Part shown: positions 1 through 64,000 of the stretch, one piece after another
Layout of the letters: each line of letters opens with the position of its first letter
Numbering within the stretch: the first letter of the stretch is position 1
DNA from: Halichondria panicea
Lineage: Eukaryota; Porifera; Demospongiae; Suberitida; Halichondriidae
Assembly (NCBI RefSeq): GCF_963675165.1
Contig: NC_087377.1
Span: forward strand, 5,208,042 to 5,272,041
DNA: 64,000 bases
Reading direction: 5' to 3'
Notes under the pieces: model-generated
Database searches by the model: none
Told to the model about the DNA's origin: nothing
What the model saw: only the letters and a program-made list of their open reading frames with translations
Program-made: the position numbers and the translations under genes

Positions 1-7802
<7,802 letters not shown>

Positions 7803-8067
7803 GTAACACTATATAGGGACACTGTCAATTATATCTGTGCACTGTGTCGTGTTTTAGACTGATCTAATTTCTCTGTTCTGTATACAATATACATGTAGTG
7901 TACGTACGTATAACTGCATAATGTTATTTTTAGTTTTGTGGCTACCTCTTTATTGAATTGTGCCTGTGTAATGCTTGAATCATTAGTACAATGCTTGAAG
8001 ACCTAATCAGTTTCTAATAATAGCCAATGACATGCATGGTTTGTGTATCAGATATCAACTGAAAGTA

Positions 8068-8305
8068 TACCGTATAGCGCGAAATTTTCGAGGGGCTTAA
8101 TTTTCGTGGATTTCGTGGGTTAGAATTCTACACGAAAATTAAGTCTACGAAAATTGTTCTTTAATTAGAATTACCTGCTATCGTGCAAATATTTAAAGGC
8201 GTGGCTTCCGGTAAGCAGTCATTCTGCGAATATTGTGCAGCGAAATGGCTTTTAGAGGCTAATCCACGAAATATAAGTGCCTCGAAAATTTCGCGCTATA
8301 CGGTA
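8068..8305. mobile_element. MITE, TACCGTATAGC family, copy 1
   Basis: A 238-bp element with near-perfect terminal inverted repeats: it begins TACCGTATAGCGCGAAATTT and ends with its reverse complement. Interior strings such as CACGAAAATT also pair across the centre. The outermost TA may be a TA target duplication, as in Tc1/mariner-type MITEs. It lies in the JNK/CARD intergenic region. Three relatives are at 12034-12183, 56577-56786 and 57790-58062. Confidence 0.85.
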
Positions 8306-8682
8306 TTTGCTGCAATTAAATCAATTTTGGTATTCATCTGCAGCGTGTGAATAGATAGGGTAGATCCCTGGGAAAGTACCTGGGTTTCTACCCCAACAGT
8401 CTTATGTAATCTATGCACGGTTATAAAAGTAATTAAGGGTTCCATGCATGAGACATTAATTGTGTCATATTGCTGATTTGTGAGGACTCTAGATCTCTTG
8501 AGGAATTGTGTCTGAATCCAAGCTTCTTTCTTTGTGAGTACTTAGTGAGCTTTCATTTTGTATAATTATGTAGATACCAAACTGTGTATACTGTGTAGCC
8601 ATGCAACCAAGGCATAGACTCATATATTCCTATTTATTCCAGGCTCTCTAGTGTTAAAAAAAACACCTGACGAATCAAACTG

Positions 8683-11600
8683 ATGATGACCGAGGGTCTC
8701 GGTAAGTATTGTGAGATGGAGGTACATGTAGATGTTTGCATATTTAACGTTGTAAACATATGCGGGTATAGATTGAGGCACATTTGCTTGTTCCAAGGTG
8801 CTTCCCCCCCTCTTTATAAGGCCACTCCAAAAGTCAATGAATACACGACGGGCCGGATGGTCTGTATTTTATAGTTATATACAGTACACAACTGGGCACA
8901 ATTAAAATTACGACCAATGATCAGCAGATTTTGTTTTTACAGAATATAGTATAGTGGTTAGTCACGGAGAAAAGATTGTTGCAGCCATTTCAACAGATCC
9001 CAAAGGACTGGCTCTCTCACTTCATGCCAAACGCTTGATATCTGATACTGATTTTGAAGAGACAAATGAGTTAAACAAGACCAAAACTGCTAAAGCAAGA
9101 AGACTCTATTCTGCTGTGAAGAAGATGATACAGCATCACCCCGGTCGATACGATGACTTCATTCGTACTTTCAAAGATAGTGGGGAACTTCACTGTGACT
9201 TGCTGAAAGTACTCAACGACAGTGAAGGTAAATGACATCATGCATTGTTGATTGTGTTTCATGCAAAATTGAATGGACATGCTACGTGTTTCTTTCGATT
9301 GCGATTTTTGCAGAAAACAGTGTTTAAAGTTAGAAATGCAAGTGTATTTTGCACGAAGTAATATGACCTGTACANNNNNNNNNNNNNNNNNNNNNNNNNN
9401 NNNNNNNNNNNNNNNNNNNNNNNNNNNNNNNNNNNNNNNNNNNNNNNNNNNNNNNNNNNNNNNNNNNNNNNNNNNNNNNNNNNNNNNNNNNNNNNNNNNN
9501 NNNNNNNNNNNNNNNNNNNNNNNNNNNNNNNNNNNNNNNNNNNNNNNNNNNNNNNNNNNNNNNNNNNNNNNNNNCTCACTGTTCATCAATTTATGCACGT
9601 ATAGAAAGTATTTGTTGTTAATAACTAATCTATTTCGTATAGATGCTGGAAAAACGGATTTGGTGAGACATGCATCAGATTCAAACATCTCTGAGGACAG
9701 CGGCATGGACAATATCAGCCTGGACTCTTCATCAGTGAACTGCCAATGCCCTTGTGGTGTGACTGACTTCAGTCACTGTCTCTGTCCACCCCCTGACTGC
9801 TTAGCCAATCGCCACTCAAGCACCGAGGCATTCCCAGAACTAGATCTCGGGGCCAATAAGAAAGCCGGAAGTGTGTTGCAGCAGCATTTAGCTGAAGAAA
9901 CTGAGAGCATTCAGCACGAATTCACAACTTATTCAATGTCAGTTTATCACTGGGCAAAGTCAATAAGGGGCATAGACGACTCATTGAAGCAAATCTTGCG
10001 TACTCGTCAACAGACAATCAGATCAAACAATTTTGAAGACTTGTATGCATCTGTCACTGCAGGCATTGATTTTATTAACTATGAGAGCCTTGACGATCAT
10101 GTAATGGAAGCTTGTAGAAATGCAAGTGACAATGGTGAGAAATCACTTCGATTGCAAAAGAAAGCTGAAGATGCAGCTAAAATATACGCAAATTCATTTC
10201 GGGAATATAGCCAGCTTCGAGTTTTCTTGCTCCCAAGCAGCGTACGAGATATTTGTTCAGACAACCAGGAGGTGACTTCAAGAAAAGAATTGAAAATCAA
10301 AATCGAAGAGGATTTTCAAAAATTTCCTCTCAAGCGAATTGCACACTTCAAGAAAGTTGTAAGAAAGCTTTTGAATCTCCCTCATGATGTCTTACTCAGG
10401 GTGACTTCTGTAGAGCAAGGCTGTGTGGAGATGAGTTTTGAGATAGTCGGAGCATTTCCAGGTGAACTTTTGAGTTTGAGCCTTGAACAGAAAAAAGCAC
10501 TGGTTGCTGAAAACATTACATTGATGGAGTATGCTGGGATGATGCAATACTGCTGCTGTGAACTGCTGGACAATGAGGTAGGTAACCTAAATTCTGCGAT
10601 AAATTCATATTTCCCACCTATACTACACTTCTGCCATGTAGTCTGGTTTAGCTGTCATAAATTGGCACCTCAGGGCTACAAGGAAAAATAGTGGCTCATA
10701 TTGGCACCTCAAGCATATGCAACTATAATGGTGTTTTCGATGAATGAAGATGAATGAAATGTCTTGCATGAGAAACAAAATGTCGTAAATCAAAACTTGG
10801 AGTCAGAGGGTGTAGTCTGTAGACTAGTTCATCAAAAATTCTGCTGTATGCTTGCTAAAGGAGCTGCTTTAGAGACACTCTGGGAGAGGGCTAGGCTCAG
10901 GCTGACTTGCTCACTAGCACTAGTACTGCACGCCACTGCACTATAGGCCTGTTCAGCTTCTTCAAGAATTCAACGAAAAAGAAGCCAGTTTAATAATAAT
11001 ATAGGAGTGGCTATTTTAAGCTTACCTTTCTTGCTTACTAGCCTGGCATAGCCGAAGAGAACTGGTCTAGACGCAAGCTGTGTTGTTTTTTCTGGCTGGT
11101 TGCTGCAGTAGATATGTTGAGGGAGGGGCTGACTAGATAGGGGAGTGGCTCTGTACCGGTCGCTTGGAGGGAGGGGCTGGCTGCTCTTATTCTGTCCAAG
11201 CTGCGCAAGTGTGGACTGGAGCCCTGGTACATGGTGTGAACGAACTCTCTTTTTCGTATAGTTGTCTTCTTGTTTGCTATGTGGAAGTCATGCAAGCTTA
11301 TATAGCTGGATGCATAGCAACCAGTCAGCCAGTCAGATGAGACATAATTATATCAGTTAATGCACAGTGCCTCGGGGTTTATGACAGTAAACCACACCTC
11401 TCCTTCGGGCTTACGCCCTCGTAGTCGGGAGGTTTACTGTCATAAACACTGTACATTAACTAATACATATCATGAATACGTAATGAGAGAAATGGTATAT
11501 CCTAAGCGAACTAGCTGCTAGCTCATAGCAACTTCTTAGTTCCTTTAAGTAACATCCCTCTAATTTTCCTTCAGTTTAATATTATAGAGTGGACAACCAA

Positions 11601-14600
11601 TCATCTATTTTCGAACACTTGTTCTCGAGGACAGCGGCTCAGAGCACTAAGCTGATAGTACCTAGGTAAAGGCTCTATTGAAGTCCGAACTCACAGCCAG
11701 CAAAAGCTTCCTCAGCGGAGTGACAGGGCCGGGCCAAACACTGAATTATTGGAACAGATTTAGTTTGAACATAGCCATGATTCGTGAATTCTCTCTCTCG
11801 TATCGACAGAACTAAACAGCTAGCTACAATACATGGCCGTAATCTACAACAAGTAAACTATGTACATGCAGCTTTGGTTTCAAGGTCTGACTGCAAGCCG
11901 TTCGACAATGTAATATGGTGGCCATGTAATATGGTGGCCTCTAAGTGCAGTAGTGCCATCAAAATCAATACCTTTTCATAATCTCCATTTTTTTCCCCAG
12001 TTTGTGTCATGGCTACACTGGAGATTATAAGTGTACCGTATAGCAGGTAATTTTTGTGGGGTGAAATATTCGTTACGTAGGCGTGGTTTACCGGAATGCA
12101 TGCAATGCAGTACAGTCAAACGAAATCGCCGTATTCGAGTTAAACTTTTTTACCCCCACGAAAATTACCCGCTATATACGGTAGTCAATTGGTATATTTG
12201 TAAGGCTTGATCTATATATATAGCGTAACAATTATGGAGCTCTATATAAAATTATACCATATATATAGAGCTCCAAAGATACTATCAAGAAGCTGTACGA
12301 TGATGTGTGCCAAACGAACTACCAAAACGATGAACTTAATGGTAAACCCATTTCAACATAGCATGTGTTACTAATATCTATTTTGAAAACAGCAGACGTT
12401 GAATATGACAGCCAGGAACACACACCAGATTGCCAATATCTTTCTCAGGTTTGTATTGCTCACGTGCAATATAGAATACTTAACCAGCTGTTGTATATTA
12501 GGTGAGCGTTGCAAATGTGTGCCCCATGGAAGAGTGCCTCTACTGTGGAAAAATACTTGCACATTGCTCTTTGGAGGTTAGTCAATCTAGCTTTTTTAGT
12601 ATTAATGTTCAATCATCAATATACAGTATCACTCCCTCAAATGTGAGAGAAGTGATAGCAGCTGTTCAAATTCTTCTGATGAGTCTGACAATGAGGAACT
12701 GTCATGCTCAGAGCAGGTACCAACTTGCATACCATCTCATTGCTGACTTGCATGCCATTCACTTTTTCCTCGTAGAACCCAGTTTCTCGCAATGCTGAGC
12801 AACTAGCTGTTCGTACCAGCCAAATGGATGGACGTTCTCAAGACCTATTCATGTCCACTGCTTATCAGCAAGGTGAGGAATAGTGGATGTGTTTATGTAT
12901 TGTGCTTACTTGGCATAATTATTAGTAACCCCCAGCAAATTAAGCACTTGCTTTTTAGCTATGTTTCGCGTATTTTTACTTATGTTCAAACTTAGCCTCA
13001 ATCCCAGGCCACAGAGAGTGGGTCTAGTAATGACTGCTTGCGCAAGCGCTAATATCCCCCCGGTATCTGGGGGCTTTAGATAACATCGTATAATTATGCT
13101 GAATAAAACTAACAATGACGTCACAACGAACGGAAGTAGATTCAAAGAAGTAGATAGAAATTTCGATTGAGCCCATCTGATAGCATTCTGATAGCTACCC
13201 TAGCTTAGCCTGCTATGTTAACAAAAGATTCACAACCTGAAACAGTGTGGATGACAATCGTCGGAACGGAGTGAAATCTGACAATAGCCTATATGAACAG
13301 GCCACGCTCATCTACTAACCTCTACATAATTATTTATAGACTCTATCAGAAAGAAAAATAGCTGTGCTGTGTATGACTTCTAATTCTTTGTCTGTATTCA
13401 GGATCAGTATTATGGGAAATTTTACGGGAAAATTATCCAATAATTTTGCGCATGCGCAAGCAGTCAATAGCAGGCCTTTTTCTTCAATCCAGTCTGCTAA
13501 AACTAAGGAGGCTAGTTCAAACTGTGCAATAAGTTATTAGTGTACCAATACTCATTACACTCGTGATTCATCGCCATTCAAAGTCATCTGGTCATCTCAA
13601 AAGTGCAGCTTTAATTCAACAACAAGGTTTTTAGCTTCATGATCAGCAATATCGTAGAAACAGCGCGTACTCGACCATAATCGTTTTAAGCGTATGCGCA
13701 ACTGCATGCAGGTTGTTTGTACTCAAATTGAAGCGCTTTTCCAATTATGCGAAGGATGTTAGTGAATTGATTCAGCTAATTTTGTTTATCTATGAGCTAG
13801 CTAGCTTGTAGCCTCCTTCACAAGGCCCCATCTTCAGTGCGGCCTGGAATCAAGGCTAGATAGCTTGTACAGTGCATGGTAGGTGATATCTACCTGGAAG
13901 GACTCTTTGGGCATGCTGTTACCTTGTCTGATCATGCTGAGAGAATGTGAGACATGGGTGAGGTCTCAGGTAGGTTAACCCTTTAACCGTCGGATTCTTA
14001 ATTAACAGTGAAGTAAAATGTCTATAAATTCTCTATCGGGTTTCTAGAGCAATAAAATGTCTAGCAACCATATACCAATAGAATGCCCATACAATAAGGA
14101 ATAAAATGGTGCAACATGTGTTGCCATAACAACCACGGTTATTACGCTCAACCGTTTTTATCCTGCTCGGCCAGCGGTGAGATAAAATCCAAAAAATTTT
14201 TTTTATGGATCAGCCTATCATATGGTATAAAGGCTTGACTAAGCTTGATTTTCACATCATATGAATGTAACAGTGCTAAGATATATCAATTTGAAGTACA
14301 ATACGTACATGTATTACTATATCGGTGAACGATCTATGAAATTTACAAGCTCACATAAAGACTGTTCATTACTGCTAATTCTATTTTAGCTATACTATAC
14401 TTACACTACTGATATTCTAGCTATACTATACTACTTGCCAGAGTCACACAGTGAGCCCTCTCCTGGTCTTTCACCGTCCTGGTCCATAGTGCTAGCGTCT
14501 AGGTCCATGTCATGCATGTCCTCAGTCCCAGACAGTTCATCAGCGTCTGGCATAAAGGAGCTGTTGCACTTCCCAAAGGTCCACTCTTGCATTTAATATC

Positions 14601-16572
14601 AACTTTGTTCTATATGTAGCAGCAAGTCCAAAGATACAGTCCCACAAAGTATTTTACATAGAACTTGCAGTAAAGACAATGTACCACGCCCATTTTGGGC
14701 AACACGGATTGTATGTACACATCATCAAGTTTCATATCCCTCTCTCTTCAATGTTATTATAAAAGGGTAATAATTTTAGCGAATTTCTTAATTCCGCGCT
14801 AATAATACAGTGAAACCTTTTATAACGGACTCTCTAATTAGCAGACCCCTCTGTTATAGCGAACGAGGAGGGCGTTTATTGTTATGTCTCCTCCAAAACT
14901 CTTGCACAGCAGCAGTTATTGTGCTCTTCTTGGGCTGCTGTCTCAGCTTAAGTCTATTTCTCAGCTTAAATTTAAGTCATAGGAGTGCTCTCTGTGTCAG
15001 TATCTCTCTCTCTGCCATCGATGCAAAAGTATTTTTATTCTATGCTGCCACGCTTGCAACTGGTTCCACATGCCATTTCAGCTCCACCCACAGTGTCACG
15101 CCCAATACATGGGCGATTATTCAAGATGGGCGTTTATTGACAAAAACAGAGCTTACCCTGGGCGTTTAAACAAGATGGGCGTTTATTCAAGGAGGGCGTT
15201 TAATCAAGTATTGTGCTAATGAACTTGCTACAAATCTGCCAAAATTAGTACCCTAAAAACAGAGAAAAATTAAATTTACTACCCGTCATAATAGTAATTT
15301 TAAGTATACAGGTTTTGTGTGTTTTTTTGGAATTTGACACTATAATGCTGAATCGCACTTTTTTAATCATGCAGGTACCAAAGTCAAGGAGGATTCACTG
15401 CCAAAGGTCAAAAAAGTTGAACAAGCTGTCTCTTGGCTTTTAGCTGAGGAGCTGTTGCACTTCCCAAAGGTCCACTCTTGCATTTAATATCAACTTTGTT
15501 CTATATGTAGCAGCAAGTCCAAAGATACAGTCCCACAAAGTATTTTACATAGAACTTGCAGTAAAGACAATGTGCCCTGCATGTCAATATATCATTAGGA
15601 ATAGTGAAGTGTCATAGGGTATTTTGATAAAACTATAGTAGTACAGCCCTTTTACTTATATATGATTATGACTAGACTGTGTTCTGTCATGCCTTTAATA
15701 TCCTTGTACAGATGGATAGAGTGTATTTGCCACTAAACCCGGTATCGATAATGCAACGAATGGAAAGCTTCGATTCAGAACCTGTGCTAATTTTTGATCA
15801 ACCAACTACTCTGGTCAAGGATTACAGAGATATCAGAGATCAAGTTCCAGCTCCCAGAGAGAAAATATCACTTCCCATGTTGCTTAGCAAGCACCACGAG
15901 GAATTTCATCCAGTTTGGGGGTTTTGTGGCAGTGACAAAGAATCCTCTTTGTCTGATGGCGATCAATTCAACGTTCACTTTCTCAAGTGCACTACCATCG
16001 TAGCTAATGAGTATGAGAATGGCTCTCGGTTCACTGCAATTCCATTTGCGATTCTCTACAGTTCACAAATTAAACAAGACAAAGGAATGACTGGGTACAA
16101 GTTCGACAAGGTATCTGATGTGCTGCAAATGGCCAAGTGGGCAAGAAAGGGATATCAGGGGTCTACTTCTGATTCTTCTATCTCTGCTAATGAGCTGTTG
16201 ATCGTTCGAAAAGTGCGAAACAAAATTCTTGGGAAACAGAGTTTGAAAGTTTTCAGCTTGACAACAGGAAAAGATGTGTTTAGTTCCAATTGTACTGGAA
16301 ATTTCTCAACCAAGCCTCGTGATGTGTGCCTCTATCTGCCCAAAATACTCAAAGATGTAACAAGAAGAGTTGGAACGCATCAAAGAACGGGTTCAAATTC
16401 AAAACTTGGAGTACCTACTGTAGTCAAAATGCTCCACAGTAGTGTGGAAACCTCACTTGTTGCGACGAGTGTTCACGATCAAGATCCTGAAAATGCACGC
16501 TTGTTGGAAATTCCTATTGAACTTGACATCCTTGTTCGCGTTGAAGATAACGTCGATGAGGACGAAAACTAA
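8683..16572 (+). CDS. CARD-like + CABIT-like signalling protein, about 861 aa
   Basis: Exons, all phase-consistent: 8683-8701, 8943-9227, 9643-10577, 12269-12341, 12393-12448, 12502-12576, 12627-12716, 12776-12872, 15375-15469 and 15712-16572. Residues about 8-100 fit a six-helix CARD/death fold (LISDTDFEE, ARRLYSAVKKM, YDDFIRTFKDSG). Next come a Cys-rich linker, a helical stretch and an RIAHFKKVV...LLRVTSVEQGCVEMSFEI module of the kind I associate with invertebrate death-fold proteins. The C-terminal exon resembles a CABIT domain (Themis/GAREM type): KISLPMLLSKHHEEF, FTAIPFAILY, KQSLKVFSL, GNFSTKPRDVCLYLPKIL and IPIELDILVRV. The probable role is an innate-immune or receptor-proximal adaptor (inference). 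The 200-N gap lies in intron 2 and could hide an exon. The donor of the 15375 exon (gtccac) is weak and lies in a duplicated segment. The stop is only a few bases before the repeat block begins. Confidence 0.78.
9375..9574. other. Assembly gap, 200 N
   Basis: Exactly 200 N, a placeholder length. It lies within an intron of the CARD/CABIT gene. The splice phases on both sides (phase 1 to phase 1) agree, so no exon need be missing, but one of 3n length could be. Confidence 0.99.
11355..11461. repeat. 107-bp hairpin-forming inverted repeat in a CARD/CABIT intron
   Basis: The left arm carries AGTTAATGCACAGTG and TTTATGACAGTAAACC. The right arm carries GGTTTACTGTCATAAACACT and GTACATTAACT, its reverse complement with few mismatches. 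The loop is GC-rich. It is probably a small palindromic MITE, but no clear target duplication was found. Confidence 0.75.
12034..12183. mobile_element. MITE, TACCGTATAGC family, copy 2
   Basis: A 150-bp element starting TACCGTATAGCAGGTAATTT and ending with the reverse complement of TACCGTATATAGCGGGTAAT. The ends are flanked by TA. It lies in the intron before the 12269 exon of the CARD/CABIT gene. Confidence 0.82.
13809..13858. mobile_element. Ultra-short 50-bp TAG...CTA element
   Basis: Begins TAGCCTCCTTCACAAGGCC and ends GGCCTGGAATCAAGGCTA. The flanks GCTAGCTTG (left) and GATAGCTTG (right) match at 8 of 9 bases, consistent with a 9-bp target duplication. It resembles the elements at 52599 and 52945. 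Confidence 0.6.
14431..14592 (-). CDS. Short acidic ORF inside a CARD/CABIT intron, unrecognised
   Basis: A 53-codon frame on the minus strand starts MQEWTFGKCNSS and ends in an Asp/Glu-rich tail finishing DSGK. I do not recognise it. The first 12 codons lie in the 126-bp segment that is duplicated at 15448-15573. The second copy opens a different minus frame after the same 12 codons. It may be the terminal exon of a mobile or decayed gene. Confidence 0.25.
   Translation of the reverse strand: MQEWTFGKCNSSFMPDADELSGTEDMHDMDLDASTMDQDGERPGEGSLCDSGK
14557..14682. repeat. 126-bp direct duplication, copy 1
   Basis: Starts GGAGCTGTTGCACTTCCCAA and ends GTAAAGACAATGT. It is identical, as read, to 15448-15573, 891 bp downstream in the same intron/exon region. 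Confidence 0.95.
15448..15573. repeat. 126-bp direct duplication, copy 2 (contains an exon end)
   Basis: Identical to 14557-14682. In this copy the first 22 bases supply the last codons (ELLHFPK) and the splice donor of the CARD/CABIT exon 15375-15469. The rest is intron. Confidence 0.95.
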
Positions 16573-16574
16573 AA

Positions 16575-16696
16575 GTTTTTTTCTCCATAACCAATCCTAG
16601 ATTACATCATCTGGGTGCTTCTTGGTTATACTATTACACTGTGTATTACATCATACTATTACACTGTGTATTACATCATAAGCTTGTATATACATT
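16575..16696 (+). repeat. Left terminal flank of the minisatellite block
   Basis: Contains TTTCTCCAT, AACCAATCCTAGATTACATC, ATCTGGGTGC and two copies of CATACTATTACACTGTGTAT. The same strings in the same order occur in reverse complement at 45593-45712, outside the second array. The unit therefore behaves as an outer terminal inverted repeat. It begins right after the CARD/CABIT stop codon. Confidence 0.85.
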
Positions 16697-19600
16697 ATGT
16701 AATGTAGATAAGGTAGGTAAGGCACTGGTAATGTAGGTAACACTGGTAATGTAGGTAACACTGGTAATGCAGGTAACACTGGTGATGTAGGTAACACTGG
16801 TAATGCAGTTAATGTAGGTAACACTGGTAATGTAGGTAACACTGGTAATGTAGGTAACACTGGTAATGTAGGTAACACAGGTAATGTAGGTAACACAGAT
16901 AATGTAGGTAATGCAAGTAGCACAGGTAATGTAGGTAATATGGGTAATGTAGGTAACACTGGTAATTAATGTAGGTAACACGGGTAATGTAGGTAATGTA
17001 GGTAACACGGGTAATGTAGGTAACATGGGTAATGTAGGTAATATGGGTAATGTAGGTAACACTGGTAATTAATGTAGGTAACACGGGTAATGTAGGTAAT
17101 GTAGGTAACACGGGTAATGTAGGTAACACGGGTAATGTAGGTAATATGGGTAATGTAGGTAACACTGGTAAGGTAGGTAATGTAGGTAACACGGGTAATG
17201 TAGGTAACACTGGTAATGTAGGTAGCACTGGTAATGTAGGTAACACGGGTAATGCAGGTAACACTGGTAATGTAGGTAACACAGGTAATGTAGGTAACAC
17301 GGGTAATGTAGGTAATGCAGGTAACACTGGTAATGTAGGTAACACTGGTAATGTAGGTAACACAGGTAATGTAGGTAACACGGGTAATGTAGGTAATGTA
17401 GGTAACACTGGTAATGTAGGTAACACAGGTAATGTAGGTAACACAGGTAATGTAGGTAATGCAGGTAACACAGGTAATGTAGGTAATGTAGGTAACACTG
17501 GTAATGTAGGTAATATGGTAACACGGGTAATGTAGGTAATGTAGGTAACACGGGTAATGTAGGTAACATGGGTAATGTAGGTAATGCAGGTAACACAGGT
17601 AATGTAGGTAACACGGGTAATGTAGGTAATATGGGTAATGTAGGTAACACTGGTAATGTAGGTAACACTGGTAAGGTAGGTAATGTAGGTAACACGGGTA
17701 ATGTAGGTAACACTGGTAATGTAGGTAACACTGGTAATGTAGGTAACACGGGTAATGCAGGTAACACGGGTAATGTAGGTAACGCAGGTAATGTAGGTAA
17801 TGCAGGTAATGTAGGTAATGTAGGTAACACGGGTAATGTAGGTAACACAGGTAATGTAGGTAACACGGGTAATGTAGGTAATGCAGGTAACACTGGTAAT
17901 GTAGGTAACACTGGTAATGTAGGTAACACTGGTAATGTTGGTAACACGGGTAATGTAGGTAACACAGGTAATGTAGGTAACACAGGTAATGTAGGTAACA
18001 CGGGTAATGTAGGTAATGTAGGTAACACTGGTAATGTAGGTAACACGGGTAATGTAGGTAACACTGGTAATGTAGGTAACACCGGTAATGTAGGTAACAC
18101 GGGTAATGTAGGTAATGTAGGTAACACGGGTAATGTAGGTAACACTGGTAATGTAAGTAACACAGGTAATGTAGGTAACACAGGTAATGTAGGTAATGTA
18201 GGTAACACGGGTAATGTAGGTAACACAGGTAATGTAGGTAATGTAGGTAATGTAGGTAACACTGGTAATGTAGGTAATGTAGGTAACACTGGTAATGTAG
18301 GTAACACGGGTAATGTAGGTAATGTAGGTAACACTGGTAATGTAGGTAACATGGGTAATGTAGGTAACACTGGTAATGCTGGTAACACGGGTAATGTAGG
18401 TAATACTGGTAACACTGATAATGTAGGTAATACTGGTAATGCAGGTATAACACTGGTAATGTAGGTAACACTGGTAATGCAGGTAATGTAGGTAATGCAG
18501 GTAACACGGGTAATGTAGGTAATGTAGGTAATGCAGGTAACACGGGTAATGTAGGTAATGCTGGTAACACTGGTAATGTAGGTAATACTGGTAATGCAGG
18601 TAACACGGGTAATGTAGGTACCGCAGGTAATGTAGGTAACACTGGTAAGGTAGGTAATTGTAGGTAACACTGGTAATGCAGGTAATGTAGGTAACACTGG
18701 TAATGCAGGTAATGTAGGTAATGCAGGTAACACGGGTAATGTAGGTAATACTGGTAATGCAGGTAACACGGGTAATGTAGGTAACGCAGGTAATGTAGGT
18801 AACACTGGTAAGGTAGGTAATGTAGGGTTAGGGGTAATGTAGGTAACACTGGTAATGTAGGTAACGCAGGTAATGTAGGTAACACGGGTAATGTAGGTAA
18901 CACTGGTAATGTAGGTAATGTAGGTAACACCGGTAATGTAGGTAACATGGGTAATGTAGGTAATGTAGGTAACACGGGTAATGTAGGTAATGTATGTAAC
19001 ACTGGTAATGTAGGTAATGTAGGTAACACTGGTAATGTAGATAACACCGGTAATGTAGGTAACATGGGTAATGTAGGTAATGCAGGTAACACAGGTAATG
19101 TAGGTAACACGGGTAATGTAGGTAATATGGGTAATGTAGGTAACACTGGTAAGGTAGGTAATGTAGGTAACACGGGTAATGTAGGTAACACTGGTAATGT
19201 AGGTAGCACTGGTAATGTAGGTAACACGGGTAATGCAGGTAACACTGGTAATGTAGGTAACACAGGTAATGTAGGTAACACGGGTAATGTAGGTAATGCA
19301 GGTAACACTGGTAATGTAGGTAACACTGGTAATGTAGGTAACACAGGTAATGTAGGTAACACGGGTAATGTAGGTAATGTAGGTAACACTGGTAATGTAG
19401 GTAACACAGGTAATGTAGGTAACACAGGTAATGTAGGTAATGCAGGTAACACAGGTAATGTAGGTAATGTAGGTAACACTGGTAATGTAGGTAATATGGT
19501 AACACGGGTAATGTAGGTAATGTAGGTAACACGGGTAATGTAGGTAACATGGGTAATGTAGGTAATGCAGGTAACACAGGTAATGTAGGTAACACGGGTA

Positions 19601-22600
19601 ATGTAGGTAATATGGGTAATGTAGGTAACACTGGTAATGTAGGTAACACTGGTAAGGTAGGTAATGTAGGTAACACGGGTAATGTAGGTAACACTGGTAA
19701 TGTAGGTAACACTGGTAATGTAGGTAACACGGGTAATGCAGGTAACACGGGTAATGTAGGTAACGCAGGTAATGTAGGTAATGCAGGTAATGTAGGTAAT
19801 GTAGGTAACACGGGTAATGTAGGTAACACAGGTAATGTAGGTAACACGGGTAATGTAGGTAATGCAGGTAACACTGGTAATGTAGGTAACACTGGTAATG
19901 TAGGTAACACTGGTAATGTTGGTAACACGGGTAATGTAGGTAACACAGGTAATGTAGGTAACACAGGTAATGTAGGTAACACGGGTAATGTAGGTAATGT
20001 AGGTAACACTGGTAATGTAGGTAACACGGGTAATGTAGGTAACACTGGTAATGTAGGTAACACCGGTAATGTAGGTAACACGGGTAATGTAGGTAATGTA
20101 GGTAACACGGGTAATGTAGGTAACACTGGTAATGTAAGTAACACAGGTAATGTAGGTAACACAGGTAATGTAGGTAATGTAGGTAACACGGGTAATGTAG
20201 GTAACACAGGTAATGTAGGTAATGTAGGTAATGTAGGTAACACTGGTAATGTAGGTAATGTAGGTAACACTGGTAATGTAGGTAACACGGGTAATGTAGG
20301 TAATGTAGGTAACACTGGTAATGTAGGTAACATGGGTAATGTAGGTAACACTGGTAATGCTGGTAACACGGGTAATGTAGGTAATACTGGTAACACTGAT
20401 AATGTAGGTAATACTGGTAATGCAGGTATAACACTGGTAATGTAGGTAACACTGGTAATGCAGGTAATGTAGGTAATGCAGGTAACACGGGTAATGTAGG
20501 TAATGTAGGTAATGCAGGTAACACGGGTAATGTAGGTAATGCTGGTAACACTGGTAATGTAGGTAATACTGGTAATGCAGGTAACACGGGTAATGTAGGT
20601 ACCGCAGGTAATGTAGGTAACACTGGTAAGGTAGGTAATTGTAGGTAACACTGGTAATGCAGGTAATGTAGGTAACACTGGTAATGCAGGTAATGTAGGT
20701 AATGCAGGTAACACGGGTAATGTAGGTAACACTGGTAATGCAGGTAACACGGATAATGTAGGTAATGCTGGTAACACGGGTAATGTAGGTAATACTGGTA
20801 ATGCAGGTAACACGGGTAATGTAGGTAACGCAGGTAATGTAGGTAACACTGGTAAGGTAGGTAATGTAGGGTTAGGGGTAATGTAGGTAACACTGGTAAT
20901 GTAGGTAACGCAGGTAATGTAGGTAACACGGGTAATGTAGGTAACACTGGTAATGTAGGTAATGTAGGTAACCGGTAATGTAGGTAACATGGGTAATGTA
21001 GGTAATGTAGGTAACACGGGTAATGTAGGTAATGTATGTAACACTGGTAATGTAGGTAATGTAGGTAACACTGGTAATGTAGATAACACCGGTAATGTAG
21101 GTAACATGGGTAATGTAGGTAATGTAGGTAACACGGGTAATGTAGGTAACACTGGTAATGTAAGTAACACAGGTAATGTAGGTAACACGGGTAAGGTAGG
21201 TAATGTAGGTAACACGGGTAATGTAGGTAACACTGGTAATGTAGGTAACACTGGTAATGTAGGTAACACGGGTAATGCAGGTAACACTGGTAATGTAGGT
21301 AACGCAGGTAATGTAGGTAATGCAGGTAATGTAGGTAATGTAGGTAACACGGGTAATGTAGGTAACACAGGTAATGTAGGTAGCACGGGTAATGTAGGTA
21401 ATGCAGGTAACACTGGTAATGTAGGTAACACTGGTAATGTAGGTAACACTGGTAATGTTGGTAACACGGGTAATGTAGGTAACACAGGTAATGTAGGTAA
21501 CACAGGTAATGTAGGTAACACGGGTAATGTAGGAAATGTAGGTAACACTGGTAATGTAGGTAACACGGGTAATGTAGGTAACACTGGTAATGTAGGTAAC
21601 ACCGGTAATGTAGGTAACACGGGTAATGTAGGTAATGTAGGTAACACGGGTAATGTAGGTAACACTGGTAATGTAAGTAACACAGGTAATGTAGGTAACA
21701 CAGGTAATGTAGGTAATGTAGGTAACACGGGTAATGTAGGTAACACAGGTAATGTAGGTAATGTAGGTAATGTAGGTAACACTGGTAATGTAGGTAATGT
21801 AGGTAACACTGGTAATGTAGGTAACACGGGTAATGTAGGTAATGTAGGTAACACTGGTAATGTAGGTAACATGGGTAATGTAGGTAACACTGGTAATGCT
21901 GGTAACACGGGTAATGTAGGTAATACTGGTAACACTGATAATGTAGGTAATACTGGTAATGCAGGTATAACACTGGTAATGTAGGTAACACTGGTAATGC
22001 AGGTAATGTAGGTAATGCAGGTAACACGGGTAATGTAGGTAATGTAGGTAATGCAGGTAACACGGGTAATGTAGGTAATGCTGGTAACACTGGTAATGTA
22101 GGTAATACTGGTAATGCAGGTAACACGGGTAATGTAGGTACCGCAGGTAATGTAGGTAACACTGGTAAGGTAGGTAATTGTAGGTAACACTGGTAATGCA
22201 GGTAATGTAGGTAACACTGGTAATGCAGGTAATGTAGGTAATGCAGGTAACACGGGTAATGTAGGTAACACTGGTAATGCAGGTAACACGGATAATGTAG
22301 GTAATGCTGGTAACACGGGTAATGTAGGTAATACTGGTAATGCAGGTAACACGGGTAATGTAGGTAACGCAGGTAATGTAGGTAACACTGGTAAGGTAGG
22401 TAATGTAGGGTTAGGGGTAATGTAGGTAACACTGGTAATGTAGGTAACGCAGGTAATGTAGGTAACACGGGTAATGTAGGTAACACTGGTAATGTAGGTA
22501 ATGTAGGTAACACCGGTAATGTAGGTAACACGGGTAATGTAGGTAATGTAGGTAACACGGGTAATGTAGGTAATGTAGGTAACACTGGTAATGTAGGTAA

Positions 22601-25600
22601 TGTAGGTAACACTGGTAATGTAGATAACACCGGTAATGTAGGTAACATGGGTAATGTAGGTAATGTAGGTAACACGGGTAATGTAGGTAACACTGGTAAT
22701 GTAAGTAACACAGGTAATGTAGGTAAGGTAACACAGGTAATGTAGGTAACACGGGTAATGTAGGTAATGTAGGTAACACTGGTAATGTAGGTAACACGGG
22801 TAATGTAGGTAACACTGGTAATGTAAGTAACACTGGTGATGTAGGTAAGGTAACACAGGTAATGTAGGTAACACGGGTAATGTAGGTAATGTAGGTAACA
22901 CTGGTAATGTAGGTAACACGGGTAATGTAGGTAACACTGGTAATGTAGGTAATGTAGGTAACACCGGTAATGTAGGTAACACGGGTAATGTAGGTAATGT
23001 AGGTAACACGGGTAATGTAGGTAACACTGGTAATGTAAGTAACACAGGTAATGTAGGTAATGTAGGTAACACAGGTAATGTAGGTAATGTAGGTAACACG
23101 GGTAATGTAGGTAACACAGGTAATGTAGGTAATGTAGGTAACACTGGTAATGTAGGTAACACGGGTAATGTAGGTAATGCTGGTAATGTAGGTAATGTAG
23201 GTAACACTGGTAATGTAGGTAACACGGGTAATGTAGGTAACACTGGTAATGCTGGTAACAGGGGTAATGTAGGTAATGCTGGTAACACTGGTAATGTAGG
23301 TAATACTGGTAATGCAGGTATAACACTGGTAATGTAGGTAACACTGGTAATGTTGGTAACACGGGTAATGTAGGTAACACAGGTAATGTAGGTAACACAG
23401 GTAATGTAGGTAACACTGGTAATGTAGGTAATGTAGGTAACACTGGTAATGTAGGTAACACGGGTAATGTAGGTAATGTAGGTAACACGGGTAATGTAGG
23501 TAACACAGGTAATGTAGGTAATGTAGGTAACACTGGTAATGTAGGTAACACGGGTAATGTAGGTAATGCTGGTAATGTAGGTAATGTAGGTAACACTGGT
23601 AATGTAGGTAACACGGGTAATGTAGGTAACACTGGTAATGCTGGTAACACGGGTAATGTAGGTAATGCTGGTAACACTGGTAATGTAGGTAATACTGGTA
23701 ATGCAGGTATAACACTGGTAATGTAGGTAACACTGGTAATGTTGGTAACACGGGTAATGTAGGTAACACAGGTAATGTAGGTAACACAGGTAATGTAGGT
23801 AACACGGGTAATGTAGGTAATGTAGGTAACACTGGTAATGTAGGTAACACGGGTAATGTAGGTAACACTGGTAATGTAGGTAACACCGGTAATGTAGGTA
23901 ACACGGGTAATGTAGGTAATGTAGGTAACACGGGTAATGTAGGTAACACTGGTAATGTAAGTAACACAGGTAATGTAGGTAACACAGGTAATGTAGGTAA
24001 TGTAGGTAACACGGGTAATGTAGGTAACACAGGTAATGTAGGTAATGTAGGTAATGTAGGTAACACTGGTAATGTAGGTAATGTAGGTAACACTGGTAAT
24101 GTAGGTAACACGGGTAATGTAGGTAATGTAGGTAACACTGGTAGTGTAGGTAACATGGGTAATGTAGGTAACACTGGTAATGCTGGTAACACGGGTAATG
24201 TAGGTAATACTGGTAACACTGGTAATGTAGGTAATACTGGTAATGCAGGTATAACACTGGTAATGTAGGTAACACTGGTAATGCAGGTAATGTAGGTAAT
24301 GCAGGTAACACGGGTAATGTAGGTAATGTAGGTAATGCAGGTAACACGGGTAATGTAGGTAATGCTGGTAACACTGGTAATGTAGGTAATACTGGTAATG
24401 CAGGTAACACGGGTAATGTAGGTACCGCAGGTAATGTAGGTAACACTGGTAAGGTAGGTAATTGTAGGTAACACTGGTAATGCAGGTAATGTAGGTAATG
24501 CAGGTAACACGGGTAATGTAGGTAACACTGGTAATGCAGGTAACACGGATAATGTAGGTAATGCTGGTAACACGGGTAATGTAGGTAATAATGGTAATGC
24601 AGGTAACACGGGTAATGTAGGTAACGCAGGTAATGTAGGTAACACTGGTAATGTAGGTAATGTAGGTAACACCGGTAATGTAGGTAACACGGGTAATGTA
24701 GGTAATGTAGGTAACACGGGTAATGTAGGTAATGTAGGTAACACTGGTAATGTAGGTAATGTAGGTAACACTTGTAATGTAGGTAACACCGGTAATGTAG
24801 GTAACATGGGTAATGTAGGTAATGTAGGTAACACGGGTAATGTAGGTAACACTGGTAATGTAAGTAACACAGGTAATGTAGGTAAGGTAACACAGGTAAT
24901 GTAGGTAACACGGGTAATGTAGGTAATGTAGGTAACACTGGTAATGTAGGTAACACGGGTAATGTAGGTAACACTGGTAATGTAGGTAATGTAGGTAACA
25001 CCGGTAATGTAGGTAACACGGGTAATGTAGGTAATGTAGGTAACACGGGTAATGTAGGTAACACTGGTAATGTAAGTAACACAGGTAATGTAGGTAATGT
25101 AGGTAACACAGGTAATGTAGGTAATGTAGGTAACACGGGTAATGTAGGTAACACAGGTAATGTAGGTAATGTAGGTAACACTGGTAATGTAGGTAACACG
25201 GGTAATGTAGGTAATACTGGTAATGTAGGTAATGTAGGTAACACTGGTAATGTAGGTAACACGGGTAATGTAGGTAACACTGGTAATGCTGGTAACACGG
25301 GTAATGTAGGTAATGCTGGTAACACTGGTAATGTAGGTAATACTGGTAATGCAGGTATAACACTGGTAATGTAGGTAACACTGGTAATGCAGGTAATGTA
25401 GGTAATGCAGGTAACGCGGGTAATGTAGGTAATGTAGGTAATGCAGGTAACACGGGTAATGTAGGTAATGCTGGTAACACTGGTAATGTAGGTAATACTG
25501 GTAATGCAGGTAACACGGGTAATGTAGGTACCGCAGGTAATGTAGGTAACACTGGTAAGGTAGGTAATTGTAGGTAACACTGGTAATGCAGGTAATGTAG

Positions 25601-27775
25601 GTAATGCAGGTAACACGGGTAATGCAGGTAACACGGATAATGTAGGTAATGCTGGTAACACGGGTAATGTAGGTAATACTGGTAATGCAAGTAACACGGG
25701 TAATGTAGGTAACGCAGGTAATGTAGGTAACACTGGTAAGGTAGGTAATGTAGGGTTAGGGGTAATGTAGGTAACACTGGTAATGTAGGTAACACTGGTA
25801 ATGTAGGTAATGTAGGTAACACGGGTAATGTAGGTAACACGGGTAAGGTAGGTAACACGGGTAATGTAGGTAATGTAGGTAACACTGGTAATGTAGGTAA
25901 CACGGGTAATGTAGGTAACACTGGTAATGTAAGTAACACAGGTAATGTAGGTAACACGGGTAATGTAGGTAATGTAGGTAACACTGGTAATGTAGGTAAC
26001 ACTGGTAATGTAGGTAACACGGGTAATGTAGGTAACACTGGTAATGTAGGTAATGTAGGTAACACCGGTAATGTAGGTAACACGGGTAATGTAGGTAATG
26101 TAGGTAACACGGGTAATGTAGGTAACACTGGTAATGTAAGTAACACAGGTAATGTAGGTAATGTAGGTAACACAGGTAATGTAGGTAATGTAGGTAACAC
26201 GGGTAATGTAGGTAACACAGGTAATGTAGGTATTGTAGGTAACACTGGTAATGTAGGTAACACGGGTAATGTAGGTAATGCTGGTAATGTAGGTAACACT
26301 GGTAATGTAGGTAACACGGGTAATATAGGTAACACTGGTAATGCTGGTAACACGGGTAATGTAGGTAATGCTGGTAACACTGGTAATGTAGGTAATACTG
26401 GTAATGCAGGTAACACGGGTAATGTAGGTACCGCAGGTAATGTAGGTAACACTGGTAAGGTAGGTAATTGTAGGTAACACTGGTAATGCAGGTAATGTAG
26501 GTAATGCAGGTAACACGGGTAATGCAGGTAACACGGATAATGTAGGTAATGCTGGTAACACGGGTAATGTAGGTAATACTGGTAATGCAGGTAACACGGG
26601 TAATGTAGGTAACGCAGGTAATGTAGGTAACACTGGTAAGGTAGGTAATGTAGGGTTAGGGGTAATGTAGGTAACACTGGTAATGTAGGTAACACTGGTA
26701 ATGTAGGTAATGTAGGTAACACGGGTAATGTAGGTAACACGGGTAAGGTAGGTAACACGGGTAATGTAGGTAATGTAGGTAACACTGGTAATGTAGGTAA
26801 CACGGGTAATGTAGGTAACACTGGTAATGTAAGTAACACAGGTAATGTAGGTAACACGGGTAATGTAGGTAATGTAGGTAACACTGGTAATGTAGGTAAC
26901 ACGGGTAATGTAGGTAACACTGGTAATGTAGGTAATGTAGGTAACACCGGTAATGTAGGTAACACGGGTAATGTAGGTAATGTAGGTAACACGGGTAATG
27001 TAGGTAACACTGGTAATGTAAGTAACACAGGTAATGTAGGTAATGTAGGTAACACAGGTAATGTAGGTAATGTAGGTAACACGGGTAATGTAGGTAACAC
27101 AGGTAATGTAGGTATTGTAGGTAACACTGGTAATGTAGGTAACACGGGTAATGTAGGTAATGCTGGTAATGTAGGTAACACTGGTAATGTAGGTAACACG
27201 GGTAATGTAGGTAACACTGGTAATGCTGGTAACACGGGTAATGTAGGTAATGCTGGTAACACTGGTAATGTAGGTAATACTGGTAATGCAGGTATAACAC
27301 TGGTAATGTAGGTAACACTGGTAATGCAGGTAACACGGGTAATGTAGGTAATGTAGGTAATGCAGGTAACACGGGTAATGTAGGTAATGCTGGTAACACT
27401 GGTAATGTAGGTAATACTGGTAATGCAGGTAACACGGGTAATGTAGGTACCGCAGGTAATGTAGGTAACACTGGTAAGGTAGGTAATTGTAGGTAACACT
27501 GGTAATGCAGGTAATGTAGGTAATGTAGGTAACACTGGTAATGTAGGTAACACGGATAATGTAGGTAATGCTGGTAACACGGGTAATGTAGGTAATACTG
27601 GTAATGCAGGTAACACGGGTAATGTAGGTAACACTGGTAATGTAGGTAACACTGGTAATGTAGGTAATGTAGGTAACACGGGTAATGTAGGTAACACGGG
27701 TAAGGTAGGTAACACGAGGCAATGCTGGTAATGTATATACGTAAGGTAACACGAGGTAATGTAGAGTAACATGGG
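16697..27775. repeat. About 11-kb minisatellite array, 9/18-bp unit with higher-order repeats
   Basis: Tandem GTAATGTAG and GTAACACNG 9-mers, usually alternating as GTAATGTAGGTAACACNG. Higher-order structure is clear: the stretch 17568-18464 recurs, as read, at 19549-20445 (offset 1981 bp). A marker GTAGGGTTAGGGG returns near 18824, 20869, 22405, 25752 and 26650. Very long frames (Gly-Asn-Val/Thr, or Leu-Pro-Thr on the minus strand) are open only because the unit is a multiple of three and lacks stops. I do not call them genes. Confidence 0.97.
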
Positions 27776-28028
27776 TATAGTTATAATAAGTAATGTATTA
27801 TGCAATTAATTAGATGCAGAAATGCATGACTGTATATAGCTACGCATTAAGTATAGGTATTTTGTAACGGTGGTAATAATTAGCGGTTGCAATATTAAAT
27901 GCAATAAGTATTGATGAACACAATTTGAAACGACACTCTCCTAATAGTGACAAAGAGCAATATACATAATCATAAACAGAAGTCAGGTGCATGTATATAG
28001 AGCATGCACAATTGTTGCTATATAGCAG
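27776..28028. other. Inner border of the left array, no gene seen
   Basis: A unique AT-rich stretch. The piece TATAGGTATTTTGTAACGGTG resembles, in inverted orientation, TATAGGTTGTAACGGTGTG next to the inner border of the right array (about 43712-43730). The inverted repeat may therefore extend inside the arrays. Confidence 0.4.
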
Positions 28029-29099
28029 TTAGATTCTTCTTGTTTTCTTTGGCATAATAGAAGGATTATCCTCAAGCCTTTCAATTTCAGATCTTTTCTG
28101 TCCTGCATAGAAAAATAAAAGGTGTTCTGACTATGATAGCTTTAGTTACCTCGCTTCCGTTTTCCACCCTTCCCTTGATCTGTGTGAGGGTCGTCTGACT
28201 TCTTCCCTGGGGCTTGATCAGTGGGAGGGTCGTCTGACTTCATCTCTGGGAGTGTCTTCCCGTGATCGGTGGGGGGGTCGTCTTCCGTTGATTGGTGGGT
28301 GGCTTCTTCCTGGGAGGGCGTCTTCTCGTAATCCGCGGGGGGGTCGTCTGACTTGTTCCCGGGGGACTTCTTCCCCTGATCAGCGGGGGGGTCGTCCGAC
28401 TTCTTCCCTGGGGCTTGATCAGTGGGAGGATCGTCTGACTTGTTCCCGGGGGACTTCTTCCCCTGATCAACGGGGGGGTCGTCCGACTTCTTCCCTGGGG
28501 CTTGATCAGTGGGAGGATCGTCTGACTTGTTCCCGGAGGACTTCTTCCCCTGATCAGCGGGGGGTCGTCCGACTTCTTCCCTGGGGCTTGATCAGTGGGA
28601 GGATCGTCTGACTTGCTCCCGGGGGACTTCTTCCCCTGATCAGCGGGGGAGTCGTCCGACTTCTTCTTGTGATCAGCAAGGGGTTCATTGGAGGGAGTAC
28701 CAGATACTGCACAATGTGTGATTTTAGCATGCATGCATGCATGATGAGTGTGTACTCACCAAGAGCTTGCAGCTGTGTAGTGATGGCTTTTGAGAACTCA
28801 CTGACCACAACGATAGTGCACTTAGTTGGCTTTAGTTTGGAGAACTTGGTCGGTACCTGCATTTGGTTTTGTGTAATATTTCTCTCCAAATAAGGTGTTG
28901 AAGAACATACTATTCCTTGAGCAGCTAGTGACTCAGTTGAAAAGGGCCGTGGGTGGCTTCCGTGCCCCTTATCTTTGTTCTGTACAAAGCGTCTTATGTT
29001 TCTCTTTCCATCAGCAGACATACCTGGCACTGAGTTGAGTAAGACTCCAATTGCAGGTGTCTTGTTGTACTCAATCCCAACTCGCAGAAATGTAGCAAT
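28029..29099 (-). CDS. Unrecognised protein with KSDDPP/DQ tandem repeats (3' part of a gene)
   Basis: Three minus-strand exons: 29099-28760, 28706-28150 and 28102-28029 (stop). The first is unspliced and ends VVVSEFSKAITTQLQALG. The second is a tandem array of an approximately 87-bp unit coding blocks such as KKSDDPPADQGKKSPGNKSD and PPTDQAPG, strongly hydrophilic. The last ends MPKKTRRI, a basic tail. One repeat unit (near 28560) has six instead of seven Gs and shifts the frame, so the copy is broken or misassembled there. The start exon was not found, and an upstream exon is required because an acceptor precedes 29099. No function is assigned. Confidence 0.5.
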
Positions 29100-30070
29100 C
29101 TGGGTTAGAGTTACTTTGCAATTCAAGTGTACACTCTATTGTACATTAATTAATTAAAGGAAGTATACCTATTATAAAAGCATATAACGTTGTGTATATA
29201 GATATGGGGTGCCGTTTGTGTCAAAATGCTAATTTTAAATACTTAATTATGCATATTAAGTGCATTGACTTAATTATACACAATTAAATGCCCTGACCTA
29301 TTATACACATGCAAGTATGTTTACTTATATCGCACAAGTGCCCTGACTTATACGCAAGTATGCTGTAAATTCCAACGACCTTTTTGAGAAAATGAACAAA
29401 TTTCATTATCATTTTCCGTCGAGTCCAATACTCCGTTTAGATAGTAAACTACATGTATGTGGCATTAATTGATGAGAAGGAGAGCTATATACGTGCATGA
29501 CAAATTTTACTATGGTGGAATAAAATGAGATGAAGTTAAATGACGGTGTGCCATTGTTTTCATACATACGTATTAATGACTATAATTATAACTGAGTGCT
29601 TTGCACGATACAGCCAGCTTTTATGCTCATAATAGCATGCACTGACTAGAGTGTTGTAAAATTAATGTCAGCACTACATTTGTACAAGGCTATTAATGAG
29701 ACAAGAGCTAGAGGCGTTGCAATCATGGCTGGTTGAGAATGCTGTACTCTTTAGTTCATATAATTATACACTGATCTGCACCATATATATGGTATCCCAA
29801 TTCTCAAAACACATGGTAATGTCTGTTGCACTATTATAACTTTATCCCAGCGGTCTGAGGTAGCTAGTCTATACATGCGCAATTTTCAATTTAAATAGCT
29901 GAGTACAATTAGATACTTAGCCAATTACCATGCATGCATGGAAGCTTGTGTTGAATATTTTTCAGTTGAGAAGTTTCCAACCAATTCAAGACAAACACAT
30001 TTGTGGTTATAACGTTTTAATTAAACAACAACTTTTTCACAAAGACTCTAATAGCGTGCATCATAAATAA
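29100..30070. other. Intergenic/intronic, nothing recognised
   Basis: AT-rich with no coding exon that I can support. It may contain upstream exons of the 28029-29099 gene. Confidence 0.4.
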
Positions 30071-31343
30071 TTATCGCCAATTGTAATCAATTGGAAGACA
30101 GTACTGTTTTATGTCAGTTCCTTCAAGGAGTTCTTCGTTCAAGGTAATTTCCTGCTCATTTTTGAAATTATCAAAATTGCAGGCTGGTACACAAAAGCAA
30201 ACTTTCCAGGATAAACGATCAAATTGTTTTGATAGTCTATTGATACCTCTGGCTTTTATATCATGACGTTTTGCCAAAGTCGCTTGAAAGATCCATTCGT
30301 TGTAAACAAAGTCTGCACTTTCTTTGTTTGGTTCAACTGGAACATACAATTGCGTTGAATTAACTGGCCCTAATGTAGTAGACGTGTTTGCAAATCTTAT
30401 ACGACCATTAGGAGGGGGCGTTATTGTCTCGTATTTATTCCGTTTGCCTAAGCGTTTTGCTATGAATTTCTCCGTTCGATCCACACGCAGAAGCTCCCTC
30501 TGAACATCTCCTTCATAAATAGGTCCAGCTGTTATTTTGTTCTTCTCGTCTTTCCACGCTATAGCTTGATTACATAGGGCCTTGCTCACACAATCCATCA
30601 CATACTCAGACGCCCATTTCAGATAGCGTTTTGTGTAGTCGTTGTGTTGAATGAATATATGGACCAACCATTGGCTGCTATTAAAGGAGTCTCGGCTCAT
30701 CTTTAACCCTTCCATATCAGCAAGGACATCCGACAAACTTGCTGACGTAACAAATTCGGAGAGTCGTTGTAAATTATGGTCTCTTTTTAACGAAAATACA
30801 CACCTTGCCGAGCCCCCCCACATCGTATGTGCTGTCACAACCTCGTTCTCAGTCATGGATGGGTAACATAATAAACGGCAATCTATGAGCTCTTCCAATG
30901 TCCATATCGGCATGAAAAATTTGGTATGTGTTGATTTTTTAAATATCTTAGAGTTCCGTGGGTTTGTGGAGGCAAACACAACTGTGAAGGCCCGAACGTC
31001 ACTGCGTAGCTCTTCACCAGATGCAGCAGGGTCAAAAAAATACAATGTTGAAGTGGCACCAAGCAACGTATGCATATCTATATGATCGAGATGAACCAAC
31101 ACACGACGTGGATCAGACATAAAAGCGGCCACAATATCTGAACATTTCAAAACGACATTCTTATTCCTCACTTTTGCCATGTACAGTTGGTACAGCATGA
31201 ACACAGTTTTCCCTACACCCGGAGTACCAGTTTACGATCACTTTTCTTATTTCTTTTCCTTCGTAGAGAGAATGGATGAGAACATTAAGGTCACGATAGG
31301 CCTTCCTAACAAACATCTTTGTTAACTTTTCTGTGGTAGGCAA
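30071..31343 (-). pseudogene. Crinkler/RHS-type P-loop NTPase with a frameshift at the Walker A motif
   Basis: About 410 residues. An N-terminal block (MFVRKAYRDLNVLIHSLYEG, then KEIRKVIV) leads into a Walker A motif GTPGVGKTVF near 31225-31200, which lies in a different frame: one extra base separates KVIV from the P-loop. Downstream come YFFDPAA, VVFASTNPRN, FFMPIWTLEELIDCRLLCYP and a GGSARCVFSL box that matches the GGxPRxxL signature of RHS/CRN ATPases. The C-terminal about 150 residues end DYNWR. In known families such NTPases pair with nuclease-like domains and are linked to transposons or nuclear effectors. It lies downstream, on the same strand, of the ATPase gene interrupted by the P element. 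Family call good; function and intactness doubtful. Confidence 0.62.
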
Positions 31344-31424
31344 AATAGTTTTAATTAATTTAATTTTTGTTTGGATAGCCTTTACAGTACTCAGTGTTGT
31401 GAGTGTGTACCACTCAGAATTAAC

Positions 31425-33000
31425 TTACATTTTTTCCGTTAATTACAATGACATTTTTTTTATAGCCTCGTCAGCAGATCTTTTAGTTTTGAATGTAGCG
31501 AAGGCGAAACCTGGAGACAGCAAGTATATAGGCTACAATATTGTGAGTGGATGGTATACTGTACTAACCCCTTGGTCCACTCCCCCCGGCAGGGATGATG
31601 ACACACTATATACAATAGAGAAGTATAGAGCACAAGTTAATCGATACAAGGACTATACCCTTAATAATGACTCACACTTTCCCCGTAGAGGGAAAGGAGG
31701 GCCTTCTTCACGTCTCCAACAGTCAAGCCTGATAGACCCCCAAGTCAAATTTTTTTGGACACTGTCTGTGAGGGAGTTAGGAACCATTGACATGAAGTCA
31801 ATAATGACTCGTGCTTACTCTTTTCCCTTTAATTACAATACTTTTAGCCTCAATGGCCTTATATGCTGCTTCTTTGCTCTTTAGTGTAGCAAATCACTAT
31901 CTGCCACATAGGGGGTGATTGTCTTCTTGTAAAAGGTTCTGTATATACATATTGCATACAACATGCATGCATTTTGAGCTTGGCATCATAATAATTATAT
32001 ATAGGACAATCTGCACAGACGAACATTAATATCAGTTACTTCATTTTCTGAATTGCAACCTGTGGACAAAGTGCATGCATGGTGCCAGCACATCACATAA
32101 CAGAAACAAAACAGGAACATGCACATGCATTAACTTACATTTTTTCCATTAATATTAATATTTGGCTTGCCATCATAATAATTATACTAATACAGTATAA
32201 TATTTTTATTGGATATAGCTTTTTCAGCTGATGATTTTTGTTTGAATGTTACGAACGCGAATCTTAGACAGCAAGTATAATGGCTACATTATTGTGAGTG
32301 TACGGTACACTGTACTAACACCGCGATCCTCTCCCATCAGGGATGACGACACACTAGTAGACGAAGAGCCTCACTGATATCGCCTTTATCATAACATGTA
32401 TTATATATGGTGGCACCAGAAGGGAGGCCTCATTTCTTTTATAACAATACGGAAAACTACATCATGGCCCTCGCGGTTTCTATGGCTGGATTAGAGGATA
32501 TCGACGACACTTCTGGGATCGAGACTGTCTGGATCATACATAATTGATTCTTATACTTTAATTTCCACGTACCTGTGGATAAGTGTGCACGGTCAGCACA
32601 TCATAACTTCCGTCAGTGAAAACATATTTTTTTATTTGTTGCTTTTTTGCCAGATTTTTGACTCGCACTGGTGGGTGCAAAACATTAGAGTGCCTCTCTG
32701 ATATCCCCTGTTGTGGTACCAATAGGGAGGCCTCCTATGTACATTTGTATTATTTTTAAATGCAGCTATAACTATCATCATGGATAGACTACCTGGTTCT
32801 TGCAATTGCCTGCCTCCCCGGGCACATACACAGTTGATGTGCCACTTGTGCATCTGCAGCACTTTGTAATTTTGGAGGCCATCTAGTAGAGTCTATATAT
32901 TCTAGCTGCGATCGAGATGAGATGATAATTATGATGCTGTCTTCAGATTGAGATGGAGAGAAGCTACATGACCCTCACGGTTTCTGCTGATGGACCTGCA
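31425..33000. repeat. Degenerate tandem duplication, two to three copies
   Basis: About 31425-31605 and 32130-32352 share a long diverged segment (ATTAACTTACATTTTTTCC, GACAGCAAGTATA, TGGTACACTGTACTAAC-like and GGGATGAYGACACACT). A third, weaker set (GGGAGGCCTC, CTGATATC, ACCCTCRCGGTTTCT) links 32360-32510 with 32690-32990. A 183-codon plus frame at 31333-31884 covers copy 1 but is closed in copy 2, so I do not call it a gene. Confidence 0.5.
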
Positions 33001-33076
33001 GGGATGTTGTGACTGGAGTTACTGATGCACGTGGGTAGTCGAGGCCACAATTGGAAACAACAATTATATAGACCTC

Positions 33077-34500
33077 TTATATAATAACACTTGAACATTT
33101 TGAGTGATTTGGCTTCGAAAATCGATTTGCTTTTTTGGCGGCTTTAATTACCTGGGCAGGGGAAAGATCTTGAATGCATGCGATTAGTTCCAGTCCGAAC
33201 TTATCAGCTGTGTATAGCTCTGTGACAGAACCAGTATTCAAATTGTCAGATGAACTGCCCTGTAGTTGTGTTGCAAGAGGTAACACCTTAGACGTGAAAT
33301 GCTGCTTCAACTCTGCCTCTAAAGCACCCATCTTTGCTTCTCTGAGCAGCTATTGAAAAAATGAATTTGTGGATGATACTAACAATTAATGTACAATGAG
33401 CAACTTCAATTACGTACCTCAAGTCCAAACCAATAGAGGACAGAATAAGCTGGCAACTGCCTGACTAAACTCGGGTAGTATGTACTTGTCAATCTCATCT
33501 ACACCAGACAGAAAGAACTTCTCCCCAAGTGACACACAATAGCCCACACAAGAACCACATTCTTCTTGCACTTTCACAATTTCCATTTTCTCAGCAAGAC
33601 AGTGGACTAGACCAGGCGGACTGAACTCTATCATTAGGCACCTTGACGCATACCTATAATTATACATGATTACATTCCAATTAACTCCAATTAACTCCCT
33701 TAGCTACTTACCTCTGCTGGTCTGAGGGTGTGAAATTAGCAGTGATGATGCAGGTAGTGGTCGGTTTCTGGTGTCCATGGGCAAAGGTTGCACTCTGTGC
33801 TCCATTGAATAGATCTATGATCAGCCTATCGATGTCACCTTTTGATTGAGGATCGTCAAGCCCAATTGGTGTGCAAGATGTGGAACACAAAGAAAGAGCT
33901 TTCTCTTTTGACACTTTGCTAAATATATTCTGTTGACACCCAAACAATGCGAGACCACACTCCAGAGCAGTTGTCTTTCCCGTAGAAGATTCACCAAAAG
34001 CAAGGGACACTGAACAGGATTTAAACTTCTTCAAAAAGGTTTGGTAATGCAGTGCAATGAGAGTCGAGGAGATGGTGAGCACAGCAGGAAAAAAGTTGTG
34101 TGCAAAGTAATCCCTAACGGTGTGCAGCATTAAACAGAGGGGATCTGTGCTCAATGGCAATGAAATGCAGCATTCCTGCACTTCGTTCGCCACTCCCGGA
34201 CCTGAATGTATGTGGCCAATCCACACCATTTCGTTTAGATCACAAGGGAGCTGTTCTCCTGACGATGACAGGAAAACATCACGAGAGAAAACCCATATTC
34301 CGTTCTCCTGTTTACCCATCTTGCTCACAGCACGTTGTTTTTTGATTGCTGAGGCAGCTCGCTTCTTATACTGTATATAATCTCCAAGCTCCTTGTCAGT
34401 AAAGCTGCATTGGAGACAGGCAGTCTTGTAAGATGAGTTGAGACACTTCATAAAATCCCCTTTCTTGTTTGTGCTCTTTGCTGTCAAAAAGCATTTCCTG
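33077..34500 (-). pseudogene. DUF927-like P-loop ATPase, 3' part of a gene split by a P element
   Basis: Exons on the minus strand: about 34499 to 33715, 33658 to 33419, then about 33350 to 33077 (stop). A Walker A-like GESSTGKTTALE lies near 33975. It is followed by a Walker B-like PIGLDDPQ, IDLFNGAQ and TTTCIITANF, as in DUF927/phage-primase-type helicase ATPases. The next exon opens with YASRCLMIEFSPPG. Near 33490 the frame must shift by one base to reach the more plausible end (LPAYSVLYWFGLE) before the donor at 33418. The acidic/basic C-terminus ends SSVII. A further exon may lie at 34700-34580. It belongs with 39901-40313 on the other side of the P element. Role (replication or mobilisation helicase of the larger element) is inferred. 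Confidence 0.5.
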
Positions 34501-35242
34501 TGTGAAAAAGAGCAATGTTCATAACAAGTGGTGGCTATCAATCCCTCAAAACCATAGCCACAACCCACTATTCAGCTCTTTACCACAAACACTTTAAGTG
34601 TCACAGTGGTTCCTTGCAATGCAACAGGTATAGCTTGCCCAATTATGCTCACAATTTTAGTCCAGTCTCCAAGTCCTACCCAGGTGTACGTCTTTAATTA
34701 TTACTCATTAGTCTCAATAAAAATCTTCAACCAGAATTATATACTGCAACATCACAGCCCTTCTACATAATCTTCTAAGGAACTATATTGGTGAAAGAAA
34801 TCTTAGAAAAGAGTTAACTGAGGTACTACTAGCACCTTCCTTCCATACGTATAATTATACACAGTATTAGCATATACTCATGCTATTGAGGCTATGGCAT
34901 GCTTCTTAAAATTATACTTTCTACCAAAATACAGTGATGGAGGCCCAGGGTGGGGCTCACATGAACAAAGAGAGGTCAATAGTGAGGCTAAATGCTAGAG
35001 TTCAAAAGTACAACTTGACAGCAGAAAAGTATGGTTTAAACTGTAGTAAATATTACATAATAAGGTTTAATTAACATGCACCAACAAGCATAATTAGCCT
35101 TAGATCTACCATATAGCAACAAAGAAGATGTGACAATTTTTGTCATAGGCCACAGAATGAGGAGATCGAGGCAGAGGGTACTATATGATTACATAGATCC
35201 TACTTCGCCCGTTTAATTAACATTGAAATCTATAATGCAGTT

Positions 35243-35250
35243 GTACCCAC
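35243..35250. repeat. P-element target site duplication, left
   Basis: GTACCCAC immediately precedes the left inverted repeat. The same 8 bp follow the right repeat at 39893-39900. Eight-base duplications are the hallmark of P-superfamily elements. Confidence 0.9.
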
Positions 35251-35397
35251 CATAGATTAAAGGAAGGAGAGGGATAGGAAACGTAGGAATCTTCGAAAAA
35301 CATCCGCGTTTCGCCTACGTCATGTTTTTGTCCCCGCCGCCCACAGACTTCTTTTCATTTTTTCATCCTCCAAGAACCAAAATGCTCACAAGAAACC

Positions 35398-36441
35398 ATG
35401 GCAAGTACAAGTATATCTACTAGTGCCTCCTGTGAAGTCATTCGAGGAGCTATAACATCCTTCATAGAGGATGTAAATCTGATTCCTTCTGATATTAACA
35501 CTAGGGCCAAAGAATTTGCAGCACACTTTCTTACTAAAGAAATGGAAACTGCAGACATGTTCGATCAGTTTTGTTTTTTATTAGAAAATGAGATTGAAAG
35601 TATATTCCTGAGTGTATCAAAGAGAATTCTTTCTCACACTGTCAAGAGAACTCAACTGTGGTCTGCCTTTCATGTGAAAAGAGAAGAAATGAGCAAACTG
35701 TGGATTAATAAATTGAAGTTGGAGGAGAGTTCGAGAGAAGGTCCACATGTGAACTTCTTTATTCAATCTATAAATCAATCATTGTTTGGAGAAAAGCTTA
35801 AACGTTTCATGGCACAAGAATGCCCACTGCCAGTTAATGGTGAGCCAAATGACCAGCTACCTAAATTAACAAAGGATGAATTGAATGCAATGCAGTATGT
35901 TGGTGGCTATGTACCCCACAAGCTACTAAAAAAATATGAAAAAAGGAGTGGAACTAAGTACTCGCAGTTTATTGAATGCTTAGGAAATATGGCTGTCGTA
36001 AATGAGGAGAGCTCACAAGATTTACTCTCGTACACTAAATGTTGGATGGAGAAAGTAAATCGAGGTGCGTTATTTCCATTGAACGATCGATCGTTCTGTC
36101 TGTTTGTAGAAATGGAGAAGACAACCAAGAGTGTATTACCTACGTATGTAATTGGAAAAGGTACCAGTACCGGTATGCAAACGCTGGACGATTTAGTAAA
36201 GAAAGTAACTTGCGACGAAGAGGTACAGTTTTTGTGGACACTTCTGTCTCAAGATGTGGAGTGTGAAGAAGATTCACAGCAACTTTTAAATGATATTGTA
36301 CACCTTTGGATTACTATAAGGGGATTTTCAATCGCATCTTTATGGATGGAGACATACAAAATAGCACACAAAGAGATTGAGAAAGTATTTGTCGTAATTA
36401 ATGTATTATTATGCTCATGCATGTATTGTATACTTTTTTGA
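35398..36441 (+). CDS. Accessory ORF of the P-like transposon, unknown function
   Basis: A 347-codon open frame starts 147 bp inside the left end of the element. It has no frameshift, unlike the transposase it faces. The middle carries ELNAMQYVGGYVPHKLLKKY, reminiscent of the Y.GGYV..KL segment of P/THAP9-type proteins. The rest is helical, with Cys and Trp scattered, and no catalytic triad could be recognised. The last codons (after EIEK, near 36393) run into a plausible donor, so the true C-terminus may come from a short downstream exon. It could be a second transposition protein or a captured regulator; neither is shown by the sequence. Confidence 0.7.
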   Translation: MASTSISTSASCEVIRGAITSFIEDVNLIPSDINTRAKEFAAHFLTKEMETADMFDQFCFLLENEIESIFLSVSKRILSHTVKRTQLWSAFHVKREEMSKLWINKLKLEESSREGPHVNFFIQSINQSLFGEKLKRFMAQECPLPVNGEPNDQLPKLTKDELNAMQYVGGYVPHKLLKKYEKRSGTKYSQFIECLGNMAVVNEESSQDLLSYTKCWMEKVNRGALFPLNDRSFCLFVEMEKTTKSVLPTYVIGKGTSTGMQTLDDLVKKVTCDEEVQFLWTLLSQDVECEEDSQQLLNDIVHLWITIRGFSIASLWMETYKIAHKEIEKVFVVINVLLCSCMYCILF

Positions 36442-36507
36442 ATTCTCGTGGTTGCTCAAATTTTAATATAAAATTATACAGTCATAATTATAGGAACATA
36501 AATTAAA

Positions 36508-39345
36508 CTACGAACGTTTCCTCTTGGGTAGTGGGGTATCATCGATTGTGTTCAATTCGAGCTGTCGCTTCCTGCGACAGTTCCTCTGACAGGATCTAGC
36601 ATTGCAGACTTCTGCATCCGGAGTGCAGAGGCATTAACGAGAGATTGAATTAGGTTTGGATTCTCATTGCGACCTCCTCTGGCCCTTTGTTTACCGAAGT
36701 AATTTTCAAGTGGGTCCTGGGAGAATCTCTCACTCAACAAAAAGAGACCATCTTCTTTGTTGGACAGAAGGAGCCTAGCCATTTCCACAAACGAGCACAC
36801 TATACATGTAAAAATATTGTATAGAGATGTAAAAGTTATTAATTAATTTACCTGTTATTTCTAAACCTTCCATAGTCTCAGCACTTAGCAATGCCTTCTG
36901 CTTGCTGTTGTCAGGGATTCCTTTGTCAGTATTTACTGAAGCTTTCCATTCTTTCAGATAGAGCAAGAAAGAATCTTCCAACCACTAAAATAAAATATTT
37001 AGCTTAAATATTACAATTTAAAACTCTTACCTTAAGCCGAGAGTCATCTGGACTTGTGTAGGGTTGAAGGTCAGGCTTCAATTTGGATTTCCACTCAGAA
37101 AGACTACGAACATTTAAGCAATCAAAAAAACGATCGAACATCCTAATAAAATTTTCGGTTTCCGTAGTGCTTTCATCACTGAAATAGGCCAGAGCATCTG
37201 CCACACTTTTACTCAATACCTGAATGAATGGTATATATAACTATCAGTTACGTAAGTAAAACTCGAACATACCTGGGCGGCGAGATCTACACGCATCCTA
37301 GAAAACCCAGTCAGCTCAACATGATCCACTTTGAGCTTTGGAACTAGTGTGAGCCCCTTAGATCCAACAGACATCAAATGGAGTTTACGGTGAAGTTCTT
37401 TGACATGGGCCCACTCAATGTACTTTCCATTGATCTGTGAAAGAGGGAAACAGACAATTTTAGCCAGCCATGCAATTTTGCAATAACTACCTGTACATTA
37501 TTGCCTGTTCACAAATTTAATGAAAAGCTTCTCAAAATGTCACTAACCTTCATTAATCTAGTACCGCTGAATCCTGAATGGGACCAACAATTTCGTGTGG
37601 TCTTTATCAAGTGAGGTGGATCACAGATGAAGAACACAGGCCTGCCTTCTCTAGGGTCTGCGTAGGGATTAAATGCCTTGTACACAAAGCCTTTGCCATG
37701 CATACGAAAGAATTTACGATTGGGACTCGCCCCATCTGCCGTAATACTAATCACTTTCCCTCCAATGCCTTCAATCATACGAATAGCTTCCCACACAATA
37801 GGAAATAAAAAATCTGCAGTTACTCCACGGGTTCCAAAATGAGCATAAGGAAAATCCAGCTTAAAGAAGATCCCTCTGACCATTATTACTAGGATGTATT
37901 GTGCCACAGGTGGGGTAGCACTTCTATCCTTTTTGCACTTCTGCTCCAATTCTGAAAGTATGTCACCAATATCACCTAAAGAAGTGAACCCAACGATATG
38001 ACCAGATTTCTTGTCATATACCAAATCTTCTTTAATCTTCATTTCATCAATAACTAATGCAACGTAACGTTTTGATTCAGGAAGCAATTGTATGTTCATT
38101 TCCTTTTGCAGATAGAGATTTACATCTGGATGAAAACCAGGTTGTTTATTGAAGTAATGAGTGTAGTCCCTTAGGGTACGTTCAGAAGGGAGCGTCAAGA
38201 AACCGGAAGATCTTATGCAATGAAATGCTGCACTTGAAATTAACTGCAAATTGATGCACCACTTTATTATTGCAGGGTGCCATCGAACTTGTCGAGGGTC
38301 CTTAACTGAAGCTGCCTTTAATTGCTCTTTCCAGAACAAATTAGGAAAACTCCCTTCTGGGTAAGCTCTATTTATTTGCTCGGTGTTGGTATTTAGGATG
38401 CTTAACAAATCGGAACTGAGACTCTTTTCAACTGTATCTCCTTCAGCTTCAATTGCTTCCTTGATTTTCTCCTTGAAGATTTTAACTTGCTTCTCAGCTG
38501 CACGTGATCGGTCCTTCAGGTTTTGCATTTTAGCTTTTTTTCAGGCGTATTTAGATAGCGCTCATTGGAATGCCCACTTGCGTCACTCATCTCTTCGACT
38601 GAACGTCTCTTACACCAAGCACTATACATAGCCCTTAAATTGGCACGATATGACTTACATGATGAACATTTCACAGAAGTAGACAATAGTTCACATTTTT
38701 CAGTCCGCACTGTTTCCGGATAGGATACACCGTTGAGGCATACACTGGCATGGCTGTCAATTTTAGCAGACACTTTCCATTTGCTACGATTTCACCTTTC
38801 TTGGCATTGACCATTGCTATAAATTGTGCATCGGGATGACCACAGCAAACACGTAAACGGTCGATCTCAAGGAGAAGATTTTCCAGTGTAACGATATCCA
38901 ATGTAACAGGAAACTGTTTCAATGACTGGCATGTTTCGGGGGTTAACTTATTGTTATGGACATACAATAGCCACTTCAAATCACTTTTTACCGTTAAGCA
39001 ATGGGTAATCACTACTGGTTGACGGCTGGTGGTAGCAGTGGAGCTAATTCTACACAACTTCATACAAACAGAGTCCTCAGTCGCATTGGACCATCCCTGG
39101 GGCAATTTCAGGGTTTGATGCAACTGGGGATTTCGTAGGAGATCACTCAGATGTACATTTGGTTCAATTTGGGGTGTGCTTGAAGTAGTTTCAGAGTCTA
39201 GGCTTGTGTCAATATGAGGTGTGCTTGACTCGGAGTCTAGGCTTGTGTCGGTATTCTCGTGTGAGTCATTTAAAATAGTCGCATTTTTTGAGGTTCTTTC
39301 CAGTCTCTTCTTGTGGGCCCGGTCCTTTCGACGAGTCAGAGGCAT
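36508..39345 (-). pseudogene. P-element/THAP9-type transposase, frameshifted
   Basis: Exons on the minus strand: 39345 to 37548, 37434-37273, 37219-37031, 36984-36852 and 36799-36508. P-type landmarks include ALVIDEMKIKEDLVYD, ISITADGASPNRKFF, FFICDPPHLIKTTRNCW and the terminal SQDPLENYFGKQRARGG. No THAP zinc finger (C2CH) is seen at the N-terminus; there is a basic start (MPLTRRKDRAHKKR) and a basic end PLPKRKRS. Three single-base shifts are needed: near 38776 (after VANGK), at an A7 run near 38535, and near 36590 (after DPVRG). All other joins keep phase. It is either dead or an error-prone stretch of assembly. Transposition by DDE-type cut-and-paste is the family role. Confidence 0.82.
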
Positions 39346-39892
39346 TTTCAAGCCTATATATACAAAGAATTTAGGTATGTCAGTATTTCTCTAAAAACTT
39401 TACTGGCAAAGTTGAGACCAGCTAATAAAACATTGAAGTATAGCATTTATTTACTTTACATTAAGTGGCATGTTTCTGCCAGCCAATCGAACTAATCCCA
39501 AAAGTAAATATCACCAGTCCATGTCTTATGAGCATCAGAAGATATTCAATGCTAATAAAAACTTTTGCATGCATTTACTCGAACATGGCTGTTAAAAGGG
39601 TCAAATTACATGAAATCAAGACAAAAACAGCTATAAAAAGTGCCTTACCTTGAAATTTTCTCCAAAAAATGCACGAGGCACTGGCAAAGGCAGCATATGA
39701 ACAAAACCTCCCTGAATGGTCGTCTCTTCTAGCAGAGTTTTTCGTGCAGCTGAGTTAAACGATTTTTCTCTAACTAATTAAAAAGCGAAACACGGATTGA
39801 GATCAAAGGACTTCTAACCACAAGCATCAAGTCTATGTACGTTTGGCACGTGATCAGCTGCCGTTTCCTATCCCTCTCCTTCCTTAATCTAT

Positions 39893-39900
39893 GTACCCAC
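39893..39900. repeat. P-element target site duplication, right
   Basis: GTACCCAC directly follows the right inverted repeat and is identical to 35243-35250. Confidence 0.9.
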
Positions 39901-40313
39901 TTAGTGTCAGATCCATTCGAAGGGGAGAGCGTTATGAGGTAGCCAGAAAACTAGAGGGTACACCGCATATGACTTCAGCCTCAAGCTGAAACTGAAAGTC
40001 AGAGCATGGAACGTAGATGCCTTTCTTTACAACCCCAAAAGTGTTTTCTTCAGTGTCATCGTAAAACCCTGCAATATTATAGACCAAAATAATGTGTATA
40101 AAGTACAACTTGACATAATTATATGATATGGTCTAAATAATAAACATCATGCATGTCACCTTTTTTAGGTAGAGAATTGGAGGAATTGGAGGCTTCAGTT
40201 GAAAGTAAATCAACAGTAGGTCTTGAGCTTACAGAGCAATTAGACTCTATAGGAGTAGATGGGAAAGCAAATTCATCATCACTGCCATCGACATCCAACA
40301 ATAGTGCATCCAT
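39901..40313 (-). pseudogene. 5' exons of the DUF927-like gene, cut off by the P element
   Basis: Exon 1 (40313-40160) starts MDALLLDVDGSDDEFAFPST and is acidic/Ser-rich. Exon 2 starts at 40068 with GFYDDTEENTFGVVKKGIYV and PCSDFQFQLEAEVICG. The frame then hits TAA at 39934. One base over (missing T in a T4 run near 39953) the sequence instead reads SGYLITLSPSNGSDTKW up to the insertion site. The KGIYVP...F.....V lead fits the start of a DUF927-like domain, and the matching ATPase half lies beyond the transposon at 34.5-33.1 kb on the same strand. Joining the two halves is inference from strand, order and family; the intervening splice sites are unverified. Confidence 0.5.
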
Positions 40314-40632
40314 GCCTAGAGCTAGCTATAAAGCTGAGACTTGCTGCATGAAGATGAGCAGAGTGTGGTTAATCTAGTCCCACCACAGAACAACCCCCTG
40401 CATGGTACAATAAAATCACTATCTAGTTGACCTCTGCATGCCACCATGATGCAGTCCAGCAAGATGCAGTCCAGCAAGATGAAAATTCTTTCTTTCTACA
40501 TACTGCTAACAGTAACACTCACAACACCCAACTCCTGTCACTCAATTAGTATCCCTCAGCAATGGACAATTATTCTCAAGGAATTGCTAACACAGTGAGT
40601 ATCTTATGTAAATTATTAGGTGCATTCAATGC
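40314..40632. promoter_or_regulatory. Divergent spacer between the leftward ATPase gene and the rightward transposase
   Basis: About 320 bp separate the ATG of the minus-strand gene (40313) from the plus-strand transposase frame (40633). A possible short plus-strand leader exon (MDNYSQGIANT, 40563-40595) ends at gtgagt and could be spliced to cag at about 40677. Contains CAGTCCAGCAAGATG in tandem (near 40453-40482). A shared bidirectional promoter is likely from geometry only. Confidence 0.35.
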
Positions 40633-43586
40633 ATGTGCACAATGGGGAATTTACATCTTTTATATACCGCTTTCAGGGTGCAACACAACTCGCAATCACC
40701 AATGGTGATGATACTGCAACCGAACAATTTTCAATATCTCCTTTCACAAAATGTCCCTTCTGACCTCTCGACATTGATTATGCCCACTGTGTTTGTATGG
40801 AACCCTCTAGCACAATTTCCATTATTAAGATCGTCCATTGAACGATGCCCTCGAGATAGTTGTAACGGTCTTATTGACTTTCATCTGTGGACTGATGGAG
40901 AGAGACAAGGCATGCTACCCCGGTCAATTCACGACACACATGAAATGATTCTGTTAATTGCAGCAGTCTATAAATGCAACTGTGATCACATAGTATATTC
41001 AACTGACCCCATACTTATGCAAACAATTAGCAGAGATGAAATTCCTTTTGTTCTGCTTCATCGTACCGGATTCACGAAACGTTTTGTACAAAATGTAGTT
41101 GGTCTTGCTCAGGAAGGTTTGTCAATGGAATCCATAGCAAGACAAATTGAGAACGTAAGACACCATCATGTTTCGGATGTTATCCAACAACTGCTAACTG
41201 CTTACAACACTGTCAATAAGGAACACCAAGCAGATTCAGATTTTGTAGAGACTATTGTGACATCAAAATCTGTTCAGCTTATTTGTCACCCAATCCCAAG
41301 CAATGACATTATTACCAAATGCTTCTTGATTACATTTGAAGAGAATGAATCATTTTATAATTCAGAAATGTCAAAACTGTCCATAAACAAGTGTTTGCGG
41401 ATGGATCACACATTCAAGGTTGCTTCAAACATAGGCTATCTACGTCATGATGGGAAATGGATAACACAATACTCCAGCCTTTTCATTGCCTTAAATGAAA
41501 ATGGAGAGGTAGTGAGTTGGCAACTCACTAAATCTACATCCATTGACGAGGTTGAATCAATACTATCTGATTTAAGCAAAAAAATTGACACCACCAAAGA
41601 GGAACTAACTATTTTTGTTGACAATTGTTGCCAAGTGAGAAATAAATTAGTATCTGTGTTTGGCAGTGGAGTGAAGGTTAAGCTTGACGTATTCCATGCT
41701 GTACAAAGAATAACTCGTGCTATTTCAAAGAAACACACGTTCTTTCATGCTTGTATTAAGGATTTGAGGATGGTTTTTAGATATCCTGTGGATATTGGGT
41801 ACAAAAGAACATTAAATACCCCACAATCACAACATTTAATGGCAAACATGGAAAGCTTCGTGGCTAAGTGGAAGGATGCTGAAAGTAATGGTAACAAAAT
41901 ATTGACAGAAAAAGTTATTGATAAAATTCAAAACCTTAAGGTACACATTGAACACGGTTGTCTATCAGATATCGAACCATCAGGTGGAACGAGTCACAAC
42001 GAAGCACTGCACCGACATATAAACCCACATTTTGGTCATGCGGGGAGAATGGGAATTCCACTGGCATACGCGCTACTAACTATCCTTTTGTACACACACA
42101 ATGCCAAAAAGGTAAACCCAAAGTATAATTCCATATCTCAGTTACTTGCAATGAAATCCACTCGACATACACGTTCTACCGGCTCCACAACATCTTTTGG
42201 AATAACTGAAAAGATTATAACTGGCACTAACATGACAGACAACACATATGAAATTAGTGATGAAGACAGGGATAAAGCTATAAGGAAAGCACTGTCACTA
42301 CAACAATTAGTTGATCAGACTACGAAACTTGTTGGACAATCCCCACTGTTTTCCTATCAAATGATTCCATTCATGACGTATGTACCCAGTCTTTATATGG
42401 CATTGCTCAAGATCATCCTCGACAAGTGAAGCACGAGAACATCATGAGCGTCTCACAAACATACTGACTGCATGTAATATGCAGAGGCATTTGATTCCTG
42501 GAGATGGTAATTGCTGCTTTACTACTGTTGCTTTCAGCCTGTCCTACAACTTTGCAAATGAATGATGAACATAAGCAATATCTTATACAGAAAGGTTTGA
42601 ACCCTAACATGGGTATTGAGGCAATGGCATTGATGTTGAGGCAACTTGCCGTGAAGGAATGGTTGGATAAGCCCCATAGATATGAACCTTTTTTGTGTGA
42701 AGGCACTGACCTTAAAAAAGTAGCAAAACTCTTCTTAAACCCCTCCACTTTTCAAGGCCAATTGGGAGATACGATGCTAACATGTCTATCCAACGTATTA
42801 GGAATACCAATTATTGTATTCTCCTCCATGGCATATCACACACTCTTCTGTGTCACCCCTGAGGTGCAACTTGTATCAATCCCATTAATGGTTGCATTTA
42901 ATCAGTACGGTCAAGGCCATTTTGATGGTGTCATTCCACTGCCACTACAACTAGTAAGTAATGCCGAGAATATGATTTCCTGTACTTGTGGTAAGAATGA
43001 CAAATCTGGAGGATCTCATTGCAGTGAAATCAAGTACAAATACACAACCAAAATATCATGCCCATGCTTAAAAGCAGGCGAGGGATGCCATGCAAAATGT
43101 GTTTGCAAAAGTTGTAGCAACAGTATTGCTAAGAGACCCCCAAAAACAATAGTAAAACGCAACAGGCACAAGCACCAGTGGCAGAAACATGAAATCACCA
43201 AAAGTATTGGTTTTGCTGAAAAGAAGCAAGAAATAGTTATGACTGGACCCCCTACAAAGCTGGAGTACTTCCTTTTAGAAGCAATCTTATCTTACTGCTC
43301 TGAAAATGAACTAGAATCTAGTAGTGACATTATATCATCCATCTATAATACCCACTTTTTGACTGCATCTGATCAAGGCCTGAAACTTAGCCCAAAATCA
43401 TCAAGTGATATTGCAAAGTACCTGTTGCACCGACGCAAATCACTAGCTACTTTCGCACAACTGTGTACAATGCAATTGAAATGCACACTGCAAGAGGCAC
43501 ATCATGACGACATCAGTACAGACAGTGGAGATGATACAGATGATGATGATGATGAACCGCATAAGAAAACGCCAAGGCGACAGTAG
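40633..43586 (+). pseudogene. DDE-like transposase with OTU peptidase and CXC-type cysteine cluster
   Basis: The first frame (to 42429) carries a transposase-like core: LRMDHTFKVAS, then IFVDNCCQVRNKLVSVFG, KLDVFHAVQRITRAI and SGGTSHNEALHRHINPHFGH, giving plausible D, D and E/H catalytic positions. After a frame change near 42400 comes an OTU cysteine-protease start, HLIPGDGNCCFTTVAFSL (DGNC, catalytic Asp and Cys). After another shift near 42560 come its distal part and catalytic-His segment GQGHFDGVIP. Then follows a cysteine cluster (ISCTCGKN, SCPCLKAGEGCHAKCVCKSC), like tesmin/MSL2 CXC domains, and an Asp-rich tail ending KKTPRRQ. Transposases with OTU and CxC modules are known in the KDZ/Zisupton group; I cannot fix the superfamily. 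Single-base shifts suggest decay. It is the candidate mobilising enzyme of the surrounding block. Confidence 0.6.
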
Positions 43587-43744
43587 AAAACACTTACAGC
43601 TACCCATATACTATTTAATCACTATTCTTCATTGTTATTTGTGTCGTTTCAAGGTTGTGTTCATCAATATTCACTGCATGCATATTTCAACTTTACCGTA
43701 CCATAATATGCACACCGTTACAACCTATATCCTATCAGTATTAC

Positions 43745-45592
43745 ATCTATATACCTATACATTACCTGCATTACCTGTATTACCTGTATTACCAACATTA
43801 CCCGTGTTACCTACATTACCTACATTACCAGTGTTACCTACATTACCCGTGTTACCAGTGTTACCTACATTACCCGTGTTACCTACATTACCTGTGTTAC
43901 CTGTATTACCAACATTACCCGTGTTACCTACATTACCCGTGTTACTTACATTACCTACATTACCTACATTACCAGTGTTACCTGCATTACCTGTGTTACC
44001 TACATTACCTGTGTTACCTGTATTACCTACATTACCTACATTACCTACATTACCTACATTACCTGCATTACCAGTGTTACCTACATTACCTGCATTACCT
44101 GCATTACCTGTATTACCTACATTACCTGTGCTACCTACATTACCCGGGTTACCTACATTACCCGTGTTACCTACATTACCTACATTACCTGTATTACCTG
44201 TATTACCTGTATTACCTGTATTACCAACATTACCTGTGCTACCTACATTACCCGGGTTACCTACATTACCTACATTACCTGTATTACCTACATTACCTGT
44301 ATTACCTGTATTACCTGTATTACCTGTATTACCTACATTACCAGTGTTACCTACATTACCTACATTACCAGTGTTACCTACATTACCCGTGTTACCTACA
44401 TTACCAGTGTTACCTACATTACCTACATTACCTGTATTACCTACATTACCAGTGTTACCTACATTACCTACATTACCAGTGTTACCTACATTACCTACAT
44501 TACCAGTGTTACCTACATTACCCATGTTACCTACATTACCAGTGTTACCTACATTACCTACATTACCTGTATTACCTACATTACCCGTGTTACCTACATT
44601 ACCAGTGTTACCTACATTACCTACATTACCTGTATTACCTACATTACCAGTGTTACCTACATTACCCGTGTTACCTACATTACCAGTGTTACCTACATTA
44701 CCCGTGTTACCTACATTACCCGTGTTACCTACATTACCAGTGTTACCTACATTACCGGTGTTACCTACATTACCTACATTACCCGTGTTACCTACATTAC
44801 CAGCATTACCTACATTACCTACATTACTAGTATTACCTACATTACCCGTGTTACCTACATTACCAGCATTACCTACATTACCTACATTACCCGTGTTACC
44901 TACATTACCTACATTACCAGTGTTACCTACATTACTAGTGTTACCTACATTACCAGCATTACCTACATTACCTACATTACCAGTGTTACCTACATTACCA
45001 GCATTACCTACATTACCGGTGTTACCCGTGTTACCTACATTACCCGTGTTACCTACATTACCTACATTACCCGTGTTACCTACATTACCAGTGTTACCTA
45101 CATTACCTACATTACCCGTGTTACCTACATTACCAGTGTTACCTACATTACCAGTGTTACCTACATTACCTACATTACCAGTGTTACCTACATTACCAGT
45201 GTTACCTACATTACCAGTGTTACCTACATTACCAGTGTTACCTACATTACCTACATTACCAGTGTTACCTACATTACCAGTGTTACCTACATTACCAGTG
45301 TTACCTACATTACCAGTGTTACCTACATTACCAGTGTTACCTACATTACCAGTGTTACCTACATTACCCGTGTTACCTACATTACCTACATTACCAGTGT
45401 TACCTACATTACCTACATTACCAGTGTTACCTACATTACCAGTGTTACCTACATTACCAGTGTTACCTACATTACCCGTGTTACCTACATTACCAGTGTT
45501 ACCTACATTACCCGTGTTACCTACATTACCTACATTACCTGCATTACCTACACTACCAGTGTTACCTACATTACTAGTGTTACCTACATAAT
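43745..45592. repeat. About 1.85-kb minisatellite array, inverted relative to the 11-kb array
   Basis: CTACATTAC and CAGTGTTAC/CCGTGTTAC 9-mers, the reverse complement of the 16.7-27.8 kb unit. The inner end is rich in CTGTATTAC variants; the outer half is the most regular. Leu-Pro-Thr and Gly-Asn-Val frames are repeat artefacts. Confidence 0.97.
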
Positions 45593-45712
45593 TATAGTGC
45601 ATTACTATGATTATGATGTAATACACAGTGTAATAGTATGATGTAATGCAAGAAATAGTTGCACCCAGATGATGTAATCTAGGATTGGTTACATGGAGAA
45701 ACAACCAACCTA
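45593..45712 (-). repeat. Right terminal flank of the minisatellite block
   Basis: Reverse-complement counterpart of 16575-16696: ATGATGTAATACACAGTGTA, GCACCCAGAT, GATGTAATCTAGGATTGGTT and ATGGAGAAA. No perfect target duplication could be found outside the two flanks (CTAAAAG on the left, CCTAAAG on the right is only suggestive). Confidence 0.85.
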
Positions 45713-46029
45713 AAGCATATCAAAACATTTTGTCAAATGAATGTAAAAAATATCTACAAGTATACAAATGCAGTAAAAAGTGAGACAAAAACACACAATT
45801 TGTACTTCAAACACTAAAAAAGAAGGAATTTTACCTAGAAATAATTTTAGTTTGCTCTCTATTGTATAATCTAGCTATTACTCTTTCCAATGATACCTCA
45901 TATGCAGTTTCTACATGATCTGCATACAGTGTTTTTCAGGTTTGAAATATAACAGTGATGACAGTTTGAATTGCAGTGACTGTCCCATACGTTATAGTTA
46001 TAACACGGGCAGCCGCCGCACAAGGGATG

Positions 46030-46762
46030 TAGCCTCCTTCGCAGCCTCTCCTTTTTCTGTTCTTTGTCATAGTTCAATAAGATAAAATACGGGACTAATT
46101 GGAGGAACAAAGAAAGAAAGAAGGAAGAGACTAAGAAAAAGGAGAGCCTGCCTTGCTAAGTCGCGTGACGGTAGACGAGTGGTAGACGAGTGAAAATGAA
46201 CGTGGGCAATCACTAGCTGGGCGGAGCCTGACAGAGCAAAAAGCTACAGCATGCCTACACATTGCAAACTCTAAATAAAAGCTGTTAGCATCGTAGATAG
46301 TAAGCCAGAATCAACATCGTAGACGAGGGCTTACCTAGTAAAGACTAAAGAGACTAAAATAATATCTAAATTTAGCTCAGTTTTTTTTCCTGAGTTCAGA
46401 ACAGACCCACTTGATTAGCAGATATAATTATTACAGCAGTATAGTCTACTCTACTCTAGTCTTTCATACTTCCTCTACTGACTAAAGGTCTCACAAAGGC
46501 TGACTCTACTGCACTGTACTGTTCATAACAGATTATGTTCCTGGTAAATGCGCTCCAAGTACTGTGTGGGAGGACAGTTATTGAGGTTTTCTCTCGCCCA
46601 CGCTCGTTAAAATTTGTCTACGTCAGTAGGGGACCACGCGACTTAGCAAGGCAGGCTCTCCTTTTTCTTAGACTTAGTTGCTTCCTTCTTTTTTTCTTTG
46701 TTCCTCCAATATTTCTCTTCTCTGACAAAGAACAGAAAAAGGAGAGGCTGCAAAGGAGGCTA
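46030..46762. mobile_element. TAG...CTA element with about 150-bp inverted repeats
   Basis: Begins TAGCCTCCTTCGCAGCCTCT and ends with the matching GAGGCTGCAAAGGAGGCTA. Pairing continues inward through the C(T)nTTCTGTTCTTTGTC block, the GGAGGAACAAAG block and the CCTTGCTAAGTCGCGTG block. Flanks are CAAGGGATG (left) and CAAGGG(CCAGGG)ATG (right), a 9-bp duplication split by a 6-bp insertion. No transposase inside. Confidence 0.75.
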
Positions 46763-46905
46763 CAAGGGCCAGGGATGTATGGAATATATTGCACTGAAGC
46801 ACGAGGGCGCCAGCCCCGAGGGCTGAGTGCAATATATGCCATGCAGCCCGAGTTCACGTGTTATAACTAGTTTATATCCCGAGAGGGCATAGCAACATAA
46901 TTATA

Positions 46906-48263
46906 TAGAGTTTCCACACAAAATCTGATCTCTACAAAATGGNNNNNNNNNNNNNNNNNNNNNNNNNNNNNNNNNNNNNNNNNNNNNNNNNNNNNNNNNN
47001 NNNNNNNNNNNNNNNNNNNNNNNNNNNNNNNNNNNNNNNNNNNNNNNNNNNNNNNNNNNNNNNNNNNNNNNNNNNNNNNNNNNNNNNNNNNNNNNNNNNN
47101 NNNNNNNNNNNNNNNNNNNNNNNNNNNNNNNNNNNNNNNNNNGTATAATTAATGGAACAGTTATAAGCCAACTTTTCAACAAAAACACATGCACTGCATT
47201 AATGATGAGAATAGAAAGTGTGCTATTTTGACCTAACCATTGACTTTTTTTTACTGGAGACATAACTTTGAAAAAATTATTATTGTCAGAATACTGTGAA
47301 CAATAACGCAATCTTAAAGTCAGAAGAAACTACATAGAAATGTGTGTAGTACACATGCAATTGTTGTATTAAGTGTTCACCTCCTGTTATAGGGTCCTTT
47401 AAAATGTCACAAATGCCATCAACGTCTACTTGTGACGACTCTTCCAGCTCCGTTTTACCTTAGTTCTTAGTTTTTGGACCGGACAAGTTCCACCAAATTG
47501 TTCACCTGTTGTTGTAGTTCATATACAAGGCCACTGCAGTGAGGAACACAAAGTTTGTGAATCTAAACTTGCATATATAGTATAATTATAGTACACATCT
47601 ATAAAATCGTCACTTGGCCTTGGGTGGCTGAAATTTTCAATTCAGACATTGAGGGGAGGGCTTCTGTTGACTCAACAGCCCTGTGTACATGATGATCACT
47701 TGACATTTCGTAATGTTTATTACTTTGTTACGGAGTAGAATCTAGTTAAATATTGAAATAAACAACTAAAAATACATCGGATGTAGTTTGGTGGTTACAT
47801 GGGACGATTCTCCTTTTAATTATTATCATAGATACATGCACCAATCTACTTCACAAAAATACGGTGAGGAAAGCAAATGCACTGACATTTCCATTTGGAG
47901 CATCAAACAAAATTCCAATTTTTGGTTGTAAGTTGTAAAAAATACACCAGGCTTTAACAACTAAATACAATTGGTTCAATTCTGCTCTAAACTACTTACC
48001 TTGGAAGTGTAGAATTGCAGCACAAAATTCCTTTATCTATGCTTCAACAATAGTTTTGAAATTTAACTTTGAAGTGTGCTTTGTTTAGAGTGAAATATTG
48101 CGCAGCGCATAGTTGTGGTTAGAGTTTACGGCTGCTATTGTGCAAGAAAGAAAAGGTATTTCAACGCGGAAATTTTAGCTGCCTGCTTTATTTTAGTTGC
48201 TTTGTATGCACAATCACTCCAAATACCATTTTTCAGAGATCAGATTTTTTGTGTGGAAACCTA
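46906..48263. mobile_element. TAG...CTA element with 11-bp target duplication, contains a gap
   Basis: The left end TAGAGTTTCCACACAAAATC pairs with the right end GATTTTTTGTGTGGAAACCTA over about 36 bp. ACATAATTATA flanks both sides exactly (46895-46905 and 48264-48274). The interior includes 200 N, and on the minus strand an exon-like piece (ELEESSQVDVDGICDILKDP near 47450-47390) that may be captured coding sequence. An 11-bp duplication fits MULE-type elements. Confidence 0.78.
46943..47142. other. Assembly gap, 200 N
   Basis: Exactly 200 N, a placeholder, inside the 46906-48263 element. Confidence 0.99.
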
Positions 48264-48445
48264 ACATAATTATACATAACACTGTCCTAGTAACACAATA
48301 TAAACTGCACAAAAAAAGACAGAGACAACTCTAGACACAGCTCCATCTCTTCTCTCTTCTAGACGCCAGTATCTGCAGCGTATAAGATTGGCATGACCGA
48401 CGAATGGCTTGACACAAAATTGTTGGAGTTCCAACGCTGAAATCG

Positions 48446-48545
48446 CCCCACCCCACTTCTGGTGCTGCAAAAGAGCCCCACCCCACTTCTGGTGCTGCAA
48501 AACAGCCCCACCCCACTTACTGCTGCAAAGAAACAGCCCCACCCC
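48446..48545 (+). repeat. 30-bp tandem repeat, about 3.5 copies, possibly once coding
   Basis: Units of CCCCACCCCACTTCTGGTGC plus TGCAAAA/CAG. In one plus frame they read PHPTSGAAKE/PHPTSGAAKQ, with decayed extensions on both sides (YKIGMTDEWLDTKLLEFQR upstream; ARFYTAAKQLMPPVKRATSS downstream) but in different frames. This looks like a decayed repeat-bearing exon. No family recognised. Confidence 0.4.
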
Positions 48546-48699
48546 ACTACTCAGTGCAGTGAATACATGTATTAGCTGCTGGTCTACGCTCGGCCTCATA
48601 ACCAAGCCAAGAAAGCTCGCTTCTACACTGCTGCAAAACAGCTCATGCCCCCAGTAAAAAGAGCCACTTCTAGTGCTACGGTGAAGCAGAATTGACATG

Positions 48700-50628
48700 C
48701 ATCACAAGGTCGAGGACTAGGTCGATCTAGGAACACAGAATCTTCCACAAAATGAATCTTGGACAATTTTAAAACCTGCATGGTTGCAAGAAGAAACTCC
48801 AGCAGTGCTGAAGATTCATTCCTGCATGGCTGGACATACTTTGATACTTGTTATTTCTCATGCGTATTAATTTAATTTTAATTTAAATGCCAGAGGGGCG
48901 TTTTGTGGTCAGTGCAATATGACTTTTCAGCAGTGACTTTTCAGCAGTGCAATATGCTTCATATTGCACTTGGCAACAACATAGCAACGGGATATAATTT
49001 ACATAATAAATTTTTGTGGGAAGGGTATTTACCTTTAGTTCGGTGCTAGGCAGCACAAGTAATTCCTAAGGATTCATATGAATGTGGGTTGCCTAGTTTC
49101 CTGTTAGTGTTAACCCTTTCCTTGCCATTCGTGAAATCTGGAACAGGAGCGTCTTTAGGTCGATCAATTAGTGTGGATCCGGCCTCACCACGCCTCCATG
49201 TCATTCTATTAGTCTAGATCCGGCTAGCAATTCTAGCTGGGACTCCCAGTTCTAGCTCCTTTTGTTTAGCGTGTCAGAGACTGGGAGAAGATGATTGGCA
49301 CTCCCTGGCTCCTTTGGATGTACAGCTGTCCAGATCCCTAGAACATACCCTCCATTCTGACGAGTTATCAGTGCATAGGGTGCTTACTAGATTCTTGCCA
49401 GCCAGTACAGTTCAAGCTACACACAGCACCGCTCAACTATTCTCTACCCCATTATCTAGCTAAATCTGGTCCAACTAGACAGCAGACACAGCTAGTTAAT
49501 TCAGTAAAGCCAGGGGTAGCCCTACTTCTACGGTTGTTCGGTAACAATTCCTCTGGGCTGGGCTAACTAGTTGAGCCACGCCTCCCAATTCTCAAGGCTA
49601 GGTACATGTCTCTGTCTAGCTGCTTCTTCAGCTTCTTGCTCAGTTTTGTGGCTTAGAGAAAGGCCAGCTACTCAGGGGGAAGAGTCCAGATGAAAGTCTG
49701 GCAGCCAGGTGACGTCCAAACGGTCAGTTATTCTTTCCACCAACTTTTTAATCTAGTCTAGTCCTGCTTGCACTGCTACTACTACTGCTGCTACTCTTCC
49801 TAGCTAGTCAAAGGTTTCTTTTTTTTTTTTTTTTTTTTTTTATAACTACATATGCACAAAGAGACATCAAAGCTTACATCAAAGGACACAGATTTTTAGC
49901 CTACTTGACTGATAAGGCGGTTACCTAGACTACAGTTTGTTTGTCAGGGAGGAGCTCACATACAACTTCATCTAATTCATCATAGCGATTCCTTACCCAT
50001 TGTTGTAATTTCTACAACAGATTGCCAAGGAAAGAGATAAGCAGCGTTAATTTTGCATAAGTGCATGTAAGTAGAGCTAGCTTAAGTTTATTGTGCCAGC
50101 TAGACTACTGTATACCTACTGAGGATGACAGATCAGCCCAAGTAACAGCCAAGGTATACTACTGTAACATAGAGCTCATGTCAAGTTTCCAAGACAAGCA
50201 AGGCAAAGCAAAGACAGTGCCCAGGAACTGAAGAAAGCCCCTAAAAAACTCTCTCCTGGTGGGATTTACCGACACTGACGATCCATAAAGAGATAGTTAA
50301 CATATATATATCGGATATGATGATGAGTAGAGTAATTATGAATGGAGAGAATAGCTGGTAGACTTGATGGACTGGATGAAAGTCCGAACAGTGACACTGA
50401 TAACTGATTACAGATTTAGTGTATTCTCTTTTTCATTGTATTTTGAGTTAGGAACCAAGATTAAAGTATAATCTGGTCTGCAGAAGAAAGGTACAGATGC
50501 TAACTTGAATCTATGCTACCTTGTTTGCTAATTACACTGCAGTACTTTTCTTATGACACGAAAACGTCACAATTATTGAGTGGGCGGTAACAATTTTAAT
50601 TTGACATTTCACATTGCAATGTTTTGAT
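48700..50628. other. Intergenic, no gene recognised
   Basis: Contains short repeats around TCAGCAGTGCAATATG (48917-48960), a poly-T run at about 49819-49840 and several GGCTAGNTC/GATCCGGC motifs. No coding exon could be supported. Confidence 0.4.
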
Positions 50629-50891
50629 TAATCGGGCGCCGCCGCCCTCTACCGTTGCCCCGAAGGAGGTCGGGAATCAAGCCTATCCACAGTTTTGTTC
50701 TGTTGTTGGAAATCCAACAATTCCACCAGCTCCAATCAGATTGCAGTATCTCAAGGGGATTGACCACACCCACTCAACTGTACCACGTGTGAATTTTGCA
50801 CACGTTGGATTGACTGAGAGGCGTGGCCAACACCCACTTTAATAAATGATATTCATCTCTATTGGTTAGCACCCACATAGAAGTATAGGAT

Positions 50892-51025
50892 ATACCACAC
50901 CTAAGAGGAGGATATGCACCCATATATCCTCCGCTACCGTGGTTACTCCGAGGCGGAGCCGAGGGGTATGTAACCACGGTAGCGGAGGATATATAGGGTG
51001 CATATCCTCCGAGTAGGTGTGGCAT
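50892..51025. repeat. 134-bp nested palindrome
   Basis: Arms carry ATACCACACCT, GAGGATATGCACCC, ATATATCCTCCGCTACCGTG and GTTAC, then the reverse complement around a GGCGGAGCC loop. It may be a separate small element inserted in the 50629-51576 element. Confidence 0.8.
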
Positions 51026-51054
51026 ATCTGACTTATACCACGTGACCGCAGCAC

Positions 51055-51063
51055 TATAAAAGG
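51055..51063 (+). promoter_or_regulatory. TATA box of the mini-ORF
   Basis: TATAAAAGG lies 55 bp upstream of the ATG at 51118, a fitting distance for a core promoter with a short leader. Confidence 0.45.
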
Positions 51064-51117
51064 ACCTCCCCCTAGCAACAATTCAATCACATGCAGATTG
51101 CAAAAAAGAACAAGACT

Positions 51118-51249
51118 ATGCCGGATTTTGCAGCCGTCAAAGAGCTAGTTGAGCAACATGTTGACTCCTACAGATGCTCAAGAGCTTCCTTGGTCCAAGC
51201 GTTGACCATTCGACGTCCCTTACTGGAGTTGCAAGCTCTTCTTGGATAA
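51118..51249 (+). CDS. 43-aa ORF inside a MULE-like element, unknown
   Basis: Starts MPDFAAVKELVEQHVDSYRC and ends ELQALLG. Predicted helical and neutral, with no motif recognised. The upstream TATA box and its position between the palindrome and the right inverted repeat suggest transcription, but a chance ORF is possible. Confidence 0.3.
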   Translation: MPDFAAVKELVEQHVDSYRCSRASLVQALTIRRPLLELQALLG

Positions 51250-51586
51250 AATGTATCTAAACCGCGCCCATGGACCCATGGAAGCTTAGCCATCTTGTTG
51301 GAGAGCACCTTCCGTGTTTCTGCCGTCGCTTTGAGTCTTAGTACCGTCAAGCATGGGAACAAATGAAAAAACTAAAAAACAACTTGAAAAACTGTGCATG
51401 CCTGGGGCTGTATGCTAATATTCTATATATCCTACAGCTGTTGACCAATGAGATCAATTTGTGGTGACGTAAGTGTGGTATAATGAATGATATTCATGAT
51501 ACTATTGCGTAACAGGCCAGAACAAAACTGTGGATAATTCCCGATCTCCTTCAAGGAGGGCGGTGGCGCTCGACTATGTTTTGATA

Positions 51587-51650
51587 TAGAGCGGTTGCAT
51601 CGCGCGTCATCCACCCACGCACAAAGTTTTTGGAGGACAACCTCCAAAAA
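51587..51650 (+). repeat. Inverted-repeat end, left copy (TAGAGCGGTTGCATCG)
   Basis: TAGAGCGGTTGCATCGCGCG then AGTTTTTGGAGGACAACCTCC. The reverse complement, diverged in the middle, occurs at 54886-54947. The pair would delimit a 3.36-kb TAG...CTA unit, but the flanks show no target duplication. Confidence 0.6.
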
Positions 51651-52098
51651 CACAGGTGTAAACAATGTAAAAGTACACGAAGAACTGGACACCATTTGGC
51701 AGAGTAGAACTATGATCCAGGATACAGAGTGCTCTAGTATTGTAACTGTTAGTCTACCTTAGCTTACAGAGAAGGCTGAGGTGAGAAACTTGCATGCATC
51801 ATGATGTACAAGCTATGGAAATCCATTGAAATTCACTAGCTTTATTCTCACACATTTATATCTCAGTACAAAATTGTCAGGTTTTCCTTTGCTTGGTTCT
51901 TGACAGTGTACTAGCTGAACAAGCTGAGCTCTGTGTGAAGATAGCTACCATAATTATGTTCAAATGAAGAGGGTGTAGGAGTGCCCGATCATGTCACGTC
52001 AGGCATCGATCATTGCTGGCTGGGAGGATTGTGTGGGACACGATCACCACAATATTAAATTAATGTAAGTGCTCTTTGTGTACTATGCTGTAATTACA

Positions 52099-52147
52099 GC
52101 ACCAACTCTGACTGAATGCCATTATTTAAATCCTCCAACGGTTGCTG
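52099..52147 (+). pseudogene. Decayed or alternative exon resembling exon 1 of the SAM gene
   Basis: Bounded by acag and gtaagt, it reads APTLTECHYLNPPTVA. The SAM gene 3 kb downstream has NPTLTESHYQHPRAV at 55126-55170. The shared PTLTE.HY..P pattern suggests a partial duplication of that exon. Confidence 0.4.
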
Positions 52148-52598
52148 TAAGTGATGTCAGGCCCAAGGCAGTATGCTTTTCTTTTATTATGCACATGCAT
52201 TTGATTCGTAACCGTAGAGCTGCTGTAAAATACAGAGACAAAAAATCAAACCGTACAGTTGGTCCACTGCATACTACTAAAAGATTGCACTTAACACTAT
52301 AATAGCTGTGTGCTTAAGCGCCACCATAATAATTATTTTTGGGAAGCTTGTGTAAAAATGATTTGGAAGCTGTAAACTACACTCACTGCACACTCAGTTT
52401 GATCCAAAAATAAGTGCAACGGTTTCCTTTGATAGAGTGGTGCGGGGGCCATTGTTTACCTTACGTTATATTTAGCTATACCGGTACATGTATCTCAAGT
52501 ATTTTTCTATCTTAAGTACTTTTTTGTCTAATTATATATATACACAGTTGAGTTTAAGTACATTGTAGATGTGACCTTTGCTTGTTCATCATTTGTTC

Positions 52599-52650
52599 TA
52601 GCCTCTTTCACAAGGCCTTAAAAAGGAAGAGTGGCCTGGGATCGAGGCTA
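52599..52650. mobile_element. Ultra-short 52-bp TAG...CTA element
   Basis: TAGCCTCTTTCACAAGGCC pairs with GGCCTGGGATCGAGGCTA. Flanks CATTTGTTC and CATTCGTTT agree at 7 of 9 bases. Confidence 0.55.
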
Positions 52651-52944
52651 CATTCGTTTGTGGTATGTCTGGCTAAATTATGTGTGTTGTGCAAGGCGCT
52701 GACTATGGTATTCAATAGATCGAGGAGATGTAGATAGCTTAGGTTTGCAGGGGTGGCAAAATAACAGCTGAAAATTTTTACTAAAAAAAAAAGGTCAACT
52801 GTTATTTCATATCCGTGATCTCGTATACTTATACAGTACCTCCTTTGAGTGCTCATGATTACATAATTTCTCCCACACAGAGACTGATGGAGACAAGAGT
52901 CAAGATAAAATTGACATTGATGTGTTATTATCATGTGTCAGTAC

Positions 52945-54032
52945 TAGCCTCGATCCCAGGCCGAGTTTTCGCTTTTATAACGGTTAGGCGAACAACTGGG
53001 CCTGGTACTAGTTGTCTGCGCATGCGTCAATCGTTCGTCAGATTCTGACGAATGGATATTCTCGTTCACTTTGGTGACATTTATATTCGTGTACTATCGT
53101 GTACTAGAAGTCAGTTCCCGTTTTATCATTATTGGAATCGATTGGAATGGCTCTTAGCTGAAGCTTCTCTCTTCTCTGAAGCTTATTCTGAAGACTGAAC
53201 AACAAGGGAAGAGGTATAAAGCTTTGTCAAGCTTGTTAAGGTCAGATATTTTTGTGTGGGCCCTATGGCCGGCTATGCTATCAAGTCTTGTTCATGTTTG
53301 GCAAGAATGTAGGTAGACTATAGTTTCATCATTAATATGGTGGATCAAGTGAAGAGTGTGAGCTAGAGAACTTGGTGCTGCCATCATCAGCTCGTCAACA
53401 ATGACACTATAACCGAGAAATTTAATATGTATAGATCTACACGTATTTAAAATGTCTACTTCTCTGTACAGGAGCAATGGCTAATATCCAGCTATCCCAA
53501 CAGTGCTCCTCTTGGCTATACTAACGGACGAGACTGGACAGTTTGAGGTAAGGGTTTAACCGTCTTTGGTTTCTTTTAATATTGTCCTATACTCACAGAC
53601 ACAGGACTGGAGTATGACCTGCTCATTCGAGCGTTGCTGGGTAGCTCAGAGACATCAAGAGAATCTACGTTTTCTCAAGCAATGAGTTACGAGTTGGGGC
53701 CTAGAATCAGAGAAGTCCAGCAGCCTGCTAAATCTTTTTGAAACGTAATTTGAAGGCATTCAATCATCCTGAAGTTGCCCTGGGTCACTGTAATTGTGCT
53801 GCAGCACAACTGGCAACTCCCCAGGCCTTTGTGAAGCAGCTCCCTATGTGCATCTTTTGTGTACTCACTCTGTGCATTTTCTGTGTACAAATTTCCATTA
53901 TTGATTTATTAAATATTTTTGCCGACCACAAATATACAATGAAAATTTGACGCATGCGCAGACAACTAGTACCAGGCCCAGTTGTTCGCCTAACCGTTAT
54001 AAAAGCGAAAACTCGGCCTGGGATCGAGGCTA
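52945..54032. mobile_element. 1088-bp TAG...CTA element, 85-bp inverted repeats, 10-bp target duplication
   Basis: Left arm 52945-53029 begins TAGCCTCGATCCCAGGCC. Right arm 53948-54032 is its near-perfect reverse complement. GTGTCAGTAC flanks both sides exactly. No transposase inside, but two splice-bordered open pieces (around 53491-53548 and 53601-53740, e.g. LLLAILTDETGQFE) suggest captured gene sequence, as in Pack-MULEs. Confidence 0.88.
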
Positions 54033-54885
54033 GTGTCAGTACATGTATTAATTATGTGCTCAGTGTACATACCTTTACCGACATCGTCTCTGGTCTCTGA
54101 AACATTAATTAATAATAAATAATTATGGGTCGAGCAATTAATGAATGTTGGTTGACTCAAGATTGACAAAAAAAGAGTAAATAACAACAAAAAACACTGC
54201 ATCTCTTATTAATTATTGAGCTTAGAAGATGACAGAAGCAAGCATCCAAATCTTTGTACCATTATCATCGAGAGGAGCACACCCTCAGGCCTGTATAATT
54301 ATGTGTTGTGTGTGCATACATCAGAAGGTAATCCGAGTACAAAAGTACGCTATACGCTCCCCTGCCATTATGATCATTTAGATGTAGTACTGTGTATGTA
54401 CTTCATATAAAGCTGCTGCTGACTAGATCTAAAAGGCAGCTAGCAGATATTGCTAGATATAGACATAGATCTATTCATGCACTCCTGATCCATAATTTTA
54501 ATAATATGATAATTTATAAGCGCATGAGAGCTTACATCAAACTCATTTCCTCTGCAGCAGTTCAGGTAGGGGTCCTTTGATCGTCTATAGCTATTAACGT
54601 TGTTGCTTAATTCGCTTTCTCTGTTAAGAGAGCAAAGCTAAACTGAGAGTTCTGTGCAGCCGTATGGCGCGCCGTGTGTTTCAATAACAATGTCTGCATG
54701 TACATAGGCGTGCCCTGGTGTGAATATACCTAGATAGCATGCACGTGCAATGATCGCCTTATGCAGTGATCATGTCTGCACATGCAACCATTAGTCTGTG
54801 CACATGCAGTGATCATGTCTGCACATGCAACCATTAATCTCTGCGTGTGCATAGGCGCGCCATACAGCCGCCATGTAAATTTTCG

Positions 54886-54947
54886 GGAGGTTGTCCTCCA
54901 AAAACTTTTTATGACGTAATGCGATGACGTCGATGCAACCGCTCTAT
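54886..54947 (-). repeat. Inverted-repeat end, right copy, touching the SAM gene start
   Basis: Ends CGATGCAACCGCTCTA, the reverse complement of the 51587 copy. The ATG of the SAM gene (54946) overlaps its last two bases, so the element end may supply the leader or start context of that gene. Confidence 0.55.
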
Positions 54948-57900
54948 GGACTATAATTATGAAGACACGTCTTTCATTTACAAACACTTCAACCCTGCCA
55001 ATGTGCGTACATATGGCAAGGAAAACAGCAACCAACACACTCAGTCCCAGTTTTATACAAACGTTTGTTTCGGCCAAGAGCGAAATGGGATTGATGTTCA
55101 TAAACCTCCTATGCTGGAACACAACCCCACCTTGACTGAGAGTCACTACCAACATCCACGTGCAGTGAAAAAGACTAGTTATCCTGTGCTAGTCTCGAAT
55201 ACCCGCCTCAACCTAAAAGCTTGATTTAGGTTGAGGCGGGTATTCGAGACTAATCCTGTGCCTATAGAAAGTGTATATTATCCTCCGGACACAAACTCTC
55301 CTGGTGACAGTGGAAGTGGAGTCGTGGAAAGAAAATCTCCACGAGATGTCTCACCAGCTTATTCCACCTGGAAACCACCACCAAGAGTCAAAACAGATGC
55401 AAGTGATACATATATGGCTTCACAATGGTGTTGCATGTTTATACGGCAGCTGTTTGTGTAGTGTATTATTAATACAGTGCAGTATATTGGGGAGGTTTAC
55501 TTAGCATGTACACTGTACTCATGGTATACATGTAAATGTATGTGTCACCACTGGCTGCGAGTGTAATAGTCCATTTGGATGTGCATGTGTATATAAGTCA
55601 CCTGTAAAACATCACTTACATTGGTGTCTTTATGCATGCAGGCCAGTAATCCTCCCAGGAGTTCCACTGGTTACAGTTATGTGGATTCTCACCATCGCAC
55701 AACCAGGGCTGCCGTGCCCGATGAGAGTAAGAGAGGACCTGCTCAAGCAAGTGAACAAGGTGTGTACGACTACTGCATCAAGCACACATGTGGAGGGTGA
55801 TGTACCCATAGGTTTGGGTATTGAACCATAATCGGCATTTGTAACTCTTCACGTAACTGTAGGTGCAATGTCTGTGTTCTCTTGAGAACTTTTACATGTA
55901 TACATGCAGTACATTTTTGTGTAGATGTTATAAGAACATGTGTATGTTGTTTCCTTGCAGTATATTTGTTGTCAAGCTCTGCTCCAGACTCCACTATTCC
56001 TGACATAAGTTCTTTTGGCAGCGCAGGGAGCGGTGGAGCGTGTGTTACTTCTAGAAAGGGCACTGCTTCAGAAAGACCTACTGGTATAATTTTTTTTAAG
56101 CTATAGTGCTGCTTGTATATTTATAATATGTACATGTACCATTGTGGGTGATGAGCTGCCAACAACTCCACTTTTTTTGAAATTATTATGAATGTGTTGA
56201 TATTGTGTATCTGCATGTCGTTGTTTTCTCAGCAGGGAGTGACGGTGGTATTGTGGAGGCTCGCAAGAAAGAGGCCTGTTTATCAAATGAATTCTCTGTT
56301 GGTGAGCATGTGCACAGACAAGTCAGTGCTCCTGCCCGGCCAGATAGCCTCATGTTCACCAACATAATGGATGATTTGGACCAAATGACCAAAGACCTGG
56401 AATCTTGTCTGGTGGAGAAAGGCAGTTCTTTTTCCACCATATCAGGTGTGCACATTAGTTTTGCTATAATAGGCATTGATTTTAATGGTTTCACTTTGTT
56501 GTGGCCTAGAACACATGTAGTTGCTCGTATGATGTGGGTTTGAGGACACAGGCAGAGTATAAAAGTGTACAGGTGGTACCATATAGCGGGTAATTTTCGG
56601 GGGACAAAATATTCGTGGTTCAGCAATATTGAGACATTTTGTGGATAATATTTTCGTGGTTGCTGCTTGGATTGTAGGTAAAGGTAGACAAGGTCGCTTC
56701 ATTCGTGGGTAAAATTTTCGTGGTCAGACCTCCAACCACGAAAACCACGAATATTTTGCCCCACAAAAATTACCAGCTATACGGTATACTCAGGGTCTTG
56801 CATATGCCCTTTGATCAAACAGATGGATGTCTTTGCATGGTTGTGTTGTTTAACGTGGGTTAGGGTAGTACAACTTGTTGGCTGGTTCTGTAATAGTGCT
56901 GTACTTTTCTTTTCTCAGAAGGTAGCTCCAGTGCTGGTAACTCAGCTAATGGCAGCGTGCAAAGCACAACAGACCAACAGGCAGCACCTACATCACCTGA
57001 AGCTATGGAGAGGAATAAACTCTTCCTAAAATCTATGGATAATTCACAGGTAAAACTATTGTTGTTAGTTTAGATCCGGGGACTTACTGCTTCACTGCAT
57101 AACAAGAGCTTTTCATGCTGGGGAGAGGGTTGGCCGATGTTATTGACTACTTGCATGACTTTGTGTATGTCCATGATGTGCTACAGTATATAAACATGTA
57201 CATGTAGGTATACGAGTATCGATCACTATGTGTATACAAAGAGACCCCAGGGCTGCATTGAGGGGGGGGGCGAGGGGGGTAATTCGCCTCTCCCCCATGG
57301 GCACAGTTTCGCCCCCCCCCCCCCCCCTAGGATCTGGCAGATTCATTTGTACTGCTATAATTCTGATGACTTTGCCCCTCCTACATTTTTAAATTGCCCA
57401 ATTTTCCCCCCTTGATCCAAAATCCTGGATGCAGCCCTGGACCCTGTTTAGTATACTATATAAAGATCATCTTATAGCTCCTAGTGCATGTGATAAGATT
57501 CATGTGCAATTGTGGTGAAACCTGTACTTATGTTGCGTAATGTGCTGTAAATACCTTGTACAGTATAATATATATTGCTCAAGGGAGGGGGGTTACCCTC
57601 CTCAATGCAGCCCTGGGGATGATCGTATACGTAACTAGTCAGTCATTGTCAGGTGCATTAATTATGATTGTTGTATTTACTCTCTTCAAAATGTGGTACT
57701 TGCAGCTTAGTGCAGCGTGTGCTTTTGATAATGCCCTGAGGCGTAGCCACTACGAGGGGATACAAGGTTTAGTCGTTGGGAGCAGAGAATACCGTATAGC
57801 GGGTATATTTCGAGGGTATAAATGTTCGCGGTTTTCGCGGATTGAGCCTGTACCGCGAAAATTTATACCCACGAAAATTTATAATAGTAGGCGTGTTCAG

Positions 57901-58435
57901 TATTATGGATTCGAGGCTAACAGTGGAGTGGTACAGCTGCATGTTGATGTGCGCATGCGCCAAAAGGCTGGAACTCAGACCACGAAAATAAAATCCGCGA
58001 AATCCTTTGTAATGGTCCATCCGCGAAAATTTATACCCTCGAAATATACCCGCTATACGGTATATGTAGCCTGTCCACTGGGTGCATGTTGTGGATGATT
58101 TTAATAATCACTGGTTCTCAATTTGTGCCATAGCTCTGGGTTTCACTGTATATAATTGTAATTATTCACTGCATGTCATGGGAATGTTCTTATTTTCTCA
58201 GGTACTGAAGTTGCTGGAAGTTATGAACCTTCAGCAGTATGTGGACACTTTTCGCCAACAGCATATCACTGGCGACATTCTCAGCGACTGTGATGAGGAC
58301 ATATTGCAGAATGAAGTGAAAGTTAAATCTAGGTTGCACCGTCTGCGACTTCAGCGAGTTATAACCGGACAATATTGTGTAGCTGACATGATGTCAGATC
58401 AAGATTACTTAATCATGCAACCTCTCTGTTGCTAG
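54946..58435 (+). CDS. C-terminal SAM-domain protein, exon 1 interrupted by a hairpin element
   Basis: Exons: 54946 to about 55440 (donor uncertain), 55642-55759, 55961-56083, 56233-56445 (NAGNAG acceptor, 56236 also possible), 56919-57049 and 58202-58435 (stop). Exons 2-6 join in phase. Most of the protein is Ser/Pro/Gly-rich and unstructured. The last exon encodes a SAM domain: VLKLLEVMNLQQYVDTFRQQ, ITGDILSDCDEDIL, then VKSRLHRLRLQRVI. SAM domains mediate protein-protein oligomerisation, so an adaptor role is plausible. In exon 1, a 63-bp inverted-repeat insertion with its 9-bp duplication adds exactly 24 codons, one of which is TGA (55221-55223). The allele shown therefore cannot make the full protein from 54946 unless translation restarts (for example the ATG-less frame from 55231) or another start is used. 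Confidence 0.65.
55190..55252. mobile_element. 63-bp perfect hairpin element in a coding exon
   Basis: Arms of 28 bp begin TAGTCTCGAATACCCGCCTC; the loop is AGCTTGA. ATCCTGTGC flanks both sides exactly (55181-55189, 55253-55261). The arms show no mismatch, so the insertion looks recent. Confidence 0.9.
56577..56786. mobile_element. MITE, TACCGTATAGC family, copy 3
   Basis: A 210-bp element in an intron of the SAM gene. Left end TACCATATAGCGGGTAATTT; right end is the reverse complement of TACCGTATAGCTGGTAATTT. Interior CACGAATATTTTG and CAAAATATTCGTGG also pair. Confidence 0.85.
57247..57440. mobile_element. 194-bp inverted-repeat element (CCAGGGCTGCAT ends)
   Basis: CCAGGGCTGCAT at 57247-57258 and ATGCAGCCCTGG at 57429-57440 form a perfect 12-bp inverted repeat around a G/C-homopolymer-rich interior. 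A further copy of the end (CAATGCAGCCCTGG) is near 57603. No clear target duplication. Confidence 0.5.
57790..58062. mobile_element. MITE, TACCGTATAGC family, copy 4
   Basis: A 273-bp element in the last intron of the SAM gene. Ends TACCGTATAGCGGGTATATT and its exact reverse complement. Internal GCGAAAATTTATACC is repeated in both orientations. Confidence 0.88.
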
Positions 58436-58799
58436 GTTGCTAAGCAGTTATATGTGTCTAAAATAATTATGTCCTGAGTTGAATGTTCTGTTTGCTGAGC
58501 AAATTAAATTCATTATAATAATTATTGCTGGTAAAGATCAATATAGACCTGCAATTTATTTTTACCCAAAATTATACGTTTTTTCACAATAATAATAATA
58601 ACAGTCAATAATAGAAGTTATGTCATTGTAGTCGGTGTGAGAGTTGGTTAACTTCATCTTCTATCTGTAGACAACCAGTTGGCAATGCTGTCTACAATAG
58701 CATCCATGTTTCACCTGATGATTCATTCCAGTTAATACTGGTATTTTTTTATCTTATGTGTGCTTGGCATTGAAAGTTTTGTTGAACTGTTAACCAGGT

Positions 58800-60900
58800 C
58801 TTGGTTAGCTGGTTTTGAATCTTTTAATAATTATGTTGAAGTTTGCTGCCTAGTACTAAGTTCGGTGTAGCTTGCTTCGTTTTCTTTATGTAATTTTCTG
58901 GTTTAGGTGCCAGAGGGGGTTTTTGATGTTGGTCTCCGAGTAGTGGGGACTTTTGCGGTGGTAGCTGGGATAACAGTTGAAATAGTACCCAGAACATGAT
59001 GATCATTTGAATCCACAACATCCTTCAAGTTTCCTGTTTTCAGGTTGAGCAAAGCGAAAACAAGAATTGGCCAATTCCTACACACCAGTAGTCGTATCGG
59101 TTCAAGAAATTCATTTCATCTATGCCTAAACTCATCACTGCTACCAGTGACAGGATTAAACTCACTGGTAGCAGTGATGAGTTTAGGCATAGATGAAGGT
59201 GAAACGATATACGACTATACTGCATGGTGTGGGAATTGGCCAATTCTTGTTTTTGCTTTGCTCAACCTGCATGGTGCCAAAGTATCCAGTTGCAGATTTG
59301 CTGTTTGAAACATTCAATGAGCCTTCTTGATTCCTTGAATGTTCGCTTTTTTTAGAGTGACAGGTGTGGACCTACTTTCAGAAGATCTTTCTCCACATTG
59401 CTTACAACTACATTCATTGTGATGTCATCATCATGATTGTTGATTTCTGGAATTTCCATTATAGTGTTGTTGGCCCATTAATATTTTGTCTTCATTGTCC
59501 TCCATCTTTGCGTAAGTTTCATTGATGGGTGAAGGAGGAATAATTTTCTTTTTGCAACTCATTACTTTCTAGTTGCCTTGGTTGAGTCCCCGGACAAAGT
59601 TTGCTCCATCGGCTCCGCATGAAGAGCTGTGACAGAATCTTCACTTGACCCCATGTTTACAGTGATTTGTCGTGTATCACTTTCATGTACAAAGTCACAG
59701 CTATGGTAACTGTTTAGAACGGATGGATTACATGCATGCACCTCTTTGTATTGTCTTCGCTACTACTCTTAACATAATTATATCGGGTGTATCAGCTTGT
59801 GGCAATTGTTTTTGAGTCAAATCTGTGTTTTCAAACTTAACGGGGTGTTGTTTTGCTTCTTTGGAAATTTCCCAACCTAGTGATTGATGTGTGCTACTCA
59901 AGCACTTGTATGTATATGTATATGTATGTAGAATGTGTTTTAAATATCATGATGACACACTTTCTATGGTGATTCTGAGCAATGTGCAACTGTACAGGCA
60001 TTAAATGATTCGTAAGGCAAGTTGCAATTATTGACGAGCCATTGGTTCGCTCCATAATGGTAATGACAGAAGGAAGATTTTTAATTTTCTGGGAACTTGC
60101 TGGATAATCCAGTTGTGGCAATGCAATTTTACACTTCAAAAATTCTTCAGCACATGCAAATCAAAGTTGGAGCTGTTTAAAAGTTCCCAATGCATTCAGC
60201 TGATAAAAGTTTCTTGGCACCACTCAGTGTCTTTGCCATTAGTTGGTATCCTTTGGTCAAGCTTGTCTTGATTCCTTTGATCACTAATATATATCTGTCT
60301 TTTGGTATTGTACGAACTTTACAGGATTGGATGGATTACACTTTGATCGAGGAATTACATGGAATTACAAAAAATATCCACTAGGATCTTGCACGGAAAA
60401 GGCTTTACTTGTGCTTGATGAAATGGATTTCCAGGTCATGGCCACTAGAGATTGCTACCGCATTTGAAGGATAAAGTGTTCCCTTGATGATCCTAACCTT
60501 ACAAGGAAGTGTAGGACTATTCGAAATGAATGTTGACAGCAGTTTTGGATATGACTTCAACTTACAGTTTCTGTAGCACATTTTGAAGGAGTAGAGATTG
60601 CATCATCGAAACTCACAAAAGAACTGTCTATTTCTTTGCCATTGTACGACAATTCATCGATATTTACGTTCTCTTCCGAAGATACTGAAGACCGTTTCCT
60701 TGATGGTAAGTTTACAGTAAATCTTCGCACTGAGCTAATTGATTGAGACCGTGATTTAGGTTTTATGGGGTTGACTAAAGATTGTATTCCGGTGTTCGAC
60801 CATTTTCTGGACGAGTTTTCATTCAATGATAACTGAGTGCTAAATTTCTTCTTGGTCATTGGCTGTGGTGAAGTGTTCAATTTTAGGTTAACTGTCATGT
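58800..60900 (-). pseudogene. Possible decayed minus-strand gene, unrecognised
   Basis: Several minus-strand stretches look coding but do not join in frame: 60904 to 60558 (MTVNLKLNTSPQPMTKKKFS, Ser/Lys-rich, ending at a gtaagt), 59654 to 59568 (MGSSEDSVTALHAEPMEQTL), 59570-59460 (KKKIIPPSPINETYAKMEDN), 59455-59350 (MEIPEINNHDDDITMNVVVS) and 58950-58830. All are acidic or Ser-rich and low in stops. No domain recognised. It could equally be genuine small exons of one gene. Confidence 0.28.
59041..59269. repeat. 229-bp near-perfect palindrome
   Basis: The left arm begins CAGGTTGAGCAAAGC and includes AGAATTGGCCAATTC and CTAAACTCATCACTGCTACC. The right arm is the reverse complement with some substitutions. 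The central spacer is about 10 bp (CAGGATTAAA). Confidence 0.88.
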
Positions 60901-61097
60901 TACTGCAGATATCGAGTGATAATTTGTTATACCATATTGAGATTGATGGGGAAAACAATTGTTATTATGTCTCTTTCTGCATGCATAAGCTTTCGTGTGC
61001 CATCTCCTTTTGAGCGATCGAAAAAGCAACTTCTCTTGATTCTTTAGTACAAGTGTTGGCAATGAAAATTATCCTCTTTTCGAAGTTTAATGTGAGA

Positions 61098-61243
61098 GGG
61101 AGGATTCTCTACTTCAGTACAGCAAGATTTGTCTGGTGTGTGTATAATCACTACAGGTTACAGCAAGATCTTGCTGTACTGAAGTAGAGAATACCTGTAC
61201 ACACACCAGACAAATCTTGCTGTACTGAAGTAGAGAATCCTCC
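61098..61243. repeat. 146-bp palindrome with a third internal partial copy
   Basis: GGGAGGATTCTCTACTTCAG with GTACAGCAAGATTTGTCTGG is mirrored at the right end. A third partial copy (CTTGCTGTACTGAAGTAGAG) sits in the spacer in the right-arm orientation. It may be a hairpin element with an internal rearrangement. Confidence 0.82.
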
Positions 61244-61812
61244 CCTAGTGTATAGTACATTGATATGTATATGATCTTTCAATCAAAGGCATCAAAGCCT
61301 TATAAGCATTTTTCGGGAAGGGAAGACATACGGTAAAGTCTCTTCTTTCCAAACGTTGTTTCCTATAATTAATCTATTACAGCCTGTAATTGTATCTGAA
61401 TGTCTTGACATGCATGTGTGTATATAATTATGGGCACTGATATAATAATTATAGTTGCCTATAATGATGCGCGCCTGTGTAGTAGACTCTTGTTGATATT
61501 GGTACATTTTGCTGTGGGCCAGCTTTAGATTCAGCGGTAATAAAATTATAATGACTCATCTCTGCACTACGTTACAGCTGCAAGACTGTGAAGAGTGCTA
61601 AAGTATAAATCAATGTGCATGGACTCAAAATCCTGGCTACGCCCCTGATGTTCTCATTGCTGTTTGTGTATAACTGCTTTCTGGTGGTCTTGAATGTAAA
61701 GACTGTACGTGTGCATTTTCCAGTAACTACAACCACGAGAACGATGATTCTGCCTCCACCGTAGTAGGCGATCAATCACTGAGCTCAGGCACCACCCACC
61801 CATGGATAGCTA

Positions 61813-63128
61813 ATGTACCAGCGACAGTTGTCTAATAACTCCTCAGCAAGCTACAACTACCACAGTGACCAGTCTAACAGTGGACCTCAATCTCTAGCAG
61901 TGTCGGGGTATGATCACCAGCCAAGATATGTATCACCAGGTTATAGCCATGAAGCAGCACACTCACACCCTCCACACCCTCCACACCCTCCACAAAGGTC
62001 ACACTCTTCATACAACTCCCACTCTTCATACTCTCCACAAGGATCACACTCTTCGTACAACCTCCACTCCTCACACTATTCACACCCTCCACAAGGGTCA
62101 CCCGCCACTTACAAGGCGTGGAACTGCCAAGCAGCTACTGCTTACAGTCCCAATGCATACCAACGTACCTCACACCAAAACTCTCTGTACGAAACAGCTA
62201 TTCATTCATCGAGATCGAAAGTTGTTTCATCCGCCTACCCTCACACCATCCCCTATCATGAGGACAGCACTGCTGAAGATGTACCTGAAGTGAACCCATA
62301 CGCCATTGCTGCCCAGCGTGTACCTGAAGTGTGTCCGTACGCCATTGCTCCATACTCATCTTCTGAGGAGAATGACAGTGACAGTGAATCAGGGACCAAA
62401 TGTGAGTAATTTAACCACAAGACACCGTACGAATTATTTTATCTTCAAAATTGTGTTTTCAATTTCTCTCTCTTCCGCCCACCCCACAGCTCTTCCATCG
62501 CCTCCCTCCTTCCACCCCTCCCTCCTAATTGAAGAGAGTGTCCGTGGTGTTGATGAGGCTCTTGCTAAGTACGACCGTGATATCCACATCATGAACCACC
62601 GTCCCCAGAGAGGAGGATCAATCCCCACCGACAAGCAAGCTGGGATGAGCGAGGAAGAGAAGTACCAAATGCAGGTACCTTGTAGTCACGTGAGGAGGTT
62701 GACCTTCGTCACAACTTCGCCATACTTTACTGCAAATCATACCATTGGATTCCTTGTTAAAAAGTGCTTTATCTATATGTTCTAGAGCTGATAAGCTTCA
62801 ACCAGCTAAAAGTTAATAATTATGTAGAATTCTCTGGTATACTTGCCAACCACATAAAGCATAAATGAAGCCATAATTGACTACATAACGGTGCCGAAAT
62901 CAACGCATTTAATATCCTTTCTCCATTTCACAGCCGGTGACCCACCCAGTTGACAAGGACAGCGATTATTTCCCTATCTCCTCAAACTTCCCCAGGCCAG
63001 ATCCTGAGATGGTTGCCAAGCAACACGAGATGTATCAAGAGATGCTGAGTCAGCAATTGCCCGATACCCCCCAGGAAGATGAGATCATTCAACGAAGTAT
63101 CATGGCTCGTAGGGACCAACTGAAATAG
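61813..63128 (+). CDS. Ser/His/Tyr/Pro-rich protein, 322 aa, unrecognised
   Basis: Exons 61813-62401, 62490-62674 and 62934-63128 (TAG); phases agree. The N-terminal half is low-complexity with Ser-His-Pro and SSYN repeats and a tandem PEVNPYAIA/PEVCPYAIA. The C-terminal part (ESVRGVDEALAKYDRDIHIM; EMVAKQHEMYQEMLSQQLPD) is helical and charged. An open piece just upstream (61729-61800, NYNHENDDSASTVVGDQSLS) ends in another frame, so the true start may lie upstream after a shift. The protein is followed within 200 bp by kinase exons on the same strand. It may be the N-terminal region of that kinase, with the TAG at 63128 as an end or an error. Confidence 0.5.
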
Positions 63129-63319
63129 GTACTTATATTGCAGTGAATTGCATGCCCGTTGTAGTCATGCACGTACGTATGTTTCTATGTTTTCGGTGTT
63201 TCCTTGGCACATCTTAATTAAATATTAATGTGTTTGTTGTCTAGAGTAAAAGTGAAAGAGGAAGTCTCTTATGGAAGTTGAAATCAAAAGTGTCATTATT
63301 TATTTGCTTGCCTTTACAG

Positions 63320-63884
63320 TACCTCCTGGGTCAGTTCTACTCTGACGAGGTGTACAGAAAAGAACATGCATGTGTAGTAATCAAAGCCATGCACGGTATA
63401 GCAATTATTCTGCATAATTATGTTTCATATGTTCGTTCACACAGCTGCCAATATTGTGGTTGATGAATCAGTCCAGCGAATTAAACTGATCGACTTTGGA
63501 TCAGCAGAGATTATTGAAGAAAGATCAACTTCACATGCCAAGACGTTCTCAGGATGGTCATGTCTTGGGGCACTGAGCTATAAACCTCCAGAGGTACTAA
63601 AGTGAAATTTTCAGACTCATTTGTTCTCACGATTTCAACACACTACAATTCTGTATCTTGTGTATAATTGTTATACTGGCCGTTCCTTAATCCGTTCCCT
63701 CATCCTATCCTATAGTTCTATCGAGAGCAGCAGTGCAGTTTTGCATTTGATGTATGGCAGGCTGGTTGCTGTGTACTGGCCATGTGCACTGGGCGACGAC
63801 CATGGAGACACCTATTCATGGATGTATCCAGGGAAACAATCGGACCAGCTGACAATAGCAATGAAGAGGAACCACAAGCTCATG
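63320..63884 (+). CDS. MAP3K-like (STE11-type) protein kinase exons, partial, runs off the window
   Basis: Exons 63320-63395, 63445-63593 and 63716-63884, phase-consistent; the last ends at gtgagt. They encode a piece before the hinge (YLLGQFYSDEV; ACVVIKAMHG), the Asn-containing end of the catalytic loop and DFG (ANIVVDESVQRIKLIDFGSA), the P+1 segment ending SYKPPE, and subdomain IX DVWQAGCCVLAMCTGRRPW, a MEKK-like signature. Missing: the glycine loop and VAIK Lys (no N-lobe exon is visible upstream) and the HRD part of the catalytic loop. The joined exons read MHAANIVVD across an intron of only 49 bp. Either exons are lost in this assembly or this is a degenerate kinase. Confidence 0.6.
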
Positions 63885-64000
63885 GTGAGTGCAGTGATGA
63901 GTCAAGTCAGTGCACTAGCTGTTAATGTGTACACGTACGTGTTTCCATTCTTAAATGTCTTTGGAGAAAGATGGATGTACGTGTGTGTGTTCAATACTCT

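What the first reader, a model, noticed from the sequence alone, without database searches (positions are those of the whole stretch)
16575..45712. Candidate giant (about 29 kb) mobile element with minisatellite inverted ends
The two 9-bp-unit arrays lie in opposite orientations. Beyond each, the same unique flank of about 120 bp appears, also inverted (AACCAATCCTAGATTACATC is at both outer edges). The segment just inside each array also shares TTGTAACGGTG in inverted orientation. The enclosed genes are mobile-element-like and arranged divergently: transposase with OTU and CXC modules rightward; DUF927-like ATPase, Crinkler/RHS NTPase and a tandem-repeat protein leftward. The left edge starts directly after a host stop codon. 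I know of no described animal element with kilobase minisatellite arrays as its inverted ends and this gene set.
Basis: partly seen in the sequence, partly recalled or inferred. Interest (0 to 1): 0.92.

Follow-up and report, generated by a model that had tools for sequence, protein, structure and literature searches.

The report
Foldback jumping gene with ATPase partner
A 29-kb stretch of an animal chromosome is a large jumping gene whose two ends are long tandem-repeat arrays in mirror image; the same genome holds related elements with unrelated arrays but the same kind of companion ATPase gene, so this is a variant of a known class rather than an oddity of one locus.

Summary
Two 9-bp-unit arrays (11.1 and 1.8 kb) lie inverted between matching outer (81%) and inner (72%) flanks. 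The element spans about 16575-45706, with a degenerate target duplication (7 of 9). Its ends, arrays and inner junctions recur elsewhere in the same 131-Mb genome, so it is a transposon family, not an assembly artefact. The layout is that of foldback transposons, already described in animals. The transposase is Mutator/IS256-like (weak profile hits) with an otubain-like part.

Two claimed cargo genes are secondary: a P-like element is nested at 35251-39893 (a C8 relative keeps the empty site), and the 'Crinkler/RHS' NTPase is a 98.96% copy of a C12 exon.

The new part is a DUF927-like (primase/helicase-like) ATPase. Its relatives lie within 10 kb of a Mutator-type transposase in 14 of 26 clusters (0.2 expected; copies not independent), across several lineages, mostly divergent. 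Two further lineages (one 14.0-kb locus; one family of seven nearly identical copies) have the same architecture with different arrays and perfect 8- and 9-bp target duplications. Conclusion: a new variant of foldback Mutator-type elements with a recurrent ATPase partner, whose function is inferred.

The parts
16566..16574 (.). left copy of the degenerate target-site duplication (AAACTAAAA), overlapping the host stop codon at 16570-16572
   Evidence: 7 of 9 match to 45707-45715; positions
16575..16708 (+). left outer terminal repeat (foldback flanking domain); outermost bases degenerate, so the exact first base is uncertain
   Evidence: 81% to the right end over 107 columns; homologous ends elsewhere
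16709..27771 (+). left minisatellite array, 9-bp unit (GGTAATGTA, GGTAACACT and variants), 11.1 kb
   Evidence: TRF; strand-specific unit counts
27832..27936 (+). left inner repeat domain
   Evidence: 72% to 43641-43754 inverted, E 1e-11; array/inner junction seen again at C3:3785685
28240..29135 (-). acidic tandem-repeat coding region; possibly the C-terminal end of the ATPase gene (inferred from similar-looking tails downstream of the ATPase in two other elements)
   Evidence: ORFs; comparable tails; no direct homology shown
30021..31354 (-). captured exon of a P-loop NTPase gene, 98.96% identical to C12:2595796-2597138
33422..35143 (-). DUF927-like / primase-helicase-like ATPase gene (main ORF 33708-34571)
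   Evidence: Pfam DUF927 E 2e-4, below cut-off; homologues beside Mutator-type transposases
35251..39893 (.). nested P-like element (33-bp terminal repeats, transposase pieces 37509-38540 and 38671-39390 on -, another ORF 35287-36441 on +); not part of the original element
   Evidence: PF21787 E 3e-24, Tnp_P_element E 0.012 below cut-off; terminal repeats, GTACCCAC duplication and empty site in C8
40612..42429 (+). Mutator/IS256-like transposase; candidate DDE residues D265, D337, E464 of the ORF (assignment by motif, recalled)
   Evidence: IS256 profile E 0.007, below cut-off; homologue with 903-aa open frame; spacing
42430..43586 (+). otubain-like (OTU) and cysteine-rich CXC-like part of the same protein; frame interrupted 42429-42555 in this copy
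   Evidence: otubain E 0.002, below cut-off, in the homologue; CXC label recalled, no profile hit
43641..43754 (-). right inner repeat domain
   Evidence: the same inner sequence up to the array at C8, C15 and C3
43758..45589 (-). right minisatellite array, same 9-bp unit inverted, 1.8 kb
45590..45706 (-). right outer terminal repeat ending ...TGGAGAAACAACC
45707..45715 (.). right copy of the degenerate target-site duplication (AACCTAAAG)

Best explanation
This is an old, now probably inactive copy of a foldback transposon of the Mutator/IS256 group. Its long inverted ends consist of an outer terminal domain, a 9-bp minisatellite array and an inner domain. The original middle held two genes: a transposase with a C-terminal otubain-like and cysteine-rich region, and on the other strand a DUF927-like, primase/helicase-like ATPase. 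Shown: structure, inverted paired relatives, target duplications of 8-9 bp in some copies, recurrent ATPase-transposase linkage, a nested P-like element with its empty site, and a captured NTPase exon. Inferred: the transposase pairs the two ends; the arrays offer repeated binding sites or simply grow by slippage and unequal exchange; the ATPase is a transposition accessory (remodelling the end complex, choosing the target, or helping replication or repair at the cut), as accessory ATPases are in some bacterial transposons (recalled analogy); derivatives that lack the genes are mobilised in trans.
For: Inverted flank/array/inner repeat. 25 exact 20-mer places in the genome, 0 for the reversed control; of 16 examined, 14 carry the terminal sequence. 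Relatives that share ends and arrays but keep only pieces of the window's interior: C15 and two on C3; relatives of which only the end sequence matched the window: C4, C5, C6, C1:5.09 Mb, the last with a short transposase remnant. Target duplications: at least 7 of 8 or 7 of 9 in 7 of 9 element pairs, perfect in 3, versus 1 of 72 (k=9) and 0 of 72 (k=8) mismatched flank pairs. Second lineage at C1:4676580-4690570: 37% identical transposase, 8-bp-unit inverted arrays, ATPase-like gene, perfect 8-bp duplication. Third lineage, seven nearly identical copies: 65 of 65 array-pattern matches fall in these seven places, minus-strand array left and plus-strand right, with ATPase and PF10551 MULE between; perfect 9-bp duplication at C9, the one copy tested. 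ATPase clusters with a transposase within 10 kb: 14 of 26, 0.195 expected; a further pair at C15.
Against: The window transposase and its 903-aa relative give no Pfam MULE (PF10551) hit; the IS256 hits are far below the curated cut-off. OTU domains also occur in Ginger1 transposases and Helitrons, so that part is not diagnostic (PMC2836005, passages). The target duplication of the window copy is imperfect, and two of nine pairs (C1:5.09 Mb, C15) show none. DUF927 similarity is mainly the nucleotide-binding loop (36 residues). 12 of 26 ATPase clusters had no transposase within 10 kb, and 35 of 48 transposase clusters had no ATPase. Seven of the 14 linked clusters are copies of one family. AlphaFold models were unusable (mean pLDDT 34 and 35).
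Confidence: 0.85

Rival explanations
1. The ATPase is not a transposition partner but a passenger, a helicase-like gene that Mutator-type elements of this genome captured early and carried along.
For: 12 of 26 ATPase clusters lie away from any detected transposase and 35 of 48 transposase clusters lack the ATPase; these elements do capture gene pieces, as the C12 exon shows.
Against: It is linked to several transposase lineages, 37% identical or recognised by different profiles, is divergent in 9 of 9 PF10551-linked cases, and keeps a 285-aa open frame without a stop in five of the seven copies of the third lineage.
Confidence: 0.3
2. The arrays are ordinary satellite DNA that expanded independently, and the inverted pairing around the genes is coincidental or an assembly effect.
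For: Long tandem arrays are hard to assemble (general knowledge).
Against: The outer flank, inner flank and array junctions recur at other loci. In the window-type pattern search 93 of 94 matches lie in loci with this family's ends, the other place was not examined; in the seven-copy family 65 of 65 lie in the inverted order.
Confidence: 0.04
3. The whole 29 kb is a giant composite element (Polinton- or Starship-like) in which all enclosed genes, including the NTPase and the P-like transposase, are functional cargo.
For: Size and gene number; a genuine pair of ends encloses all of them.
Against: The P-like element has its own terminal repeats, a target duplication and an empty site in C8; the NTPase piece lacks the upstream part of its C12 relative; none of the ten ORFs scanned, nine of them in the element, hit a capsid, DNA polymerase, tyrosine recombinase or packaging ATPase (most gave no hit at all).
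Confidence: 0.05

Closest known systems
Foldback (FB-like) transposons: Tetris, Galileo, Tm1, sea urchin and Drosophila FB elements
   Same: Long inverted ends of outer, tandem-repeat and (Tetris) inner domains; 8-10 bp duplications for Tetris and 9 bp for Tm1; non-autonomous derivatives (PMC4079207 and PMC3169594, passages)
   Different: Here the arrays reach 11 kb with 8-9 bp units, and relatives of an ATPase gene recur in several lineages; no such partner is mentioned in the passages read
Rehavkus and Phantom Mutator elements with a minisatellite
   Same: A minisatellite near an end, 8-10 bp duplications, Mutator-type transposase (PMC6446971, passages; section 6 with Table 1)
   Different: There the minisatellite is described before the 3' end (Rehavkus) or after the transposase ORF (aphid Phantom), not as inverted arrays at both ends; Rehavkus has a PHD finger, not seen here
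MuDR-6_HM of Hydra
   Same: Table lists an ovarian-tumour (OTU) gene with a Mutator element (PMC6446971 Table 1)
   Different: One ORF listed, no arrays and no ATPase mentioned there
Pack-TIR / Pack-MULE gene capture
   Same: A host gene fragment between transposon ends; proposed gap-filling origin (PMC8277862, abstract and outline)
   Different: Here the captured exon sits inside an element that also carries transposase and ATPase genes
Bacterial transposons with an accessory ATPase (Mu MuB, Tn7 TnsC, IS21 IstB; recalled)
   Same: Transposase plus separate P-loop ATPase
   Different: The ATPase here resembles primase/helicase proteins; homology to MuB, TnsC or IstB was not tested or shown

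Membership tests
Foldback transposon (structural class) | Inverted ends with outer domain, tandem-repeat domain and inner domain | tested here: met
Foldback transposon (structural class) | Dispersed copies with variable array lengths, some lacking the genes | tested here: met
Mutator (MULE) superfamily | 8-11 bp target-site duplication | tested here: inconclusive
   Window copy 7 of 9; perfect 8 bp at C4 and C1:4.68 Mb, perfect 9 bp at C9; none in 2 of 9 pairs
Mutator (MULE) superfamily | MULE/IS256-type DDE transposase | tested here: inconclusive
   Window and 903-aa relative: no PF10551 hit, IS256 E 0.007 and 0.01 below cut-off; the seven-copy and C12 lineages are over the PF10551 cut-off
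Rehavkus | PHD finger in the transposase and minisatellite before the 3' end | tested here: not met
   No PHD hit; arrays at both ends
DUF927 (PF06048) | Score above the gathering cut-off over the domain | tested here: not met
   21.3 bits against 22.6, mainly residues 182-217
Crinkler/RHS NTPase | Profile match to a Crinkler or RHS family | tested here: not met
   No Pfam match up to E 10 for the window protein; paralogue weakly DAP3 / nSTAND3
P element (nested) | P-type transposase above cut-off | tested here: inconclusive
   PF21787 (TNP-like RNase H) E 3e-24, over cut-off; Tnp_P_element E 0.012, below cut-off
P element (nested) | Inverted ends and about 8-bp duplication | tested here: met
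   33-bp ends at 97%, GTACCCAC (7-8 bp, last base ambiguous), empty site in C8
Pack-TIR capture | Copy of a host gene fragment between the ends with a source elsewhere in the genome | tested here: met
   98.96% over 1343 columns to C12; direction of copying inferred

The most novel reading that the evidence does not exclude
A two-component group of animal transposons in which a Mutator-type transposase works with its own primase/helicase-like ATPase, and in which minisatellite arrays of unrelated sequence but similar 8-9 bp period have become the working ends in several lineages independently, suggesting that the machinery itself generates or needs such arrays.
Probability: 0.3. Interest if true: 0.82.

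Novelty: new variant of a known kind. Interest (0 to 1): 0.6.

Why it matters
Eukaryotic cut-and-paste transposons are usually thought to need little beyond their transposase (general knowledge). A recurrent, mostly divergent ATPase partner in several Mutator-type lineages of one genome would give a eukaryotic counterpart to the ATPase-assisted transposons of bacteria. The seven nearly identical copies suggest recent movement, so the idea can be tested. The elements also show long minisatellites spreading as parts of transposons.

Tried and rejected
Crinkler/RHS identity for the NTPase: no Pfam, NCBIfam or useful PHROG match. Viral relatives: scans of viral contigs with the transposase and ATPase, single queries that reach close relatives only, found none. 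Solved structures: the three-sequence ATPase profile matched 0 chains up to E 10. AlphaFold on the window transposase and ATPase alone: mean pLDDT 34 and 35, not used further. Idea that the array period equals the target-duplication length: 8/8 at C1:4.68 Mb and 9/9 at C9, but the best duplication at C4 (9-bp unit) is 8 bp with ambiguous ends, so it is not claimed. Homology of the exon after the ATPase across elements: alignments too weak to claim. Relatedness of the array units: 14 of 15 unit pairs match at 4-6 positions, which random 9-mers often reach; the exception, GGTAACACT and GTAGCACTG (two branches of the window's family), matches at 8, reached by 5 of 2000 random pairs. Organism: not identified; animal status is inferred only from a weak, below-cut-off CABIT match of the neighbouring gene, recalled as animal-specific. 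Papers: looked for such an ATPase partner or such ends; I saw their listings, and passages or sections of seven papers (PMC6446971, PMC6431247, PMC4079207, PMC13359780, PMC2836005, PMC3169594; of PMC8277862 only abstract and outline). They cover only the held open-licence library, and Repbase could not be consulted.
Full report
WHAT IS THERE. The window is C1:5208042-5272041 of an unnamed 131-Mb genome in 39 contigs. TRF finds two long arrays, 16709-27771 and 43758-45589. They share a 9-bp unit in opposite orientation: GGTAA 1162 against TTACC 0 in the left array, 0 against 196 in the right, 44 and 43 in 51,040 other bases. Outside the arrays the two ends match in inverted orientation (81% over 107 columns, E 3e-25; best other place in the masked window E 0.88). 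Inside them an inner domain matches too (27832-27936 with 43641-43754, 72% over 118 columns, E 1e-11). The element runs from about 16575 to 45706. The host stop codon at 16570-16572 is inside the presumed target duplication, which matches at 7 of 9.

IS IT A FAMILY. The 20-mer AACCAATCCTAGATTACATC occurs 25 times exactly and its reversed control 0 times. I examined 16 of the 25 places; 14 carry the terminal sequence (the window's left one in mutated form), 2 (C6:4627238, C6:4638466) do not. Five pairs face each other: C1:5.09 Mb, C4, C5, C6 (second end found only with mismatches allowed) and the window; TRF on the C1, C5 and C6 copies shows inverted arrays of a related 9-bp unit inside. A second set of ends, starting about 41 bp further in, bounds copies on C15 and C3 that keep only pieces of the window's interior (97.2% over 1094 columns at C15; 97.6% over 453 at C3:1.13 Mb; 79% over 184 at C3:3.79 Mb). 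C8 carries a rearranged relative: one end with array and 42598-43760, and about 18 kb away pieces of the transposase and ATPase region at 88-96%, with one 35-base piece identical. In a search with 47 bases of the array, 93 of 94 matches lie in loci with these ends; the other (C2:2484361) was not examined. The array/flank and array/inner junctions of both sides therefore recur elsewhere, which argues against an assembly artefact.

TARGET DUPLICATIONS. In nine element pairs, the flanks next to the ends match at 7 or more of 8 or 9 in seven, perfectly in three (C4 8/8, C1:4.68 Mb 8/8, C9 9/9). C5 needs an offset of three to four bases, so it is weak. C1:5.09 Mb and C15 show none. Mismatched flanks reach 7 of 9 in 1 of 72 and 7 of 8 in 0 of 72 combinations. 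C3:1.13 Mb was left out because its left end is truncated, and only one of the seven third-lineage copies was tested.

TWO OTHER LINEAGES. (a) C1:4676580-4690570, 14.0 kb: a 903-aa open frame that joins the counterparts of both window ORFs (37% and 30% identical), an ATPase-like gene (26-32% in three pieces), inverted arrays of an unrelated 8-bp unit, inverted ends and a perfect 8-bp duplication. Among the places listed for this array pattern are three further pairs in the same plus-left, minus-right order (C1:7.64, C1:12.10, C4:4.15 Mb), and also places seen in one orientation only; the list was cut short of the 334 matches. (b) A family with seven copies about 98-99.9% alike over the stretches compared. 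All 65 matches of its array pattern lie in these seven places, always minus on the left and plus on the right. Each has a PF10551 MULE hit and an ATPase 2.0-6.7 kb apart, transcribed away from each other. The outermost array matches lie at least 7.1 kb apart; the C9 copy, the longest, is about 13.7 kb. At C9 both ends and a perfect 9-bp duplication were read. The C9 left, C7 left and C10 right ends agree at 97-99%; the C9 right end agrees with them at only 85-86%.

THE ATPASE PARTNER. The window ORF 33708-34571 scores 21.3 bits for DUF927 (cut-off 22.6), mainly at the nucleotide-binding loop. Its C9 relative matches a phage primase/helicase family at E 2e-4. The hits fall in 26 clusters; 14 have a transposase of the window type or a PF10551 hit within 10 kb, against 0.195 expected (binomial 1.6e-23). 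This P value overstates independence because seven are copies of one family; by lineage the links are the window type (with C8), the C1:4.68 Mb type (with C17), the seven-copy family, C12, C10:4.08 Mb, and C15:2.53 Mb (the last). Gene directions are divergent in the window and in 9 of 9 PF10551 cases, convergent at C1:4.68 Mb and C17:4.10 Mb, the same strand at C10:4.08 Mb. 12 of 26 ATPase clusters and 35 of 48 transposase clusters have no partner within 10 kb. These counts are lower bounds by the tool's own statement.

WHAT IS NOT ORIGINAL CARGO. 35251-39893 is a P-like element: a TNP-like RNase H domain at E 3e-24 with a below-cut-off P-element HTH match, 33-bp terminal repeats at 97%, repeated GTACCCAC, and an uninterrupted site in C8. 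30021-31354 is 98.96% identical over 1343 columns to C12:2595796-2597138, begins just before a splice-acceptor-like CTACCACAG, lacks the coding part found upstream on C12, and is flanked by the direct repeat TTAATTAAAAC (the exon reading is mine). A paralogue at 44-45% lies near the C12 gene, so C12 is the likelier source. Gap filling, the route proposed for single-copy animal Pack-TIRs (PMC8277862, abstract), would fit. The Crinkler/RHS label has no support from any search here.

TRANSPOSASE. Window and C1:4.68 Mb proteins share DHTFK, D[ND]CC and NE motifs with spacings 72/127 and 69/128. Their best NCBIfam match is IS256, recalled as the bacterial relative of Mutator, at E 0.007 and 0.01, far under its cut-off; neither hits PF10551. 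The C-terminal part of the relative has an otubain match at E 0.002, also below cut-off; the cysteine-rich CXC name is recalled. In the window copy the reading frame is interrupted between 42429 and 42555, so this copy is probably inactive.

MECHANISM. Shown: ends, arrays, copies, duplications, linkage. Inferred: cut-and-paste by the transposase bound to the terminal domains; movement of derivatives in trans; arrays as repeated binding sites, as discussed for Galileo and Tetris (PMC4079207, passages), or as by-products of slippage; the ATPase as accessory factor. The accessory role is my preferred reading at about 0.5; that the gene is a long-carried passenger is the main rival at about 0.3.

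KNOWN OR NEW. Foldback architecture, Mutator affinity, minisatellites in Rehavkus and Phantom, and an OTU gene with a Hydra Mutator element are in print (passages and sections read). I found no description of an ATPase partner in the listings of searches of the open-licence library or in the parts read. One group of that paper's table (MULE-Co, Filozoa) has an unknown second ORF, which could be a similar case. I therefore rate it a new variant of a known kind.

Noticed in passing
C9:2864400-2865333 (L066): A different array (unit GTTGCATCT) lies between the MULE hit and an upstream ORF of the C9 copy; that copy's gene pair is 6.7 kb apart instead of about 2 kb, so the array may have come with an insertion.
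   Followed up: partly
C9:2874221-2874853 (L067:1489-2121): An integrase-core ORF (PF24764, E 4e-76) lies just outside the right end of the C9 element.
   Followed up: no
window 34634-34908; C6:4638152-4638439; C1:4679936-4680058: A stretch beside the ATPase main ORF matches DNA at C6 (80%, right beside an isolated copy of the 20-mer that lacks the terminus) and upstream of the ATPase of the C1:4.68 Mb element (87% over 125 columns), far closer than the proteins are; unexplained.
   Followed up: no
window 54761-54844; L041 1202-1572; L039 4648-4922: A very similar 43-bp tandem repeat (ATGCAGTGATCATGTCTGCAC...) occurs in the window outside the element and beside or inside the C3 and C15 copies, perhaps another repeat-bearing transposon.
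   Followed up: no
C12:2589000-2604999 (L061, L062): The likely source region of the captured NTPase exon holds two NTPase genes among inverted repeats and 82-bp tandem arrays (up to 98% between arms), possibly a further foldback-like element.
   Followed up: partly
window 9375-9574 and 46943-47142: Two 200-base runs of N, the second about 1.2 kb beyond the right end of the element (assembly gaps or withheld stretches).
   Followed up: no
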